NCBI RefSeq assembly: GCF_002797495.1
Contig: NZ_PGEZ01000001.1
Location: forward strand, 372,001 to 436,000
Source: Mumia flava
Lineage (GTDB): Bacteria; Actinomycetota; Actinomycetes; Propionibacteriales; Nocardioidaceae
Direction of reading: 5' to 3'
Length of the DNA stretch: 64,000 nt
Under the pieces are notes generated by a model. It did not search any database. It had not been told where the DNA came from and saw only the letters and a program-made list of their open reading frames with translations. Shown piece by piece: positions 1 through 64,000 of the stretch. Made by a program: the position numbers and the translations under genes. Within the stretch, counting starts at the first letter, position 1; each line of letters begins with the position of its first letter.

Positions 1-37
1 CGTGCACCCGCAGCTCGACCCAGTCCGCACCGGACAT
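1..37 (-). CDS. Possible 5' end of a gene cut by the window edge
   Basis: On the minus strand an ATG at 37 is preceded by GGAGG with an 8-nt spacer, a good ribosome binding site. The first twelve codons read MSGADWVELRVH before the sequence ends. Twelve residues are too few to name a family. It would be divergent from the polymerase-domain gene that starts at 124. The alternative is a chance start, since GGAGG is not rare in this GC-rich DNA. Confidence 0.35.
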   Translation of the reverse strand, partial: MSGADWVELRVH

Positions 38-123
38 CCGCGCCACCTCCACCGAGCAGGCTAGGGCGCCGCGGGGTGCGCTGCCGTGCTGCTTGCAGCC
101 CCGCGCGGTGGGATGGTGGTGCG

Positions 124-1011
124 ATGGCGGGAAACGTGCTGGAGATCGACGACCGGACGGTCAAGGTCTCCAACCTCGACAAGGTCCTCTATCCGTCCGA
201 CGGCACCACGAAGTACGACGTCATCCAGTACGTGCTCGCGGTCGCCGACCCGCTGCTCGCCCAGCTCGCCGACCGCCCCTGCACCCGCAAGCGCTGGCCC
301 GACGGCGTCGACGCGGACAGCTTCTTCGAGAAGAACGCGCCCCGCGGGACGCCGGAGTGGGTCCGGGTCGTCGAGGTGGCGACGCCCGGGTCGTCGCGGG
401 GCCGGGACTCCGCCGACTTCCCGGTGCTCGCGCACCGGGCGGACCTGGTCTGGGTGGCCAACCTCGCGGCGCTGGAGCTGCACACGCCGCAGTGGACCGT
501 CGGGCCGCGCGGCGGCATCCACGACGCCGACCGGCTCGTGATCGACCTCGACCCGGGCGCACCGGCCGGGCTGGCCGAGGCCGTCGAGGTCGCGCACCTC
601 GTCCGCGACCGCCTCACCGACGACGGCTGGACGGTCGTGCCCGTGACCAGCGGGAGCAAGGGCGTCCACCTGTACGCCGGCCGGGGCGCGACCGCCCCGT
701 CCGACACGCTGCGCGACTACGCCCACGGCATCGCCGACGAGCTCGCCGCTGCGCACCCGAAGCGCGTGCTGTCGGTGATGCGCAAGGCGGAGCGGCGCGG
801 GAAGGTCTTCCTCGACTGGAGCCAGAACGTCGCGGCGAAGACGACCGTCACTCCGTACTCGCTGCGTGGGCGCGAGCGACCCTGGGTGGCGGCGCCGCGG
901 GTCTGGGAGGAGCTGGACGATCCCTCGGAGGTGACGCAGGTCCTGGCGCACGAGATGCCCGGCCGGCTGGAGACCTACGGCGACCCGATGGCCGCCCTTC
1001 GCGCTGTGTGA
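124..1011 (+). CDS. LigD-type DNA polymerase domain protein (NHEJ primase-polymerase family)
   Basis: A stand-alone polymerase domain of the LigD family (archaeo-eukaryotic primase fold) that in other bacteria fills gaps at double-strand breaks during Ku/LigD non-homologous end joining. The metal-binding pair is visible in VIDLDPG (about residue 140), a conserved SGSKGVHLY segment follows near residue 180, and FLDW (about 239) supplies the third acidic residue, followed by TPYSLRGRE. There is no ligase or phosphoesterase domain, and the 295-residue length equals the polymerase domain alone. I chose ATG 124 (MAGNVLEID) because family similarity starts there; an in-frame ATG at 76 would add an arginine- and cysteine-rich tail. 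No Ku gene is visible in the window. Confidence 0.88.
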   Translation: MAGNVLEIDDRTVKVSNLDKVLYPSDGTTKYDVIQYVLAVADPLLAQLADRPCTRKRWPDGVDADSFFEKNAPRGTPEWVRVVEVATPGSSRGRDSADFPVLAHRADLVWVANLAALELHTPQWTVGPRGGIHDADRLVIDLDPGAPAGLAEAVEVAHLVRDRLTDDGWTVVPVTSGSKGVHLYAGRGATAPSDTLRDYAHGIADELAAAHPKRVLSVMRKAERRGKVFLDWSQNVAAKTTVTPYSLRGRERPWVAAPRVWEELDDPSEVTQVLAHEMPGRLETYGDPMAALRAV

Positions 1012-1072
1012 CGCCGACACCGGAAGGCCGAGCGGAAACGTCGCCGGCGTCGCGCAGCGGGACGAGGCGCCG

Positions 1073-1468
1073 TCAGAGGTGGTCCGGGACCGTCAGCGCG
1101 TCCGGGTCCGAGCGCGGGGGGACGTGGGAGAGCGCGACCTTGACGAGGGCGACGCGTGCCTTGGCGAGGGCCTTGCGGCGGATCCCCCGCTCCCCACCCA
1201 TCCGGGCCTCGACGGACGCGGCGATCTGCTCGTCGGTGAACGTCGGCCGCGTGCCCGACTCGACCTCGACGTCCGGCAGGTCGACGAGCACGGGCAGGAG
1301 CTGGTCTCCCAGCCCCGAGACGATCTGGAACCGCTCGTAGCGCGACAACGCGCTCCACGCGTCCTCGGCGTCGCGCCGACCGCGTCGTACGTCCTTGTCC
1401 TTCGCGGCCACGATGCTCTTCGCCGCCCCGGTGAGCGCCGCGGTCAGCTCGTGCTCGGTGAACCTCAT
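1073..1468 (-). CDS. Conserved hypothetical protein
   Basis: A 131-residue charged, soluble-looking protein with no signal peptide or membrane segment. It is rich in Ala, Lys, Arg and Asp, with predicted helices (for example ELTAALTGAAKSIVAAKDKD near the N-terminus). The start ATG at 1468 has a G-rich stretch immediately upstream but no clean Shine-Dalgarno spacing. It follows the MerR-type gene on the same strand by 42 bp and may be co-transcribed with it. I do not recognise a family; codon usage is like that of its neighbours, so it looks like a real gene. Confidence 0.6.
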   Translation of the reverse strand: MRFTEHELTAALTGAAKSIVAAKDKDVRRGRRDAEDAWSALSRYERFQIVSGLGDQLLPVLVDLPDVEVESGTRPTFTDEQIAASVEARMGGERGIRRKALAKARVALVKVALSHVPPRSDPDALTVPDHL

Positions 1469-1510
1469 CCCCCGATCATGCCTGGCCGGCCGCGGCGGCC
1501 GCGGGGCAGG

Positions 1511-2455
1511 TCATCCGGGCTGCGGCGTGGTCTGCATCATCGTGATCAGCCGGTCGGTGGTGGCGAGCAGGTCGGGCGCCCGCTCGGCCTCCCGCCCGCC
1601 CTCGCCGACGACCGGCCGCGACGGTGCCCAGCCCTCGCCGCCGAGCAGGAAGCTCGTCGTCGGCGGGGCGTCCGCGACCACCGCATCCAGCCAGTCGACG
1701 TCCTCGGTCATCGACCAGACGTAGACCGCCGCCGGGGCCAGGCGCCCGACCGCGGCCCCGAGCGCGCCCGGTGTGATCGCGCAGCCGAGGTTGACGGCCG
1801 CGACGCCCTTGGCGGCGAGCGCCGCCTCCAGGGCCAGGAGCGTCAGCGACTCCCGCTCGGGCTCGACGGAGGTGAGCACGACCGGGCGTACGCCCGTGAA
1901 GCGCGCACCGAACCCGCGCGACAACGACCGCAGCTCCGACTCCACCCGGTCGCGCGCCAGCCGTCGGACCTCCTCGCCGGCCGCACCGACCGCGACCTGC
2001 AGGTCGAGGTGCGCCAACGACGGCGCCAGCACGTTCACCCACCCGCCGATCACGCCCCACTCCCGCATGGTGTCCGACAGCAGGTCCGACAGCCCGACGA
2101 CGTCCAGCTCGCACGCGGCCGCCTCGATCCGCTCGCGCGACTCCGCCGGCGTGGCGAGCACGTGCGCGGGCCTCGACGCGCCGGGCTCGTCGGAGTCCAG
2201 CGCCGCGAGCAGCCCCGCGGGGTCCAGGGAGAGCGCGACCCGCGCCGCAGACTGTGCCGGGACCCCGCTGGAGACGATCCGGTTCATCATCTGCACCCGC
2301 CGGATGTCGGTCTCGCTGTAGCGGCGGTGCCCACCGCTGGTGCGCTGGCTCGGACCGATCCCGTAGCGGCGCTCCCAGGTCCGCAGCGTGGGCGTGGCGA
2401 TCCCGAGCCGGTCGGCGACCGCCCCCACACCCCACAGCAGCTCGGAACCCTCCAT
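1511..2455 (-). CDS. MerR-family regulator with a degenerate B12-binding-type C-terminal half
   Basis: The N-terminal 75 residues are a MerR winged helix (GAVADRLGIATPTLRTWERR, then GGHRRYSETD). The rest resembles the helical-bundle plus Rossmann layout of cobalamin-binding MerR proteins such as CarH/LitR. The residues that hold B12 in those proteins (the W-x9-EH motif and DxHxxG) cannot be found: GAAGEE stands where the EH pair is expected and ERESLTL where DxHxxG should be. It may therefore act without B12 or with another ligand. ATG 2455 is preferred over 2470 because the fold starts there. The likely target is its own promoter, in the 195-bp divergent gap with whiB. Confidence 0.75.
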   Translation of the reverse strand: MEGSELLWGVGAVADRLGIATPTLRTWERRYGIGPSQRTSGGHRRYSETDIRRVQMMNRIVSSGVPAQSAARVALSLDPAGLLAALDSDEPGASRPAHVLATPAESRERIEAAACELDVVGLSDLLSDTMREWGVIGGWVNVLAPSLAHLDLQVAVGAAGEEVRRLARDRVESELRSLSRGFGARFTGVRPVVLTSVEPERESLTLLALEAALAAKGVAAVNLGCAITPGALGAAVGRLAPAAVYVWSMTEDVDWLDAVVADAPPTTSFLLGGEGWAPSRPVVGEGGREAERAPDLLATTDRLITMMQTTPQPG

Positions 2456-2650
2456 GCGTCCACGCAGCACGGCGGCCGTCGACGGCCGCCGGACCCGCGC
2501 GCCCCCTCCCCGATCAGGACCTCTCGAGTCCGTTCTGATCGAGTCTCACCGCTCCCGATGTGATTCGCCACATGGATCTTGTGCACTGAATCAGATTTGG
2601 ATAAGTTCTGACCACTTGCATTGCCACGTTGCAAACAAGGGGGTACCAAC

Positions 2651-2938
2651 ATGGCAAGCATTGCACGCCTTCCGATGCCTCTGATGGAGGCCTACGAATG
2701 GCAGTACGAAGGTGCCTGTCGCGAAGCCGACCCGGAGACCTTCTTCTCACCTGAGTCCGAACGCGGTCCGCGTCGGCACGCACGAGAGCATCTGGCCAAG
2801 ACGTACTGTGCTCGCTGCACGGTCCGTGACCAGTGCCTGCAGCATGCTCTCAAGGTGAAGGAGCCCTACGGGGTCTGGGGTGGACTCACGACCGGCGAGA
2901 GGGCCGCGCTGCTCACTGGCGAGCGCTCGGCAGGATGA
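2651..2938 (+). CDS. whiB: WhiB-family iron-sulfur transcription factor
   Basis: A 95-residue WhiB-like protein. The four cluster-binding cysteines are present: one in GACREADPETFF, then YCARCTVRDQC with the C-x2-C-x5-C spacing. They are followed by the GVWGGLTTGER turn and a basic tail. The wording around the cysteines (SPESERGPRRHAREHLAK, then EPYGVWGG) is closest to the WhiB3 subgroup as I remember it, but I would not assign a number. WhiB proteins bind a [4Fe-4S] cluster and partner with the main sigma factor. ATG 2651 follows a GGGGG run 8 nt upstream; an in-frame ATG at 2621 is less likely. The AT-richer leader 2570-2650 contains TTGTGC (2579) and GATAAG (2600), a possible but weak promoter. 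Confidence 0.93.
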   Translation: MASIARLPMPLMEAYEWQYEGACREADPETFFSPESERGPRRHAREHLAKTYCARCTVRDQCLQHALKVKEPYGVWGGLTTGERAALLTGERSAG

Positions 2939-3046
2939 CGCCGACGGTCGGGCCCCCGCCCCGCCGCCGGTGACCATCCGCCTCGCACCATCCGACCGAC
3001 CGACGACGACCGACAGTCCACGGACGTGACCGCAACCCGGTGCGGG

Positions 3047-6034
3047 TCAGTCCCAGAACACCCGCTCCACGACCTGGCGTGCCTTGCGGGTGGAGCGGCG
3101 GTAGTCGTCGACCAGCTGCTCGCTCTCCTCGAGCCCGTACCCCAGCAGCCAGGCGACGCCCGCGCGGTCGCGTGCGGCTTCCGGCAGTGATGCTGCTGCC
3201 CGGTTGCGCAGCAGCACGAACGCGTTGCGGATCCGGCTGACCAGCAGCCAGGCGTCCTCGAGCGTCGCCGCGTCCTCGGCCGTGACGAGTCCGGCGTCGC
3301 GCGCCGCACGCAGGGCCGGCAGCGTCTCGGTCGTCCGCAGCCCCTCGACCGCGTGCGCGTGCTGCATCTGGAGCAGCTGCACCGTCCACTCGACGTCGGC
3401 GATCCCTCCGCGGCCGAGCTTGAGGTGCGTCCGCGGGTCGGCGCCACGCGGCAGACGCTCGGAGTCGACCCGAGCCTTGATCCGACGGATCTCACGGACG
3501 TCGGACTCCGCCAGCCCGTCGGCCGGCCAGCGCAGCGGGTCGATGAGGTCCCCGAACGCGGCGCTGAGCTGCTCGTCCCCGACGACCGGACAGGCCCGCA
3601 GCAGGGCCTGGGCCTCCCACGTCGACGACCACCGCTCGTAGTAGGCGCGGTACGACGCCAGCGAGCGGACCAGCGGACCGGACCTGCCTTCGGGCCGGAG
3701 GTCGGCGTCGACCTCGAGCGCAGGATCCGGTCCGGCGCCACCGAGCATCCGCCGGACCTGCGTCGCGACCGCCATCGCGGCCGACGCGGCCGCCGACTCG
3801 TCCGCACCCGGCTCGGGATCGTGCACGAACATCACGTCCGCGTCGGAGGAGTAGCCGCTCTCCAGTCCGCCGAGGCGACCCATCAGCACGATCGCCATCC
3901 GGGTCTGCAACGGGCCCCGCTCGGCCTCGACCGCGCGGCACGCAACCCGCAGGACGCCGTCGAGCACCGCGATCGTCAGGTCCGACAGTGCGTGGCCGAC
4001 CTCGACCACGTCGACCCGGTCGAGGACGTCGGCGATCGCGATCCGCGACAGCTCGCGCCGGCGGACCCGCCGGATCGCACGGACGGCGTCGTCGGGGTTC
4101 TCGTGCCGCGACGCCGCCCACCGGGTCTCGGTGAGGATCCGCTCGCGCGTCCGCGGGGTCAGCTCGGCCTCGTCGCCGAGGATCGCGACCGACTCGGGTG
4201 CCCGCAGGATCAGGTCCGTGACGTACGCGCTCCCGGCGAGGACCTTCGCGAGCTGCTCGGCGCCCTCCCCCTCGTCACGCAGCTTGCGCAGGTACCAATG
4301 GGTCCCGCCGAGGCTCTCGGAGACCTTGCGGAACGCGAGCAGCCCTGCGTCCGGGTCGGGCGACTCGGCGAACCACGACAGCATCGCCGGCATCAGCTGA
4401 CGCTGGATCGACGCCGAGCGACGCACCCCGGCGGTCAGTGCGGCGATGTGCGCGAGCGCTCCGCGCGGGTCCTCGAACCCGAGCGCGACCAGCCGCTCGG
4501 AGGCGGCCTCCGCCGACAGCCGCAGCGCGTCCGGTGGGAGCGGCGCGACCGCGTCGAGCAGCGGTCGGTAGAAGAGCTTCTGGTGCAGCCGCAGAACCTC
4601 GCGCTTCTCGGCCTTCCACTCCTTGAGGAGGTACGCGCCGGGGTCGGCGCGGAACCCGAGGGTCCGCCCGATGGACCGCAGCAGGTCGGGGTCGGTCGGC
4701 ACCAGGTGGGTCCGGCGCAGACCTTCGATCTGAATCCGGTGCTCGAACATCCGCAGGAACACGTACGCCTCGGTCATCGCCGCGCCGTCGCCCCGGCCGA
4801 TGTAGCCGCCGTCGACCAGCGCGCGCAGCGCCCCGGTCGTCGATGCCGTCCGCAGCGACGCGTCGGCGCGGCCGTGGACGAGCTGGAGGAGCTGGACGGC
4901 GAACTCGACGTCGCGGAGCCCGCCGGGGCCGAGCTTGAGCTCACGGTCGAGCTGCTCGGAGGGGATGTTGTCGACCACCCGGCGGCGCATCGCGCGGGTC
5001 TGACCGACGAAGTTGTCCCGCCGGCTCGCCTCCCACACCATCGGCGTCACCGCCTCGAGGTACGCCGCGCCGAGGTCGGCGTCGCCGGCGACCGGCCGCG
5101 CCTTCATCAGCGCCTGGAACTCCCACGTGCTCGCCCAGCGCTCGTAGTACGCGACGTGGCTGGACAGCGTGCGGCTCAGCGGACCGTCCTTGCCCTCGGG
5201 GCGCAGGTTGGCGTCGACCTCCCAGATCGTGCCCTCGCGCGTGTGGTCCGCGCAGATCCGCATCGTCCTCGCCGCGAGCCGGGTGGCGACGCGCCCCGCG
5301 CGGACGTCGTCGGCCCCGTCGGCGGGCTCGTGCACGAAGATCACGTCGACGTCGCTGACGTAGTTGAGCTCGCGTCCGCCGCACTTGCCCATGGCGATCA
5401 CGGCGAGCCGTACGGTCTCCGCGCCCTCGACATCGCCGCGGGCGAGCCGCAGCGCGGTGGAGAGCGTCGCGCCGGCGAGGTCCGACAGCGCGGCCACGGA
5501 CGTCTCGTAGTCGATCTCGCGGGTCAGGTCGCGCGCGGTGATCTGGAGCAGCAGCCGGCGGTACACCACGCGCAGCGCGTCCGGATCCTCCACGTCGGCG
5601 AGCGCGTCCTCGAAGCCGGGCTGGTCCTTCGGGGCGCGACCGACGGCCTCGGTCCGCAGCGCCAGGACGTGCTCGGGGTGCACCACGAGGAACTCGCCGA
5701 GCGCCGTGCTGGCGCCGAGGACCGCGACCAGACGGGACAGGAAGTCCGGATCGGCGCGCAGCAACGTCGGGAGGTCGCCGTCGTACCCCGTGACCAGCGC
5801 GCACAGGCGCCGTACGGTCAGGTCCGGATCGGCACCCTGCGCCGCCCTCTCGACCAGGGACGGCTCGAGGCCGCCGCAGTCGGCGACGAGGGCGGCGGCG
5901 GCTTCGGGATCGGCGAACCCGAGCCGGGCCAGCGACCCGGACGACGTGCGGAGCCGGGAGGCCGGCGGTGAGCTCTCGGTGCTTGCGGACTCGCTCGACA
6001 CGGGCACCACAGTACGAGACGTCCTGCGGCCCAC
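3047..6034 (-). CDS. glnE: Bifunctional glutamine synthetase adenylyltransferase/adenylyl-removing enzyme
   Basis: GlnE attaches AMP to, and removes it from, glutamine synthetase according to nitrogen status. At 995 residues it has the full two-lobed length. The N-terminal nucleotidyltransferase site (removing activity) is NYVSDVDVIFVHE near residue 226 and the C-terminal one (adenylylating) is YSSDADVMFVHD near 730; both keep the D-x-D pair. The repeated LKLGPGGLRDVEF and LKLGRGGIADVEW segments mark the helical domain after each. The start is a GTG at 6034; nearby in-frame valine codons could serve instead because the first 30 residues are low in complexity. It lies 36 bp downstream of glnA2 on the same strand, the same order as in mycobacteria, so the two are probably one operon. 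Confidence 0.96.
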   Translation of the reverse strand: MGRRTSRTVVPVSSESASTESSPPASRLRTSSGSLARLGFADPEAAAALVADCGGLEPSLVERAAQGADPDLTVRRLCALVTGYDGDLPTLLRADPDFLSRLVAVLGASTALGEFLVVHPEHVLALRTEAVGRAPKDQPGFEDALADVEDPDALRVVYRRLLLQITARDLTREIDYETSVAALSDLAGATLSTALRLARGDVEGAETVRLAVIAMGKCGGRELNYVSDVDVIFVHEPADGADDVRAGRVATRLAARTMRICADHTREGTIWEVDANLRPEGKDGPLSRTLSSHVAYYERWASTWEFQALMKARPVAGDADLGAAYLEAVTPMVWEASRRDNFVGQTRAMRRRVVDNIPSEQLDRELKLGPGGLRDVEFAVQLLQLVHGRADASLRTASTTGALRALVDGGYIGRGDGAAMTEAYVFLRMFEHRIQIEGLRRTHLVPTDPDLLRSIGRTLGFRADPGAYLLKEWKAEKREVLRLHQKLFYRPLLDAVAPLPPDALRLSAEAASERLVALGFEDPRGALAHIAALTAGVRRSASIQRQLMPAMLSWFAESPDPDAGLLAFRKVSESLGGTHWYLRKLRDEGEGAEQLAKVLAGSAYVTDLILRAPESVAILGDEAELTPRTRERILTETRWAASRHENPDDAVRAIRRVRRRELSRIAIADVLDRVDVVEVGHALSDLTIAVLDGVLRVACRAVEAERGPLQTRMAIVLMGRLGGLESGYSSDADVMFVHDPEPGADESAAASAAMAVATQVRRMLGGAGPDPALEVDADLRPEGRSGPLVRSLASYRAYYERWSSTWEAQALLRACPVVGDEQLSAAFGDLIDPLRWPADGLAESDVREIRRIKARVDSERLPRGADPRTHLKLGRGGIADVEWTVQLLQMQHAHAVEGLRTTETLPALRAARDAGLVTAEDAATLEDAWLLVSRIRNAFVLLRNRAAASLPEAARDRAGVAWLLGYGLEESEQLVDDYRRSTRKARQVVERVFWD

Positions 6035-6070
6035 CGCGCCGGGCAGGCACCCGGCCGTACCGCCGTCGCG

Positions 6071-7408
6071 TCAGACCCGGGTGACGAGGGTGTCCAGCTC
6101 GAACTGCGTGACCTGCGAGCGGTAGTCGTGCCACTCCGCACGCTTGTTGCGCAGGAAGAAGTCGTAGACGTGCTCGCCGAGGGTCTCCGCGACCAGCTCG
6201 CTGGCCTCCATCTCACGGATCGCCTCGTCGAGGTTGCGCGGGAGCGGCGCGATGCCGAGCGCTCGACGCTCGGCCTCGGTCAGCGCCCACACGTCGTCCT
6301 CGGCCTCGGCCGGCAGCTCGTAGTCCTTCTCGATGCCCTTGAGCCCGGCAGCGAGCACCATCGCGAACGCGAGGTACGGGTTGCAGCCGGAGTCGATCGC
6401 ACGGTGCTCCACGCGAGCGGACTGTCCCTTGTGCGGCTTGTACATCGGGACGCGCATCAGCGCGGAGCGGTTGTTGTGGCCCCAGCACACGTACGACGGG
6501 GCCTCGCCGCCGAAGATCAGCCGCTTGTAGGAGTTCACCCACTGGTTCGTGACCGCGGTGATCTCGGGCGAGTGCTGCAGGACGCCCGCGATGAACGCGC
6601 GGCCGGTGCGGGACAGCTGGTACTCGGCGCCGGCCTCGAAGAAGGCGTTCTCGTCGCCCTCGAACAGGCTCATGTGGGTGTGCATGCCGGAGCCCGGGTG
6701 GTCGGTGAACGGCTTGGGCATGAACGTCGCCCACAGGCCCTGCGACAGCGCGACCTCCCGTACGACCGTGCGGAACGTCATGATGTTGTCGGCCGTCGTC
6801 AGCGCGTCGGCGTAGCGCAGGTCGATCTCCTGCTGGCCGGGCCCGCCCTCGTGGTGGCTGAACTCGACCGAGATGCCCATCGCCTCGAGCATCGTGATGA
6901 CCTCGCGGCGGAAGTCCTGGCCGCCGCCCTGCGCGGTGTGGTCGAAGTAGCCCGAGTCGTCGACCGGAACGGGCCGGTCACCCACCTCCGGCTTGCCCTT
7001 GAGCAGGAAGAACTCGACCTCGGGGTGGGTGTAGAAGGTGAAGCCCATCTCGGCCGCCTTGGCGAGCGTCCGCTTGAGGACGAACCGCGGGTCGGCGTAC
7101 GAGGGGCTGCCGTCGGGAAGCAGGATGTCGCAGAACATCCGCGCGGTCGCCGGCGTCTCACCGCGCCAGGGAAGGATCTGGAACGTCGACGGGTCCGGCT
7201 TGGCCAGCATGTCGGCCTCGTGCACGCGGGCGAAGCCCTCGATCGCGGAGCCGTCGAAGCCGATGCCCTCCTCGAAGGCGCCCTCGAGCTCCGCGGGTGC
7301 GACCGCGACCGACTTCAGGTGGCCGAGCACGTCGGTGAACCACAACCGGACGAACCGGACATCGCGCTCCTCGAGCGCGCGCAGCACGAAGTCTTCCTGC
7401 TTTCCCAT
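6071..7408 (-). CDS. glnA: Type I glutamine synthetase, GlnA2 class
   Basis: Catalyses ATP-dependent formation of glutamine from glutamate and ammonia in the cytoplasm. Visible landmarks are GFDGSAIEGF (about residue 50), the metal/glutamate region PEVEFF, GSGMHTHMSLF with the glutamate-binding histidine, NSYKRLI and NNRSALMRVP. The length (445 residues) and partner glnE match the GlnA2 class of mycobacteria and streptomycetes rather than the longer main GlnA. A tyrosine in KDYELP lies where the adenylylated tyrosine (NLYDLP) of enterobacterial GlnA sits, so control by GlnE is possible but not shown. ATG 7408 gives MGKQEDFVLRALEE, the normal N-terminus. A GlnR-like repeat lies at 7431-7447 upstream. 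Confidence 0.96.
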   Translation of the reverse strand: MGKQEDFVLRALEERDVRFVRLWFTDVLGHLKSVAVAPAELEGAFEEGIGFDGSAIEGFARVHEADMLAKPDPSTFQILPWRGETPATARMFCDILLPDGSPSYADPRFVLKRTLAKAAEMGFTFYTHPEVEFFLLKGKPEVGDRPVPVDDSGYFDHTAQGGGQDFRREVITMLEAMGISVEFSHHEGGPGQQEIDLRYADALTTADNIMTFRTVVREVALSQGLWATFMPKPFTDHPGSGMHTHMSLFEGDENAFFEAGAEYQLSRTGRAFIAGVLQHSPEITAVTNQWVNSYKRLIFGGEAPSYVCWGHNNRSALMRVPMYKPHKGQSARVEHRAIDSGCNPYLAFAMVLAAGLKGIEKDYELPAEAEDDVWALTEAERRALGIAPLPRNLDEAIREMEASELVAETLGEHVYDFFLRNKRAEWHDYRSQVTQFELDTLVTRV

Positions 7409-7430
7409 GGGGACAGTCTGCCCATGATCC

Positions 7431-7447
7431 GTTACGCGCGCGTGAAC
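7431..7447. promoter_or_regulatory. Possible GlnR box upstream of glnA2
   Basis: The 17-bp sequence GTTACGCGCGCGTGAAC is an inverted repeat whose halves resemble the actinobacterial GlnR box (GTNAC, 6 bp, GNAAC); read on the minus strand it is TTCAC-N6-GTAAC. It lies 22 bp upstream of the glnA2 start. The match is partial and alternating CG runs are common here. Confidence 0.3.
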
Positions 7448-7548
7448 GGGTCCCCGTACGGCGCCGGCGTCGCTGGTCGAGCTCGTCGAAACCAGCAGAC
7501 CCCGCTCGCAGCTGGCTACGCACTCCCTCACCGGGCTGGGGAAACCGT

Positions 7549-7588
7549 CCGTGCCGAGTGCGGGTCTGCGTAGCCGGCTACGCAGACC
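7549..7588 (-). repeat. Inverted single copy of the right-end 62-bp repeat, containing a 26-bp palindrome
   Basis: From 7549 the sequence CCGTGCCGAGTGCGGGTCTG and what follows match, in reverse orientation, the 62-bp unit repeated at 63766-63987, with only a few mismatches. Within it 7563-7588 is a perfect 26-bp palindrome (left half GGTCTGCGTAGCC). It lies in the 357-bp gap between divergent glnA2 and nadE, which has no gene. That gap also holds a GGTCGAGCTCGTCGAAACC-like segment near 7472-7491. Confidence 0.75.
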
Positions 7589-7593
7589 GCCAG

Positions 7594-7712
7594 GCGGGGG
7601 GCTGGTCGGGCCGGTCGGGGGGCTGGTCGCGTCGGGCGGGGGTCGGGCCGGGCGGGGGGCTGGTCGGGCCGGGCGGGGGTCTGGTCGGGCCGGTCGGGGT
7701 CGGGGTCGGGGG
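7594..7712 (+). repeat. G-rich imperfect tandem repeat upstream of nadE
   Basis: About 120 bp made of variations on GGGGGGCTGGTCGGGCCGG, with more than ten runs of three to six G on the plus strand. The runs are close enough to form G-quadruplexes. The tract ends about 40 bp before the nadE promoter and fills most of the rest of the glnA2-nadE gap. Confidence 0.8.
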
Positions 7713-7753
7713 CGCGCTCGCCGGCGACCGACGACCCGGCGGTGCGGCCTCGC

Positions 7754-7759
7754 TAGGCT
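7754..7759 (+). promoter_or_regulatory. -10 element of a leaderless-type nadE promoter
   Basis: TAGGCT lies 6 bp before the GTG start of nadE, so transcription would begin at or next to the start codon. There is no Shine-Dalgarno sequence. Confidence 0.55.
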
Positions 7760-7765
7760 CGGGAC

Positions 7766-9520
7766 GTGCCTCAGCTCCGTGTCGCCCTCGCCCAGGTCAA
7801 CCCGATCGTCGGCAACGTCGCGCACAACAGCGCGCTGATCCTCGAGCACTGCCGCGCGGCCCACGAGGCGGGGGCGCACATCGTGCTGTTTCCCGAGATG
7901 GTGCTGACCGGCTACCCGATCGAGGACCTCGCGATGCGCGCCTCGTTCGTCGCCGCGTCCCGTCGGGCGGCCGACGAGCTCGCCGAGCGGCTGGCGGCGG
8001 AGAAGATGGGCGACCTGGTGGCCGTGGTCGGGTTCCTCGACCAGGTCCCGGGGGTGCCGTCCGGATTCGGCATCCCGAAGAACGCGCCCCAGAACTCGGT
8101 GGCCGTGATGCACGGCGGCGAGATCGTGGCCCGCCAGGCCAAGCACCACCTGTGGAACTACGGCGTCGGCGACGAGGCCCGCAACTTCGTCCCCGGCTCG
8201 ACGATCAACGTCGTGCAGGTCCACGGCGTCGACGTGGCGATCGCGATCTGCGAGGACCTGTGGCGCGACGGCCCGTCCGCCGCGGCCCGTGCGGCCGAGG
8301 CCGCCCTGCTGCTCGTCCCGAACGGCTCCCCGTACGAGGCGAACAAGGACGACGTGCGCTTCGACCTGTGCGCCCGGCGGGCGGTCGAGGGCGAGTGCGC
8401 ACTGGCGTACGTGAACATGGTCGGCGGTCAGGACGAGCTGGTCTTCGACGGCGACTCCCTCGTGGTGGACGCCGAGGGCCGGCTGCTCGCCCGGGCCGCG
8501 CAGTTCTCCGAGGAGCTGCTCTTCGTCGACCTCGAGCTGCCCGCCGCGACCGACACGATGCCGTCGACCGACGCGACGTTCTCCGGGCTGCACATCGAGC
8601 GCACGATCGTCTCGGCCGAGCCGGTCGCTCCGTACGAGCCGCTGGGGTCGCCGGTCGCGACGCCGCTGGACGACCTGGAGGAGATCTACCGCGCCCTCGT
8701 GGTGGGTCTGCGCGACTACGTGGAGAAGAACGAGTTCCGCAGCGTCCTGCTCGGTCTGTCCGGCGGGATCGACTCGACGCTGTGCGGCGCGATCGCGGTG
8801 GACGCGCTGGGCGCGGAGCGGGTGTTCGGGGTGTCGAACCCGAGCGCGTACTCCACCGAGCACTCCCGCACCGACGCCGAGGAGCTGGCCCGGCGGACCG
8901 GCCTCGACCTGCGGACGGTGGCGATCGCGCCGATGGTCGACGCGTTCCAGGACTCGCTGTCCCTGAGCGGGCTGGCCGAGGAGAACCTCCAGTCGCGCGT
9001 GCGGGCGGTGGTCTGGATGGGGCTCTCGAACGCCGAGGGCCACCTCGTGCTCGCCTGCGGCAACAAGTCGGAGCTCGCGACCGGCTACTCCACGATCTAC
9101 GGCGACGCCGTCGGCGGCTACGCCCCGATCAAGGACGTGCGCAAGACCCTGGTCTGGGAGCTCGCACGGTGGCGCAACGCCTACGCCGAGGCGCACGGCG
9201 AGGTCCCGCCGATCCCCGAGAACGCGATCAGCAAGCCCCCGTCGGCCGAGCTGCGGCCCGGCCAGCTCGACACGGACTCGCTCCCGCCGTACGAGATCCT
9301 CGACGCGATCCTGGACGCGTACGTCGAGCGCGATCTCGGCGCGGCTGCGGTGGTCGCGGAAGGGTTCGACGCGACGACCGTCGAGCACGTCGTCACACTC
9401 GTGGACCGGGCGGAGTACAAGCGCCGGCAGTACCCACCGGGCCCGAAGGTCACCGCGCGCAACTTCGGGCGGGACCGCCGGGTGCCGATCACGAACCGGT
9501 GGCGCGAGCACCTGGGCTGA
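7766..9520 (+). CDS. nadE: Glutamine-dependent NAD+ synthetase
   Basis: Converts nicotinate adenine dinucleotide to NAD+ using ATP and ammonia released from glutamine. The N-terminal nitrilase-type glutaminase domain (residues 1-270) shows the Glu-Lys-Cys triad in [10 protein letters not shown] (about 42), [11 protein letters not shown] (about 125) and AICEDLW (about 160). The synthetase domain has the ATP-pyrophosphatase loop [11 protein letters not shown] near residue 330 and [16 protein letters not shown] near 430. At 584 residues it is the shorter two-domain form; mycobacterial NadE is nearer 680. The start is GTG 7766 ([10 protein letters not shown]), supported by the TAGGCT box 6 bp upstream. 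panB follows 85 bp downstream, so two coenzyme genes are adjacent. Confidence 0.96.
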
Positions 9521-9605
9521 CCCGCGCGGCACGAGCCTCGGCCACGGTGGCACGCTGGAGACGTCCGTGGACTCCGTCCGGGAGCCGCGAGATCGAAGGA
9601 GCACC

Positions 9606-10484
9606 ATGTCTGAGCACACTCCCTCCGCCGAGGAGACCGCCCCGTACGGCTCGGGGCCCGGCGCGAGCGGGGGTGACGCACCCGCGCCGCGGCGCCGGGT
9701 CCGCACCCACCAGCTGCGTCGGATGAAGCAGGACGGACAGCCGTGGGCGATGCTCACGGCCTACGACCAGTACGCCGCCGAGATCTTCGACGAGGCCGGG
9801 ATCGAGGTCCTGCTCGTCGGCGACTCCGCCGCGAACAACGTCTACGGGTACGAGTCGTCGCTGCCGGTGACGGTCGACGAGCTGATCCCGCTGAACCGCG
9901 CCGTCACCCGGGCGACCCGCTACGCCCTCGTCGTCGCGGACCTGCCGTTCGGCTCGTACCAGGGCTCGCCCGAGCAGGCGTACGACACGGCCGTGCGGTT
10001 CATGAAGGAAGGCCACGCGCACGCCGTCAAGCTCGAGGGCGGCGCCGAGATGGCCCCGCAGATCCGGCGGCTGGTCGACGGCGGCATCCCGGTGATGGCG
10101 CACATCGGCTTCACCCCGCAGTCGGAGCACTCGCTCGGCGGATACCGCGTGCAGGGGCGCGGGGACGCGGCCGCGAAGACGATGGCGGACGCGCTCGCGG
10201 TGCAGGACGCCGGCGCGTTCGCGGTCGTGATGGAGATGGTGCCCGGGGACGTCGCGGCCGAGATCACCGAGCGGCTCGAGATCTCCACGATCGGCATCGG
10301 CGCCGGGTCGCGGTGCGACGCCCAGGTGCTGGTCTGGCAGGACATGATGGGCCTGCGCACCGGCCGGCTGCCGCGGTTCGTGAAGCAGTACGCCGATCTG
10401 CGGAGCACGATGCTGGACGCCGCCCGAGCGTACGCCGACGACGTGCGCACGGGCGCCTTCCCGGGGCCGGAGCACACGTTCTGA
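9606..10484 (+). CDS. panB: 3-methyl-2-oxobutanoate hydroxymethyltransferase
   Basis: First committed step of pantothenate (vitamin B5) synthesis: transfers a hydroxymethyl group from methylenetetrahydrofolate to 2-oxoisovalerate. Recognised from [17 protein letters not shown], the Mg-binding [22 protein letters not shown], and the catalytic glutamate region VMEMVP near residue 205, then TIGIGAG. At 292 residues it is the normal length plus about 40 disordered N-terminal residues, as in other actinobacterial PanB. ATG 9606 is set by AAGGAG 7 nt upstream. It runs convergent with the reductase gene that ends at 10509; only 24 bp separate them. No panC or panD is visible nearby. Confidence 0.96.
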
Positions 10485-10508
10485 CCCCGCCCCGCCGCGA
10501 GCGGGCGC

Positions 10509-11624
10509 TCAGGCGTCGATCACGAGGTCGTCGGTCGGAGTCGAGCAGCAGAGCAGGATCTTGCCCTCGCGGATCTCGCGGGGGCGGATCCCGCCCTGGT
10601 GCTGCATGTCGACCGAGCCGCTGAGCAGGTCGCTCTTGCACGTCCCGCACAGACCCTCGTGGCACGACGAGGGGACCCGGACGCCCGCGCTCGCGGTCGC
10701 CTCGAGGATCGTGGTCGCCGCGTCGCAGGTGATCGTCCGGCCGCTGCGACGCAGCTCGATGCTGTGCAGCCGGACGTCCGACGGCGGTGGCACGTCGCCG
10801 TCGTCGGGCGTCTCACCTGCCCCGGCGCCCAGCTCGAACCGCTCCTCGCGGCACCGCCCGGGATCGACGCCGGCCACCGCCAGCAGCTCGCGCACGGCCG
10901 CCATGTACGCGGGGGGCCCGCAGAGCAGGACGTCGCGCTCCAGCAGGTCGGGGGCGATCGCGGTCAGCATCGGCAGCGTGAGCAGCCCGCGGTAGGAGTG
11001 CCACGCCTCGTCATCGGCGTCCCGCTCGCACACGGCGGCGACCTCCAGGCCCGGCGGCGGCGCCTCGAGCTCGCGCCGGAACAGGATGTCGCGCGGCGTC
11101 CGGGCGTTGTGCACGAGGACGACGTCGGCTCCGGTCCCCCGGTCGCGCAGCTCACGCGCCATCGCCATCATCGGCGTGATCCCGCTTCCCGCCGACAGCC
11201 ACAGCTCCTTGCCGGACCGCCCCGCCCGGGTGAACCGCCCGTACGGTCCCGCGACGTGCAGACGCGATCCCGGTCCGACCTGGTCGTGCAGCCAGGTCGA
11301 GACCGGGCCGCCCAGGACGCGCTTGACGGTGATCTCGATCGAGCCGGTCCGGCTCGGCGGGGAGCTGATCGAGTAGCAGCGCTCGAGCGGCACGCCGTCG
11401 ACGTCGACCCGCACCGTCACGTACTGGCCGGCCTCGAACGCGAACGACCGGGACTCCGTCGGGGCGAGCGTGAAGCTCCGGACGTCGTGCGTCACCTGCG
11501 CGACGCCGGTGCACACCAGAGTCTCGTCGATCTCGCCGGCCCGCTCGGGGTCGACCGCGGCGGGATCAGCGGCGTGACGATCAGCGGCAGCCGTACGGGC
11601 GGGTCCGATCAGCATGTCGGTCAT
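10509..11624 (-). CDS. Oxygenase reductase: FAD/NAD(P)H reductase with C-terminal 2Fe-2S ferredoxin (GbcB-like)
   Basis: Passes electrons from NAD(P)H through FAD and a [2Fe-2S] centre to the Rieske oxygenase encoded just upstream. The FAD-binding motif is RCYSISSPPS (about residue 95), NAD(P) binding is GSGITPMMAM near 155 with LCGPPAYM near 235, and the ferredoxin module has SCHEGLCGTC near 318 plus a final cysteine in ILLCCS. The domain order (reductase then ferredoxin) is that of GbcB, the glycine betaine monooxygenase reductase. ATG 11624 overlaps the oxygenase stop codon as ATGA, so the two are translationally coupled. The first 35 residues are low-complexity. Vanillate O-demethylase-type reductases are the main alternative. 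Confidence 0.85.
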   Translation of the reverse strand: MTDMLIGPARTAAADRHAADPAAVDPERAGEIDETLVCTGVAQVTHDVRSFTLAPTESRSFAFEAGQYVTVRVDVDGVPLERCYSISSPPSRTGSIEITVKRVLGGPVSTWLHDQVGPGSRLHVAGPYGRFTRAGRSGKELWLSAGSGITPMMAMARELRDRGTGADVVLVHNARTPRDILFRRELEAPPPGLEVAAVCERDADDEAWHSYRGLLTLPMLTAIAPDLLERDVLLCGPPAYMAAVRELLAVAGVDPGRCREERFELGAGAGETPDDGDVPPPSDVRLHSIELRRSGRTITCDAATTILEATASAGVRVPSSCHEGLCGTCKSDLLSGSVDMQHQGGIRPREIREGKILLCCSTPTDDLVIDA

Positions 11625-12886
11625 GGCTGCAGGTACTCCCTCACGCGGCTCAGGTACCAGTCGCAGAACGCGTCCACGTGGGACTCGTTCGGCGCGTACG
11701 GCCCCGGCTCGTACGCCGGGCTGCTCACCCCGGCCTGGGCCCGGGCGACGAGCGTCCCGTCCTGCTCGTTGGTGTGGTCCCACACCTCGGTGAGGGTGTC
11801 GAGGTCGTAGTCGACGCCCTCGACGGCGTCCGCGTGCACGAGCCAGGTCGTCCGCACGAGCGCGCGGTCGGGCGCGATCGGCAGCACGGTGAACGTGACG
11901 ACGTGGTCGCTGAGCAGGTGGAACCACGAGTTCGGCTGGTGGTGCATCGAGGTGCGGCCGAGCCGGGCGACGTCGAGGTCGCCGAGCAGCCTGCGCGAGG
12001 CCGCCCTCCCGTCGCGCGTGAACGACTCCCCCGCCCCGTCGAGCGCCTCGCGCTGGATCCGGAACGCCGAGGCCCGTCCGCTGAGCTCCTCGATCTTCTC
12101 GTACGGCAGGCCGCGCTCGCGGCAGGTCCGCTCGAGCTCCGCCTCCGCCGCCAGGTAGCGCGCGTACGCCGGCTGCAGGTGACGCGGCATCTCCTCGGGC
12201 GTGTAGCCGTAGGACGGGAAGAACGTGCAGGTGAGCTCGGGATGGCCGCCCTCGCAGTGGTAGCACTCGCGGTTGTTCTCCATCACGAGCTTCCAGTTGG
12301 CGTGCTCGACCAGGTCGTGCTGCGCCGCGACCTTCGTCCCGCGGATCCGGTGCGGCTCGAGGTACGGCGTGATCCGGGCAGCGACGTCGTCGAAGTCGGC
12401 GGGCGGCTGCTCGGCGAGGCTGACGAACAGCAGTCCCGACACCGAGCGGACGTGCACGGGCTTCAGGCCGAAGCAGCTGCGGTCGAAGCCCGGCGCCTGG
12501 GTGCCCGCATGGAGCAGCCTGCCGTCCGTCCCGTACGTCCACTGGTGGTAGCCGCAGACGATGTTGCCGACGGAGCCGCTGGGCTCGGTGAGGATCCGCG
12601 AGCCGCGGTGCCGGCACACGTTGTGCCATGCACGGACCTGCTCGTCGTCGTCGCGCACGACGATGATCGAGTACGGCCCGACGTCGAGGGTGAGGTAGTC
12701 GCCGGCCTCACCGATCTCCGGTTCGGTCGCGACGAAGATCCAGCTCGTCGCGAACACCGCCGCGACGTCGAGCTCGTGGACCTCGCGGCTGGTGTAGAAC
12801 GGGGCCGGCAGGGCCCGGCCTGGGATCCGGCTGTCGACCAGCCGGGCCAGGTCGAGCATGTCGGTCGGGCCGGTGACGAGAGTCAT
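11621..12886 (-). CDS. Rieske non-heme iron oxygenase, GbcA/stachydrine-demethylase-like
   Basis: Terminal oxygenase of 421 residues. The Rieske cluster ligands are C-R-H near 91-93 and CGYHQW near 110-113. The mononuclear iron site follows in ENNRECYHCEGGHPE near 200-215. The cysteine-rich NNRECYHC wording is typical of the GbcA/Stc2 group that N-demethylates glycine betaine, proline betaine or carnitine-type quaternary amines, rather than of ring-hydroxylating dioxygenases. No small beta subunit is present, which fits that group. The neighbours agree: a GbcB-like reductase downstream and a DgcA-like demethylase upstream. AGAGGAG precedes ATG 12886. The exact substrate cannot be read from sequence. 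Confidence 0.85.
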   Translation of the reverse strand: MTLVTGPTDMLDLARLVDSRIPGRALPAPFYTSREVHELDVAAVFATSWIFVATEPEIGEAGDYLTLDVGPYSIIVVRDDDEQVRAWHNVCRHRGSRILTEPSGSVGNIVCGYHQWTYGTDGRLLHAGTQAPGFDRSCFGLKPVHVRSVSGLLFVSLAEQPPADFDDVAARITPYLEPHRIRGTKVAAQHDLVEHANWKLVMENNRECYHCEGGHPELTCTFFPSYGYTPEEMPRHLQPAYARYLAAEAELERTCRERGLPYEKIEELSGRASAFRIQREALDGAGESFTRDGRAASRRLLGDLDVARLGRTSMHHQPNSWFHLLSDHVVTFTVLPIAPDRALVRTTWLVHADAVEGVDYDLDTLTEVWDHTNEQDGTLVARAQAGVSSPAYEPGPYAPNESHVDAFCDWYLSRVREYLQP

Positions 12887-12929
12887 GGGGACTCCTCTCG
12901 GGTTGCGCGGGGGTCGACGGGTAGGGGAC

Positions 12930-14969
12930 TCAGACGGTGATGCAGAGGCGGAGCGCGTCGTAGACGGCGGCGTGGATGGTGCGGCTGCTCACGGCGTCGC
13001 CGATCCGGAACAGCTGGTAGCGGCCGTCCGGGTTGCGGACGACGTCCTGCGGCCGTCCGCCGATCAGCGCGGCGTGGTCCACCTCGCCGCCGTTGGACGA
13101 GCCGGCCCGCAGCGCGAGGTAGAGCGCGTCGTTCGGCAGCGTCCCGTGCTCGACGACGACGTGGTCGACGACGCGGCGCACGGAGTGCTCGGCGTACTCG
13201 CTGAACAGCTCGGCCTCGAGCCGCCCGTCGTCGGTGCGGCGCACCGCGCGCAGCCGGTACGCGAGGGTGGTCCGTACGTCGTGCTCGGCGAACGCCCTGA
13301 GGTACGCCGGAGAGTTCATGCCGCCGACCTTCACGGCGAGCATCCTCTCCGGCGTCACGATCTCGACCCGGGCGCCGCTGCCCGCGAGGAGCTCGGCGGC
13401 ATCCATCGCGGGCTCCGCGCCGTGGTCGTCGTAGACCAGCACGTCGCCGCGCGGTCGGGCCGCACCGTCCATCACGTCCCAGGTGTCGAGGACGAGGTTC
13501 TGCCCCTCTGCCAGGAAGGTGCGGTTCGGCAGGCCGCCGGTCGCGACCACGACCACGTCGGGGTCGTACGCCAGCACGTCGCCCTCCTCCGCGTACACGC
13601 CGTAGCGGAACTCGACGCCGGCGAGCTTCGCCTCGGAGACCCGCCAGTCGACGATCCCGACGAGGTCGCGCCGGCGCGGTGACGCAGCCCCGAGCAGGAT
13701 CTGGCCGCCGGGCACGTCGGCCGCCTCGAGCACGACGACGCGATGACCCCGCTCGCCGAGGACGCGCGCGGCCTCCAACCCGGCCGGGCCGGCTCCGACC
13801 ACCACCGCCGTACGGGCGCGTGCCGCGGGCTGGATCAGGTGCGGCAGGGTGAGCTCGCGCCCGGTCGCCGGGTTGTGGATGCACTTCGCGTCGCCGGAGG
13901 CGTAGATCGCGTCGAGGCAGTAGTTCGCGCCCACGCAGGGGCGGATCCGGTCCTCGTCGCCGTCGGCCAGCTTGCGGACCAGGTGCGGGTCGGCGATCTG
14001 GGCGCGTGTCATCCCGACGAGGTCGAGCAGACCCTCGCGCACGGCGTAGCGGGCGGTCGCCACGTCGGAGATCCGCGACGCGTGCATCACCGGGATGTCG
14101 AGCTCCCGCTTGATCCCGCCGGCGAACTCCAGGAACGGCGCCGACGGCGTCCCCATCGACGGGATCACCTTCGCCAGGTGCGCGTCGCTCTCGATCGTTC
14201 CCTTGATGACGCTGAGGAAGTCGATCCCGTCGGCGACGTAGGCCCGCAGCGCGGCCAGCGCCTCGGCACGGCCGAGTCCGCCCGGCAGGTCCTCGTCCAT
14301 CGACATCCGGATGCCGACCACGAAGTCCGGTCCGACCGCCTCCCGTACCGCCCGGATCACCCGGCGGGGGAACGCGGCGCGGCCGGCGAGGTCCCCGCCG
14401 TACGCGTCGTCGCGGTCGTTGGTGAGCGGCGACAGGAAGCCGTCGAGGAGGTGCCCGTACGCCTCGAGCTCGATCCCGTCGAGCCCTGCCGCCTGGCAGC
14501 GTGCGGCGGCGTCGGCGTAGTCCCGGACGATCCGGTCGAGGTCCCACGGCTCGGCGACCTTCGGGAACGCCCGGTGCGCCGGCTCGCGCTGGGCGGACGG
14601 GTAGACGAGCGGGAGCCAGTCGGCGGTGTCGTCGGTGCTGCGGCGCCCGAGGTGGGTGACCTGGCACATCACCGCGGCGCCCTGCTCGTGGACGGCGTCG
14701 GTGAGCCGGCGCAGCCAGCCGACGATCTCGTCGCGGTACAGCAGGAGGTTGCCGAACGCCGGCGGACTGTCCGGCGAGACGACGGCGGACCCGCCGATCA
14801 TCGTGAGGCCGACGCCGCCACGGGCCTTCTCGAGGTGGTAGCGCAGATACCGGTCCTTCGGCATCCCGTCCTCGGAGTACGCGGGCTCGTGCGACGTGCT
14901 GACGACCCGGTTGCGGAGCCGGATCGTCCGGAGGTCGTAGGGCTGCAGGAGTGGGTCGAGCGTGCGCAC
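12930..14969 (-). CDS. NADH:flavin oxidoreductase of the DgcA / N-methylproline demethylase type
   Basis: A 679-residue fusion of an N-terminal old-yellow-enzyme barrel (FMN) and a C-terminal FAD/NAD-binding half (VVVGAGPAGLEAARVLGERG near 390), the architecture of trimethylamine and dimethylglycine dehydrogenases. The segments GLDGIELEAYGHLLDGFLSP and REPAHRAFPK fit my memory of DgcA, which demethylates dimethylglycine after GbcAB. The iron-sulfur site reads CVGANYC then KCIHNP: one of the four usual cysteines is alanine, as I recall for the DgcA subgroup. The start is taken as GTG 14969 (VRTLDPLLQPYDLRTIRLRNR), where the family begins; longer versions would cross into the LysR gene region. 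It sits 43 bp upstream of the oxygenase, same strand. Confidence 0.82.
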   Translation of the reverse strand: MRTLDPLLQPYDLRTIRLRNRVVSTSHEPAYSEDGMPKDRYLRYHLEKARGGVGLTMIGGSAVVSPDSPPAFGNLLLYRDEIVGWLRRLTDAVHEQGAAVMCQVTHLGRRSTDDTADWLPLVYPSAQREPAHRAFPKVAEPWDLDRIVRDYADAAARCQAAGLDGIELEAYGHLLDGFLSPLTNDRDDAYGGDLAGRAAFPRRVIRAVREAVGPDFVVGIRMSMDEDLPGGLGRAEALAALRAYVADGIDFLSVIKGTIESDAHLAKVIPSMGTPSAPFLEFAGGIKRELDIPVMHASRISDVATARYAVREGLLDLVGMTRAQIADPHLVRKLADGDEDRIRPCVGANYCLDAIYASGDAKCIHNPATGRELTLPHLIQPAARARTAVVVGAGPAGLEAARVLGERGHRVVVLEAADVPGGQILLGAASPRRRDLVGIVDWRVSEAKLAGVEFRYGVYAEEGDVLAYDPDVVVVATGGLPNRTFLAEGQNLVLDTWDVMDGAARPRGDVLVYDDHGAEPAMDAAELLAGSGARVEIVTPERMLAVKVGGMNSPAYLRAFAEHDVRTTLAYRLRAVRRTDDGRLEAELFSEYAEHSVRRVVDHVVVEHGTLPNDALYLALRAGSSNGGEVDHAALIGGRPQDVVRNPDGRYQLFRIGDAVSSRTIHAAVYDALRLCITV

Positions 14970-15015
14970 ACCGTCAGTGTGAGCCCGAGGACTGCTGAAG
15001 AATAGCGAACGGATG

Positions 15016-15042
15016 TGCACGAAACCGTGCAATGCTGTTGCA
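15016..15042. promoter_or_regulatory. Overlapping inverted repeats, candidate LysR operator
   Basis: TGCACG-AAAC-CGTGCA (15016-15031) is a perfect inverted repeat, and TGCAA-TGCTG-TTGCA (15028-15042) is a second one sharing its right end. They fill the 72-bp gap between the divergent DgcA-like gene and lysR and run into the lysR start codon, the usual place for autoregulation. Confidence 0.5.
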
Positions 15043-15968
15043 TGATCGATCACCGCCTCCACGTGCTGCGCATGGTCGCCGCACACGGCAGCGTGACCGC
15101 CGCGGCCACGGCCCTGCACTTCACGCCGTCAGCGGTCTCGCACCAGCTCCGCACGCTCGCGCGCGACCTCGACGTCACGCTGCTCGTCCACGAGGGACGC
15201 GGCGTCCGGCTGACCGCAGCCGCCCGGACGCTGCTCACCCACGCCGACGACCTCTTCGCGCGCTGGGAGGAGATCAAGGCCGACCTCGCGGTCGCATCGG
15301 AGGAACGGGCCGAGGAGCTGCGGCTGTGCGGGTTCTCGACCGCCGCCGCGGCGCTGCTCCCCCACGTCGCCGCACGGTCGCGGGCGACCCGTCCGCACCT
15401 GTCGGTCCGGATCATCGAGGCCGACCCCGACGAGTGCTTCGACCGGCTGCTCAACGGAGACGCCGACCTCGCCGTCGTCGTCTCCACGCCGACGCTCCCG
15501 TCGAGCCTGGACGCGCGCTTCGACCAGGAGCCGCTGCTCGACGACCCGCTCGACCTGCTCGTCCCCGAGGGCCACCGGCTGGCCGACCAGTCGTCGGTCT
15601 CGCTCGCCGACGCGGCCGACGAGCCGTGGATCCTCGACCACCCCGGCCGTCCGCACCACCAGCTCGTGGTCACCGCGTGCGCCGCCGCGGGCTTCACGCC
15701 GTACCACGCCCACGAGGCGGTCGAGTGGGACACCGGCGCCGCCCTCACCGCCGCCGGGTTCGGCGTCTCGATGGCGCCGCGGCTGGCTCGTCTCCCGGCC
15801 GGCTACCCGATCGTGCGCGTGCCGCTGAGCGGATCACCGAGTCCGGCGCGGCACGTGCTCACCGCCGTACGGCAGGGCTCGCGCCGCCATCCCGCGATCG
15901 CCGACGCGCTCACGTTCCTCGAGGAGGCGGCGGCACGCAGTCGGGTGCTGTCGGCGCCGTCGGCGTGA
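15042..15968 (+). CDS. LysR-family transcriptional regulator
   Basis: A 308-residue regulator with the winged HTH at residues 3-60 (HVLRMVAAHGSVTAAATALH, then SAVSHQL) and an effector-binding domain from about residue 88. It is divergent from the DgcA-like/oxygenase/reductase genes and probably controls them in response to a substrate or intermediate. ATG 15042 (MIDHRLHVLRMV) is chosen because the HTH begins at once; an in-frame ATG at 15015 would place the start inside the inverted repeats. No Shine-Dalgarno is seen before 15042, where the operator-like repeats lie. It could also act elsewhere in the genome. Confidence 0.9.
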   Translation: MIDHRLHVLRMVAAHGSVTAAATALHFTPSAVSHQLRTLARDLDVTLLVHEGRGVRLTAAARTLLTHADDLFARWEEIKADLAVASEERAEELRLCGFSTAAAALLPHVAARSRATRPHLSVRIIEADPDECFDRLLNGDADLAVVVSTPTLPSSLDARFDQEPLLDDPLDLLVPEGHRLADQSSVSLADAADEPWILDHPGRPHHQLVVTACAAAGFTPYHAHEAVEWDTGAALTAAGFGVSMAPRLARLPAGYPIVRVPLSGSPSPARHVLTAVRQGSRRHPAIADALTFLEEAAARSRVLSAPSA

Positions 15969-15992
15969 GACGCGGCGTGCGGGAGGCGCGGG

Positions 15993-16250
15993 TCAGACGT
16001 CGTCGGGGTGATCGGCCGCGTCGTCGAGGAGCTCGGAAGCGCCTGCGGTCTCGTCGCCGTCCGCGTCCCGACGCGCACGTCCGGCGGCGTCGCTGATCTC
16101 GAACAGCTCGGTCGCCAGGTCGCCGACCTCCGTGATCACCTGCCGCGTCGCGCCGAGGACGATCACGGAGAGGCGTTGGGCGCTCGCGGTCACGGCCTCG
16201 GCGGCCTGCTGAACGACGTCCTTGTTGATCTCGCGTCGCCGCAACGCCAT
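15993..16250 (-). CDS. Small hypothetical protein
   Basis: An 85-residue protein starting MALRRREINKDVVQQAAEA. The first 50 residues look helical and amphipathic (AEAVTASAQRLSVIVLGATR), and the tail is acidic and rich in Asp. ATG 16250 has AGGAG 6 nt upstream, which supports it being a true gene; longer in-frame versions run into the inverted repeat at 16367-16413. No family recognised, no signal peptide. It is convergent with lysR, 24 bp away. Confidence 0.6.
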   Translation of the reverse strand: MALRRREINKDVVQQAAEAVTASAQRLSVIVLGATRQVITEVGDLATELFEISDAAGRARRDADGDETAGASELLDDAADHPDDV

Positions 16251-16366
16251 CGCCGCTCCTCGTGACTCGCGCCGGTCGCGACCGGCCGCCTGAGCTGTCG
16301 CGGCCACGCTACCGGATCGGCTCGCGCCGCCGTCTCCGCTCGGGGCGCCACCGTACGGGCCCGCGC

Positions 16367-16413
16367 GGTGAGCTGGTTCCCACCACGGAGACCCGCGTGG
16401 GAACCAGCTCACC
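16367..16413. repeat. Perfect inverted repeat, family B (GGTGAGCTGGTTCCCAC)
   Basis: The 17-bp arm GGTGAGCTGGTTCCCAC at 16367-16383 is followed, after a 13-bp spacer, by its exact reverse complement at 16397-16413. The same unit recurs three times at 20638-20724. RNA from it would form a strong hairpin downstream of the peptidase gene that ends at 16451. Confidence 0.85.
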
Positions 16414-16450
16414 GACCGTGGCGGCGGTACGGCCGCCGCGACGCGCCGCG

Positions 16451-19099
16451 CTACGGAAGCAGCCGGCCGTTCGGTGCGAACGCCGGCTGCAGCCGCTTCA
16501 GCTGCGTCTTGCTCACCTCCGTCGCCGGGCCGCCGTAGACCGCGTTGTAGACCAGGTTGAAGGTCGAGCGCGGCAGCGAACGGAACGTCACCTCGCTGCC
16601 GTACGTGACGACCGTCCCCTGCCCGACCTTGGTCGAGAGCACGTTCCCCGCGCCGGCGATGTACTCCTCACCGCGCAGGTAGCCGCTCGCGAGCACGTCC
16701 GACTCCGGGTACCGCGACGCCACCTCGACCTTCTTCTTCGTCGGCTCCCACGCCTGGGTGTTGTAGAGCCAGACCGGCCACTCCTCCGGCATGCCCCAGG
16801 CGACCATCTGGTCGGTGTCGAACTCCTGGTTCAGCAGGCTGCCACCGGTCGCGAAGTCGCTCCGCCCGGGAAGGACGGGCTCGATCGGGAGGTTCACGAG
16901 CTCCTGGGCGGTCGCGACCGAGTTGCCGATGGCGAGGAGCGTGCCGCCGTTGCGGACGAAGCGGCGCAGCTTCTTCCACCCCTTCTCACCGACGCCGTAC
17001 GCCCACGCGAACTCCTCGTCGTACCGCTCGGGATCCAGTCCCTCGACGATGTCGTCGCCCGAGATCCCCTGCGGCAGCACGATCGTGTCGTACACGTCGT
17101 TGAGCTGTCCGCTCTGGAAGTCCTGCGCACCGACGACCTCGTAGTTGATCCCGTACTGGTCCATCAGCCACATGTCCCAGCCGCCCGGCATGTTGTTCGC
17201 ACCGCGGAACAGCCCGACCCGCGTACGCGGCTTGAGCTGGATCCCCTCCACCTTCGGAGCGACGGCCGTCGCAGCGACCGGGACCCCGACCTCGGCGCTG
17301 GCGTCCGCCAGCACCGAACGCGCCTGCGGCGTCGCCGGGACCACGTAGGTGCCCGCCGGGTAGTCGGTCCCGGAGTCGGAGAAGCCGGCCGCCGTGCGGA
17401 ACGTGGTGATGTTGCGCCTCTGCAGCGCTGCGACCATCGAGATCGTGCCGTACGACTCGGGGCGCACCAGGTACGCGCCGTCGGCGCCCGGAGCAGCCGG
17501 CATCGACACCTCGGGAAGCTCGACCGACTCGACGCGCTCCAGCGGCGCCTCGAACGACTCGTCCACGGCCGCCACGTCGACGCCCAGCTGGATCGGAAGG
17601 CTCGTGGTCGCCTCGGCGTACGGAAGGTCGTCGACCGGGTACTCGTCGGTCCCGAGCACCTGGTCGACCCAGTTGCCGCGGGGCTGCTCGGTCTTGATCA
17701 CGTACGCGCCTGCCGCGTACTGCTCACCGCCGGCCGTGAAGGGACCGGTCGCCCGGTCGATCTCGACCTGCGTCCAGTCCAGCCGCTGCAGCATCTCGAA
17801 GGTGGCGTACGGGTCGCGCTGCTCGGCGTCGACCACGAATGCCCAGGTGCCGGAGTCGACCCCGTCCTCCATGTACTCCTGCGGAACGGAGAAGAGGTTG
17901 TCGTACAGCAGCTTCTCGCCGTTCTGCGCGACGTACTCCATCCCGGCGTACGTGGCGGTCTCGGCGTACTCGACGATGTCCTTCAGCGTCCACGTGTCCT
18001 TCTCGTACGGCTCGATCAGGAGCTGCGTGGCCTGCTGCGGACCCAGCGGCGAACCGTCGTCGGACGTCTGCGGGTACGCGAGGTCCCGTACCGACGCGAT
18101 CTCGGTGAGGAACGCGCCGGTGCCGGTGAACGGGAAGAACCCGACCGGCTGCTCCAAGGTCCAGAACACGTGGTAGTCACCGGTCCCGACGCCGGCCTTG
18201 CCCTCCGCGGCGAGCTGGCGAGCCGCGTGCTGGCCGACGGCCGCGGTCGACGCGTTCATGTTGGTCGGCACGTTCTCACTCGTGATCCCGCCGTACGGCG
18301 GCACGAAGATCCGCTCTCCGCTGTTGCCCTGCTGGTGCATGATGTGGGTCATCACGGGCCGGTACTTCTTCGTCAGCTCGAGCCGGTACTGCGCCTCGAT
18401 CTGCGTGAACATCGTCCAGTCCCGGTTGTCGTCGTGCCCGGTGTACTTGTGGTAGAGGTCCGGGTAGACCCGCGCGAGATCGGTGCCCGCCGTGCGGTTG
18501 AAGTGGTCGACGACGAGCTCCTGGCCGTCCGGGTTCTGCGACGGCACGAGCATGATGACGGCGTTGTTGAGCACCTCGTCGGTGAAGTCCGAGGTCTCGG
18601 TCGCGAGCCGGTGGACGATGTCGTTGATCGCCTGTCCGTTGCCGACCTCGGTGGAGTGGATCGTGGCCTCGAGGTGGTAGATCGGCACACTGTCCTGAGC
18701 GAGCGCCCGGGCCTCGGGCTCGGAGGTCGAGCGCGGGTCCGAGAGCTTCTGGTTCATCGCGACGATCTCGTCGAGGCGCTCCAGGTTCTCCGGCGCGCTG
18801 ATGAACACGGTTGCGTACTCGTTGCCCATCGTGGTCTCGCCGACCGTCTCGTACGTGACCCGGTCCGACTGGTCCGCGATCGTCTTCATGTAGTCGAGGA
18901 CGTCCGAGTACGCGGCGAGCTTGCCTTCCGTCCCCATCTCGAAGCCGAAGAACTGCTCCGGCGTGGCGATGTCGCCGGCCGCTGCCGGCAACGTGGTTCG
19001 ATACGGCGCCTCTGCGGTCGCCGACGAGGCGACCAGGCTGGTCCCGAGGAGTGCGACCGACGCCACCGCTACGGCGCCGGAGACCTTGGTGAGTCTCAT
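16451..19099 (-). CDS. Secreted zinc carboxypeptidase, peptidase family M14
   Basis: An 882-residue exported protein. The signal peptide occupies about residues 1-29 (MRLTKVSGAVAVASVALLG, then an AXA-type site ending SSATAEA). The M14 zinc site starts with HSTE in YHLEATIHSTEVG (about residue 150), and the later histidine lies in RPVMTHIMHQQG near 250. NPDGQELVVDHFNR is typical of the family. The C-terminal 350 residues have a Rossmann-like character (FRNGGTLLAIGNS-type wording), perhaps a glutaminase-like domain found in large M14 peptidases. It probably releases amino acids from peptides outside the cell. AAAGGGAG lies 8 nt before ATG 19099. The MocR-like regulator is divergent upstream. 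Confidence 0.88.
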   Translation of the reverse strand: MRLTKVSGAVAVASVALLGTSLVASSATAEAPYRTTLPAAAGDIATPEQFFGFEMGTEGKLAAYSDVLDYMKTIADQSDRVTYETVGETTMGNEYATVFISAPENLERLDEIVAMNQKLSDPRSTSEPEARALAQDSVPIYHLEATIHSTEVGNGQAINDIVHRLATETSDFTDEVLNNAVIMLVPSQNPDGQELVVDHFNRTAGTDLARVYPDLYHKYTGHDDNRDWTMFTQIEAQYRLELTKKYRPVMTHIMHQQGNSGERIFVPPYGGITSENVPTNMNASTAAVGQHAARQLAAEGKAGVGTGDYHVFWTLEQPVGFFPFTGTGAFLTEIASVRDLAYPQTSDDGSPLGPQQATQLLIEPYEKDTWTLKDIVEYAETATYAGMEYVAQNGEKLLYDNLFSVPQEYMEDGVDSGTWAFVVDAEQRDPYATFEMLQRLDWTQVEIDRATGPFTAGGEQYAAGAYVIKTEQPRGNWVDQVLGTDEYPVDDLPYAEATTSLPIQLGVDVAAVDESFEAPLERVESVELPEVSMPAAPGADGAYLVRPESYGTISMVAALQRRNITTFRTAAGFSDSGTDYPAGTYVVPATPQARSVLADASAEVGVPVAATAVAPKVEGIQLKPRTRVGLFRGANNMPGGWDMWLMDQYGINYEVVGAQDFQSGQLNDVYDTIVLPQGISGDDIVEGLDPERYDEEFAWAYGVGEKGWKKLRRFVRNGGTLLAIGNSVATAQELVNLPIEPVLPGRSDFATGGSLLNQEFDTDQMVAWGMPEEWPVWLYNTQAWEPTKKKVEVASRYPESDVLASGYLRGEEYIAGAGNVLSTKVGQGTVVTYGSEVTFRSLPRSTFNLVYNAVYGGPATEVSKTQLKRLQPAFAPNGRLLP

Positions 19100-19154
19100 G
19101 TGCTCCCTTTCCGCAAGGACCCGCCGCCGGTGTGCGGCGAGGTGGCCACACGTT

Positions 19155-19203
19155 AACGATCGTTCACGCCGCCGAGGCGGCCTCGATTGTTCGGCATTGT
19201 TCG
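19155..19203. promoter_or_regulatory. Palindrome and direct repeats between the peptidase and MocR genes
   Basis: AACGATCGTT (19155-19164) is a perfect palindrome, and ATTGTTCG occurs twice 10 bp apart (19186-19193 and 19196-19203). MocR-type regulators are known to bind direct repeats spaced by about one helical turn, so the pair is a candidate operator for the divergent genes. Confidence 0.4.
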
Positions 19204-19319
19204 AACTTCGGAGTAGGACAACCGGTGTCTCCGCGAGTCGCGACGACGGCGTCCGGCTTCGACTGGCGCTTCCCTGCGGAACCAACTAGGAATTCCTCAT
19301 GGGGGGAAGGGATCAGCGC

Positions 19320-20633
19320 ATGCGTGCGGGCGTCGCACCGGCCGCTGCGCTCGCCGACGGTGTTCCCGACCCCTCGGCGCGCGGGATCGCCGAGCACGTC
19401 ACCCGGCTGATCCGCACGGGCACCATCGGCGACGGCGTGCGGCTTCCGACCGTGCGGGCGACCGCGGCTGCCCTGCACGTCGGCCCGACCACGGTCGCGA
19501 CCGCGTGGGCGATCCTCCACGAGCGCCGCCTGATCCGGTCGGAGGGCCGGAACGGCACCTTCGTGCGCGACCTCAGCGACGCCCCCGCCTCCCGAGCCGC
19601 CCATCGCGTCCCGATCGAGCTCGATCTGACGTCGGACTCGTACGACGTCGACCTGATCCCCGACCCCACCGCGTACCTCGCTCGAGCAGCGGCTGGTCAT
19701 CCGCTCCACCTTCCTGACGCGCCGGTGGTCGATCCCGACCTCGAAGCGCTCGCGCGCGCCGCGTGGCCGTTCGAGCCGGCGTCGATGGCCGTCGCCTGGA
19801 GCTACCCCGATGCTCTGACCCAGATCGTCGACCTCGTCGCGAGCCCGGCGGACCGCGTCCTCGTCGAACAAGCGTGCTCCCCCGAGACCATGGCTGTGCT
19901 CTCGACCGCGCGTGTTCGCCCGGTGCACGTCGCGTCCGACCACCACGGCATGCTGCCGGACGCGCTGGCCGGCGCCTTGTCCACGCGTGCGGTCCTCGCG
20001 GTCGTGCAGCCCCGGATGGCCGATCCGCTCGGGCACGCGCTGACGCACCAGCGCGCACGAGAGCTGGCGGCGGTCTTCAGCCGTCACGACGCGTTCGTCG
20101 TCGAGGAAGACGGGAGCGCGGCGCTCGCGGAGGACCCGTCGGTCTCCGTCGGGGGGCACCTGCCGCACCGATGCATCCTCGTTCGCGGATACCACCGAGG
20201 GCTCGGCCCGCAGGCGCGGATCGCGCTCGTCGGCGGCCCGTCCACGATCGTCGAGCGGATCCGCGAACGCCAGGCGGTCACGGGCTCGTTCCCCCCGTCA
20301 CTGGCCCAGCGCGCGCTCCGCATGATGGCTCAGGACCCGGCGATCGGCGAGCTCCTGGGGGTCGCACGCGCGCGGTACACGCACCGTCGCCGCTCGATCG
20401 TGGACGCGCTGCGTCTGCGCGGGGTCAGAGCCGTCGGCGGGCGCGGTCTCGCGTTGTGGGTGCGGGTGGGCGACGCCGACGCGACGACACGCCGCCTGGC
20501 ACGCGCCGGCGTCCTCGCACACTCCGGGACCGCCCTCGCCTCACCCGACTACGGCCGCAGGCACGTCCGCCTCGCGGTGGCCGGGCTGCGTGATCAGCAC
20601 GACGCGGTGGCGGGCCTGCTCGCCGCCGCGTGA
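19320..20633 (+). CDS. MocR/GntR-type regulator with aminotransferase-like domain lacking the PLP lysine
   Basis: Residues 15-85 are a GntR winged helix (IAEHVTRLIRTGTIGDGVRL, then PTVRATAAALHVGPTTVATA) and 110-437 align with type I aminotransferases, as in PdxR and GabR. In those proteins PLP is bound by the lysine of GTFSKTLxPxLR. Here the aligned stretch reads RGYHRGLGPQAR: the lysine is arginine, while the following proline and arginine are kept. The neighbouring D-Y of EDDY is E-D-G. It therefore probably binds no PLP as an aldimine. ATG 19320 has GGAAGGG 9 nt upstream, better than ATG 19299. It is divergent from the M14 peptidase; regulation of that gene is a guess. Confidence 0.82.
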   Translation: MRAGVAPAAALADGVPDPSARGIAEHVTRLIRTGTIGDGVRLPTVRATAAALHVGPTTVATAWAILHERRLIRSEGRNGTFVRDLSDAPASRAAHRVPIELDLTSDSYDVDLIPDPTAYLARAAAGHPLHLPDAPVVDPDLEALARAAWPFEPASMAVAWSYPDALTQIVDLVASPADRVLVEQACSPETMAVLSTARVRPVHVASDHHGMLPDALAGALSTRAVLAVVQPRMADPLGHALTHQRARELAAVFSRHDAFVVEEDGSAALAEDPSVSVGGHLPHRCILVRGYHRGLGPQARIALVGGPSTIVERIRERQAVTGSFPPSLAQRALRMMAQDPAIGELLGVARARYTHRRRSIVDALRLRGVRAVGGRGLALWVRVGDADATTRRLARAGVLAHSGTALASPDYGRRHVRLAVAGLRDQHDAVAGLLAAA

Positions 20634-20637
20634 TCCG

Positions 20638-20724
20638 GTGGGAACCCACTCACCACTCGCGCCGGCATCCGACCGTCGGTGAGCTGGTTCCCACCACGCC
20701 GACTCGCGTGGGAACTCACTCACC
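20638..20724. repeat. Three units of inverted repeat family B between convergent genes
   Basis: GTGGGAACCCACTCACC (20638-20654), GGTGAGCTGGTTCCCAC (20678-20694) and GTGGGAACTCACTCACC (20708-20724) are alternating orientations of the unit seen at 16367. They lie exactly between the stop of the MocR gene (20633) and the stop of the desaturase gene (20720), where they could end transcription from both sides. Confidence 0.85.
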
Positions 20725-21955
20725 GCCCGTGCGGGGCGGTCCACTCCCGGTCGAAGAACCCGCGCCCACCGCGCTTGCGCGGCGGCAGGGCGTACCGCGT
20801 GATCTTCTTCGCGACCGAGCCGAGCTGCCGCGACAGCGGGCCGGTGTTGTACTTCAGCCCGTACTTCTCGCAGATCGCGCGGATCTCCGGGGCGATCTGC
20901 GGGTAGCGCCGCGACGGGATGTCGGGGAAGAGATGGTGCTCGATCTGGTGACTGAGGTTGCCGGTCATGATGTGGAAGAGCCGGCCGCCGGAGATGTTCG
21001 CGGAGCCGTGGAGCTGCCGCAGGTACCACTGGCCGCGGGTCTCGTTCTCGGCCTCCTCCTCGGTCCAGCTCTCCACGTCGGCCGGGAAGTGGCCGCAGAA
21101 GATCACCGCGAACGCCCAGACGTTGCGGACCAGGTTGGCGGAGAGGTTGCCGAGCAGCGTCGAGAGGAAGAACGGGCCGGTCAGCGCGGGGAAGACGACG
21201 TAGTCCTTGAGCAGCTGACGGCGGATCTTCGCGAGCGTGCCGGCGTTGCGGGCCTTCCACTCCTCGGGCGTCTCCTCACCGCGGGTGACGCGGTCGCGCT
21301 CGAGGTCGTGCACGAGCACGCCCCACTCGAACAGCAGCGCGAGCGCCATCGCGTACACGGGGTTGCCGAGGTACGCCGGGTGCCACGGCTGGTCGGGGTC
21401 GATCCGGACCAGGCCGTACCCGATGTCGCGGTCCTTGCCGTGGATGTTGGTGTACGTGTGGTGGACGTAGTTGTGGGTGTTCTTCCAGCCCTTCGCCATC
21501 CCGACCGTGTCCCACTCGAACGCCTTCGAGCTGAGCTCCGGGTCGTTCATCCAGTCGTACTGGCCGTGCATGACGTTGTGGCCGATCTCCATGTTGTCGA
21601 GGATCTTCGACAACGACAGCGACGCGACGCCACCCAGCCACGCGCCCGGGACGAACGGGACGAAGAACAGGCCGCGGCCGACGACCTCGAGCGCGGTGCG
21701 GGCCTTCATCACGCGGCGGATGTAGTCCGCGTCCTCCTGACCGAGCTCGGCGAGGAGACGCACCCGCATCGCGTCGAGCTCGCGGCCGAGCTCGTCGAGC
21801 TCCTCGGGGGTGAGGAGGTCGAGCCCCACGGTGGACGTACGGGTCGCGTCGTCGCTGACGAGCGGCTCGGGGGCCATGTCGTGATCGGTCGCGTCGTAGA
21901 CGCGCGTCGACTCGGCGTCGTAGAGCGGGGTGTCGTTCTCGCGAAGAGCAGTCAT
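20720..21955 (-). CDS. Membrane fatty acid desaturase, DesA3-like
   Basis: A 411-residue acyl desaturase that would introduce a double bond into a fatty acyl chain at the membrane. The three histidine boxes that hold the di-iron site are present: HNVMH (about residue 120), HNYVHH (about 158) and HQIEHH near 340. Hydrophobic segments lie before and between the second and third boxes. The pairing with an upstream ferredoxin reductase reproduces the desA3/Rv3230c arrangement of M. tuberculosis, where the pair makes oleate from stearoyl-CoA. ATG 21955 (MTALRENDTPLYD) follows AGAGAGG. Its 3' end overlaps the last repeat unit by five bases. Control by the divergent TetR gene is likely. Confidence 0.9.
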   Translation of the reverse strand: MTALRENDTPLYDAESTRVYDATDHDMAPEPLVSDDATRTSTVGLDLLTPEELDELGRELDAMRVRLLAELGQEDADYIRRVMKARTALEVVGRGLFFVPFVPGAWLGGVASLSLSKILDNMEIGHNVMHGQYDWMNDPELSSKAFEWDTVGMAKGWKNTHNYVHHTYTNIHGKDRDIGYGLVRIDPDQPWHPAYLGNPVYAMALALLFEWGVLVHDLERDRVTRGEETPEEWKARNAGTLAKIRRQLLKDYVVFPALTGPFFLSTLLGNLSANLVRNVWAFAVIFCGHFPADVESWTEEEAENETRGQWYLRQLHGSANISGGRLFHIMTGNLSHQIEHHLFPDIPSRRYPQIAPEIRAICEKYGLKYNTGPLSRQLGSVAKKITRYALPPRKRGGRGFFDREWTAPHGR

Positions 21956-21992
21956 GGGAACCTCTCTCGTCGTCGGGTCGGAGGGCGTCGGG

Positions 21993-23087
21993 TCAGAGGT
22001 CGAGGCAGACGTCGCCGACCGGGGCGTTGACGCAGATCTTGATCTTCTCGTCCGTGTCGGCGCGGACCTCGCCGGTGATGACGTTGCGCACGGCGCCGTG
22101 CACCTTGCGGGTCGAGCAGGTGTTGCAGATCCCCATCCGGCAGCCGAACTCCGGCGCGAGACCGGACCCTTCGGCCTGCTCGAGCAGGGTGCGTCCGTCG
22201 TTGTCCGTCGCGCGACCGGACGCCTCGAACGTGACGGTCCCGGTCGCGTCCTCGGCATCCAGGTCGACCGTGGGGACCTTGAACCACTCGCGCCGCAGGT
22301 CGCCGCCGAGCTTGTCGTACGTCTCGCCGACGACGTCGATCAGCCCGGCGGGACCGCAGACGTACGTCGGGTGCCGTGCGGCGTCGATCGCGAACGCGTC
22401 GAGGTGGTCGGGGGTGAAACGGCCCTCGACCGCCGCGGTCGGGTCCGGGTCCCGGGTGTAGATCCGCTCGACCCGGGCCCAGGTGCAGTCGCGCGCGATC
22501 GCGTCGAGCTCGTCGGAGAACATCTCGTCGGCGCGGCTGCGCGCGTAGTGCACGAACGTCACGGGGCGGTCGTGCCCGCGGTCGCGCAGGGTCCGCAGCA
22601 TCGCCATCACCGGGGTGATCCCGGAGCCGCCGCTGATCAGCGTGAGGTGGTCGGGCACGTGGTCGTCGAGGACGAAGTCGCCCTCGGCCTGCGAGAGGTG
22701 CACGATCGTCCCCGGGCGCAGGCCCTCCTTGAGGTGCTGCGAGACGTATCCCTCGGGGTGGACCTTCACGCTCACGGTGATCCGGTCGCGGGTGTCGGAC
22801 TCGGAGTCGACGACCGAGAAGCAGCGGATCCGCCGCGTGCCGTCGACCTCGACCCCGAACTGCACGTGCTGGCCGGCCCGGGCACCGCGCCAGGTGTCGT
22901 TGGGTCGCATCACGACCGTGCTCGCCGCGTCGGTCTCGGGCCGGACCTCCTCGACGACGGCGCGGACCTGGTGCACCGAGAGCATCGGGTGGACGCGGTC
23001 GAGGTAGTGGTCGACGCTGTGCGGGGTGGTGAGCGCATGGACGTACCTGGAGGCCAGGAGCGCCCTGATCGGTCCTCGCCGTGCCAT
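21993..23087 (-). CDS. Ferredoxin reductase partner of the desaturase
   Basis: A 364-residue electron-transfer protein: FAD domain (RIRCFSVVDSES near residue 85), NAD(P) domain (LISGGSGITPVMAML near 155, YVCGPAGLIDVV near 235) and a C-terminal [2Fe-2S] ferredoxin (EFGCRMGICNTC near 325, last cysteine in KICVNAP). It would feed NADPH electrons to the desaturase encoded 37 bp downstream on the same strand. The order and domain plan match Rv3230c of M. tuberculosis. ATG 23087 (MARRGPIRALLAS) is chosen; a GTG two codons earlier is possible. The first 40 residues, before the FAD domain, are typical of this subgroup. Confidence 0.9.
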   Translation of the reverse strand: MARRGPIRALLASRYVHALTTPHSVDHYLDRVHPMLSVHQVRAVVEEVRPETDAASTVVMRPNDTWRGARAGQHVQFGVEVDGTRRIRCFSVVDSESDTRDRITVSVKVHPEGYVSQHLKEGLRPGTIVHLSQAEGDFVLDDHVPDHLTLISGGSGITPVMAMLRTLRDRGHDRPVTFVHYARSRADEMFSDELDAIARDCTWARVERIYTRDPDPTAAVEGRFTPDHLDAFAIDAARHPTYVCGPAGLIDVVGETYDKLGGDLRREWFKVPTVDLDAEDATGTVTFEASGRATDNDGRTLLEQAEGSGLAPEFGCRMGICNTCSTRKVHGAVRNVITGEVRADTDEKIKICVNAPVGDVCLDL

Positions 23088-23113
23088 CCGTACCCCGTCC
23101 GTGCGTGCCTCGT

Positions 23114-23129
23114 GTGAACACCTGTACAC
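23114..23129. promoter_or_regulatory. TetR operator copy 1 (reductase/desaturase side)
   Basis: GTGAACACCTGTACAC is a 16-bp near-palindrome with 7-bp arms, 6 of 7 pairing. Read on the other strand it matches copy 2 at 13 of 16 positions. It lies 26 bp upstream of the reductase start. Confidence 0.65.
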
Positions 23130-23189
23130 CGAGTGTCTCCAGCGACGCCGCGGTGGGTCAACGCCCCTCGACGTGAGGCGAGACACACA

Positions 23190-23205
23190 GTGTACGGGCG
23201 TACAC
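23190..23205. promoter_or_regulatory. TetR operator copy 2 (tetR side)
   Basis: GTGTACGGGCGTACAC is a perfect inverted repeat with 7-bp arms and a GG centre. It lies 26 bp upstream of the tetR start, mirroring copy 1 at the same distance from the divergent gene. Confidence 0.7.
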
Positions 23206-23231
23206 CGGCCGATCCGCGATATGGTGCGCCG

Positions 23232-23870
23232 GTGCAGGCGAACGACGAGGTGGTTCCGCGCCGCACCCAGAAGGAGCGCACCCGCCAGGCGCTGCTCGAC
23301 GCGGCGCTCGAGCTGACCGCGGACCACGGATTCGCCGGCGTGAGCCTCCGCCAGGTCGCGCGCGACGCCGGCGTGGTGCCGACCGCCTTCTACCGCCACT
23401 TCGCCTCGATGGACGACCTCGGGCTCGCTCTCGTCGAGCAGACCTTCACGACGCTGCGGGAGATGGCGCGGGACGCGCGCTCCGACCCGGCCAACTACGA
23501 CGACATCATCAACGTCTCGGCGTCGGTAATCGTGACCCACGTCCGGGCGCACCGGTCGCACTTCGCGTTCATCGCGCGGGAGCGGTTCGGGGGCGTGCCG
23601 GCGGTACGGCGCCGGATCCGCGCCGAGCTGCGGTTGTTCGTCTCCGAGCTCGCCGTCGACCTGCGGACCCTTCCGTACATCTCGGCGTGGGAGTCGCAGG
23701 ACGTCCAGATGGCCGCACGGCTCTTCGTCAGCATCATGGTCTCGACCGCCGAGCAGGTGATCGAGACACCCGAGGCCCGCGACGACCTGCTGGAGGAGAT
23801 CGAGGAGGACACCCGCCGGCAGATGCGCCTGATCGTCCTCGGCTTCGCCTCCTGGCACCCTCCGCACTGA
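23232..23870 (+). CDS. TetR-family regulator of the desaturase locus
   Basis: A 212-residue TetR protein. The HTH occupies residues 12-58 (RTRQALLDAALELTADHGF, then SLRQVARDAGVVPTAFYRHF), and the C-terminal domain is helical and probably binds a fatty acyl ligand. GTG 23232 is used because upstream in-frame codons would cover the operator. It is divergent from the reductase and desaturase genes, and two matching palindromes lie symmetrically in the gap, so it most likely represses both sides. By analogy with DesT of Pseudomonas and other desaturase repressors the signal would be acyl-CoA saturation, but that is inference. Confidence 0.85.
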   Translation: MQANDEVVPRRTQKERTRQALLDAALELTADHGFAGVSLRQVARDAGVVPTAFYRHFASMDDLGLALVEQTFTTLREMARDARSDPANYDDIINVSASVIVTHVRAHRSHFAFIARERFGGVPAVRRRIRAELRLFVSELAVDLRTLPYISAWESQDVQMAARLFVSIMVSTAEQVIETPEARDDLLEEIEEDTRRQMRLIVLGFASWHPPH

Positions 23871-23886
23871 CGACCTCCCTCCGCTC

Positions 23887-24044
23887 GTCGAGGCGCGAGC
23901 GCAGCGAGCGATCGAGACGCGCGCCCCCTCCGTCCGTCGAGGCGCGAGCGCAGCGAGCGATCGAGACGCCAGGGGACCTCCGGTCTCGATCCTCGCTCCG
24001 CTCGGCCTCGACCACCGGGGGGTAGCGGGCCTCGACCACCGGGG
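23887..24044. repeat. Dispersed repeat family A, three to four copies
   Basis: Two direct copies of the unit GTCGAGGCGCGAGCG...ATCGAGAC lie at 23887-23920 and 23936-23970. A third copy in opposite orientation (GGTCTCGATCCTCGCTCCGC...) lies at 23982-24020 and a partial one at 24029-24044. They fill the gap between convergent tetR and miaA; no gene is seen in the 178 bp. Further copies lie at 26418-26597 and inside three coding regions. Confidence 0.85.
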
Positions 24045-24048
24045 TCGC

Positions 24049-24990
24049 TCAGCCGGCGACTGCCGCCACCGCGCGGTCGACGAGGTCCGGCGCGTCGTAC
24101 GGGAGCCAGACGATCCGGGCGTCCTTGCGGAACCACGCGTCCTGTCGCCGTGCGAACTTCCGCGTCCCCCGCACGGTGGCGTCGCGCGCGTCGTCCTCGC
24201 TGCACTCCCCCGCGAGGTGAGCGAGCACCTGCGCGTACCCGAGCGCCCGCGACGCCGTCGGCGCGTCCGCCAACCCGGCCGGCAGCAGGCCGCGGACCTC
24301 GTCGACCAGACCCGCCTCCCACATCCGGTCGACCCGGGACGCGATCCGCTGGTCGAGGACGTCGCGCGGCACGTCGAGCCCGATCAGCCGCAGGCCGTCG
24401 TAGTACGCATCGTGTCCCGGCAGGCTGGCTGCGAACGGCCGCCCGGTGATCTCGACGACCTCGAGCGCCCGGACGATGCGGCGCCCGTTGCTCGCCAGGA
24501 TCGTCTCCGCCGCCGCCGGGTCGACTGCGCGCAGCCGTTCGTGCATCGCCTCCGGGCCCAGCGCGTCCAGGTCGGCCTGCAGACGCGCCCGTACGGTCGG
24601 GTCGGTCCCGGGGAACTCGAACCGGTCGACCACGGCGCGGACGTACAGCGCCGAGCCGCCGACGAGGACCGGCACCGCGCCACGCACCGTGATGTCGTCG
24701 ACCGCGGCCCGTGCCCACTCCTGGAACTCCGCCACCGTCGCCGGCGCCGACACGTCGAGCACGTCCAGCAGGTGGTGCGGAACCCCGGCACGCTCGGCCT
24801 CCGGCATCTTCGCGGTGCCGACGTCCATCCCGCGGTAGATCTGGTACGCGTCGACGTTGACGACCTCGCCGCCGATCCGCCGCGCGAGCGCGACCGCGAG
24901 GTCGGACTTCCCGGCGGCGGTCGGGCCGACGACGGCGATCACGCCGGTGTCGCCGACTCCACCTGCTCGCCCGTCCGCCACGCCGACCAT
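24049..24990 (-). CDS. miaA: tRNA dimethylallyltransferase
   Basis: Adds the dimethylallyl group to A37 of tRNAs that read UNN codons, the substrate later methylthiolated by MiaB (encoded at 44900). The P-loop is VVGPTAAGKSDLAVALARRI near residue 20, followed by VDAYQIYRGMDVGTAK (usually DSxQVYRxxDIGTAK), LVGGSALYVRAV near 100 and a basic C-terminal region with FARRQDAWFRKD. Length is 313, normal. ATG 24990 (MVGVADGRAGG) is used. In related actinobacteria miaA lies a few genes from miaB; here about 20 kb separate them. Confidence 0.95.
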   Translation of the reverse strand: MVGVADGRAGGVGDTGVIAVVGPTAAGKSDLAVALARRIGGEVVNVDAYQIYRGMDVGTAKMPEAERAGVPHHLLDVLDVSAPATVAEFQEWARAAVDDITVRGAVPVLVGGSALYVRAVVDRFEFPGTDPTVRARLQADLDALGPEAMHERLRAVDPAAAETILASNGRRIVRALEVVEITGRPFAASLPGHDAYYDGLRLIGLDVPRDVLDQRIASRVDRMWEAGLVDEVRGLLPAGLADAPTASRALGYAQVLAHLAGECSEDDARDATVRGTRKFARRQDAWFRKDARIVWLPYDAPDLVDRAVAAVAG

Positions 24991-25035
24991 TGTGTCGTAG
25001 CCTCGAAGAAAGCTGCCCTCGACAGGAGGACGACC

Positions 25036-25326
25036 ATGAGCAGGTTCGACGAGTACCTCGGCAAGGCCAAGGTCACCGCGAAGGATCTCCGCAGCAAGGC
25101 GGGGACGATGGTGAACCAGAACGAGGCCAAGATCGACGGCGTCATGGAGAAGGCGAAGGCCAAGGCCAAGGACGTCACCAAGGGCAAGTACGACGCCAAG
25201 ATCGACAAGGCGCACGACGCCGCACGCAGCGGTGTGCGCAAGATCGGCGAGGGTGGCTCGGGCGGCGAGCCCCCGACCTCACCGCCGTCCGGCCCCGCCG
25301 GTCCGTCCGGGCCCGGCGCACGCTGA
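25036..25326 (+). CDS. MT0933-like antitoxin-family small protein
   Basis: A 96-residue, lysine- and alanine-rich helical protein: residues 1-70 read like the MT0933/Rv0909 antitoxin family (KAGTMVNQNEAKIDGVMEKA, then KGKYDAKIDKAHDAA), followed by a flexible Gly/Pro/Ser tail. AGGAGG lies 6 nt before ATG 25036, and a TAGCCT box at 24998 gives a short leader. No toxin gene is next to it: the following gene is a methyltransferase. It could be an orphan antitoxin or simply a stress-related helical protein of the same fold. Divergent from miaA, 45 bp away. Confidence 0.6.
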   Translation: MSRFDEYLGKAKVTAKDLRSKAGTMVNQNEAKIDGVMEKAKAKAKDVTKGKYDAKIDKAHDAARSGVRKIGEGGSGGEPPTSPPSGPAGPSGPGAR

Positions 25327-25342
25327 GCGTCGGGACCGTGCC

Positions 25343-26404
25343 GTGTCCGACAGCGCCGTCGACCGGCTCTTCGACTCGATCCTGGGCGCGTTCGACGTCC
25401 TGACGATCGCGCTCGGTGACCGCCTCGGGCTGTACGACGTGCTGCACGCGCACGGGCCGATCACGGCCCCGGCGCTCGCCGAGCACGCCGGGATCGACCC
25501 GCGCTACGCCCGCGAGTGGGTCGAGCAGCAGTGCGTGGCGGGCTGGGTGGGCGTGGACGACCCGGGTGCGGCAGCCGACGAGCGCCGCTACTCGCTCACG
25601 CCCGACGCGGCCGAGACCCTGCGCGACCGCGACTCGGAGGACTACCTGGCGGCGATCACCCAGATCGTCGCCGCCGCGGCCGCGCAGCTGCCGGCACTCG
25701 CCGAGGCGTACCGCACGGGCGGAGGCGTGCCGTGGGCGCAGTACGGTCCCGCGATGCGCCGGGGCCAGGCCGACGGCAACCGGCCGCTGTACCTCGGCTC
25801 GATGACCCGCGCGTGGCTGCCGTCGCTGCCGGAGCTGCACGAGCGGCTGCGGGCCGGGACGCGCGTCGCGGACATCGGCTGCGGCGACGGCTGGGGCTCG
25901 ATCGCGATCGCCCGGGCGTACCCGGACGTGACCGTCGACGGTTACGACGTCGACCCCGACTCGATCGCCGCAGCCCAGGCGAACGCCCGGGACTCCGGCG
26001 TCGCGGACCGGGCCACGTTCCACCAGGTCGACGCCACGCGGCCACCGCAGGTCCAGGAGTACGGGTTGGTGACCGCGTTCGAGTGCATCCACGACCTGCC
26101 CGATCCGGTGTCCGTGCTGGCGGGGATGCGCGGGATGGCGCAGCCCGACGGGTGGGTGCTCGTGATGGACGAGCGGGTTCCCGATGCGTTCACCGGACCG
26201 GGCGACGACGTCGAGCGACTGATGTACGGGTACTCGACGCTGATCTGCTTGCCGGATGCGATGGCGCACCGCCCGACCCGCGCGACCGGGACGGTGATGC
26301 GGCTGGACGTCCTGCGCAGGTACGCGCAGGAAGCCGGGTTCGTCGACGTCGAGGTGCTGCCGATCGAGCACGACGTGTTCCGGCTGTACCGGCTGCTGTC
26401 CTGA
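25343..26404 (+). CDS. Class I SAM-dependent methyltransferase with N-terminal winged helix
   Basis: A 353-residue methyltransferase. The SAM-binding motif is VADIGCGDGWGSIAIARAYP near residue 172, with the acidic strand GYDVDPDSI about 20 residues on and VTAFECIHDLPDP as motif IV/post region. Residues 15-100 form an O-methyltransferase-like dimerisation/winged-helix domain (LGLYDVLHAHGPITAPALAE). Start GTG 25343 (VSDSAVDRLFDSILGAF) lies 16 bp after the antitoxin-like gene. The substrate is unknown; the protein resembles small-molecule transferases of the plant-caffeate type in layout, without specific evidence. Its end abuts the family A repeats. Confidence 0.8.
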   Translation: MSDSAVDRLFDSILGAFDVLTIALGDRLGLYDVLHAHGPITAPALAEHAGIDPRYAREWVEQQCVAGWVGVDDPGAAADERRYSLTPDAAETLRDRDSEDYLAAITQIVAAAAAQLPALAEAYRTGGGVPWAQYGPAMRRGQADGNRPLYLGSMTRAWLPSLPELHERLRAGTRVADIGCGDGWGSIAIARAYPDVTVDGYDVDPDSIAAAQANARDSGVADRATFHQVDATRPPQVQEYGLVTAFECIHDLPDPVSVLAGMRGMAQPDGWVLVMDERVPDAFTGPGDDVERLMYGYSTLICLPDAMAHRPTRATGTVMRLDVLRRYAQEAGFVDVEVLPIEHDVFRLYRLLS

Positions 26405-26417
26405 CCTGCCCGTCGGC

Positions 26418-26597
26418 GTCTCGATCACTCGCTCCGCTCGCGCCTCGACGATCGGGGGGTGGAGCCTCCGCTCGCGCCTCGACGATCGGCAAGGAAACCG
26501 GTGGTCGAGGCCGAGCGGAGCGAGGATCGAGACCCGGTGCTCAGGGGGCACCGGTGGTCGAGGCCGAGCGGAGCGAGGATCGAGACCCGGTGCTCAG
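26418..26597. repeat. Dispersed repeat family A, four copies between genes
   Basis: A unit beginning GTCTCGATCACTCGCTCCGC lies at 26418-26449, a partial one at 26465-26489, and two direct, almost identical units (CCGGTGGTCGAGGCCGAGCG...) at 26499-26544 and 26551-26597. The last unit includes the stop codon of the GH5 gene. No gene is seen in 26405-26593. Confidence 0.85.
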
Positions 26598-28135
26598 CGG
26601 GCGCGGAGCGTGACGGTGACCGGGGCGTCACCGCGCGAGAGGAGCACGACGTCGACCGTACGGGCGCCGGCGCGGGTCGGTCGCGAGACCTTCGTGACCG
26701 CGAGCGCCCGTCGACCCTTCTGCTCCACGGTCACCGCCACGTCGTCGCCGAACCCGGACGGCACCACGATCTGGCTCGCGCCGAGACCGCGCTGTGGGTC
26801 GAACGTCACCGCGTAGGTGCCGTCGGCGACGGACTCGGTCTGCCGTACGCCGGCCAGCCGCACGGCGTACGGGGTCCACGCCCCGGCGCGGCCGGGATCG
26901 AGTCGCCCCTCGTCGTCGGCGAAGACGCAGTACGCGCCGCCGTTGGGCGAGACGCAGCCGTACCAGATCGCCCACCCGGATGCGAAGCTCTCGAAGCTGC
27001 GTGCCTGCTGCTCGACCAGCTCCACGTTGCCCGGGTACGACGCTCCGGCGCCGATCGGGCCCCACTCGCCGACGATCACGGGCATCTGCTCGCTGCGCGG
27101 GTACGCGGTGATGGCCGCCTCGTACGCCTCGACGAACCCGCTGGAGGTGTCCCAGTCGCCGCCGGCCTCGACCGCGGTCGAGTACGCGTGCGGCGCGTAG
27201 CCGATCCGGTCGTCGCCGCGGCGCGGGTCGTCGAACCCGGGAAGGGCCGTCGGGACGCCCTCACCGACGAGCACGGTCGGCTCGACGAACAGCCACGAGC
27301 GGGAGTCGACCGAGCGGATCCCGGAGATCAGCCGGTCGTACATCGCCGGGAGCTCGTCGGTCTCGAACGCCGCGGACTTCTGCACCATCGCCATCGGGTC
27401 GTCGAGGTCCTCGAATCCCATCTGGCCCATCGGCTCGTTGAAGAGGTCGTAGCCGAGCAGCGCCGGGTGCCCGGACAGCCGCTTGGCGAGGTGGGTCCAG
27501 GTGCGCACCTGCGCCTGCTGCAGGTCGGTGTCGCTGAACAGGTGCTTGAACGCGGCCTGGACGGCGGGGTGGAAGTAGTTCGCGAACCAGTCGTCGCCCG
27601 GCAGCCGCTCGAAGTCGATCCCGTCGGTGCGGGTCGCCCACTCGGGGATGCCGTTGAAGCCGAAGGCCGGGCCGTACACGTCCTGGTGCCAGTCGACCAG
27701 CACGAGGATGCCCTCGTCGTCGGCCCAGTCGAGGACGCTCTCGACGTGCTTGAGGTACGCCTTGTCGTAGTGCCCCTGCGTCGGCTCGACCTTGCTCCAC
27801 TGGATCGGCAGGCGCAGCAGCGTGAAGCCGGCGGCACCCATCGCGCGTACGTCGGCGCGGGTGATGTCGTCGAACTTGCCGAGGTTGGTGCCGCGGAGCT
27901 GGACGGTGCGCCCGCGCCGGTCGGCGAGGACGGCGTTGCCGGCGTCGTCGGTGACGGTCTGCGTCGGGAAGGCCGTCCGGGTGCGGTAGGCACCGTGGCC
28001 CGAGCGCAGGTCGAACGCGGTGCTCGCCGACGCGCTGGCGGTCGGTGATGCCGAGACCGGCGCGGTGGTGGCCACCACACCGGCGGTCAGCGCCACGCCG
28101 GACAGCGCGGCGACGAGCGCGGAGCGCACGCGCAT
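26594..28135 (-). CDS. Secreted glycoside hydrolase family 5 (endoglycoceramidase-like)
   Basis: A 513-residue exported hydrolase with a signal peptide at 1-30 (MRVRSALVAALSGVALTAG, cleavage after VSAS or TASAS). The GH5 barrel shows LRLPIQWSKVEP (about residue 105), VDWHQDVYG, the acid/base glutamate in LFNEPMGQ near 233 and the nucleophile glutamate in VGEWGPIG near 355. The WSKVEP...QGHYD and DWHQDVYGPAF wording is that of the endoglycoceramidase-like GH5 group, which cleaves glycolipid head groups, rather than of cellulases. A C-terminal beta domain follows from about 430. AGGAGG lies 5 nt before ATG 28135. It stands alone; the substrate is not proven. Confidence 0.82.
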   Translation of the reverse strand: MRVRSALVAALSGVALTAGVVATTAPVSASPTASASASTAFDLRSGHGAYRTRTAFPTQTVTDDAGNAVLADRRGRTVQLRGTNLGKFDDITRADVRAMGAAGFTLLRLPIQWSKVEPTQGHYDKAYLKHVESVLDWADDEGILVLVDWHQDVYGPAFGFNGIPEWATRTDGIDFERLPGDDWFANYFHPAVQAAFKHLFSDTDLQQAQVRTWTHLAKRLSGHPALLGYDLFNEPMGQMGFEDLDDPMAMVQKSAAFETDELPAMYDRLISGIRSVDSRSWLFVEPTVLVGEGVPTALPGFDDPRRGDDRIGYAPHAYSTAVEAGGDWDTSSGFVEAYEAAITAYPRSEQMPVIVGEWGPIGAGASYPGNVELVEQQARSFESFASGWAIWYGCVSPNGGAYCVFADDEGRLDPGRAGAWTPYAVRLAGVRQTESVADGTYAVTFDPQRGLGASQIVVPSGFGDDVAVTVEQKGRRALAVTKVSRPTRAGARTVDVVLLSRGDAPVTVTLRAR

Positions 28136-28207
28136 CGTTCCTCCTGGGGGTCGAGAGGGCTTGGACGGTCGCCCAAGTGTGACGCACAGTACACGACCTG
28201 CCGCCGC

Positions 28208-28213
28208 TAGGGT
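28208..28213 (+). promoter_or_regulatory. -10 element of a leaderless-type Nudix promoter
   Basis: TAGGGT lies 6 bp before ATG 28220, with no Shine-Dalgarno. Confidence 0.5.
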
Positions 28214-28219
28214 GCTCGC

Positions 28220-28681
28220 ATGGCGCACTCGCTGGTCCCCGCCGCGTACGTCCTGCTCCTGCGGGGGCACCCGGGCGCGGAGGAGGTGCTCCTCCACCTC
28301 CGGCAGAACACCGGGTATCGCGACGGCCACTGGGCGCTGGTCGCCGGCCACGTCGAGGCCGGCGAGACCGCGCGCGAGGCGGCCGTGCGCGAGGCCGCGG
28401 AGGAGGCCGGTGTCGTCGTCGACCCGGTCGATCTCGAGCCGATCACCGTCGTGCACCGGATCGAGGTCGGAGGCCCGCCGGTCGAGCAGCGGGTCGACTT
28501 CTTCTTCGCCACGCGCCGCTGGTCCGGCGCGCCGTCGATCCGCGAACCGCAGAAGGCCGCCGAGCAGCGCTGGTTCTCGGTGCGCGCGCTCCCCGAACCG
28601 GGCGTCCCGCAGGAACGTCTCGTGCTCGACGCCTACGTGCGCGGCAGGCTGCAACCGCTGCTGGAGACCACCGAGCACTGA
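28220..28681 (+). CDS. Nudix hydrolase
   Basis: A 153-residue Nudix protein. The box GHVEAGETAREAAVREAAEE then AGV, near residues 49-71, has all catalytic residues of G-x5-E-x7-REUxEExGU. Such enzymes cleave nucleoside diphosphates linked to another group. The substrate (8-oxo-dGTP, NDP-sugar, dinucleotide) cannot be told. The C-terminal AEQRWFSVRALPEP is common in small actinobacterial Nudix proteins. A leaderless-type promoter precedes it. It is divergent from the GH5 gene and convergent with the MmgE/PrpD gene that ends at 28723. Confidence 0.88.
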   Translation: MAHSLVPAAYVLLLRGHPGAEEVLLHLRQNTGYRDGHWALVAGHVEAGETAREAAVREAAEEAGVVVDPVDLEPITVVHRIEVGGPPVEQRVDFFFATRRWSGAPSIREPQKAAEQRWFSVRALPEPGVPQERLVLDAYVRGRLQPLLETTEH

Positions 28682-28722
28682 GGCTCGCCCACGACCCGAA
28701 CAGGCGACGGGCGTACGCCGGC

Positions 28723-30108
28723 CTACGCCCGCACGAGCGGCAGGGCCTCCAGGGCCGCGACGACGTCGTCGGCGTCGGCGAGCGCCCGGACACCCTCGTA
28801 CAGGCCGGCGGCGGCGCGCCGGTCCCCGGCGGAGTCGCCGAGCAGGCGTGCGACCTTCGCGACCACGTCGTCGGCCGAGAACGGGAAGTGCGCCGTGTCG
28901 CCGATCGGGTCCGGCTGAGCCAGGCCGACGGTGGTCCCGTCGGCCAGCTCGATCTCGACCTCGGTCACCCGCCGGTCGGGGAGGTAGCCGTCGAGCGCGT
29001 CGACCACGCGGACGTCGACCCGCTCGCTCACCGTCCGGGCGCGGGCGAACGCCGGCGTGCCGGGCTCCATCGTCGTCGGGTCGACGGCGCCGCTCACCAG
29101 CGCCGTCGCGACGACGAACGGCAGCGAGAACATCGCGGCGAGCCGGCTGTCGGCGCCCCGCTGGAACAGCGGGGCGGCGAGCGAGTGCGTGCCGACGCGG
29201 ACGGCGACGACGTCCTCGACGCTCCACGAACCGCTCGCGCGCAGCGCCAGCACGAGGTCGACGGCCGCGTGGGTGTACGAGCAGGCGGCGTGCTGCTTCA
29301 CGTAGCCCTCGGCAGCGAGCCAGCGCGTCCCGAGGTCCGCCGTCAGCGAGGCCGGGTCGACGTCCCCGACGAGGCTCAGCGCGCCGTACGCCCCGCCGCG
29401 GTTGGTCACGAGACCCGCGTGGGCGAGGTGGGCGGCCGAGAGGCCGGCGACGTTCGCCTGGCCCATCCAGAGGTTGCGGGTGACGTCGCCGGCCAGCACG
29501 GTCGCCCACGGCGCCACCGTCATCAGGCCCGTGGACGCGTCGACGGCGGCCGCGACCTCGTCGACGTCCCCGCCCCCGATCAGCGCCGCTGCGCAGGCGG
29601 CCCCGGTCGCTCCCCAGTGCCCGTGGGTGTGCCACGGCGCGCCCCGCCGCACGGCTCGTCCGAACCGCGCCGCGACCTCGTACCCGGCGCCGACCGCCGA
29701 CAGGAAGCGCGCACCCGAGACGGATCCGTCGGCCTGCTGCGCGGCGGCGACGGCCGCGAAGACCACGTGGGCGGCCGGGTGGCCGGCGGCGTACTTGTTG
29801 CCCTCGTCGAGCTCCTGCGAGCAGGCCGCGGTCGCGGAGAGGAGCGCCGCGGTCTCGGGCGTCGTCGTCCGGGACGTGCCGATCACGCCGCAGCGCCCGG
29901 CGGGCATCGGCCACGCGTCGAGGAGCGCGCCGATCTCGGGGGTGCGGACCGCGGCGACGGTGACGCCGAGCAGGTCGGTGAGCACGATCGGCAGTCGGTC
30001 GTGGACCGTCGGGGCGCGGTCCGGTCCGAGCGAGCGGAGCCGGGCGGCCAACGTGTCGACTGCGGAACGCATCTGTTCCGCTTGACGGAACGATTGGCTC
30101 GACTGCAT
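28723..30108 (-). CDS. MmgE/PrpD family protein (paralog 1)
   Basis: A 461-residue member of the MmgE/PrpD fold, which includes 2-methylcitrate dehydratase, cis-aconitate decarboxylase and iminodisuccinate epimerase. Family landmarks are ELDEGNKYAAGHPAAHVVFA (residue about 100, the usual LDxDD/H region), GYEVAARFGRA, HWGATGAACAAALIGG and KQHAACSYTHAAVD near 285. It differs clearly from paralog 2 at 32284. ATG 30108 is preferred because TACGGT lies exactly 6 bp upstream (leaderless type); ATG 30072 is the alternative. It is divergent from the CoA-transferase operon and an IclR-type site overlaps its first codons, so it belongs to the island. Confidence 0.8.
   Translation of the reverse strand: MQSSQSFRQAEQMRSAVDTLAARLRSLGPDRAPTVHDRLPIVLTDLLGVTVAAVRTPEIGALLDAWPMPAGRCGVIGTSRTTTPETAALLSATAACSQELDEGNKYAAGHPAAHVVFAAVAAAQQADGSVSGARFLSAVGAGYEVAARFGRAVRRGAPWHTHGHWGATGAACAAALIGGGDVDEVAAAVDASTGLMTVAPWATVLAGDVTRNLWMGQANVAGLSAAHLAHAGLVTNRGGAYGALSLVGDVDPASLTADLGTRWLAAEGYVKQHAACSYTHAAVDLVLALRASGSWSVEDVVAVRVGTHSLAAPLFQRGADSRLAAMFSLPFVVATALVSGAVDPTTMEPGTPAFARARTVSERVDVRVVDALDGYLPDRRVTEVEIELADGTTVGLAQPDPIGDTAHFPFSADDVVAKVARLLGDSAGDRRAAAGLYEGVRALADADDVVAALEALPLVRA
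30062..30091. promoter_or_regulatory. IclR-type operator, site A
   Basis: GTTCCGCTTGACGGAAC (30075-30091) is a perfect inverted repeat with 6-bp arms and a 5-bp spacer. A third half, GCGGAAC at 30062, pairs with the same left arm. The site lies just downstream of the putative start of transcription of the MmgE/PrpD gene, as for roadblock repression. Confidence 0.65.
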
Positions 30109-30114
30109 ATCTTG

Positions 30115-30120
30115 ACCGTA
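30115..30120 (-). promoter_or_regulatory. -10 element of a leaderless-type MmgE/PrpD promoter
   Basis: On the minus strand TACGGT is followed by 6 bp and then ATG 30108. Confidence 0.45.
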
Positions 30121-30250
30121 CGATCGCGCTCGCTCGAGGTCAACGCCCCCGTGGTCGCGGTTTGCTGCAATATCAGGTCGGCTGCGCGATCTTGCTGCTC
30201 CCTCTTCTCGGATCGACCCTCCTCCGGTTAGAGTGATGGCCAGCCAGAGC

Positions 30251-30267
30251 GTTTCTACAAGCGGAAT
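30251..30267. promoter_or_regulatory. IclR-type operator, site B
   Basis: GTTTCTACAAGCGGAAT has the same arm spacing as sites A and C, with one mismatch in each arm. It lies 2 bp before ATG 30270 of the CoA-transferase gene and 17 bp after a possible -10 box TAGAGT (30229-30234). Confidence 0.5.
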
Positions 30268-30269
30268 GG

Positions 30270-31469
30270 ATGAGCCTCGTGCCGGATCCCATGCCTCTCG
30301 ACGGACTGCGCGTCGTGGACGCCTCGACGATCCTCGCGGGGCCACTGTGCTGCCAGATCCTCGGCGACTACGGCGCCGACGTGATCAAGCTCGAGCACCC
30401 GGTCAACGGCGACAGCATGCGGGGGCACGGCCGCAGCAAGGACGGCGTCCCGCTGTGGTGGAAGGAGATCAGCCGCAACAAGCGGACGGTCGCGCTCGAC
30501 CTCAAGTCGGGCGGCGAGGTGTTCCGGCGGCTCGCGGCCACCGCGGACGTCGTCGTCGAGAACTTCCGGCCCGGCACCCTCGAGCGCTGGGGCATCGGCC
30601 CGGACACGCTGCTCGCCGACAACCCCGGCCTCGTGATCGTCCGGCTCACCGGCTTCGGCCAGACCGGGCCGTACGCCTCGCGTGCCGGGTTCGGCACGCT
30701 GGCCGAGGCGATGAGCGGGTTCGCGGCGACCACCGGCGAGCCCGACGGTCCGCCGACCCTGCCGGCGTTCGGCCTCGCCGACAGCATCTGCGGCATCGCG
30801 GCCTCGTCGGCGGTGATGATGGCATTGCGGCACCGCGACAGCACCGGCCGCGGCCAGGTGGTCGACCTGAGCATCCTCGAGCCGATCATGACCGCGGTCG
30901 GCCCCGGCCCGACCGTCTACCAGCAGACCGGCGAGATCGCGCAGCGCCACGGCAACCGCTCGACGAACAACGCGCCGCGCAACACCTACCGCACCGCCGA
31001 CGGAGGCTGGGTCGCGATCTCGACCAGCGCACAGCGGATCGCCGAGCGCGTCCTCGAGCTCGTCGGGCACCCCGAGGTGATCGACGAGCCGTGGTTCGCG
31101 ACGGGCGCCGGCCGGGCCGAGCACGTCGAGCTGCTCGACACGTACGTCGGCGACTGGATCGGCGCGCGCGACCGCGAGACCGTGCTCGCCGCGTTCACCG
31201 ACGCGGGCGCCGCGATCGCCCCTGTGTACGACGCACGCGACCTGGTCGAGGACCCGCACGTGCGCGAGACCGAGATGCTGGTGGAGGTCGACGACCCCGA
31301 CCTCGGGGCCCTGCTCCAGCACAACGTGATGTGGCGGATGAGCGACTCCCCCGGGCGCATCCGCTTCACCGGCCGCTCGATCGGCCAGGACACCGACGAG
31401 GTGCTGGGCGAGCTCGGCTACTCCGCCGACCAGATCGACCAGCTCAAGCGAGAGGAGACCGTCCGATGA
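30270..31469 (+). CDS. Family III CoA transferase (CaiB/BaiF type)
   Basis: Moves CoA between carboxylic acids through an aspartyl-CoA intermediate. At 399 residues it is a single-subunit-size member: MPLDGLRVVDASTILAGPLC and GADVIKLEHP at the N-terminus, NKRTVALDLKS, VVENFRPG and LTGFGQTGPYASRAGF near 120-140, then GLADSICGI with the likely catalytic aspartate near residue 170. First gene of a tightly overlapped set; its stop overlaps the next start as ATGA. ATG 30270 is used; ATG 30291 (MPLDGL) is possible and would leave site B upstream of the gene. It probably activates the substrate acid of the island. Confidence 0.9.
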   Translation: MSLVPDPMPLDGLRVVDASTILAGPLCCQILGDYGADVIKLEHPVNGDSMRGHGRSKDGVPLWWKEISRNKRTVALDLKSGGEVFRRLAATADVVVENFRPGTLERWGIGPDTLLADNPGLVIVRLTGFGQTGPYASRAGFGTLAEAMSGFAATTGEPDGPPTLPAFGLADSICGIAASSAVMMALRHRDSTGRGQVVDLSILEPIMTAVGPGPTVYQQTGEIAQRHGNRSTNNAPRNTYRTADGGWVAISTSAQRIAERVLELVGHPEVIDEPWFATGAGRAEHVELLDTYVGDWIGARDRETVLAAFTDAGAAIAPVYDARDLVEDPHVRETEMLVEVDDPDLGALLQHNVMWRMSDSPGRIRFTGRSIGQDTDEVLGELGYSADQIDQLKREETVR

Positions 31470-32287
31470 CCGACGCCCTGCTCCAGGTGGTGGGCTCCGG
31501 CCTGGAGGTCGTCGACCTCGGCCGTCAGCTGCGGACCGGGATGCCCCAGTCCCCCAACCACCCGCAGTTCTGGCACACCCTCCCCCGGCGTCACGGCGAC
31601 ATGGTGCGCTCGGACGGCAGCAGCGCCGCGAACGACATGATCTCGACCGGCACCCACGTCGGCACCCACATCGACGCGCTCGCCCACGTCTCGTACCAGG
31701 GCTCGATGTACGGCGGGGTGGACGCGGTCGCGTCCGGCGTCGGCGGCAAGTACGACGAGCTCGGCGTGCACACGATCGAGCCGATGATCCGGCGCGGCGT
31801 GCTGCTCGACGTCGCGGGGCACCTGGGCGTGGAGCACTGCGAGGGCGGGTACGAGATCACCGTCGACGATCTCGAGGCGACCGCGAAGCGCCAGGGTGTG
31901 GTCGTCGAGGCCGGCGACGTCGTGCTGATCCGCAGCGGCTGGGGCAGCAAGTTCGCCGAGGGCGCGCCGTACGTCGGCGGCCCGAGCGGCGTCCCCGGCG
32001 TCGGCGAGGACGGCGCGGTCTGGCTCGCCGAGCACGGCGTGCACGCCGCGGGCGCGGACACGATCGCGTTCGAGCGGCTCGCCCCCGGCGGCGGCCACGC
32101 GCTGCTGCCGGCGCACCGTGTGCTGCTGGTCGAGCACGGGATCTACATCATCGAGGCGCTCGACCTCGAGGGGCTCGCGCAGGCGGGCTGGAGCGAGTTC
32201 ACGCTGATGCTCGTCCCGTTGAACATCTACGGCGCCACCGGCTCGCCGGTCCGCCCGCTGGCGGTCCGTCCGAAGGGCGCGGCGTGA
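31466..32287 (+). CDS. Cyclase-family metal-dependent hydrolase (kynurenine formamidase fold)
   Basis: A 273-residue cyclase-family protein. The signature GTHVGTHIDALAHVSYQG near residue 62 gives the His/Asp metal ligands of the kynurenine formamidase and isatin hydrolase group, and the C-terminal VEHGIYIIEALDLEGLA fits the same family. Members hydrolyse amides or lactam/lactone rings. The start ATG 31466 overlaps the CoA transferase stop (ATGA), and its own end overlaps the next gene (GTGA). In this context it would open or deformylate an intermediate; no tryptophan-pathway gene is nearby, so kynurenine metabolism is unlikely. Confidence 0.85.
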   Translation: MTDALLQVVGSGLEVVDLGRQLRTGMPQSPNHPQFWHTLPRRHGDMVRSDGSSAANDMISTGTHVGTHIDALAHVSYQGSMYGGVDAVASGVGGKYDELGVHTIEPMIRRGVLLDVAGHLGVEHCEGGYEITVDDLEATAKRQGVVVEAGDVVLIRSGWGSKFAEGAPYVGGPSGVPGVGEDGAVWLAEHGVHAAGADTIAFERLAPGGGHALLPAHRVLLVEHGIYIIEALDLEGLAQAGWSEFTLMLVPLNIYGATGSPVRPLAVRPKGAA

Positions 32288-33759
32288 GCGCGCCGACCCT
32301 GGCGGAGCAGCTCGGCGGCTTCGCCGCCGCCACCGCGTACGAGGACCTGCCCGCCGACGTGGTCGACAGCGTGAAGAAGCGGGTGCTCGACACGATCGGG
32401 ATCGCGGCTGCGGCCGCGACGCTGGAGACGAGCCGCGCGGCCCGGGCCTGGGCAGCGTCCCAGGGCGGGGTCGAGGCGGCCTCGGCCGTCGGTGTGGAGC
32501 GGCGACTGCCCGCGGCGCAGGCGGCGTTCGTCAACGGCACCCTCGCGCACTCGCTCGACTACGACGACACCCACCTCCCCTCCGTGCTCCACCCGAGCGC
32601 CGCGGTCGTGCCCGCCGCGCTCGCGGCCGCGGAGCGCAACGGCGCCGACGGACGCGCCCTCGTACGGGCGATCGCGCTCGGGCTCGAGACCTGCGTCCGG
32701 CTCGGCATGGCCGGATACGACGAGAAGGCGAAGAACTCGACGTTCTTCGAGCACGGCCAGCACGCGACGTCGATCTGCGGCGCGATGGGCGGCGCGGTCG
32801 CGGCGGCCGTGCTGTACGGCGCGGACGCGCGCGGCGTGGTGGACGCGCTCGGCGTCACCGCGTCGATGTCGTCGGGCATCATCGAGGCGAACCGCACCGG
32901 CGGCACCGTCAAGCGGATGCACTGCGGCTGGGCCGCGCACGCGGCCGTCTCGGCCGCGGAGCTCGTCGCGTTCGGGTTCACCGGTCCCCCGACGGTGCTG
33001 GAGGGGCGGTTCGGCTTCTTCCAGGCCTGGCTGCACGGCGTCTTCGACCCGTCCGCGATCTCCGACGGCCTCGGCACCGACTGGGCCGTGCCGGGGATCT
33101 TCTTCAAGCCGTACCCGGCCAACCACTTCACGCACGCGGCCGTCGACGCGGCCGCCGCCCTGCGGGCCAAGGGCGTGACGCCGGACGACGTCGAGCGGCT
33201 CACCCTCGGGGTCCCCGCGCCCAACCTGCGCACGATCGGAGAGCCGATCGAGGTCAAGCGCGCCCCCGAGACCGGCTACATGGCGCAGTTCAGCGGGCCG
33301 TACGCCGTGGCCGTCGGGCTGCTCGGGGGTCACGGCCTCGGCGCCGGCGTGGAGGACTACACCGACGAGCTCGCCGTCGACCCGCAGCGTCGCGCACTCA
33401 TGGCCAAGGTCGACGTCGTCGCCGACGAGCGGTGCACCGCGATCTTCCCCCACCAGTTCCCCGCGGTGCTGACCGCGCGCCTGACCGACGGGCGCGAGCT
33501 CGTCGAGGAGGTGCTGACGACACGCGGCGGCCCGCAGCGGCCGCTGTCCTTCGCGGAGCTCACCGCGAAGTTCGAGGCGAACGCCTCACGCACGCTCGGC
33601 CCGGACGAGGTGGCCGCACTCGCGGACGCGTGCCGCGACCTCGACCACCGGACCGACCTGGGGGCCGTGCTGGCGCCGCTGACGCGCCTCGACCCCACCG
33701 GTTCTGCCGACCAGCAGAAGACGACGTCCGCCGCGGCTGCGGCGACGAGCGAAGGGTGA
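32284..33759 (+). CDS. MmgE/PrpD family protein (paralog 2)
   Basis: A 491-residue MmgE/PrpD protein with the classic landmarks: FVNGTLAHSLDYDDTHLPS near residue 85 (LDYDDTH catalytic region), HPSAAVVPAALAAAER, TGGTVKRMHCGWAAHAAVSA with the lysine/histidine pair near 215, and FKPYPANHFTHAAVDA near 280. It is much closer to the iminodisuccinate-epimerase/methylcitrate-dehydratase consensus than paralog 1. Start GTG 32284 overlaps the previous stop. The last 20 residues (SADQQKTTSAAAAATSEG) are low-complexity. Likely role: dehydration, isomerisation or decarboxylation of a carboxylate intermediate. Confidence 0.88.
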   Translation: MSAPTLAEQLGGFAAATAYEDLPADVVDSVKKRVLDTIGIAAAAATLETSRAARAWAASQGGVEAASAVGVERRLPAAQAAFVNGTLAHSLDYDDTHLPSVLHPSAAVVPAALAAAERNGADGRALVRAIALGLETCVRLGMAGYDEKAKNSTFFEHGQHATSICGAMGGAVAAAVLYGADARGVVDALGVTASMSSGIIEANRTGGTVKRMHCGWAAHAAVSAAELVAFGFTGPPTVLEGRFGFFQAWLHGVFDPSAISDGLGTDWAVPGIFFKPYPANHFTHAAVDAAAALRAKGVTPDDVERLTLGVPAPNLRTIGEPIEVKRAPETGYMAQFSGPYAVAVGLLGGHGLGAGVEDYTDELAVDPQRRALMAKVDVVADERCTAIFPHQFPAVLTARLTDGRELVEEVLTTRGGPQRPLSFAELTAKFEANASRTLGPDEVAALADACRDLDHRTDLGAVLAPLTRLDPTGSADQQKTTSAAAAATSEG

Positions 33760-33764
33760 ATCAG

Positions 33765-35234
33765 ATGACCGACTACGACCTGGTGATCACGAACGCACAG
33801 GTGGTCCGCGCGGGCCGGGACGCCCCCGAGCGCGTCGACGTCGCGGTCCGCGACGGGCGCTTCGCCGCGATCGAGCCCAGCATCGATCCTGCGAGCGCCG
33901 CCGAGGTCGTCGACGCCGGCGGCAAGCACCTCTTCCCCGGGGTCGTCGACGTGCACCAGCACTGGGGGATCTACAACGAGCTCGGCGAGGACGCCGACAG
34001 CGAGAGCCGTGCGGCGGCTCAGGGCGGTGTGACCTCCGGGATCACCTATATCCGCACCGGCGCGTACTACCTGAACCGCACCGGCCCGTACCGCGAGGTC
34101 TTCCCCGACGTGCTCGCCGCCACCGACGGCCGCGCGTACGTCGACTACGCCTTCCACGTCGCGCCGATCCTGGCCGAGCACATCGACGAGATCCCGATGA
34201 TGATCGAGGAGTACGGCGTCCCGTCGTTCAAGGTCTTCATGTTCTACGGGAGCCACGGCCTGCACGGGCGCTCCGCGGACCAGAGCTCGTTCCTGATGAT
34301 CCCCGAGGACGAGTCGTACGACCTGGCGCACTTCGAGTTCATCATGCGGGGCCTGCAGAAGGCGCGCGAGGACGAGCGCTTCGCCGAGGACCGGGACGTG
34401 ATCTCGTTGTCGCTGCACTGCGAGACGGCCGAGATCATGCGCGCGTACACCAAGCTCGTCGAGTCCGAGGGCACGCTCAGCGGCCTCGAGGCCTACAGCG
34501 CGTCGCGGCCGCCGCACTCGGAGGGCCTCGCGATCACGATCGCGTCCTACCTCGCGCACGAGACCGAGCTGCCGAACATCAACCTGCTGCACCTCACCTC
34601 CCGCAAGGCGATCGAGGCCGCGATGATGATGCAGCAGACGTTCCCGCACATCGACTTCCGTCGCGAGGTCACGATCGGGCACCTGGTCGCGAACTACAAC
34701 ACCGCGAACCTCGGCGGCAAGGTCAACCCGCCGCTGCGCTCCCCCGAGGACGTCGAGTCGCTCTGGGAGCACCTGCTCGCCGGGCATTTCTCGTGGGTCA
34801 CCTCCGACCACGCGTGCTGCCGCGACGAGGTCAAGTTCGGCGAGCCGCGCGAGGACGTCTTCCTCGCGAAGTCCGGGTTCGGTGGCACCGAGTACCTCCT
34901 GCCGGGTCTGGTCACCGAGGGGCGCAAGCGCGGCCTGTCGTACGGCCGGATCGCGGAGCTGACCGCGACCAGCCCGGCGAAGCGCTTCGGCCTGGAGAAC
35001 AAGGGCGACGTCGCGGTCGGGCTCGACGCAGACTTCTGCCTGCTCGACGACGATTTGACGTACGAGGTGCACGCCGCCGACTCGCTCTCGACGCAGGAGT
35101 ACACGCCGTTCGAGGGCTTCGAGCTCACCGCGAAGGTCACCGACACGTACCTGCGCGGCGAGGCCGTGCTGCGCGACGGTGCGATCGTCGGCTCCCCGCG
35201 CGGACAGTTCGTGCGCCGGTCCGGCAAGCGCTGA
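33765..35234 (+). CDS. Hydantoinase/dihydropyrimidinase-like amidohydrolase
   Basis: A 489-residue cyclic amidohydrolase. The whole binuclear metal site is visible: VDVHQHWG near residue 60 (HxH), the carboxylated lysine in PSFKVFMFYGS near 155, HCET near 220, HLTS near 280 and TSDHACC near 345. This set is that of dihydropyrimidinase, hydantoinase and allantoinase, which open cyclic imides or ureides. ATG 33765 has GAAGGG 8 nt upstream; GTG 33756 would overlap the previous stop. Last gene before the terminator-like stem at 35250. No carbamoylase is nearby, so the product is not obviously an N-carbamoyl amino acid. Confidence 0.87.
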   Translation: MTDYDLVITNAQVVRAGRDAPERVDVAVRDGRFAAIEPSIDPASAAEVVDAGGKHLFPGVVDVHQHWGIYNELGEDADSESRAAAQGGVTSGITYIRTGAYYLNRTGPYREVFPDVLAATDGRAYVDYAFHVAPILAEHIDEIPMMIEEYGVPSFKVFMFYGSHGLHGRSADQSSFLMIPEDESYDLAHFEFIMRGLQKAREDERFAEDRDVISLSLHCETAEIMRAYTKLVESEGTLSGLEAYSASRPPHSEGLAITIASYLAHETELPNINLLHLTSRKAIEAAMMMQQTFPHIDFRREVTIGHLVANYNTANLGGKVNPPLRSPEDVESLWEHLLAGHFSWVTSDHACCRDEVKFGEPREDVFLAKSGFGGTEYLLPGLVTEGRKRGLSYGRIAELTATSPAKRFGLENKGDVAVGLDADFCLLDDDLTYEVHAADSLSTQEYTPFEGFELTAKVTDTYLRGEAVLRDGAIVGSPRGQFVRRSGKR

Positions 35235-35249
35235 GCGTCGGACGGGACG

Positions 35250-35283
35250 AGCCCCTCCGCCGCGGTCGCGGTGGAGGGGCTCG
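35250..35283. terminator. Bidirectional terminator-like stem
   Basis: A 34-bp inverted repeat with 16-bp arms pairing at 15 positions (left arm GAGCCCCTCCGCCGCG) and a 2-bp loop lies between the convergent amidohydrolase and iclR genes. There is no clear T-run, so it may act as a simple hairpin. Confidence 0.6.
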
Positions 35284-35302
35284 CCGGCGTGGCGCGGCGC
35301 CG

Positions 35303-36082
35303 TCAGGGGCGGAGCTTGACCGTGATCTCGCGCGCGGCTCCGACCACCAGGCGCGCGAGCTGCTCGTCGGGGCGGTCGGCGTAGCGGAAGACCGGTCCGG
35401 ACACGCTCACCGACCCGAGCACGTTGCCGGCAGCGTCGAAGAACGGCGCGGCGATGGAGGCGGCGCCGGTGTTGCGCTCGTTCAGCGAGACCGTGTAGCC
35501 GCGCTCGCGGGTCGCCTCCAGCTCGGCGCGGTAGTCGGCGATGTCCAGGTCGGGCTTGCGGACCACGAGCTGGCTGATCTCGTGCTCGACCAGCGACCCC
35601 GGCAGGTGGGCCAGGATCGCCCGGCTCGACGCGCCGGAGTGCAGCGGGAAGCGGGGGCCGATCTCGACCACCATCTTGATCTCCTGCGGGCTCTCGAACT
35701 GGTCGAGGTACATCCGCTGGTTGCCGACCAGCACGGACAGCGTGGTGGTCTCCTGGGTCTCGTCCCGCAGCCGCCGCAGGATCGGCGCCGCGGTCGACCG
35801 CACGTCGAGCTGGCTCCACGCTCGCGTCGCGAGGCTGGCCGCGGCCGGGCCCAGCACGTACGCCGAGCCGCCGGGGAGCGGCTGCACGAGCGAGCGCGAC
35901 ACGAGCGACTGGAGGATCCGGTGCACGACCGCCTTGCTGAGCGACAGCGAGCGGGCGATCCGGGAGACCCCCAGGGGCTCGTCGGAGCGGGCGAAGGCCA
36001 GGAGAACGTCGGCGACCCGGTCCGCCGACTCCGTTCCGCCTGCCGTCTCGCGGGGCGATCCCGTGATCTTCTGCGTCTGCAT
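35303..36082 (-). CDS. IclR-family transcriptional regulator of the island
   Basis: A 259-residue IclR protein: winged HTH at about residues 20-80 (RVADVLLAFARSDEPLGVSR, then SLSKAVVHRILQSL) and an effector-binding domain from about 95 with GPRFPLHSGASSRAILA, a phrase typical of the family. It probably senses the substrate of the island. The repeat GTTTCGCCTAGCGGAAC lies in its own promoter and related sites lie before the divergent MmgE/PrpD and CoA-transferase genes, so one regulator for all is the simplest reading. A TATGAT box (36102-36097) and a G-run precede ATG 36082. It is divergent from the ABC importer. Confidence 0.88.
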   Translation of the reverse strand: MQTQKITGSPRETAGGTESADRVADVLLAFARSDEPLGVSRIARSLSLSKAVVHRILQSLVSRSLVQPLPGGSAYVLGPAAASLATRAWSQLDVRSTAAPILRRLRDETQETTTLSVLVGNQRMYLDQFESPQEIKMVVEIGPRFPLHSGASSRAILAHLPGSLVEHEISQLVVRKPDLDIADYRAELEATRERGYTVSLNERNTGAASIAAPFFDAAGNVLGSVSVSGPVFRYADRPDEQLARLVVGAAREITVKLRP

Positions 36083-36107
36083 GAGCGAACCCCCAAATCA
36101 TATATCC

Positions 36108-36124
36108 GTTTCGCCTAGCGGAAC
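36108..36124. promoter_or_regulatory. IclR-type operator, site C
   Basis: GTTTCGCCTAGCGGAAC has 6-bp arms (5 of 6 pairing) and a 5-bp spacer, identical in layout to site A. It lies just upstream of the iclR -10 box TATGAT. Confidence 0.65.
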
Positions 36125-36228
36125 CCTATCTTGGTTCGGATCGGCGCGCTACCCCTAGACGCCACCGTCAATCCCGTGCCATACTCACGAATCACCGCAC
36201 CACCGATGACAGGCAATCACGACTTGCC

Positions 36229-36245
36229 CACCCGCTCAGCGGAAC
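36229..36245. promoter_or_regulatory. Possible IclR-type half-site D before the importer operon
   Basis: CACCCGCTCAGCGGAAC keeps the right arm CGGAAC and CCG of the left arm. It lies 75 bp upstream of the binding-protein gene. Weaker than A and C. Confidence 0.3.
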
Positions 36246-36319
36246 GAGACTCAGGACCGATGTCGTTCCTTCACCAGGAACGCTGGCTGGGAGCAGGCAC
36301 AGAAGGAAGGTTCGGACCC

Positions 36320-37540
36320 TTGAAGAAGCTCACCCTGATCACCACGCTGGCTGCGGGGAGCCTCGCGCTCGCCGCCTGCGGCGGCTCGTCGGACGACGGG
36401 TCGTCGACCGACGAGATCATGATCGGCTCGGTGCACCCCCTCACGGGCGCGCTCGCCGGCGTCGGCGCCCTGATGAACGACGGCGCCAAGCTCGCCGTGG
36501 ACGACATCAACGCCGACGGCGGCATCGAGGCCCTCGACGGCGCGCAGCTCACCCTCGGCGAGGGCGACAGCAAGGGCGCCGCCGACACCGGGCAGAGCGA
36601 GGCCCAGCGACTGATCGGCGACGGCGCCGTCGCGCTCGTCGGCACCTACCAGAGCGACGTCACCACCAACGTCGCCGCGGTCGCCGAGCGGTCGAAGGTG
36701 CCGCTCGTGATCGACGTCGCCGTCGACGACTCGATCCTCGAGCAGGGCTACCAGTACAGCTTCCGGATCCAGCCGAACGCCACCAGCATGGGCACCGACG
36801 GCGCGAACGACCTGATCGAGATGTCCGAGGCCGCCGGCAAGCCCGTGGAGTCCGTCTCGTACATCCACATCGAGGGCGCGTTCGGCCAGAGCGTGTTCGA
36901 CGCCTTCAAGGCCGAGGCCGAGGCGCAGGGCGTCCAGGTCCTCAAGGAGGTCACCTACGCCGGGACCAACTTCACCGACGCCACCACGCAGGTCCGTGAG
37001 GCCGCCTCGGTGAACCCCGACGTCATCGTCGCGACCGGCTACTACCCCGACAGCCTCCTCGTCGCCCAGGCCGTGAACGCCCTCCAGCCCGACATCGACG
37101 CGCTGTACGGCGTGGCGAACGGCGGCTTCGACGACAGCGCCTTCCCCGGCGACGCGGGCGCCGCGGGCCAGAACGTGCTCAGCGCGAACTACCACTACGG
37201 GGCCACGAACGACGAGGTCGCCGACATCCGCCAGCGGTTCCAGGAGGAGTTCGGCAAGCCGATGGAGACCGCCTCGGTCCTCGCCTACCAGTCGGTCCGG
37301 GTGATCGCCCAGGCGCTGGAGGAGTCCGGCTCGACCGACCCGGAGGAGCTGCGCAACGCGATCGCCGACATCGAGGTCGACGACCCGCTGCTCGCGTTCG
37401 ACGGTCCGATCACCTTCGACGAGACCGGCCAGAACGAGAACGCGACCGTCATCGTCATGCAGATCCAGGGCGACGCCGTGGAGCAGGTCTTCCCCGAGGA
37501 CTTCGCGACCTCCGACGTCGTCTACCCGACCAACCAGTGA
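36320..37540 (+). CDS. ABC transporter substrate-binding lipoprotein, branched-chain amino acid type
   Basis: A 406-residue lipoprotein with signal peptide and lipobox LALAACGG at about residues 18-25, then a Ser/Asp linker and a type I periplasmic binding fold (MIGSVHPLTGALAGVGALMN, DDINADGGIEAL). The start is TTG 36320 (LKKLTLITTLAAG), supported by AAGGAAGG about 9 nt upstream and by the signal peptide beginning there. LivK-like proteins with this wording also bind aromatic acids, amides and ureides, so the ligand may be the substrate of the island. First gene of the five-gene importer unit. Confidence 0.92.
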   Translation: MKKLTLITTLAAGSLALAACGGSSDDGSSTDEIMIGSVHPLTGALAGVGALMNDGAKLAVDDINADGGIEALDGAQLTLGEGDSKGAADTGQSEAQRLIGDGAVALVGTYQSDVTTNVAAVAERSKVPLVIDVAVDDSILEQGYQYSFRIQPNATSMGTDGANDLIEMSEAAGKPVESVSYIHIEGAFGQSVFDAFKAEAEAQGVQVLKEVTYAGTNFTDATTQVREAASVNPDVIVATGYYPDSLLVAQAVNALQPDIDALYGVANGGFDDSAFPGDAGAAGQNVLSANYHYGATNDEVADIRQRFQEEFGKPMETASVLAYQSVRVIAQALEESGSTDPEELRNAIADIEVDDPLLAFDGPITFDETGQNENATVIVMQIQGDAVEQVFPEDFATSDVVYPTNQ

Positions 37541-37576
37541 CCTGGTCGGTCGCACGGACCAAGGACGGGAACGGAC

Positions 37577-38569
37577 ATGAGTGACACCGTGACCGGGTCG
37601 CAGACCCGGACCGAGGGGCGGCTCCGCGTGCCGGCGCTGCCCCTCGGGGTCACCCTCGCCGTCGTCGTCGCGCTGGTGGGGGTCTACGTCTTCGGCCAGC
37701 GCGAGGCCGGCCTGGTGACCCAGTCGATCGCCACCGGGCTGCTGCTCGGCGGCGTCTACGCGCTGGTCTCGGTCGGGCTGACGCTGATCTTCGGCGTGCT
37801 CGGGATCGTGAACTTCGCCCAGGGCGCCATGCTGACGCTCGCGCTGTACCTCGTGTACACGATGACGTCGTCGTGGGGCCTGCCGGTCTACGTCGCGACC
37901 CTGATCGCGATCCCGGTGATGTACCTGTTCGGCGTGCTCGTGCAGACCACGCTGCTGAACAAGCTCACGCTCGCCGGCAGCCACGAAGGTCCGATGCTGA
38001 TCACGCTCGGGCTGTCGCTGCTGATCGCGAACGTGCTGCTGATGATCTACGGCGGTCGTCCGCTGAAGGTCGGCGGCTCGGTCGATGGCTCGATCCACCT
38101 GTTCGGCGCGATCGCGTCGTACGAGCGGGTGATCGCGTTCGTCGGTGCGCTGCTCGTGGCGTTGCTGCTGACCGTGATCCTGCGCAAGACGTCGTTCGGG
38201 ATGTCGATCCGCGCGGTCTCGGCGAACGCCCAGGGCGCCTCGCTGGTCGGTGTCGACGTCAGCCGGATCTACGGCATGACGTTCGGGATCGGCTCGGCCT
38301 GCGTCGCGGTCGCGGGTGGCCTGATGGCGCCGTTCCTCAGCCTGACGCCGTCGGTCGGCGAGCAGTTCACCATCCTCGCGTTCGTGATCGTCGTGCTCGG
38401 CGGGCTCGGCAGCGTGGGCGGCGCGATGGTCGGCGGCCTGGTGATCGGTCTGGTCCAGACCGTCGGCGCGCTGTACCTGCCGGGGACGGGCTCGCTGATC
38501 CTCGTGTTCGCCGTGTTCGTCTGCGTCCTGTTCTTCCGCCCGCAAGGGATCTTTGGAGCCAAGCCATGA
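37577..38569 (+). CDS. ABC importer permease, LivH-like
   Basis: A 330-residue integral membrane protein with about eight to nine hydrophobic segments after a 25-residue cytoplasmic start. GVYALVSVGLTLIFGVLGIVNFAQGAM-type wording (here residues 60-85) marks the LivH family, and the typical EAA-like loop lies near FGMSIRAVSANAQGASLVGV (about 212). It forms the membrane channel with the LivM-like protein, whose start overlaps its stop as ATGA. It lies 36 bp downstream of the binding-protein gene. Confidence 0.93.
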   Translation: MSDTVTGSQTRTEGRLRVPALPLGVTLAVVVALVGVYVFGQREAGLVTQSIATGLLLGGVYALVSVGLTLIFGVLGIVNFAQGAMLTLALYLVYTMTSSWGLPVYVATLIAIPVMYLFGVLVQTTLLNKLTLAGSHEGPMLITLGLSLLIANVLLMIYGGRPLKVGGSVDGSIHLFGAIASYERVIAFVGALLVALLLTVILRKTSFGMSIRAVSANAQGASLVGVDVSRIYGMTFGIGSACVAVAGGLMAPFLSLTPSVGEQFTILAFVIVVLGGLGSVGGAMVGGLVIGLVQTVGALYLPGTGSLILVFAVFVCVLFFRPQGIFGAKP

Positions 38570-39615
38570 GCGCCGTCACCGAGCGCCCCGCACCGGTCGT
38601 CGATCCCGGCGACCCGCGGCTGCGCGACCGCACCACGATGCGGTCCTTCATCGCCCTCGGCATCCTCGTCGCGCTGCTCGCGGTGCTGCCGTTCGTGCTG
38701 GACGAGCAGAGCCAGACGGTCGCGATCCGCACCCTGATCTTCGCGATCATGGCCGTCGGCTGGAACCTCATGAGCGGCTACGGCGGGATGTTCAGCTTCG
38801 GCCACGCCGCGTTCTTCGGCATCGGCGCCTACACCAGCGCGTACCTGCTGGTCGAGCACGACATCTCTCCGTGGATCGGGATGGGCGCGGGCGCCGTGCT
38901 GTCGGCGGCCGCCGGCACGCTGATCGCGTTCCTGTGCCTGCGCTACCGGCTCGCCGGGGCGTACTTCGCGCTCGCGACCTTCGCGTTCGCCCAGGTCTTC
39001 CTGCTCGCCGTGCAGAACATCGACGCGCTGAACCGTACGGAGGGTTTCAACGTGCCGATCCTGCCCGAGGAGTCGTGGTCGATGATGCAGTTCGACCAGG
39101 GCAGCCCGATCTACTACTGGATCCCGCTCGGCATCCTGACGATCGGTCTCGCCGGGACGATCTGGTTCGTGCACTCGCGGACCGGGCAGTACGTCCAGGC
39201 GATCCGCGACGACGAGGTCGCGGCCGAGTCGCTCGGCATCCCGGTGATGCGGTACCGCCTGATCACGGTCGCGCTCAGCTGTGGGTTCACCTCGCTGGCC
39301 GGCGCGTTCTACACCCAGTACTACTTCTTCGTCGGTCCGGAGCAGGCCTTCGGGGCCGCGGTGTCGGTGAACGCGATCGTGCCCGCCGTGATCGGCGGCA
39401 TCGGGACGATCTGGGGCCCGCTCGTCGGCGCCCTGATCGTCGGCCCGCTGTCGGAGTGGCTGACCGAGGTGCTGCGCGACCCGCCGCCGTTCTTGGACTT
39501 CCTGCAGGGCCTGACCGGCCTCGACGTCGCGGTCTACGCCACCCTGCTCATCCTCATCGTGCTGTTCATGCCGAAGGGCATCTACGGCACCCTGCGTGAT
39601 CGGTTCCGCTCATGA
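38566..39615 (+). CDS. ABC importer permease, LivM-like
   Basis: A 349-residue membrane protein with about nine to ten transmembrane segments. The LivM signature NLMSGYGGMFSFGHAAFFGI lies near residue 65-85, and AIRDDEVAAESLGIPVMRYR near 205 is the cytoplasmic loop that contacts the ATPases. Second permease of the importer. ATG 38566 overlaps the LivH-like stop, and its own stop overlaps the next start (ATGA), so all five importer genes are translationally linked. Confidence 0.93.
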   Translation: MSAVTERPAPVVDPGDPRLRDRTTMRSFIALGILVALLAVLPFVLDEQSQTVAIRTLIFAIMAVGWNLMSGYGGMFSFGHAAFFGIGAYTSAYLLVEHDISPWIGMGAGAVLSAAAGTLIAFLCLRYRLAGAYFALATFAFAQVFLLAVQNIDALNRTEGFNVPILPEESWSMMQFDQGSPIYYWIPLGILTIGLAGTIWFVHSRTGQYVQAIRDDEVAAESLGIPVMRYRLITVALSCGFTSLAGAFYTQYYFFVGPEQAFGAAVSVNAIVPAVIGGIGTIWGPLVGALIVGPLSEWLTEVLRDPPPFLDFLQGLTGLDVAVYATLLILIVLFMPKGIYGTLRDRFRS

Positions 39616-40331
39616 GCCTGCTCGAGGTCGAGACCCTCACCAAGTCCTTCTCCGGCCTGACCGCGGTCGACTCCGTGGACGTCACCGTCGCCGACGGCGA
39701 GTTCCTCGGCATCATCGGTCCGAACGGCGCCGGCAAGACCACGCTGTTCTCGCTGCTGGCGGGCCAGCTCACGCCGACGTCGGGCCGGGTCGTCTTCGAC
39801 GGCACCGACATCACCGGCTGGTCCCCGAACAGGGTGGCCGACGCCGGGCTGGTCCGGACGTTCCAGCTGATGCGGCCGTTCGAGAGCATGTCCGTGCTCG
39901 ACAACGTCGCGATCGCGGCGCACCACCGGCACCGCTCGCGCAAGGCCGCGCGGCGGCACGCGCTCGAGGTGATCGATCGCGTCCACCTGGAGAAGTACGT
40001 CCACGCGTCGCCGGGGAGTCTCCCGACCGCCGGGCTCAAGCGGCTCGAGCTGGCCCGCGCGCTCGCGCTGTCGCCCCGGCTGCTGCTGCTCGACGAGGTG
40101 CTCGCGGGACTCGTCCCGGCCGAGCGGGCGCCGATCATCGAGCTGTTGCGCGAGATCCACGCCGACGGCATCACGGTGATGTTCGTCGAGCACATCATGG
40201 CGGCCGTGATGGCGCTGTCGGAGCGGCTGCTCGTGATGGCGGAGGGCCGCGAGCTGGCTCTCGGCGACCCGAAGACGGTCGTGGCGGACCCGCGTGTGAT
40301 CGAGGCCTACCTCGGTGAGGAGTACGCATGA
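39612..40331 (+). CDS. ABC importer ATPase, LivG-like
   Basis: A 239-residue ATPase. Walker A is GPNGAGKTT near residue 37 and Walker B LLLLDEVLAGLVP near 157. The signature motif is degenerate, LPTAGLKRLELARAL instead of LSGGQ, as is common in LivG proteins. The Asn-Pro-rich GIIGPNG and VRTFQLMRPF segments fit the family. ATG 39612 overlaps the permease stop. It would work with the LivF-like partner that starts 4 bp before its stop. Confidence 0.93.
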   Translation: MSLLEVETLTKSFSGLTAVDSVDVTVADGEFLGIIGPNGAGKTTLFSLLAGQLTPTSGRVVFDGTDITGWSPNRVADAGLVRTFQLMRPFESMSVLDNVAIAAHHRHRSRKAARRHALEVIDRVHLEKYVHASPGSLPTAGLKRLELARALALSPRLLLLDEVLAGLVPAERAPIIELLREIHADGITVMFVEHIMAAVMALSERLLVMAEGRELALGDPKTVVADPRVIEAYLGEEYA

Positions 40332-41032
40332 TGCTCGAGATCGACGACCTGCACGCCGGATACCGGCGGCTGGAGATCCTGCACGGCCTCACGCTGCACG
40401 TGGATCGCGGCGAGATCGTCTCGCTGATCGGCGCGAACGGCGCCGGCAAGACCACCACGCTGCGTGCGGTCGCGGGGCTGATCAGCCCGACCGGCGGGCG
40501 GATCAGCTTCGACGGCCAGGAGATGAACCGCCTCAAGCCGCACCAGATCGTACGGTCGGGGCTGGTCCACGTGGCCCAGGACCGTGCGCTGTTCGGGGAC
40601 CTCCAGGTGCTGGAGAACCTCGAGATGGGCGCGTACACCCAGTCGCGCTCCACGGTCAGGCAGTCGCTGGACGAGGTCTACGCGCTCTTCCCGATCCTCG
40701 CCGAGCGCCGCACCCAGCGCGCCGACACGCTGTCGGGCGGGCAGCAGCAGATGCTCGCGATCGGCCGGGCGATGATGGCGCGACCGACCTGCCTGACCCT
40801 GGACGAGCCGTCGATCGGCCTGGCCCCGAACCTCGTCGCCCAGGTCCTCGAGGCGATCCAGCGCATCCGCGAGTCCGGCGTCACGGTCCTGATCGTGGAG
40901 CAGAACGCCTCGCAGGCGCTCGCGATCTCCGACCGCGCGTACGTGATCGAGTCCGGCTCGATCGTGCTCGACGGGCCGGCGGCCGAGCTCGCCGACGACC
41001 CGCGGGTCCGCGAAGCGTACCTGGGGGTCTGA
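40328..41032 (+). CDS. ABC importer ATPase, LivF-like
   Basis: A 234-residue ATPase with Walker A GANGAGKTTTLRAVAG near residue 35, signature LSGGQQQMLAIGRAMM near 137, Walker B CLTLDEPSIGLAP near 158 and the LivF-type ending VREAYLGV. Second ATPase of the importer. ATG 40328 overlaps the LivG-like stop. The next gene starts one base after its stop, so transcription clearly continues into the three enzyme genes. Confidence 0.93.
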   Translation: MMLEIDDLHAGYRRLEILHGLTLHVDRGEIVSLIGANGAGKTTTLRAVAGLISPTGGRISFDGQEMNRLKPHQIVRSGLVHVAQDRALFGDLQVLENLEMGAYTQSRSTVRQSLDEVYALFPILAERRTQRADTLSGGQQQMLAIGRAMMARPTCLTLDEPSIGLAPNLVAQVLEAIQRIRESGVTVLIVEQNASQALAISDRAYVIESGSIVLDGPAAELADDPRVREAYLGV

Positions 41033-41033
41033 G

Positions 41034-41339
41034 GTGGAGTTCCTCGTCCACATCGAGATCGACTGGCCGCCGGACGCCCCCGAGGAGCGCAAGGCGGAGA
41101 TCTTCGCCCGCGAGCTCGAGCAGGGACAGCGGCTGGCTGCCGCCGGGCGGCTCCGCCGGCTGTGGCGGGTGCCGGGGCGCTGGGCGAACTGGAGCCTGTA
41201 CGAGGTCGCCGACGCCACCGAGCTGCACGAGTCGCTGAGCTCGCTGCCGCTCTACCCGTGGATGGACATCGAGGTGCACGCCCTCGCCGAGCACCCGAAC
41301 GACCCGCGCGCGCTGGGCATCGACCCGGACGCGCCCTGA
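41034..41339 (+). CDS. Muconolactone isomerase-like protein (CatC family)
   Basis: A 101-residue protein that matches the whole length of CatC: the family pattern RLAAAGRLRRLWRVPGRWAN followed by SLYEV and SSLPLYPWMDIEVHALAEHP is kept. CatC moves a double bond in muconolactone in the beta-ketoadipate pathway, but no catA, catB or ring-cleavage gene is nearby, so the substrate here may be another unsaturated acid. GTG 41034 starts one base after the LivF-like stop. A dimeric ferredoxin-like fold is expected. Confidence 0.85.
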   Translation: MEFLVHIEIDWPPDAPEERKAEIFARELEQGQRLAAAGRLRRLWRVPGRWANWSLYEVADATELHESLSSLPLYPWMDIEVHALAEHPNDPRALGIDPDAP

Positions 41340-41358
41340 GGCCAGGAGGACCGACCGC

Positions 41359-42003
41359 ATGCGACTGCTCGCGATCACCCCGATCTCGGTCGACGACGCC
41401 GAGCTGCGCCGCCGGCAGGCGCGCTACGACGCGCTCGCCCCCGACGGCGTCGAGATCCACCTCGAGAACCTCGGGACCGGCCCCGACGTGCCCCGCGCGC
41501 TCGAGACCGACGAGGACGTCCGCACCAGCGAGCAGGCGCTGCTGGCGCGCTATCGGGCCGCGGACCCGACCGGGTACGACGGGTTCCTCCCCGACTGCGT
41601 CCTCGATCCGCTCGGCGAGCTCGACCACGGCCTGCCGCTCCCGGTCTTCGGGATCGGGCGGCTCGCCGCCGCGTTCGTCGCCGGCCAGGACGCGAGCCTC
41701 GCCGCCGTCGCGCGCAACGACGCGATCGCCGTGGAGCTGGACCGCAAGCTGGCGGCGTACGGCTCTCCGAGCGTCGGGCCGACCGTCGTGCTCGACCTGT
41801 CCGTGGACGACATCGCCGACGACGCCGCCTGGGCGGCGGCGGTCACCCGCCGTACGGCCGGTCTCGACTGCGACTTCGTCCTCAACGCCTGCTCGGCCGT
41901 CGAGGTCGCCGAGCAGCCCAGCGCGCCGTACCTGCTCGACCCGACTCGCACCGCGCTCGCGATGCTCGCCGTGCGGAGCGAGGCGACGGGGACACGACGA
42001 TGA
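41359..42003 (+). CDS. Asp/Glu/hydantoin racemase superfamily protein
   Basis: A 214-residue protein with the two-cysteine layout of the superfamily: one cysteine in FLPDCVLDPLG near residue 80 and the second in VLNACSAVEV near 178. The superfamily holds aspartate and glutamate racemases, hydantoin racemase and maleate cis-trans isomerase. Given the neighbouring amidohydrolase and flavoprotein, either a hydantoin-like racemase or a cis-trans isomerase of an unsaturated acid is plausible. AGGAGG lies 9 nt before ATG 41359. Its stop overlaps the next start as ATGA. Confidence 0.78.
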   Translation: MRLLAITPISVDDAELRRRQARYDALAPDGVEIHLENLGTGPDVPRALETDEDVRTSEQALLARYRAADPTGYDGFLPDCVLDPLGELDHGLPLPVFGIGRLAAAFVAGQDASLAAVARNDAIAVELDRKLAAYGSPSVGPTVVLDLSVDDIADDAAWAAAVTRRTAGLDCDFVLNACSAVEVAEQPSAPYLLDPTRTALAMLAVRSEATGTRR

Positions 42004-43406
42004 CCGCTGGAGCGGGCCGCGAGGCCGCCGACGAGGCGTTCGACGGGCCGGACGTCGTCGTCGCGGGTGCCGGCGGCGGGCTGGTCGGGGCGCTGCGCGC
42101 CGCGTCGCTCGGGCTGTCGGTGCTGGTGGTGGAGCGCAACGAGCACTTCGCCCGCGGCAACAACACCGCGATGTCGACCGCGATGGTTCCCGGCGCCGGC
42201 TCGCGCTGGCAGCGCGAGGCCGGGATCGACGACTCCCCCGCCCGGTTCGTCGGCGACGTCGAGGCGAAGACGCACGGTGAGGCTGATCTGCGGCTCGCGA
42301 CCGCGCTCGCGGACGTGAGCGCGCGGCTCGTGGAGTGGCTCGCCGACGACGCCGGTCTCCCGCTGTCGCTGGTCACGGACTTCGACTACCCCGGCCACTC
42401 GCGGATGCGCTGCCACACCGTGCCCGGCCGGTCGGGCCAGGCGATGCTCGGCGACCTGGTCCGCGCGGTCCGTGCCTCCGACCTGATCGACGTGATGACG
42501 CCCGCGCGGCTGGTCGACGTGGTGGTCGACGAGGACGGCGGCGTCCGCGAGGTGGTCGTCGACACGCCTCACGGCGAGGAGCGGATCCCCACGCGCGCGG
42601 TCCTGCTCGCCACGAACGGCTTCGGCGCCGACCCCGATCTGGTCGCGCAGCACCTGCCCGAGATCGCGGGCGCCACGTACCACGGCAGCGAGGGCTCGAC
42701 CGGCGACGCGCTGCGGATCGGTGAGCGGCTCGGCGCCGCGACCGCCTACCTCGACGCCTACCAGGGCCACGCCGCCCTGACGCCGGCGGCGACCCTGGCG
42801 GGCTGGGCGACGATCATGCACGGCGGAGTGATGGTCGACGTGCACGGTCGGCGGTTCGGAGACGAGACGACCGGCTACTCCGAGTACGCCGCACGGCTGC
42901 GGGAGCAGGACGAGAGCCGCGGCTGGATCGTCATCGACGAGCGGATCCACGAGGCGTGCCTGGTCTTCGCGGACTACCGCGACACCGTCGAGTCCGGCGC
43001 GAGCCGGCCGGCCGCGGACCTCGCCGCGCTCGCCGAGCTGACCGGCACCGACCCGGCGACGCTCGGCGCGACCCTCGACCAGGCCGGCCGCTCGGCTGCC
43101 GGCGAGCCCGACCCGTACGGCCGGTCGCGGTGGGAGGGCCCGCTGCACGCTCCGTACCGTGCGATCCCGGTCTCCCCCGCGCTGTTCCACACCCAGGGCG
43201 GGCTCGTGGTCGACGAGCACGCCCGCGTGCGCAGGGCCGACGGGTCGCCCGTGCCCGGGCTGTACGCGTCGGGCGGTGCGGCGGCCGGGATCTCCGGCCA
43301 CGGCGCGGCGGGCTACCTCGCCGGGAACGGGCTGCTTCCCGCGCTCGGGCTCGCCTTCCTGGCGGCGGAGGACGTGGCGGGCGGGTCGCCGCCGAGGTCC
43401 GGCTGA
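42000..43406 (+). CDS. FAD-dependent fumarate reductase/succinate dehydrogenase-type flavoprotein
   Basis: A 468-residue soluble flavoprotein. The dinucleotide fold VVVAGAGGGLVGALRAASLG starts near residue 20, ERNEHFARGNNTAMS follows, and the C-terminal FAD closure is THTQGG-like (FHTQGGLVVDEHARVRR) and GLYASGGAAAGISGHGAAGY. There is no signal peptide and no heme domain. Family members reduce or oxidise a carbon-carbon bond next to a carboxylate (fumarate, urocanate, tricarballylate, 3-ketosteroids). Last enzyme gene of the importer operon; ATG 42000 overlaps the racemase-like stop. It probably handles the last unsaturated intermediate of the pathway. Confidence 0.85.
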   Translation: MTAGAGREAADEAFDGPDVVVAGAGGGLVGALRAASLGLSVLVVERNEHFARGNNTAMSTAMVPGAGSRWQREAGIDDSPARFVGDVEAKTHGEADLRLATALADVSARLVEWLADDAGLPLSLVTDFDYPGHSRMRCHTVPGRSGQAMLGDLVRAVRASDLIDVMTPARLVDVVVDEDGGVREVVVDTPHGEERIPTRAVLLATNGFGADPDLVAQHLPEIAGATYHGSEGSTGDALRIGERLGAATAYLDAYQGHAALTPAATLAGWATIMHGGVMVDVHGRRFGDETTGYSEYAARLREQDESRGWIVIDERIHEACLVFADYRDTVESGASRPAADLAALAELTGTDPATLGATLDQAGRSAAGEPDPYGRSRWEGPLHAPYRAIPVSPALFHTQGGLVVDEHARVRRADGSPVPGLYASGGAAAGISGHGAAGYLAGNGLLPALGLAFLAAEDVAGGSPPRSG

Positions 43407-43489
43407 ACATTCCTTCCCGCCCGGCGCCGTCGGGCCTAGCGTGGAGCTGTCCCCCGATCGATCGACCACGTCGTACGAGGAGGACGAGG

Positions 43490-44083
43490 ATGTTCATCCA
43501 GGTGATTCAGGGACGCTGCTCGCGGCAGGACGAGATGCAGGCCGCGATGGCGGAGTGGGAGGCCGAGCGCGGGCCGGAGGTCGTCGGCTGGCTCGGCGGG
43601 ACGTACGGCTTCACCGACGACGGCCTTTGCGTGGCCGTCGTCCGGTTCGAGTCCGAGGAGGCCGCGCGCGCGAACTCCGACAGCCGCGAGCAGAGCGCAT
43701 GGTGGGACCGCACGTCGCAGCTGTTCGACGGGCCGATCGAGTTCCACGACTGCACCGATGTCACGATGATGATGGACGGCGGGTCCGACGACGCCGGCTT
43801 CGTGCAGATCATCCAGGGGCGGGTGCTCGACGCCGACGCGTTGCGCGCGATGTCGACCGACACCGACTCGTTGCACCGGATGCGCCCCGAGATCATCGGC
43901 GGCACGCTCGCGATCGACGCCGACGGGACCTTCACCGAGACGGTCGCGTTCACCGACGAGGCCGCTGCGCGCCAGGGCGAGTCCACGGAGATGCCGGACG
44001 AGGTCCGCGAGCAGTTCGAGCAGGCGATGGCAGACGTGCGCTACCTCGATCTGCACCATCCCCTCTTCATGTCCCGCACCTGA
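43490..44083 (+). CDS. Duplicated ABM-like dimeric alpha/beta-barrel protein
   Basis: A 197-residue protein made of two similar halves. Each begins with FxQxIQGR (MFIQVIQGRCS at 1, GFVQIIQGRVL at 103), then a Pro-Glu-hydrophobic-Gly segment (GPEVVGWLGGTYGF; RPEIIGGTLAIDADG) and FxxExAA. The pattern is that of ABM-type ferredoxin-like domains fused as a pseudo-dimer. Function unknown; monooxygenase-like and stress roles are known in the fold. AGGAGG lies 10 nt before ATG 43490, and a TAGCGT box at 43437 could be its -10. It probably forms its own unit. Confidence 0.65.
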   Translation: MFIQVIQGRCSRQDEMQAAMAEWEAERGPEVVGWLGGTYGFTDDGLCVAVVRFESEEAARANSDSREQSAWWDRTSQLFDGPIEFHDCTDVTMMMDGGSDDAGFVQIIQGRVLDADALRAMSTDTDSLHRMRPEIIGGTLAIDADGTFTETVAFTDEAAARQGESTEMPDEVREQFEQAMADVRYLDLHHPLFMSRT

Positions 44084-44095
44084 CCCTCCCGACCC

Positions 44096-44155
44096 CGATT
44101 CGTCGACTTCCGGCGGGAATCGGAGCTGTGATTCCGTCCCGAAATCGACGAATCG
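44096..44155. repeat. Dispersed repeat family C, copy 1
   Basis: A 60-bp element starting CGATTCGTCGACTTCCGGCG and ending ATCGACGAATCG. Its ends are inverted repeats of each other, with a second inner pair (GGGAATCGG / ATTCCGTCC). It lies between the ABM-like and DJ-1-like genes. Confidence 0.85.
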
Positions 44156-44236
44156 TGGTCGGCGCGGTCTGACGGCTCACCGGTCGCGTGGCAGCCTCGG
44201 GAGGGAGGCCCGAAACAGCGACGGAAGGAGCACGTC

Positions 44237-44794
44237 ATGGCCGATCTCAGCGGACGCAACGTCCTCGCGATCGTGACGAACTACGGCGTCGAGCAGGACG
44301 AGCTCGTCGTGCCCGTCGAACGGCTGCGCGGGAGCCGTGCCGCCGTGACCGTGGCGGCGCAGTCCGAGGGCGAGATCCAGACCCTCGTCGGCGACAAGGA
44401 CCCCGGCAAGACCGTCCGGGCCGACACGACGTACGGCGCGGTGGACGCGGATGCGTACGACCTGCTCGTGATCCCCGGCGGGACGCTGAATGCCGACTCC
44501 CTGCGGCTCGACGCCGACGCGATGGGCCTCGTGACCGCGTTCGCGGCGGCGAGCAAGCCGGTCGCCGCGATCTGCCACGGCCCGTGGGCGCTGGTCGAGA
44601 CCGGTCTGGTCCGTGGCAAGCGGCTGACGTCGTACGCCTCGCTGGCGACCGACATCCGCAACGCCGGGGCGCAGGAGTGGACCGACGAAGAGGTCGTCGT
44701 GGACGCCGCGAACGGCTTCCGCCTGATCACCTCGCGGACGCCGAAGGACCTCGATGCGTTCCTCGGTGCGGTCGAGGACGCGCTGACGTCCTGA
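44237..44794 (+). CDS. DJ-1/PfpI family protein
   Basis: A 185-residue class I glutamine-amidotransferase-like protein of the PfpI (YhbO/YraA) group. The nucleophile cysteine is in AAICHGPWAL near residue 115, with the preceding VIPGGTLNADSLR and the acidic partner region EQDELVVP near residue 20. Relatives act as deglycases, chaperones or peptidases under stress. The start is ATG 44237, with GAAGGAG about 8 nt upstream. The gene is flanked by two direct copies of repeat family C (44096 and 44814), so the gene plus one repeat looks like a unit, although no mobility gene is present. Confidence 0.9.
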   Translation: MADLSGRNVLAIVTNYGVEQDELVVPVERLRGSRAAVTVAAQSEGEIQTLVGDKDPGKTVRADTTYGAVDADAYDLLVIPGGTLNADSLRLDADAMGLVTAFAAASKPVAAICHGPWALVETGLVRGKRLTSYASLATDIRNAGAQEWTDEEVVVDAANGFRLITSRTPKDLDAFLGAVEDALTS

Positions 44795-44813
44795 CCCGGT
44801 CCCCTCCCGACCA

Positions 44814-44873
44814 CGATTTGTCGAGTTCCGGCGGGAATCGGGGCTGTGATTCCGTCCGGAACTCGACGAATCG
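44814..44873. repeat. Dispersed repeat family C, copy 2
   Basis: Same 60-bp layout and orientation as copy 1 (start CGATTTGTCGAGTTCCGGCG, end CTCGACGAATCG), with a few substitutions. Several changes are paired so that the stem is kept. It lies between the convergent DJ-1-like and miaB genes. Confidence 0.85.
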
Positions 44874-44899
44874 CGGACGGGGCGGGTCGTACGGGTCGG

Positions 44900-46495
44900 T
44901 CAGCAGGCGCAGCCGGGGCCGTCGGCGACCGGGAGCGGAGCCGGTACGCCGACCGACGGCATCCCGAGCCCGACCCCGACCGGTGTCGGCGCCTCGTGCC
45001 GGGCACGCCACGCCTCCCCCGCGCGCGTACGTCGGACGTCGATCGGGACCGCGTCGGAGACGAGGTGGTGCGGGGCGGCCTGGGTGAGCTCGACGGTCAC
45101 CAGGTCGCCCGGGCGGATCTCGGCATCGCCGGGGCGGAAGTGCACGAGCCGGTTGTCGCGGGCGCGGCCGGTCAGGCGGTGCGTCGCGCCGTCCTTCTTG
45201 CCGCCGCGACCGGCGTCGGTGTCGGCGACGAGCAGCTCGAGGCGCTTCCCGACCAGCGCGCGGTTCTCGGCCCACGCGATCTCGTTGACGAGCGCGACCA
45301 GCCGGTCGTACCGGTCCTGGACGACCGCCTTCGGCAGCTGCTCGTCCATCTCGGCGGCCGGGGTGCCGGGGCGCGGCGAGTACTGGAACGTGAACGCGCT
45401 CGAGAACCGCGCCTTGCGGACCACGTCCATGGTCTCGAGGAAGTCCTCCTCGGTCTCGCCCGGGAACCCGACGATGATGTCGGTCGTGATCGCGGCGTCC
45501 GGCATCGCGGCGCGGACCCGGTCGATGATGCCGAGGAACCGCTCCTTGCGGTACGAGCGCCGCATCGCCTTCAGCACGCGGTCCGAGCCGGACTGCAGCG
45601 GCATGTGCAGCTGCGGCATGACGTTCGGGGTCTCGGCCATCGCCTCGATCACGTCGTCGGAGAACGCGGCCGGGTGCGGCGACGTGAACCGTACGCGCTC
45701 CAGGCCCTCGATCTCGCCGCACGCGCGCAGCAGCTTGCCGAACGCGAAGCGGTCACCGAACTCCACACCGTACGAGTTGACGTTCTGGCCGAGCAGGGTC
45801 ACCTCGACGACGCCGTCGGCGACCAGCGCCTCGATCTCGGCGAGGATCTCGCCCGGACGGCGGTCCTTCTCCTTGCCGCGCAGGCTCGGCACGATGCAGA
45901 ACGTGCACGTGTTGTTGCAGCCCACGCTGATCGACACCCACGCCGCGAACGCCGACTCGCGCTTGGTCGGCAGCGTCGACGGGAACACCTCGAGCGACTC
46001 GAGGATCTCGACCTGGCTCTCCTCGGCGACCCGCGCGCGGTCGAGCAGCGCCGGGAGCGACCCGATGTTGTGCGTGCCGAACACGACATCGACGTACGGG
46101 GCGCGCTTCGTGATCGTGTCGCGGTCCTTCTGCGCGAGGCAGCCGCCGACGGCGATCTGCATGCGCGGGTTCTCGCGCTTGAGGCTCGCGACGTGGCCGA
46201 GCGTCCCGTACAGCCGATTGTCTGCGTTCTCCCGGACCGCGCAGGTGTTGAACACGATCACGTCGGCGGTCGCGCCCTCGGGCGCCGCTGCGTACCCGGC
46301 GTCCTCGAGCATGCCGCTCAGGCGCTCGGAGTCGTGGACGTTCATCTGGCACCCGTAGGTGCGGACCTCATACGTGCGGGTCGGGTCGTCCGCCGGTCGA
46401 GGAGCGAGCGGAGCATCGGCCCCCTCCGCCGGTCGAGGAGCGAGCGGAGCGAGCGTCTCGAGACCCGCGGTCTCGGTCTCAGGCGTGGCAGTCAT
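44900..46495 (-). CDS. miaB: tRNA-2-methylthio-N6-dimethylallyladenosine synthase
   Basis: Radical-SAM methylthiotransferase that completes the ms2i6A37 modification begun by MiaA. The N-terminal domain has the three cysteines ([34 protein letters not shown]), the radical-SAM site is [12 protein letters not shown] near residue 190, and a TRAM domain closes the protein. At 531 residues it carries about 45 extra N-terminal residues ([13 protein letters not shown], then [10 protein letters not shown]) encoded by two copies of repeat family A, and a C-terminal tail ending GPGCAC. ATG 46495 is used; if a later start were used the repeats would be 5' untranslated. Confidence 0.95.
46391..46472. repeat. 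Repeat family A, two copies inside the miaB 5' coding region
   Basis: CCGGTCGAGGAGCGAGCGGAG occurs twice as near-exact units (about 46392-46414 and 46428-46452), the second followed by GCGTCTCGAGACC. Read as miaB codons they give the repeated APLAPRPA segments. Confidence 0.75.
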
Positions 46496-46552
46496 GACCA
46501 CCCCAGGGTACGGGCTGGTCCCCGTCACCCTCGACCCCGTGGGCGGCTCCGC

Positions 46553-46939
46553 CTACTGCGGCTCGGCCTCGACGTGGGCGAGCACGTTGATGATCGTGCC
46601 GCCCGGGTCCTCGACGAAGAACCGGCGCACGCCCCACGGCTCGGTCGTCAGCGGGTAGACGACCCGCAGCCCGTCACGGAGCGCGGCCGCGTGGGCGGCA
46701 TCGACAGCCTCGGGCTCGCCGAGGTCGACGCCGAACCGCGGTGCGGGATCCTCGAAGCCGACCGGGAGCACGAGGACCTGCGCCGTCGGGTTCGCAGGGG
46801 AGCTGACTCCCACCACCGGGTCCTCCATCGCCACCGCGAACCCGAGGACGTCGGTGTAGAACGCGCGGGACGCGGCGACGTCCTCCACGTGGGTGTACGC
46901 GACGACGCGCGCCGGGGCGGCTGCGGTGCGGTCGGGCAT
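46553..46939 (-). CDS. VOC (glyoxalase/bleomycin-resistance) family protein
   Basis: A 128-residue protein with the beta-alpha-beta-beta-beta pattern of VOC domains: VVAYTHVEDVAASRAFYTDV at the start, APRFGVDLGEPEAVDAA in the middle and RRFFVEDPGGTIINVLAHVE at the end, with the last glutamate a likely metal ligand. Single-module size, so it should dimerise. Substrate unknown. ATG 46939 shares one base with the stop of the small membrane protein gene upstream (TGATG), so both are probably controlled by the divergent TetR protein. Confidence 0.82.
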   Translation of the reverse strand: MPDRTAAAPARVVAYTHVEDVAASRAFYTDVLGFAVAMEDPVVGVSSPANPTAQVLVLPVGFEDPAPRFGVDLGEPEAVDAAHAAALRDGLRVVYPLTTEPWGVRRFFVEDPGGTIINVLAHVEAEPQ

Positions 46940-47190
46940 CAGGAGCTCTCCTCTCGTGCACGCCGTCGGCTGATCGACGGACGGACGAGGAGCACGATGC
47001 CAGCGACGACCGACACGATCCCGATCACGAACCACGTCGGCGAGCCGCCGGTCAGGGGCTCGCAGTCCGCGACGCACAGGATCGGCCGGATGCGGACGAG
47101 GTCCGCGCCCTGAAGCACCCACAGCGATCCCAGCAGGACCAGGGTCACGCCTGCGACTCCTCGTACGACGTGCTTGGCGGTGGTGGGCAT
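46939..47190 (-). CDS. Small two-segment membrane protein
   Basis: An 83-residue protein with two hydrophobic stretches (GVAGVTLVLLGSLWVLQGAD near 11-30 and PTWFVIGIVSVVAGIVLLV near 52-70), a short loop holding two cysteines (ILCVADC) and a basic tail. Function unknown. GGGAGC precedes ATG 47190. It is the first gene after the TetR operator at 47223-47241 and lies upstream of the VOC gene on the same strand. Confidence 0.75.
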   Translation of the reverse strand: MPTTAKHVVRGVAGVTLVLLGSLWVLQGADLVRIRPILCVADCEPLTGGSPTWFVIGIVSVVAGIVLLVRPSISRRRAREESS

Positions 47191-47222
47191 GTCGGCTCCC
47201 TTCTCGGTCTGCGATGCTCTAG

Positions 47223-47241
47223 GGTGAGAGTCACTCTCACC
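47223..47241. promoter_or_regulatory. TetR operator
   Basis: GGTGAGAGTCACTCTCACC is a perfect inverted repeat with 8-bp arms and a 3-bp centre. It lies in the 87-bp gap between the divergent small membrane protein gene and tetR. Confidence 0.75.
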
Positions 47242-47277
47242 AGTGAGGGACGCTATCAGCCTTGGAGGAGACTGTCG

Positions 47278-47856
47278 ATGCCCCCTTCCCCTATCCGCGC
47301 CGCCCGGGAGCGCCAGCGGACGGAGGTCATGCGCGCCATCGCGGAGGTCGCGATCAGGCTGTTCGGTGAGCGTGGATTCGACGAGGTGACGATCGAGACC
47401 GTGGCGAGGGAGGCCGGAGTCTCGCCGGCGACGCTCTACCGCCGGTTCGGTACGAAGGAGAACCTCGTGTGCTGGGCGCCGGACGAGCAGGACGCCTTGG
47501 CCGGACTGCTCGAGCGTCTCCACGACGGCGCCGGCGTGGTCCAGGCGGCCACCGACCTGGTCGAGACCTTCCCCGACGACGCCGTCGACGCGGTCGAGTC
47601 CACGGGCCGACTCCGGCTGGAGCTGATCGCGGCGCACCCTCAGCTGGGTGCTGCGGCCCACGCGAAGGCCGCCGGGTTCACGACCGAGGTGCTCGCCGCG
47701 ACCGAGGGCCGCGACCAGCGCAGCCGGCTCGAACGCGAGACGGAGGTCGCGTGCGTCGTCGCCGCGATGGATGCCGGGACCGCTGCCTGGGCCCGTGGCG
47801 ACGGCACCCTCCGTACGTGCATGCGGACCGCGCTCGCGACGCTGCGCGCCTGCTGA
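47278..47856 (+). CDS. TetR-family transcriptional regulator
   Basis: A 192-residue TetR protein. The HTH is at about 12-58 (RTEVMRAIAEVAIRLFGERG, then ETVAREAGVSPATLYRRFGT). The C-terminal ligand domain is acidic and helical. GGAGGAG lies 8 nt before ATG 47278. The perfect palindrome at 47223-47241 between it and the divergent membrane/VOC genes is its probable operator. It may also affect the MFS exporter gene 84 bp downstream, though that gene has its own leaderless-type promoter and no copy of the palindrome. Confidence 0.88.
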   Translation: MPPSPIRAARERQRTEVMRAIAEVAIRLFGERGFDEVTIETVAREAGVSPATLYRRFGTKENLVCWAPDEQDALAGLLERLHDGAGVVQAATDLVETFPDDAVDAVESTGRLRLELIAAHPQLGAAAHAKAAGFTTEVLAATEGRDQRSRLERETEVACVVAAMDAGTAAWARGDGTLRTCMRTALATLRAC

Positions 47857-47928
47857 CGCCCAGCGACCACCGCCCGGGCCCGGTTGCACGGCCGAAGCAA
47901 ACACCGCGCGGACCACGCTCAGTCGTCG

Positions 47929-47934
47929 TAATCT
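47929..47934 (+). promoter_or_regulatory. -10 element of a leaderless-type MFS promoter
   Basis: TAATCT lies 6 bp before the GTG 47941 start, with no Shine-Dalgarno. Confidence 0.5.
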
Positions 47935-47940
47935 CGGCGC

Positions 47941-49560
47941 GTGACGACCACGCCAGCCCAGGCCGGATCCGATCCCGAGAGCACCACCGGCACCGCTCCC
48001 GCACGTGCCGCCTTGGTCCTGATCGCCCTGATCCTCGGCGCCGCGGTCGCGAACCTCAACCTCGCCGTCGCCAACGTCGCCCTCCCCGACATCGGCAAGG
48101 CGTTCGACTCCTCGCAGACCATGCTCAACCTGGTCGCGGTCGGCTACTCGCTCGGCCTCGCCGGCTCGGTGCTGTACCTCGGTGCCCTGGGCGACCGCTA
48201 CGGCCGCAAGATGATGCTGGTGCTCGGCGTGACGCTGTCCGTGCCGGCCTGCCTGCTCGCCGCGTACGCACCGACGGACGAGGTGCTGTTCGCGGCGCGG
48301 GTGTTCGGCGGGGTCGCGGCCGGCATGGCGTTCCCGACCACCCTCGCGCTGATCACCGCGCTGTGGTCCGGCACCCTCCGTACCCGCACGATCGCGCTCT
48401 GGTCGGCCGTCGGTGGCGCGATCTCGTCGCTCGGCCCACTCGTGTCGGGCTACCTGCTCGAGGACTTCTGGTGGGGCTCGGTGTTCCTGGTGACCCTGCC
48501 GCTGGCGGTCGTGGCGCTCGTGCTCGCGGTCGTCTTCGTCCCGTCGCACGTCAACGAGGCGACCGAGCCTGTCGACAACCTCGGTGGCGCGCTGTCCGTG
48601 CTGCTGATCGGTGCGCTCGTCGTCGCGATCAACTTCCTCGCGGTGCCCGACAGCACGGGCCTCGTGCTCAGCCTCTCGGTGATCGCGCTGGCGGCCGGGG
48701 TCCTGTTCTTCCTGCGTCAGCGTCGGGCACGCAACCCGCTGTACGACCTGGACGTGGCGCGGCGTCGGATCTTCTGGGTGGCAGCGGTGGCCGGGATCAT
48801 CGTGTTCGGGTCGCTGATGGGCGCGATGTTCATCGGCCAGCAGTACCTCCAGAACGTGCTCGGGTACTCCAGCCTCGAAGCCGGCGCCGCGATCCTGCCC
48901 GCGGCGTTCATGATGGTGCTGATCGCGCCGTTCTCGGCCCGGCTCGTCGACTCGCGCGGATCGCGCTTCACGCTGCTCGCGGGGTACGTGTTCGTGCTGC
49001 TGGGATTCGCCACGATGCTGATCCTGTGGGGCGAGTCGAGCCCGTACTGGCAGGTCGCGCTCGGTTACATGTTCGTCGGCGCGGGAGTCGGCTTCGCCGG
49101 TACGCCGGCGTCGCACTCGCTGACCGGTTCGGTGCCGGTGCAGCGGGTGGGGATGGCGTCGGGGACCGCCGACCTGCAGCGCGACCTCGGCGGCGCGCTG
49201 CTCCAGTCGATCTTCGGGACGCTGCTCACCGCCGGGTACGCATCGTCGCTGAGCTCGACGATCGCGAGCTCGAAGGACGCCGACTCGATCTCGTCGTCCA
49301 CCGAGGCGACCCTGACGAAGTCGTTCGCGAGCGCCGCGAACCTCGCCGAGTCCCATCCGAAGCACGCGGACCAGATCATCGCCGCCGCGCGGGACTCGTT
49401 CCTGGACGGCGACCACTGGGCGTACATCGCCGGGATCGTGGCGGTGCTGGTCGGCGCCGCGCTGATCGGTGTGCTGTTCCCGGGGAAGGACGGGGAGAAC
49501 CGGCTGCTCGGCCACTACGCGGAACTGGACCGCGCAGCGGCCGGGCCGGCAGACGGCTGA
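47941..49560 (+). CDS. MFS drug-efflux transporter, DHA2 (14-segment) type
   Basis: A 539-residue inner-membrane transporter with about 14 hydrophobic segments. Motif A is GALGDRYGRKMML near residue 85, the N-terminal VANVALPDIG is typical of the DHA2 group (as in EmrB/QacA), and motif C-like GGAISSLGPLVSGYLLE lies near 160. It probably exports toxic compounds using the proton gradient. An extended, Ser-rich loop (SSLSSTIASSKDADSISSS, about 435-455) precedes the last segment. The start is GTG 47941, supported by the TAATCT box. Ligand unknown. Confidence 0.9.
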   Translation: MTTTPAQAGSDPESTTGTAPARAALVLIALILGAAVANLNLAVANVALPDIGKAFDSSQTMLNLVAVGYSLGLAGSVLYLGALGDRYGRKMMLVLGVTLSVPACLLAAYAPTDEVLFAARVFGGVAAGMAFPTTLALITALWSGTLRTRTIALWSAVGGAISSLGPLVSGYLLEDFWWGSVFLVTLPLAVVALVLAVVFVPSHVNEATEPVDNLGGALSVLLIGALVVAINFLAVPDSTGLVLSLSVIALAAGVLFFLRQRRARNPLYDLDVARRRIFWVAAVAGIIVFGSLMGAMFIGQQYLQNVLGYSSLEAGAAILPAAFMMVLIAPFSARLVDSRGSRFTLLAGYVFVLLGFATMLILWGESSPYWQVALGYMFVGAGVGFAGTPASHSLTGSVPVQRVGMASGTADLQRDLGGALLQSIFGTLLTAGYASSLSSTIASSKDADSISSSTEATLTKSFASAANLAESHPKHADQIIAAARDSFLDGDHWAYIAGIVAVLVGAALIGVLFPGKDGENRLLGHYAELDRAAAGPADG

Positions 49561-49576
49561 GCCGACCCGCACCGCC

Positions 49577-49723
49577 CCGTACGACCCGACACCCCGTACG
49601 GGCCGCACCACCCCGTACAGCCGGTGTGCGTTTGCGTTGCCGGCAACGGAAGGTGGCTCCGGGCAACGCGAAGAACGCGTGCGTTTGCGTTGCCCCGAAC
49701 AAGGTTGCGTTGCCGGCAACGGA
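49577..49723. repeat. Intergenic repeats with palindrome CGTTGCCGGCAACG (family E)
   Basis: The 14-bp palindrome occurs at 49635-49648 and 49708-49721, each within a longer direct repeat (TGCGTTTGCGTTGCC at 49626 and 49679; GTTGCCGGCAACGGAA at both palindromes). Upstream, CCCCGTACGG/CCCCGTACAG repeats lie at 49590-49622. The 291-bp gap between the MFS gene and gluA holds nothing else that I can identify. Confidence 0.75.
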
Positions 49724-49838
49724 ACCCAGCGGCCGCGCGGCACTGCCAACGCTGATGGCACGACGCACCCGGGTCACGTTCTCGCAACGACGTGGTGAAC
49801 CGCCGCAGTCCGAGTGGCCCCATGACCCCTTGCGGCCC

Positions 49839-49844
49839 TAGGTT
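49839..49844 (+). promoter_or_regulatory. -10 element of a leaderless-type gluA promoter
   Basis: TAGGTT lies 7 bp before ATG 49852. Confidence 0.5.
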
Positions 49845-49851
49845 CGACCAC

Positions 49852-50595
49852 ATGGCCGATGAATACATGGTCGCGATGGACGATGTGCAGAAATGGTTCG
49901 GCGATCTGCACGTTCTCCAGGACATCAATCTGCACGTGACCCCGGGCGAGGTCGTGGTCGTGATCGGTCCGTCCGGCTCCGGCAAGTCGACCCTCTGCCG
50001 GGCGATCAACCGGCTCGAGCCGATCGACGAGGGCACGATCGCGATCGACGGCGACAAGCTGCCCGAGGAGGGCAAGCAGCTCGCACAGTTGCGCGCCGAC
50101 GTCGGGATGGTCTTCCAGTCGTTCAACCTGTTCGCGCACAAGACCGTGCTCGAGAACGTCACGCTCGGGCCGATCAAGGTCCGCAAGAAGTCGAAGTCCG
50201 ACGCCGAGAAGCGCGCGATGGAGCTCCTCACCCGCGTCGGCGTCGAGAACCAGGCGAACAAGTATCCGGCCCAGCTCTCCGGCGGCCAGCAGCAGCGCGT
50301 CGCGATCGCCCGCGCCCTGGCGATGGACCCGAAGGTCATGCTCTTCGACGAGCCGACCTCCGCGCTCGACCCGGAGATGATCAAGGAAGTCCTCGACACG
50401 ATGGTGGCGCTCGCCGAGGGCGGCATGACGATGATCGTCGTCACCCACGAGATGGGCTTCGCCCGTACGGCCGCGCACCGTGTCGTCTTCATGGCCGACG
50501 GGCAGATCGTCGAAGAGAACACCCCGCAGGAGTTCTTCGACAACCCCACCTCCGATCGCGCGAAGGACTTCCTCGCCAAGATCCTCAAGCACTGA
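49852..50595 (+). CDS. gluA: Glutamate ABC transporter ATPase
   Basis: A 247-residue polar amino acid transport ATPase. Walker A is [19 protein letters not shown] near residue 42, the Q-loop is [15 protein letters not shown], the signature [17 protein letters not shown] near 145 and Walker [15 protein letters not shown] near 165. It powers the GluBCD glutamate uptake system. The position next to recX-recA and miaB matches the gluABCD locus of Corynebacterium and Streptomyces, which strengthens the name. ATG 49852 is used with the TAGGTT box 7 bp upstream; ATG 49867 is an alternative. Confidence 0.93.
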
Positions 50596-50687
50596 CACCA
50601 GACCCGCGTCGGGGCACGCCGCCTCGCCGCACCCACGGGCTCGCGACCGCGGGCCCAGCACGACGAGCACACGACGAGGGGATAGAC

Positions 50688-51590
50688 ATGAAGCTCGACA
50701 AGTTCAAGCTCGCTGCCGTAGCCGCGGCCGCGACGCTGGCGCTGGCCGGCTGCGGTGACGCGGGCGAGGACGACGGAGGTGACGGCGACGGCGACGGCTT
50801 CAGCGCCGAGGTCGTCGACAGCCCGGAGTTCGACGACGGCACCCGCATGGCGGAGCTCGCCGAGCAGGGCACCGTCAAGATCGGCGTCAAGTTCGACCAG
50901 CCGGGGATCGGCTTCATGCCTGCCGGCGCCGACGAGCCCGTCGGGTTCGACCCGAACATGGGCAAGGTCATCGCCGGACAGCTCGGCATCGAGCCTGGGC
51001 AGATCGAGTGGACCGAGACGATCTCCGACAACCGCGAGCCCTTCCTGCAGGAGGGGACGGTCGACTTCGTCATCGCCTCGTACTCGATCACCGACGAGCG
51101 GCGCCAGCTCGTCGGCCAGGCCGGTCCGTACTACGTGACCGGTCAGCAGCTCCTCGTCCAGGAGAGCAATGAGGACATCGGCGGTCCTGAGGACCTCGAG
51201 GGCAAGAGCGTGTGCTCCGTGACCGGCTCGACGTCGATCGCGACCGTCGAGGAGGAGTACGGCGCCGAGCCTGCTGGCTTCAACACCTACTCCGAGTGCG
51301 TCGACCAGCTCAAGAACGGCTCTGTGGACGCCGTCACGACCGACGGTGCGATCCTGGCCGGCTACGCCGCCGACGATCCGGGCACGATGAAGGTCGTCGG
51401 CGACCCGTTCTCGGAGGAGCGCTACGGCATCGGCTACAGCCAGGACGCTCCGGAGCTCTGCGAGTTCATCAACGAGACCCTCGAGGGCGCGTTCGACGAC
51501 GGTACCTGGGAGGACGCGTTCGACGACTCACTGGGAGACTCCGGGATGGATGTTCCGGACACCCCCGAGCTCGACGAGTGCCCGAGCTGA
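50688..51590 (+). CDS. gluB: Glutamate-binding lipoprotein
   Basis: A 300-residue extracellular binding lipoprotein: signal peptide and lipobox LALAGCGD at residues 17-24, a Gly/Asp/Glu linker, then a type II periplasmic binding fold (VKIGVKFDQPGIGFM, VIASYSITDERR, CSVTGSTSIATVEE). Two later cysteine pairs (CSVTG, SECVDQ, ELCEF, DECPS) may form disulfides. It captures glutamate for GluCD. ATG 50688 has GAGGGG 8 nt upstream and lies 92 bp after gluA. A strong hairpin follows its stop, before gluC. Confidence 0.92.
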   Translation: MKLDKFKLAAVAAAATLALAGCGDAGEDDGGDGDGDGFSAEVVDSPEFDDGTRMAELAEQGTVKIGVKFDQPGIGFMPAGADEPVGFDPNMGKVIAGQLGIEPGQIEWTETISDNREPFLQEGTVDFVIASYSITDERRQLVGQAGPYYVTGQQLLVQESNEDIGGPEDLEGKSVCSVTGSTSIATVEEEYGAEPAGFNTYSECVDQLKNGSVDAVTTDGAILAGYAADDPGTMKVVGDPFSEERYGIGYSQDAPELCEFINETLEGAFDDGTWEDAFDDSLGDSGMDVPDTPELDECPS

Positions 51591-51602
51591 CCTGATGCAT
51601 CG

Positions 51603-51647
51603 ACGGTTGCCGGGTGACCCGGCTGGTTCGGGTCACCCGGCAACCGT
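51603..51647 (+). terminator. Intra-operon hairpin between gluB and gluC
   Basis: A perfect 19-bp inverted repeat (left arm ACGGTTGCCGGGTGACCCG) with a 7-nt loop starts 12 bp after the gluB stop and ends 32 bp before gluC. There is no U-run. It could partly stop transcription or protect the gluAB end of the RNA, giving more binding protein than permease. Confidence 0.75.
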
Positions 51648-51679
51648 GCCCATGCCCGAACGGCTAAGGAGGTGAGCGC

Positions 51680-52327
51680 GTGGACGTCCTGATCGACAAC
51701 CTGCCGGTCATCCTCGAGGGCTTCGGTAAGACGCTGCAGCTGCTGGCAGTCTCCGGTGTCATCGCCATGATCGTCGGCACACTCATCGCGTTGTTCCGCG
51801 TGAGTCCGGTCCCGGTCCTGCGAAGGACAGGGACGGTCTACGTCGCGATCTTCCGCAACTCACCGCTCTTGGTGCTCATCCTGATCACGTACTACGGACT
51901 GCCGGAGATCGGCATCGACTTCGGGTTCTTCACGATGATCACGATGGCGATGGGCCTCTACACCGCGGCGTTCGTGGCCGAGTCCCTCCGGTCGGGCATC
52001 AATGGGATCCCGTTGGGTCAAGCAGAAGCCTCACGATCGCTCGGACTCACGTTCTCCCAGTCCATGAGCACCGTGGTCTTCCCGCAGGCGCTCAGGAACG
52101 TGGTGCCGCCTCTCGCGAGCGTCTTCATCGCGCTCACCAAGAACACGTCTCTTGCTCTCGGATTCGGCATCGCCGAGGCATCTTTTCGAAGCAAGGAACT
52201 GCTGAACGACTTCCCGACCTCGCGGTGGTGGATCTTCGGCGGGATCGCCCTGGGCTACATCATCATCGTCGAGGCGATCTCGCTCGGGGCCGCGCTGCTC
52301 GAGCGCCGGTGGAGGAGGGAACGATGA
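51680..52327 (+). CDS. gluC: Glutamate ABC transporter permease 1
   Basis: A 215-residue membrane protein with about five transmembrane segments. The HisM/GlnP-type loop is visible (GQAEASRSLGLTFSQSMSTV near 112-132) and the N-terminal LEGFGKTLQLLAVSGVIAMI is typical. It forms the channel with GluD. GTG 51680 is set by AAGGAGG 7 nt upstream, and its stop overlaps the gluD start as ATGA. Confidence 0.93.
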   Translation: MDVLIDNLPVILEGFGKTLQLLAVSGVIAMIVGTLIALFRVSPVPVLRRTGTVYVAIFRNSPLLVLILITYYGLPEIGIDFGFFTMITMAMGLYTAAFVAESLRSGINGIPLGQAEASRSLGLTFSQSMSTVVFPQALRNVVPPLASVFIALTKNTSLALGFGIAEASFRSKELLNDFPTSRWWIFGGIALGYIIIVEAISLGAALLERRWRRER

Positions 52328-53232
52328 GCACCGTTCTGTACGACGCACCGGGCCCCCGGGCTCGACGGCTCTACCGCACGATCGGGATCATCTCTTCGCT
52401 CGTCCTCATCGCCATCGCGGCGCTCGTGATCTACCAGCTGTACAAGGCCGACCAGTTCACCGAAGAGGTCTGGGAGCCCTTCGTCACACCTCGCATCATG
52501 GAGCTGCTGTGGCAAGGCCTCCTCGACACGATCCGAGCCGCAGTCCTCGCCATCATCGGCGCTGTTCTCTTCGGCATCGTCTTCGGGATCGGCAAGCTGT
52601 CAGAGCACGCCTGGATCCGCTGGCCGTGCTGGCTCGTCGTTGAGTTCTTCCGCGCGGTCCCTCTGGTCATGCTCATCTTCTTCGTCTGGTCGTTGTACTC
52701 GCTCCAGCCCGATCGCTCGTACATCTCGCTCGTGATCAGCCTCGTCCTGTACAACGGCGCGGTCCTGGCCGAGGTCTTCCGCGCGGGTATCAACGCTCTG
52801 CCGAACGGCCAGTCGGAGGCTGCCTACGCCGTCGGAATGCGCAAGAACCAGGTGATGACGGCGGTCCTGCTCCCCCAGGCTGTCAAGATCATGCTTCCGT
52901 CCATCATCAGCCAGTGCGTCGTCGCTTTGAAGGACACGTCGCTCGGCTACCTGATCCTCGCACCGGGACTCACGACCGCCGGCCGCCTGATCTGGGGCAC
53001 GTTCGGCAACTACCTGGCGACGGCGCTCGTCCTGCTCATGCTCTACCTCGTCCTCAACCTGCTCCTGGAACGGCTGGCTGTGTGGGCGGAACGCAGGTTC
53101 AGCCAAGGGCGGAAGCTCCACGTGGATGCCGTCGGCGCGCTCGGTGACGAGGAACGCACCGCTGCGGAGAAGGCCAATGCCGTGCGGTTCGGCCCCGAGA
53201 GCCTGGGGGGCGGTGGCCAGGGCCGTACGTGA
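52324..53232 (+). CDS. gluD: Glutamate ABC transporter permease 2
   Basis: A 302-residue membrane protein with an extended N-terminus, about five to six transmembrane segments and the permease loop GQSEAAYAVGMRKNQVMTAV near 160-180. The C-terminal 55 residues are charged and cytoplasmic. ATG 52324 overlaps the gluC stop, so the two permeases are translationally coupled. Last gene of the uptake operon. Confidence 0.93.
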   Translation: MSTVLYDAPGPRARRLYRTIGIISSLVLIAIAALVIYQLYKADQFTEEVWEPFVTPRIMELLWQGLLDTIRAAVLAIIGAVLFGIVFGIGKLSEHAWIRWPCWLVVEFFRAVPLVMLIFFVWSLYSLQPDRSYISLVISLVLYNGAVLAEVFRAGINALPNGQSEAAYAVGMRKNQVMTAVLLPQAVKIMLPSIISQCVVALKDTSLGYLILAPGLTTAGRLIWGTFGNYLATALVLLMLYLVLNLLLERLAVWAERRFSQGRKLHVDAVGALGDEERTAAEKANAVRFGPESLGGGGQGRT

Positions 53233-53268
53233 CGTCACGCCGTCGTCGGCGCGCTGTCCGGCTCTGGC

Positions 53269-53727
53269 TCAGCCCTTCGGCGTGACCCAGAGCCGGATCG
53301 TGCCCTCGACGACGCGCGTACCGTCGTCGCGCACGGCGTAGACCGTCACGGGCACGTCCGGCGCGCCGGCCCAGTCGGCCTCGGTCGTCTCGGCGACGCA
53401 CGTCAGGTCACTGGTCGCCTTCGCGAGGTAGGCGACCTCCATCCCCTTCGGGAGCCACCGCATGTCGGACGGGACGGTCGCCTCCGCGAGCAGGCCCATC
53501 GCGGCCTCCAGCCCGTTGCAGACGGCGATCGCATGCACGGTGCCGATGTGGTTGTGCACGGCGCGGCGCTTGCGGAGCCCGACCTCGGCGCGGTGCGGCT
53601 GCATCGTGCGGACCTGCGGGCGGATCGTGCGGAAATACGGCGCCTTCAGGCTGAACGCGAAGCCGAAGAGCTTGTCGCCGAGCGGGAGTCCGGTCGCCCG
53701 GCGGTAGAGGTCGTACGTCGAGGTCAT
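53269..53727 (-). CDS. DUF4442 hotdog-fold protein
   Basis: A 152-residue protein of the DUF4442/thioesterase-like hotdog group: LRKRRAVHNHIGTVHAIAVC near 55-75 and PKGMEVAYLAKATSDLTCVA near 95-115 carry the family pattern. Related hotdog proteins act on acyl-CoA or acyl-ACP, but no active site can be named. ATG 53727 (MTSTYDLYRRATG) is preferred; TACGCT lies 7 bp upstream on the same strand. It follows the GNAT gene with 22 bp between. Convergent with gluD. Confidence 0.8.
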   Translation of the reverse strand: MTSTYDLYRRATGLPLGDKLFGFAFSLKAPYFRTIRPQVRTMQPHRAEVGLRKRRAVHNHIGTVHAIAVCNGLEAAMGLLAEATVPSDMRWLPKGMEVAYLAKATSDLTCVAETTEADWAGAPDVPVTVYAVRDDGTRVVEGTIRLWVTPKG

Positions 53728-53734
53728 GCGCGGC

Positions 53735-53740
53735 AGCGTA
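53735..53740 (-). promoter_or_regulatory. -10 element of a leaderless-type DUF4442 promoter
   Basis: On the minus strand TACGCT is followed by 7 bp and ATG 53727. Confidence 0.4.
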
Positions 53741-53749
53741 CCACCGTTG

Positions 53750-54304
53750 TTACTCACTGGTAACCACGTTCCCGAGCGCGTTCGCGTCGGCGCGCGCGAG
53801 CCGGCACACGATCACCGCGAACTCCTCCCCCGGCGGCGTGATCCACTGCCGCTGCTCGAATCCCAGCTTGTCCAGCACGCGCAGCGACGCGGCGTTGCGT
53901 GCATCCGGGCACGCGACGATCCACGGCGCGTCCGGGTGCGCGTCGAGCAGCACCGCAGGGACGTACGCACGGAGCATGGCGGTGCCGAGTCCGCGTCCGA
54001 CGAGGTCCGGTTCGCCGATCAGGTAGTCGAACCCGGCGGCGCCCGGGAGCTGGATGCGCACCGCGTACTCGTCGTTCGCATCGACGGGGAAGTCCTGGAC
54101 GTAGCCGACCGGCCGGCCGTCGAGCATCGCGACCCGCATCACGGTCGGGTGATCGCCACGGAGCCGCGCGCCGTACCGATCGCGCGCCGCGTCGACATCG
54201 GCCGGTGGGCGCGGGAACCACGTCGTCACGTGCGGTTCGTTGCGCCACCGCACGAAGTCCGGCAGGTCGGCGTCGGTCATCGCACGGAACGTCCACACCG
54301 GCAT
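53750..54304 (-). CDS. GNAT-family N-acetyltransferase
   Basis: A 184-residue acetyltransferase of the AAC(6')/RimJ-like layout. The acetyl-CoA loop is LVGRGLGTAMLRAYVPA near 100-117, and VACPDARNAASLRVLDKLGF near 130-150 is the typical C-terminal pattern. It opens MPVWTFRAMTDADLPDFVRW. The substrate is unknown; aminoglycoside or siderophore-type acceptors are known in similar proteins, with no evidence for either here. TAGCCT lies 6 bp before ATG 54304. It probably shares a transcript with the DUF4442 gene. Confidence 0.83.
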   Translation of the reverse strand: MPVWTFRAMTDADLPDFVRWRNEPHVTTWFPRPPADVDAARDRYGARLRGDHPTVMRVAMLDGRPVGYVQDFPVDANDEYAVRIQLPGAAGFDYLIGEPDLVGRGLGTAMLRAYVPAVLLDAHPDAPWIVACPDARNAASLRVLDKLGFEQRQWITPPGEEFAVIVCRLARADANALGNVVTSE

Positions 54305-54310
54305 CCACCG

Positions 54311-54316
54311 AGGCTA
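54311..54316 (-). promoter_or_regulatory. -10 element of a leaderless-type GNAT promoter
   Basis: On the minus strand TAGCCT is followed by 6 bp and ATG 54304. Confidence 0.5.
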
Positions 54317-54354
54317 TCGGCACGACGGCACGTGATCCACGGGTGCGATCTGCC

Positions 54355-54360
54355 TAGGCT
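54355..54360 (+). promoter_or_regulatory. -10 element of a leaderless-type CapA-like gene promoter
   Basis: TAGGCT lies 6 bp before ATG 54367, identical to the nadE arrangement. Confidence 0.55.
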
Positions 54361-54366
54361 CGGGGC

Positions 54367-55833
54367 ATGCGTCCTCCGGCACGGACAGCATCGGTCGCCG
54401 CGGCCGTCGTGGTCGTGGTGGGGCTCGCGGCGTGCAGCGGTACGGAGGGGTCCGGTGCCACGTCACCGACCGAGTCGGCCTCCCCCTCGGTGTCCCCGTC
54501 GGTCGAGGCCGAGCGCAGCGAAGATCGAGACCCCGACCTCACCGTCCTCGTCACGCACCACCGCCGCGCGCCGCTCGACGTCAGCGAGGCCCGGGCCCGA
54601 CGGCTGCTCGATCAAGGAGCCGCCTCGTGGTCAGCCCTCGGCGCTGCCGACCGGCCCCTTCGCATCGTGACCACGCTCGACGATCTCCCATCGAGCGCCG
54701 CCCGCCGTGTCCCCGATTCACGTACCGCCCTCGCGGCCGTCCACCGCTCCCGCCGCACGCTCGGCATCGTCCGCGCCTCCGAGGTCGACGAGACCGTACG
54801 GGTGGTGTCCGTCGGCGGGGTCGATCCGCTGCGCTCCCCCGCCCGCTACCCACTGCGGGCCGGCGAGGCCGCTCCGACACCCGACGTCGTCACGATGACG
54901 TTCACCGGCGACGTGATGCTCGGTCGACGTGTCGGCGACTACCTCGACACCGTCGGCGATCCGGCTGCCGTGCTGCGTCCGCTCGCGCCGCGCCTCCGCT
55001 CCGCCGACATCGCCGTCACGAACCTGGAGTCCACGCTGTCGCAGGCTGGTTCGCCGACGCAGGGCGGCGACTCGTTCGGCGCTGACCCCTCCGTACGGCG
55101 TGGTCTGCGGCTGGCCGGCCTCGACGTGATCGGGCTCGCGAACAACCACCTCGGCGACTACGGCGACACCGCGATGCTGCGGACGTTCGAACGGCTGCGG
55201 GCCCGCGGCCTCCCGTACGTCGGGGCCGGTGCGGACCGGGCGGAAGCGCGTCGGCCGCTCGTGGTCGAGCGGAGCGGGACGCGGGTGGCGTTCGTGGCGT
55301 TCGACGCGATCGGTGAGACGCCGGCCGCGACGGCGGACGGGCCGGGTGCGAATCGCCTCTCGATGCCGCCCCGGACCGGGCCGCTCGATCGTGATCGGCT
55401 CCGCAGGCTCGCCGCGCAGGTCCGCACCCTGTCCGGCCGGGTCGACACCGTCGTGGTGCTGGCGCACTGGGGGACGCAGTACACGAACGTCCCCGAGCCG
55501 GTGCAGAGCCGGGTCGCACGCCGGTTGGCGGATGCGGGTGCCGACCTCGTCGTCGGCGGACACCCGCACTGGCTGCAGGGATGGGAGAACGCGGGCGGCA
55601 CCCTGGTGGTGCACTCCCTCGGCAACACGGTCTTCGACATGGACTTCCAGCAACGCACCCAGGAGGGCGCGCTGCTCGAGGTCGTGCTGTGGGACGGCGA
55701 GCTGAAGGCGGCCGACCTCGTGCCGTACGTCATCGGCAGCGATGACTTCACCCCTCGCGTGGTGCGCGGTTCACGGGCGCGGACCGTGCTCGAGACGGCC
55801 TGGGAGACCAGCACCGGCCCGTACGGTCGCTAG
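54367..55833 (+). CDS. CapA/PGA-synthesis-type metallophosphatase-fold lipoprotein
   Basis: A 488-residue lipoprotein: hydrophobic signal with lipobox VGLAACSG near residues 18-25, a Ser/Pro linker that contains one in-frame repeat of family A (SVEAERSEDRDPD), a short N-terminal domain, then the CapA domain from about 178. Metal-site landmarks are TFTGDVMLGRRV, TNLESTLS, LANNHLGDYG, VLAHWG and GGHPHWLQG. The fold is named for poly-gamma-glutamate synthesis but most actinobacterial members are of unknown role at the cell envelope. Its stop codon overlaps the stop of the convergent peptidase gene. Confidence 0.87.
   Translation: MRPPARTASVAAAVVVVVGLAACSGTEGSGATSPTESASPSVSPSVEAERSEDRDPDLTVLVTHHRRAPLDVSEARARRLLDQGAASWSALGAADRPLRIVTTLDDLPSSAARRVPDSRTALAAVHRSRRTLGIVRASEVDETVRVVSVGGVDPLRSPARYPLRAGEAAPTPDVVTMTFTGDVMLGRRVGDYLDTVGDPAAVLRPLAPRLRSADIAVTNLESTLSQAGSPTQGGDSFGADPSVRRGLRLAGLDVIGLANNHLGDYGDTAMLRTFERLRARGLPYVGAGADRAEARRPLVVERSGTRVAFVAFDAIGETPAATADGPGANRLSMPPRTGPLDRDRLRRLAAQVRTLSGRVDTVVVLAHWGTQYTNVPEPVQSRVARRLADAGADLVVGGHPHWLQGWENAGGTLVVHSLGNTVFDMDFQQRTQEGALLEVVLWDGELKAADLVPYVIGSDDFTPRVVRGSRARTVLETAWETSTGPYGR
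54500..54533. repeat. Repeat family A, one copy inside the CapA-like gene
   Basis: GGTCGAGGCCGAGCGCAGCG followed by AAGATCGAGACCCC is translated in the linker just after the lipobox region. Confidence 0.75.
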
Positions 55834-56840
55834 CTGGTCGTCTTGATCCAGCGCCAGGCGACGGTCGCGGACCGGCGCAGCTGACGGTCGTCGACGACCC
55901 GCGGCACATCACCGGCCGAGTGGTATCCGGCGTACGGGATGCTGCCGATGCGGGCCGCGGCGATCCCCGCCTTCGCGTACGACCAGTGGTCGCTCGCGCG
56001 GTCCTCGCAGGTGCTCGTCGGCACGCCGCCGGCTCGCTCGACCAGGGCGCGCCGCACCCGGGCCGGTCCCTGGCCGGCGTCGCAGATCGGAACGTCAGGA
56101 CCGCGCACCCCCACTCGGTCGAGGCTCGCCATGCCACGGACGGCCTCGCGCTGCGCCGGACCGAGCGTCGCGACGAGGTGCTGCGAACCGAAGTGGTGCA
56201 GGTCGTCACCAGGCCCGCGCGGTTCCTCGGCGCCGAACGCGACGAACCGCACCGGAAGCCGCGTCCCGTTCGTCGCGGCCACCCGTGCGATCTCGAGGAC
56301 TGACGCAACCCCCGAAGCGTTGTCCTCGGCGCCGGGCGCCACAGCGACGGTGTCGAGGTGCGCGCCGACGACGAGGTGCGGTGCGCGTGGATCGAACCGT
56401 GGAGGGTCGGCGATCACGTTGCTCGAGCGTCCCGCGTCGACCGGCACGCCCCACGAGTCACCGGCCGGGACATCGAAGCGCTGCCGCGACACGTCGTACC
56501 CGAGTGCCGTGAAGCGCTGCGCAACCCAGTCGGCCGCGCGACGGTACGCGGGGCTGGTCGCGTGGCGCGGACCGATCCGACCGGCGAGGTGACGGACGTC
56601 GGCCCGGATCCGGTCGACGTCGATCCTGGCGGGTGGAGCAGCGCTCGGTGTCGCGTCCGAGGTCGCCGTCGTGGTGGGCTCGCTGGCCGCGGTCGGCGTC
56701 GGAGTGGGCTCGCCCGGCGTGGTCGACCCGGCCGGGCGGCTCGCCGTTGGACCGCTGTCGTCGTCGGCGCTGTCGTCGGTGGCCGCCGTGCAGCCGCAGC
56801 TCAGCGCTGCGACGACTCCGAGCCAGGCCAACGACCGCAC
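55830..56840 (-). CDS. M28-family aminopeptidase lipoprotein
   Basis: A 336-residue exported zinc peptidase. The N-terminus VRSLAWLGVVAALSCGCTAA is a lipoprotein signal, followed by a Thr/Pro/Ser-rich linker. M28 ligands are visible in VGAHLDTV (His, about 165), AEDNASG (Asp), FGAEEPRG (Glu pair near 215), SLDRVG (Asp, about 245) and YHSAGD (His near 315). It probably removes amino acids from peptides at the cell surface. The start is GTG 56840. It is convergent with the CapA-like gene; the two stop codons share CTAG at 55830-55833. Confidence 0.85.
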   Translation of the reverse strand: MRSLAWLGVVAALSCGCTAATDDSADDDSGPTASRPAGSTTPGEPTPTPTAASEPTTTATSDATPSAAPPARIDVDRIRADVRHLAGRIGPRHATSPAYRRAADWVAQRFTALGYDVSRQRFDVPAGDSWGVPVDAGRSSNVIADPPRFDPRAPHLVVGAHLDTVAVAPGAEDNASGVASVLEIARVAATNGTRLPVRFVAFGAEEPRGPGDDLHHFGSQHLVATLGPAQREAVRGMASLDRVGVRGPDVPICDAGQGPARVRRALVERAGGVPTSTCEDRASDHWSYAKAGIAAARIGSIPYAGYHSAGDVPRVVDDRQLRRSATVAWRWIKTTS

Positions 56841-56883
56841 GTTTCCATGCTGGCACGCCCACCAAGCTGGCACGTCGGGTCGA

Positions 56884-57501
56884 TCACTCGCTGTCCGCGT
56901 TGATCTCCGCGTCGAACGCGAGCGCGTCGCCGTCGGGCAGCCCGTCGTCGATCTCGGCCGACAACGCCAGCTCCTCCCGGACCACGCGGTACGCGAGCCC
57001 CGGTCCGTACCCTTTACGACCGAGCATCCCCACGAGCCGCCGGACCTTCGTCTGCTCGTCGGCGACGCGCGTGAGGCTGCGCAGCTTCTTGCGGACCAGG
57101 GTCCGGGCAGCGTCCTCCTCGTCCTCGGGCTCGATCGCCTCGACGGCGTCGCGTACGACGTCGTCCTCGACGCCCTTGCGACGGAGCTCGACGGCGATGG
57201 CTCGTCCTGCGAGGCCGCGGCTGCGCTGCCGCGACTCGACCCACATCCGGGCGAACTGCTCGTCATCGATCAGACCGACGTGCTCGAACCGGTCGAGCAG
57301 CTGCTGCGCGACGTCGTCCGGCACGCGACGCCGCGTGAGGAATGCCGCGAGCTCGGCGCGCGACCGGGGCTGGTCGGTGAGCCGGTCGAGCAGGATCTTC
57401 CGGCCGACCGCCTCGGGGTCGGCCGGCGGGCCGAGGTCACGGCTCGGATCGGACTCGGCGTCCCGCGCATGGCGGGACGCCGAGTGACGACGTCCCGCCA
57501 T
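56884..57501 (-). CDS. recX: Regulatory protein RecX
   Basis: RecX binds RecA filaments and limits their activity. The 205-residue protein has the tandem three-helix repeats of the family: ILLDRLTDQPRSRAELAAFL near 36-56, GLIDDEQFARMWVESRQRSR near 76-96 and ARTLVRKKLRSL then a final repeat near 155-185 (MLGRKGYGPGLAYRVVRE). It begins two bases after the recA stop on the same strand, so it is co-transcribed and presumably induced with recA after DNA damage. Confidence 0.95.
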   Translation of the reverse strand: MAGRRHSASRHARDAESDPSRDLGPPADPEAVGRKILLDRLTDQPRSRAELAAFLTRRRVPDDVAQQLLDRFEHVGLIDDEQFARMWVESRQRSRGLAGRAIAVELRRKGVEDDVVRDAVEAIEPEDEEDAARTLVRKKLRSLTRVADEQTKVRRLVGMLGRKGYGPGLAYRVVREELALSAEIDDGLPDGDALAFDAEINADSE

Positions 57502-57503
57502 GA

Positions 57504-59723
<2,220 letters not shown>

Positions 59724-59820
59724 CAGTGTGGTCCCCTCTTGTCTCGTGTCCGCAGGCCACCTTCGACGATAGGGAGAACCACTGACAGTCGTGGCACCCG
59801 TTCGTCGGCCTGTGGACAGA

Positions 59821-60306
59821 CTAGGCCGAACGTGTGTTCGAAGCGCGCGACACGCCGTTCACGCGCCGCAACTTCCGTGACCGCCGCCAGGACCACACCA
59901 CCGCGACGACGACCGCCACCACGGTCAGACCCCACCACGCGGGCCCGTACGCACGGTCGAGCAGCGTCGCGTTCTGGTCTCCGCGCCCGAGGCCCGCCGT
60001 CGTCGCGACCAGCACCGGGACCGCCATCACCGTCACGGTCCCCCACACCAACAGCACCAGCGCCGCCGGCAGCCGCGCCGCCGCAGGCAGGAACCGCGTC
60101 CCCAGCAGCAGCACGACAAGCGTCAGCGGCGCGAGGATCCCGTCGTGCACGATCACGCCGCCCCCGAGCCACAGCACGGCCGAGACCAGCCCGTCGAACG
60201 GTTCGCGCAGCAGCAGCCACACGCCGTACGTACCGACAGCGACGCCGGCCGCGCCGAGCAGCAGGCGCCCGGTGCTGACCCCTCGCGCCCGCGCCGACAC
60301 GCTCAC
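59821..60306 (-). CDS. Four-segment membrane protein, last gene of the GT2 operon
   Basis: A 161-residue membrane protein with about four hydrophobic segments ([76 protein letters not shown]) and a basic tail. Function unknown. GTG 60306 overlaps the stop of the molybdopterin-type gene as GTGA. Its 3' end contains the SOS box for recA, so the end of this gene doubles as a recA control region. Confidence 0.75.
59827..59840. promoter_or_regulatory. LexA-binding SOS box for recA-recX
   Basis: CGAACGTGTGTTCG is a perfect match to the actinobacterial/Bacillus-type SOS box CGAAC-N4-GTTCG. It lies 103 bp upstream of the recA start, inside the last codons of the neighbouring membrane protein gene. 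Confidence 0.85.
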
Positions 60307-61592
60307 GCCGCCACCTCGATCCGGGTGACCCACTTGGTCTGCCGGACGCCGGGGCGGTTCGGGGCGATCAGCCGGCACGGGAAGCCGTGGTCGAGGTCGA
60401 GCTCGGTGCCGTTGAGCCGCAGCGCGAGCAGAGTCCGCTCGTCGGCCGCGAACGGCGCCGGCAGGTCCGAGCTCGCGAACGCGCCCCGGGTCTGCAGCGA
60501 CGTCACCCGTACGTCCGTGTCCGGGGGCGCACCGACGGTCGCGAGCAGGGCGCGTACGGGGACGCCGGTCCAGTCCGCGGAGCGGCTCCACCCTTCGACG
60601 CACGCGATCGGCAGCCGCTCGGTGCTTTGCGGCATCGCGGCGAGATCGTCGCGGGTGAGGGTACGAGAGGTGGTGCCGTGGACGATCTCGAGCGTCCAGT
60701 CGTCGGGGACGGTGACGCCGGCCTGGGCCGCGGTGCGGTTGACCGGGAGGTCCTGCGGGCCGTCGCCCGAGCGGACGGCGAGGACCGAGACGCGACGCAG
60801 CCACGGCACGGTCTGCCCCGCGGTGAGGACGACAGCGAGTGCGCTGGCGACGCCGGTCGCGGTGAGGACGGCGCGGCGGGTGGTGGCGTCGTCGGTGGGT
60901 GGGGTGGGGGTCTCGATCGCTCGCTCCGCTCGTGCCTCGACCGACGGGGTGGTGGGGGTGGGGGTCTCGATCGCTCGCTCCGCTCGCGCCTCGACCAGCG
61001 GGGCGGTGGGTGGGGTCGGGGTCTCGATCGCTCGCTCCGCTCGCGCCTCGACCGGCGGGGCGGGCTCAACCGGCGCGCGGGCGTACGCCGCGCGGATCGT
61101 CGGCCACTTCACCGCCAGGTGTACGAGCAGCGCGCCGATCGCCAGCCACGCCACCGCGTAGTGCGTGGCGCGGAAGCTGAAGGACCACGGGTACCACTGC
61201 ACGATGTTCGTCAGCCCGCTCGCGAGCTGGAAGATCCCGGCCGCAACCAGCGCGAGGATCGACAGCCGCTCGAGCCCGTGCAACATCAGCGCGACCCGCT
61301 CGCGGGGCGGCCGGACGAACAGCCGCGGGAAGACCGACCAGAGCTTCACCAGCAGCAGCGGTACGGCGGCGGTCCCAGCGATCACGTGGATCCCCTGGGT
61401 CACCCGGTAGAGCCACGCCGGATCCGTCGGCAGCGTCAGCCATGCCGGCGGCGTCTGCTGCACGTGGCTCCACAGGCCGGTGAGGAAGCAGATCCCGAAC
61501 GCCAGCCCGAGCCACGTCCCCACCCGCGCCGTCGTCCGCGGCCCCCGCCCCGCCTGCGGGAAGTCCTCGACGCGCGGCAGCCGGAGGCTCAC
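60303..61592 (-). CDS. Cytochrome-b-like membrane domain fused to a sulfite-oxidase-type molybdopterin domain
   Basis: A 429-residue fusion. Residues 1-165 contain four or five transmembrane segments with spaced histidines (GIHVIAG, LHGLERLS, THYAVAW, LLVHLAVKW) that could hold heme. Residues 175-220 are a linker made of three copies of VEARAERAIETPTP, encoded by repeat family A. A further hydrophobic segment (VLTATGVASALAVVLTAG) follows, then an oxidoreductase molybdopterin domain from about 265, with the Mo-ligand cysteine in PIACVEGWSRS and RLIAPNRPGVRQTKW near the end. It resembles YedY-like methionine-sulfoxide or sulfite oxidoreductases. GTG 61592 overlaps the methyltransferase stop. 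Substrate unknown. Confidence 0.8.
   Translation of the reverse strand: MSLRLPRVEDFPQAGRGPRTTARVGTWLGLAFGICFLTGLWSHVQQTPPAWLTLPTDPAWLYRVTQGIHVIAGTAAVPLLLVKLWSVFPRLFVRPPRERVALMLHGLERLSILALVAAGIFQLASGLTNIVQWYPWSFSFRATHYAVAWLAIGALLVHLAVKWPTIRAAYARAPVEPAPPVEARAERAIETPTPPTAPLVEARAERAIETPTPTTPSVEARAERAIETPTPPTDDATTRRAVLTATGVASALAVVLTAGQTVPWLRRVSVLAVRSGDGPQDLPVNRTAAQAGVTVPDDWTLEIVHGTTSRTLTRDDLAAMPQSTERLPIACVEGWSRSADWTGVPVRALLATVGAPPDTDVRVTSLQTRGAFASSDLPAPFAADERTLLALRLNGTELDLDHGFPCRLIAPNRPGVRQTKWVTRIEVAA
60910..61060. repeat. Repeat family A, three tandem copies inside a coding region
   Basis: GTCTCGATCGCTCGCTCCGC recurs at 60910, 60964 and 61021, spaced 54-57 bp (multiples of three). The copies are translated as three VEARAERAIETPTP units in the linker of the molybdopterin fusion protein. 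Confidence 0.9.
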
Positions 61593-62275
61593 GGCCCCTC
61601 CCGCTCCGATTCAGCGCGCTCCAGCTCCACCACGTACCGCCCCCCGTGCTCGTGGAGACGGAGCACTCGCATGCCCGCGGCAGCGACCACGCCGGCGAGG
61701 GCGTCGAGACCGAGGCGCGCCCACGCGAACGGTTCGCTGGTCCGCTCCCCTACCCGTACGCGCAGCCGCTGGACGCTGAGTCCGACGCCGGCGGGCTCGA
61801 CCTCGGCCAGCACCGTCCCGCCCGCCCGGACCAGCGCACCGATCCGCCGCAGCAGCCGTACGGGGTCACCGCCGATGCCGATGTTGCCGTCCGCGAGCAG
61901 CGCGTGGTGCCACGTGCCGACACCGGGCACCCGGTCGAACACGTCGAGCCGCAGCGCCGGCGCCCCTCGTCCGCGCGCGAGCCTCACGGCCTCGGCGGAG
62001 ATGTCGATCCCGAGCGCCGGGACCTTCCGACGCGTGAGCGCCCCCGCGAGCCGGCCCGGACCGCAGCCGATGTCGAGGGTGAAGCCGGAGCAGCGGTCCA
62101 CGAACAACCGGTGGTCGCCCTCGTCCGCGTCACCGCACCAGCGCCCGACCGGCAGCCGCAGCGAGGTGCCGTGGTCGGTCACGACCTCGGCGGACGCCCC
62201 GGCGTACGCGTGGTCGACGACACTCCGGGAACGGCGGCCCCCGGCCTCGTCCATGGACGTGCGGAGCGCGGTCAC
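61589..62275 (-). CDS. SAM-dependent methyltransferase
   Basis: A 228-residue class I methyltransferase: motif I FTLDIGCGPGRLAGALTRR near residue 65, the acidic GIDISAEAV, and a WHHALLADGNIGIGGDP segment where motif IV is expected. GTG 62275 overlaps the DUF2064 stop (GTGA), giving the operon its typical coupling; ATG 62254 (MDEAGG) is the alternative. The combination with DUF2064 and GT2 genes recurs in actinobacteria, as I recall, and points to envelope or glycoconjugate modification, but the substrate is not known. Confidence 0.8.
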   Translation of the reverse strand: MTALRTSMDEAGGRRSRSVVDHAYAGASAEVVTDHGTSLRLPVGRWCGDADEGDHRLFVDRCSGFTLDIGCGPGRLAGALTRRKVPALGIDISAEAVRLARGRGAPALRLDVFDRVPGVGTWHHALLADGNIGIGGDPVRLLRRIGALVRAGGTVLAEVEPAGVGLSVQRLRVRVGERTSEPFAWARLGLDALAGVVAAAGMRVLRLHEHGGRYVVELERAESEREGP

Positions 62276-62982
62276 CGGGCTGCTCCGGCTCGCCGGCCGG
62301 GCGTACGCCGGGCCGCCGCGATCGCCTGCACGGCCCTCGCCGTACGGGTCTGCGGCGCGGCCGACGCGATCGCGACCGCGTCGTCCCACGTGTCGAGGTC
62401 GGACAGCGTGGGGCCGTACGCGACCCGCGCACCGGCGCGGGCGAGCGCGTCGCTGGTCCGTTCGCCGGTGTCGTGGCGCGACATCGGCACGTCGGCCAGC
62501 GGCTCGGCCCAGCGCGCCGCCCGGACGCCGAGCACCCACCAGCCGCCGTCGGTCGCCGGCCCGAGGACCGCGTCGGCCTCGGCCAGACCGGCGCCGACGG
62601 CCTCGAGGTGCGCGGGCGTCACCTGTGGCGTGTCCATCCCGATCTGCACCACGCCGTGCCCGTCGTCGGCGTCCGCGTGGGCCGCCGTGAGCCGCTCGGC
62701 GAACGTCTCCCCGCGCTGCGCGACCACGCGGTACGGCGCGCAGGCGGCGGTGATCGCGTCGGCGTCCACCCCGTCGGCGAAGGACCCCGCGACCGCGATC
62801 ACGACCGGCCACGGGCTGGTCGCGGCGACGTCGAGCGTGTCGAGCAGCGCAGCGGCGGCCACCGTCGCCGCGGCGCTCGCCCCGACGGTCGTCGCGAGCC
62901 GGGTCTTCGCGACGCCGGGCACCGGGGCCTTGGCGACGACGAGCAGCGTCGGAGCGCCCGCCCGCGCCGGACGAGCGCTCAT
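62272..62982 (-). CDS. DUF2064 / TIGR04282-type glycosyltransferase-like protein
   Basis: A 236-residue nucleotidyl/glycosyltransferase-fold protein. TLLVVAKAPVPGVAKTRLAT near residue 12 is the family opening (related to CofC and NTP transferases), and GMDTPQVTPAHLEAV near 115 and GPATDGGWWVLGV near 140 carry the D-x-P and DGG motifs. The role is undefined in all organisms. ATG 62982 overlaps the GT2 stop codon (ATGA). Confidence 0.83.
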   Translation of the reverse strand: MSARPARAGAPTLLVVAKAPVPGVAKTRLATTVGASAAATVAAAALLDTLDVAATSPWPVVIAVAGSFADGVDADAITAACAPYRVVAQRGETFAERLTAAHADADDGHGVVQIGMDTPQVTPAHLEAVGAGLAEADAVLGPATDGGWWVLGVRAARWAEPLADVPMSRHDTGERTSDALARAGARVAYGPTLSDLDTWDDAVAIASAAPQTRTARAVQAIAAARRTPGRRAGAAR

Positions 62983-63641
62983 CGGACGACCTTCGCGAAG
63001 TCCACCGCGACCCGCGCCGTCCCTCGTACCGAGCCGGAGACCTTCGAGCGTGTCCCGGCGGCACGTGGGCGGTACGCGACGTCGTGCTCGGTGATCGTCC
63101 AACCCGCCCCGCCGGCCTTGATCATGAGCTCGAGCGGGTAGCCGAACCGCCGGTCGCGCACGTCCAGCTCCAACAGCGCCTCGCGGGAGCAGACGCGCAG
63201 CGGCGCGAGGTCGTGGATGCCGAGCGCGCTCGAGCGCCGGATCCACCACGCCATCAACGCGGTCCCGGCCCGGGCGTGCCACGGCCACACGCCGCGCGCG
63301 ACCGGCCGGCGACGTCCGATCGCCATCGTGGCACGGCCGGCGAGCACGTCGTCGAGCAGCGGGTCGAGGTCGCGCGGGTCGAGCGATGCGTCGCCGTCGA
63401 TCACCGCGACGTACGGCGCGGTGGCCGCCAGCACACCGGCGTGCACCGCCGCGCCGTACCCCGGTGTCGGCTCCGCGACCACCCGAGCTCCGAGGCTCCG
63501 GGCCACGTCAGCGGTGCCGTCGCGCGAGCCGTTGTCGACGACCACGACACCGAACCGCCGCGGCACCTGTCGCAGCACCCCCGGCAGGGCCAGGGCTTCG
63601 TCTCGGCACGGCACCACGAGGTCGCACACCGGTTCGTCCAT
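62979..63641 (-). CDS. Family 2 glycosyltransferase
   Basis: A 220-residue GT2 enzyme. The nucleotide-sugar site is VVPCRDEALALPGVLRQVP near residue 10, VVVDNGSRDGT near 33 and the metal-binding VIDGDASLDP near 80; the later GIHDLAPLRVCSRE fits dolichol-phosphate-mannose-synthase-like members. No membrane segment, so it is cytoplasmic or peripheral. First gene of the five-gene overlapped operon. TACGTT lies 6 bp before ATG 63641. It likely makes a lipid-linked sugar or modifies a small molecule together with the DUF2064 and methyltransferase products. Confidence 0.87.
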   Translation of the reverse strand: MDEPVCDLVVPCRDEALALPGVLRQVPRRFGVVVVDNGSRDGTADVARSLGARVVAEPTPGYGAAVHAGVLAATAPYVAVIDGDASLDPRDLDPLLDDVLAGRATMAIGRRRPVARGVWPWHARAGTALMAWWIRRSSALGIHDLAPLRVCSREALLELDVRDRRFGYPLELMIKAGGAGWTITEHDVAYRPRAAGTRSKVSGSVRGTARVAVDFAKVVR

Positions 63642-63647
63642 GTCTCG

Positions 63648-63653
63648 AACGTA
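63648..63653 (-). promoter_or_regulatory. -10 element of a leaderless-type promoter for the GT2 operon
   Basis: On the minus strand TACGTT is followed by 6 bp and ATG 63641. Confidence 0.45.
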
Positions 63654-63765
63654 CGGACGGCTGCGCCGTTCCGCAGGCCGGAAGCGGTGACGAACCCGTG
63701 ACACCGCGCCGACCGGGCCTGCGTGGGCCGGACCGCGCGCGGACCCGGCGCGGACGCGCCCGGCG

Positions 63766-63987
63766 GACTCCGTAGCCGGCTGGGGAGACCCGCACTGGGC
63801 ACGGGAAACCATCCGCGCCCACTGGCAGACTCCGTAGCCGGCTGGGCAGACCCGCACTGGGCACGGGAAACCATCCGCGCCCACTGGCAGACTCCGTAGC
63901 CGGCTGGGCAGACCCGCACTGGGCACGGGAAACCTTCCGCGCCCACTGGCAGACTCCGTAGCCGGCTGGGCAGACCGCCACGGGCAG
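63766..63987 (+). repeat. 62-bp tandem repeat at the right edge (family D)
   Basis: Three complete, almost identical 62-bp units start at 63766, 63828 and 63890 (each GACTCCGTAGCCGGCTGGG...), followed by a partial fourth from 63952. There are no unique spacers. A diverged inverted copy lies at 7549-7588. The 359 bp from 63642 to the window end hold the GT2 promoter and these repeats, and no gene that I can support. Confidence 0.92.
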
Positions 63988-64000
63988 ACCCTCAACCCGC

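What the first reader, a model, noticed from the sequence alone, without database searches (positions are those of the whole stretch)
28723..43406. Undescribed IclR-controlled catabolic island
Two divergent arms encode an unusual set: two dissimilar MmgE/PrpD proteins, a family III CoA transferase, a cyclase-family hydrolase, a hydantoinase-like enzyme with a complete binuclear metal site, an IclR regulator, a full LivKHMGF importer, a CatC-like isomerase, an Asp/Glu-racemase-like protein and a fumarate-reductase-type flavoprotein. The genes overlap by ATGA/GTGA. No ring-cleavage oxygenase or carbamoylase is present, so neither an aromatic nor a hydantoin pathway fits. I infer import of a carboxylate derived from a cyclic amide or imide, ring opening, CoA transfer, double-bond isomerisation and reduction or oxidation.
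Basis: partly seen in the sequence, partly recalled or inferred. Interest (0 to 1): 0.85.

Follow-up and report, generated by a model that had tools for sequence, protein, structure and literature searches.

The report
Undescribed actinobacterial ring-opening catabolic gene cluster
A set of genes shared by many soil actinobacteria, probably switched together by one regulator, seems to import a small nitrogen-containing ring compound, open it and break it into central metabolites by a route for which no description was found.

Summary
The gene content is as described. Of 80 named loci chosen only by similarity to the hydantoinase-like protein (HYD), 57 have 9 kb or more on both sides; of these CoAT is in 57, PrpD2 in 54, Cyc in 51, all four core genes in 49. 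Co-regulation is well supported: the operator-like GTTYCN5GCGGAA occurs 6 times in the 4.4-Mb genome, 3 of them at the island's two divergent promoters, and upstream of CoAT in 11 of 11 loci with HYD at least 80% identical. HYD folds like allantoinase/hydantoinase, the racemase-like protein like allantoin racemase; four sister operons add a molybdenum hydroxylase and a ureidoglycolate-lyase-family protein. I favour a cyclic ureide or amide, opened by HYD and carried to a dicarboxyl-CoA that is cleaved to an oxoacid and an acyl-CoA. The substrate is unproven. Nine literature searches found no description.

The parts
28723..30072 (-). PrpD1: MmgE/PrpD-family protein (accessory; 25 of 80 named loci)
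   Evidence: Pfam PF03972/PF19305. Start at 30072 preferred over 30108 because the operator 30076-30091 would lie inside the longer frame; inference.
30076..30091 (-). IclR-type operator-like site 1 (at PrpD1 start)
   Evidence: GTTCCGTCAAGCGGAA; one of 6 exact hits of GTTYCN5GCGGAA in the genome.
30251..30266 (+). IclR-type operator-like site 2 (just before CoAT)
   Evidence: GTTTCTACAAGCGGAA; same element upstream of CoAT in 11 of 11 loci with HYD at least 80% identical.
30270..31469 (+). CoAT: family III CoA-transferase (core)
   Evidence: PF02515 386 bits; D171 (catalytic Asp by recall) in 82 of 82; PDB relatives YfdE, formyl-CoA transferase, benzylsuccinate and succinate-hydroxymethylglutarate CoA-transferases.
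31466..32287 (+). Cyc: Cyclase-family metal hydrolase (core)
   Evidence: PF04199; isatin hydrolase and kynurenine formamidase among PDB relatives; H64, H68, D70, H74 in 80 of 80.
32284..33759 (+). PrpD2: MmgE/PrpD-family enzyme, hydratase/dehydratase/decarboxylase/epimerase type (core)
   Evidence: Pfam; best PDB relatives IDS-epimerase and cis-aconitate decarboxylase; H103, H160, K210, K275 in 83 of 83.
33765..35234 (+). HYD: allantoinase/hydantoinase-type cyclic amidohydrolase (core)
   Evidence: metal-site residues in 96 of 96; matches of 60% identity or more in other genomes.
35303..36082 (-). IclR-family regulator
   Evidence: PF09339/PF01614; an IclR gene in 49 of 80 named loci.
36108..36123 (+). 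IclR-type operator-like site 3 (IclR/LivK promoter)
   Evidence: GTTTCGCCTAGCGGAA; same element upstream of IclR in 7 of 9 usable loci with HYD at least 80% identical.
36320..37540 (+). LivK: Leu/Ile/Val-type substrate-binding lipoprotein
   Evidence: PF13458; PDB relatives. TTG start inferred.
37577..38569 (+). LivH permease
   Evidence: ORF; homologues in syntenic loci.
38566..39615 (+). LivM permease
   Evidence: homologues in syntenic loci.
39612..40331 (+). LivG ATPase
   Evidence: homologues in syntenic loci.
40328..41032 (+). LivF ATPase
   Evidence: homologues in syntenic loci.
41034..41339 (+). MIase-family protein (accessory)
   Evidence: PF02426 113.7 bits; below the muconolactone-isomerase cut-off, 95 of 130.6 bits.
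41359..42003 (+). AGrac: allantoin/hydantoin-racemase-like protein (accessory)
   Evidence: PF01177 31.5 bits, cut-off 31; C80 and C178 in 22 of 22; model closest to allantoin racemases.
42000..43406 (+). FAD: fumarate/urocanate-reductase-type flavoprotein (accessory)
   Evidence: PF00890; alignment to flavocytochrome c3.

Best explanation
The island is one IclR-controlled regulon for catabolism of a small cyclic ureide (hydantoin or dihydropyrimidine type) or cyclic amide. LivKHMGF imports it. The racemase-like protein and the flavoprotein adjust the ring (stereocentre; C-C double bond). HYD opens the ring by metal-dependent hydrolysis. Cyc hydrolyses the resulting ureido or amide group, or the nitrogen group is eliminated. 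PrpD2 hydrates, dehydrates or eliminates to give a dicarboxylate, which CoAT activates as its CoA ester. A CitE/RipC-like lyase, inside the island in most importer-type relatives and represented here only by homologues elsewhere in the genome, splits it into an oxoacid and an acyl-CoA. Shown: gene content, intact catalytic residues, conservation as a unit, shared operator-like site, the lyase as a frequent neighbour, the fold class of HYD and the racemase-like protein. Inferred: substrate class, reaction order, identity of the dicarboxylate, binding of this IclR to the site, and that a distant lyase serves the island in this strain.
For: Core unit: among 57 complete loci of 80 named, CoAT 57, PrpD2 54, Cyc 51, all four 49, all four in the same order and strand 42, CitE-like lyase 45; the record titles hold 22 genus names by my count. 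Co-regulation: 3 of 6 genome-wide operator hits at the island's two promoters, 0 for the reversed-pattern control; in loci with HYD at least 80% identical, 11 of 11 upstream of CoAT and 7 of 9 upstream of IclR, control 0. Ureide/amide chemistry: HYD model closest to allantoinase and D-hydantoinase; the racemase-like model's first 8 PDB hits are allantoin racemases (TM 0.75-0.79) and a hydantoin racemase (0.63-0.67); in four sister operons a Mo hydroxylase, a PF04115 protein and an NMT1-type importer lie upstream of CoAT-Cyc-PrpD2-HYD in the same direction. CoA/lyase exit: best NCBIfam hit of the L040 lyase is RipC_Ccl, 130 bits against a cut-off of 375; several CoAT relatives act on dicarboxylates.
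Against: No recognised carbamoylase is in the island, and the rest of the genome was not tested for one (one search used a wrong accession). The lyase is absent from this window (68 bases between HYD and IclR) and was also not found in the fetched stretch of 6 of 26 importer-type loci: L033, L034, L038, L052, L058, L096. No PF04115 protein exists in the window's genome, and an HMM of the four found no other member in the loci held, so the ureide argument from sister operons is indirect. By TM-score an aspartate racemase (0.67) is as near to the racemase-like protein as the hydantoin racemase; only the allantoin racemases stand out. HYD is below the cut-off of all 25 NCBIfam families shown of 57. 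The operator fades with distance: 4 of 7 CoAT regions at HYD identity 75-80%, 2 of 17 at 70-75%, 2 of 37 below 70%. Loci were picked by HYD, so core genes without HYD were not sampled.
Confidence: 0.5

Rival explanations
1. Cyclic imide route: a maleimide- or succinimide-type ring is opened by HYD acting as imidase to a half-amide, Cyc hydrolyses the amide to a (substituted) maleate, PrpD2 hydrates it to a malate, CoAT makes the malyl-CoA and the CitE-like lyase splits it. The flavoprotein desaturates succinate forms.
For: Each core gene gets exactly one step; isatin-hydrolase-like Cyc; PrpD2 near IDS-epimerase and cis-aconitate decarboxylase; flavoprotein of the fumarate-reductase type; proteins clustering with PF17645 (arylmalonate-decarboxylase family) in 5 of the fetched loci (Pfam on two of them).
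Against: The racemase-like protein is nearer in fold to allantoin racemases (TM 0.75-0.79) than to maleate isomerases (0.59-0.60); sister operons carry a ureidoglycolate-lyase-family gene.
Confidence: 0.2
2. N-heteroaromatic route: a pyridine- or pyrimidine-type compound is hydroxylated by the Mo enzyme, reduced by an OYE/FadH-type enzyme, and HYD opens the dihydro ring. Window-type islands would take in a partly processed ring.
For: Mo-hydroxylase genes upstream of the core in the same direction in 4 loci, two of which (L105, L117) also hold an OYE gene there.
Against: Only 4 of the loci examined show the Mo genes; the subunits match glyceraldehyde and CO dehydrogenase models below cut-off, so their substrate is open; the window island has neither gene.
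Confidence: 0.15
3. The island is an ordinary allantoin or purine pathway.
For: HYD scores 229 bits against the allantoinase model and the racemase-like protein resembles allantoin racemase.
Against: The genome has a separate allantoinase above cut-off (527 bits at G000:C1:2609016); HYD is below cut-off. No ureidoglycolate-lyase-family protein in the genome. A CoA-transferase/CoA-lyase exit is not part of allantoin degradation (recall).
Confidence: 0.04
4. The two arms serve different substrates and only share a regulator.
For: Liv, racemase-like protein and flavoprotein are missing from many loci that keep the core.
Against: All 13 complete named loci with LivK, LivH and LivM keep CoAT, PrpD2, HYD and IclR; both arms carry the operator in near relatives; in five Rhodococcus-type loci racemase-like protein, flavoprotein, HYD and CoAT follow Liv in a row.
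Confidence: 0.08

Closest known systems
Itaconate degradation (CoA-transferase, itaconyl-CoA hydratase, (S)-citramalyl-CoA lyase; PMC12290011, only the start of the abstract seen in the listing)
   Same: CoA-transferase plus CitE-type CoA-ester lyase as exit; the lyase's best NCBIfam match is RipC_Ccl.
   Different: Far below the RipC cut-off; no RipB-type hydratase in the island (a RipB-like one is in a second cluster of the same genome, L122); ring-opening enzymes, racemase-like protein and importer are added.
Hydantoin utilisation (hydantoin racemase, hydantoinase, carbamoylase; recalled)
   Same: Hydantoinase-type HYD and a racemase-like protein of the allantoin/hydantoin type in one regulon.
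   Different: No carbamoylase seen; CoAT, Cyc, PrpD2 and the CoA-ester lyase are not part of that pathway (recall).
Allantoin degradation (AllB, allantoin racemase, ureidoglycolate lyase; recalled)
   Same: Nearest folds for HYD and the racemase-like protein; a ureidoglycolate-lyase-family gene in sister operons.
   Different: A true allantoinase is elsewhere in the genome; CoA steps.
Beta-ketoadipate (aromatic) pathways with PcaR/IclR regulators (recalled)
   Same: IclR control; the same operator sequence flanks an IclR gene at a PcaHG/PobA-like locus of this genome (assigned by eye); MIase family.
   Different: No ring-cleavage dioxygenase in the island; MIase-family protein below the muconolactone-isomerase cut-off.

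Membership tests
Hydantoinase/allantoinase-type amidohydrolases | Binuclear metal site HxH, carboxylated Lys, His, His, Asp | tested here: met
   H64, H66, K156, H218, H276, D348 in 96 of 96, aligned with solved allantoinases and a hydantoinase.
Hydantoinase/allantoinase-type amidohydrolases | Fold | tested here: met
   AF2 model pLDDT 86.8; top Foldseek hits allantoinase and D-hydantoinase, TM about 0.8.
Allantoinase AllB | Score above the TIGR03178 cut-off | tested here: not met
   229 bits against 357.85; another protein of the genome scores 527.
D-hydantoinase/dihydropyrimidinase | Score above the TIGR02033 cut-off | tested here: not met
   167.9 against 393.25 bits.
Hydantoin utilisation pathway | N-carbamoylase beside the hydantoinase | tested here: not met
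   None recognised among the ten island proteins scanned; genome-wide presence not tested.
Itaconate (Rip) pathway | RipC lyase above cut-off | tested here: not met
   L040 lyase 130 and L122 lyase 147 against 375 bits; own genome best 146.7.
Muconolactone isomerase | Score above the TIGR03221 cut-off | tested here: not met
   95 against 130.6 bits.
Asp/Glu/hydantoin racemase superfamily | Two catalytic cysteines and racemase fold | tested here: met
   C80 and C178 in 22 of 22; fold.
Family III CoA-transferases | Sequence family and catalytic Asp | tested here: met
   PF02515 386 bits; D171 in 82 of 82 (role recalled).
IclR regulon | Shared operator-like sequence at the regulator's and target promoters | tested here: met
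IclR regulon | Binding of the regulator to that sequence | not testable with these tools
   Needs a gel shift or similar.

The most novel reading that the evidence does not exclude
A widespread actinobacterial pathway that treats a pyrimidine- or hydantoin-type ring as a masked branched dicarboxylate: the ring is opened by HYD, the nitrogen part leaves as urea by elimination rather than through a carbamoylase, and the resulting C5-type unsaturated or hydroxy dicarboxylate (for example itaconate from a 5-carboxymethyl-dihydrouracil via 2-(ureidomethyl)succinate) is made into a CoA ester and split to pyruvate and acetyl-CoA. This would join nucleobase-like ureide catabolism to the citramalyl-CoA exit. 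The named compound is my own inference; no tool result points to it alone.
Probability: 0.12. Interest if true: 0.82.

Novelty: new variant of a known kind. Interest (0 to 1): 0.62.

Why it matters
A collection scan with six exact HYD peptides returned 586 stretches that encode a relative in bacterial and archaeal genome contigs; the best 80 were kept and bear actinobacterial names. 11 of 396 sampled genomes of the phylum, the window's own included, carry HYD at E 1e-150 or better. An unassigned catabolic unit this common in actinobacteria implies a common, overlooked substrate. The importer's binding protein, the single regulator and the four core enzymes make that substrate directly findable.

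Tried and rejected
Tried and led nowhere: literature searches for the gene combination, for isonicotinate/citrazinate pathways, cyclic imide with maleate isomerase, ureidoglycolate lyase with CoA-transferase, and allantoin racemase with hydantoinase. One paper, PMC9477822, was seen by passages only; it concerns HyuA/HyuB proteins (hydantoinase/oxoprolinase type), and MmgE, CoA transferase, cyclase and IclR do not occur in its main text. PDB sequence search with the racemase-like protein gave nothing. A carbamoylase search in the genome failed because I recalled a wrong accession; no conclusion. LivK's PDB relatives did not narrow the ligand.

Considered and rejected: plain aromatic pathway (no ring-cleavage oxygenase in the island; MIase-family protein below cut-off); plain allantoin pathway; racemase-like protein as maleate isomerase (less similar in fold); chance assembly.

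Rows dropped and choices made: one search left out L013 and L030 (shown to share sequence with L048 and L118); L108 and L109 also share sequence and are both counted among the 80 named loci and the 26 importer-type loci. One search left out members shorter than 70% of the reference (one each for PrpD2 and CoAT). The 13 near relatives were chosen after I had seen, so their 13 of 13 is not an unbiased count; one search repeats the count by bands of HYD identity for all named loci with a usable region, and I use that. In the looser scan, 21 of 83 CoAT upstream regions, the window's included, had a hit.


Full report
Anatomy. The island holds PrpD1 (28723-30072 or 30108, -), CoAT (30270-31469), Cyc (31466-32287), PrpD2 (32284-33759), HYD (33765-35234), IclR (35303-36082, -), LivKHMGF (36320-41032), a MIase-family protein (41034-41339), a racemase-like protein AGrac (41359-42003) and a flavoprotein (42000-43406). 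Six of ten same-strand junctions overlap by four bases. The window lies in a 99.75% complete genome of 4.4 Mb; its closest named matches are Nocardioides, so it is probably a Nocardioidaceae strain (inference).

Conservation. At strict E-value limits HYD is found once each in 8 of 39 related genomes and 11 of 396 genomes of the phylum, the window's own included in both; two copies occur elsewhere. A scan with six exact HYD peptides gave 586 relatives among 595 stretches; the best 80 became named loci. They were chosen by HYD alone. By tblastn, 57 of the 80 hold at least 9 kb on both sides; among them CoAT is in 57, PrpD2 in 54, Cyc in 51, all four core genes in 49, the same order and strand in 42, a CitE-like lyase in 45, IclR in 37, the flavoprotein in 25, AGrac in 20, PrpD1 in 20, LivK in 13, MFS in 5 and MIase in 4. 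In the five Rhodococcus-type loci without Cyc, PrpD2 is the first gene of the fetched stretch, so Cyc may be cut off (inference). ORF clustering of 99 loci gives HYD 96, PrpD2 84, CoAT 83, Cyc 80, CitE 61, IclR 57. Importers differ: Liv, an MFS protein in Rhodococcus gordoniae plasmid pDND3A, or an ABC type with an NMT1-like binding protein.

The missing lyase. Of 26 fetched loci with HYD and at least three Liv genes (L030, a duplicate, left out; L108 and L109 share sequence), 20 hold a CitE-like gene by tblastn or ORF clustering; L033, L034, L038, L052, L058 and L096 show none in the stretch held. Of the 13 complete named loci with LivK, LivH and LivM all 13 have it (12 by tblastn; L043 by ORF clustering). 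In L040 and others it lies between HYD and IclR; the window has only 68 bases there. The best homologue in the window's genome (47% identity to the L040 protein) is at G000:C1:576662, about 170 kb from HYD, in a second cluster with a RipB-like hydratase (203 bits, cut-off 340), a mesaconate-CoA-transferase-like protein (253, cut-off 700), a Rid-like protein (50, cut-off 106), an LLM oxidoreductase of F420 type (200, cut-off 278), a PrpD protein, a thiolase-family protein and the RipC-like lyase (147, cut-off 375). Genes of the same kinds flank the HYD core in up to 8 of 99 loci, for example L016, L017, L019, L060, L097 and L098. Whether that lyase serves the island here is inference.

Co-regulation. 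I saw a repeated element in the two intergenic regions and wrote it as a pattern, so the first two sites are not independent evidence. With up to 2 mismatches the window has 6 hits against 2.05 expected; 2 of 100 shuffles reach 6. The relaxed pattern GTTYCN5GCGGAA, sent off in the same turn as the first look at relatives and so before its answer, has 6 exact hits in the whole genome and none for the reversed control: three at this island (30076 -, 30251 +, 36108 +), two beside another IclR gene at a locus that looks like PcaHG/PobA, one near a contig end. In 13 near relatives it lies upstream of CoAT in 13 and upstream of IclR in 9 of 11; the 29 hits (27 places) in 267 kb all lie beside island genes. 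Those 13 were picked, so I recounted over all named loci with a usable region by HYD identity: at 80% or more, CoAT 11 of 11 and IclR 7 of 9; at 75-80%, 4 of 7 and 3 of 4; at 70-75%, 2 of 17 and 1 of 9; below 70%, 2 of 37 and 6 of 27; reversed control 0 in every band. So co-regulation is well supported for window-like islands; in distant variants the site differs or is absent.

Catalytic state. HYD metal-site residues are kept in 96 of 96, Cyc H64/H68/D70/H74 in 80 of 80, PrpD2 H103/H160/K210/K275 in 83 of 83, CoAT D171 in 82 of 82, AGrac C80/C178 in 22 of 22. The roles of these residues are partly recalled. The flavoprotein keeps the GR and HTxGG positions of flavocytochrome c3 in the alignment but not the NR of the C-terminal motif (roles recalled).

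Chemistry. HYD's model (mean pLDDT 86.8) is closest to E. coli allantoinase and D-hydantoinase. AGrac's model (93.5) has allantoin racemases (TM 0.75-0.79) and a hydantoin racemase (0.63-0.67) as its first eight hits by E-value; an aspartate racemase reaches 0.67, maleate isomerases 0.59-0.60. In Nonomuraea cavernae, Microbispora, Actinophytocola xinjiangensis and Nocardiopsis flavescens, a Mo hydroxylase (three subunits), a PF04115 ureidoglycolate-lyase-family protein, a PrpD protein, a flavoprotein and an NMT1-type importer lie upstream of the core in one direction (Pfam was run on two of the four PF04115 proteins and on one binding protein; an HMM of the four PF04115 proteins finds only these four in the loci held); two of the four also hold an OYE-type enzyme. 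Together these favour ureide or cyclic-amide chemistry. The genome has a separate true allantoinase (527 bits; HYD below cut-off) and no PF04115 protein, so the island is not the usual allantoin pathway.

Model and limits. Import, ring adjustment, ring opening (HYD), release of the nitrogen group (Cyc, or elimination), hydration or dehydration (PrpD2), CoA transfer (CoAT) and C-C cleavage (CitE-like lyase, elsewhere in this genome) is my best reading. The main rival gives the core genes a cyclic-imide route. Not tested: carbamoylases elsewhere in the genome, core genes without HYD, other phyla.

Known or new. Nine literature searches found no description of this gene set; the library holds open-licence papers only, so most subscription papers were not covered. 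For the itaconate comparison I saw the search listing with the start of the abstract of PMC12290011.

Noticed in passing
L122 (G000:C1:567000-586900): A second CoA-type cluster in the same genome with RipB-like, mesaconate-CoA-transferase-like and RipC-like proteins, a Rid-like protein and an LLM oxidoreductase of F420 type; genes of the same kinds lie next to the HYD core in other genomes.
   Followed up: partly
L132-L135 with L117, L105, L081, L087: A long operon-like row with Mo hydroxylase, ureidoglycolate-lyase-family protein, cupin and NMT1-type importer upstream of the same core.
   Followed up: partly
L012, 830-14439 (Variovorax sp. PBL-E5 plasmid 3): A 34-36% identical HYD homologue next to a flavoprotein, a nitroreductase and an IclR gene, beside cofC, cofD, cofE, cofG and cofH (coenzyme F420), an LLM oxidoreductase and a RidA protein.
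   Followed up: no
window 43490-44083: A 197-residue protein after the flavoprotein gene with no Pfam match; its two halves look alike by eye.
   Followed up: no
window 12930-14969: An OYE/FadH-type flavoprotein of the same cluster as the OYE found in sister operons, but about 14 kb from the island.
   Followed up: no
G000:C1:1867655-1868582: The same operator sequence on both sides of another IclR gene between PcaHG-like and PobA-like genes, so related IclR proteins may share a site.
   Followed up: partly
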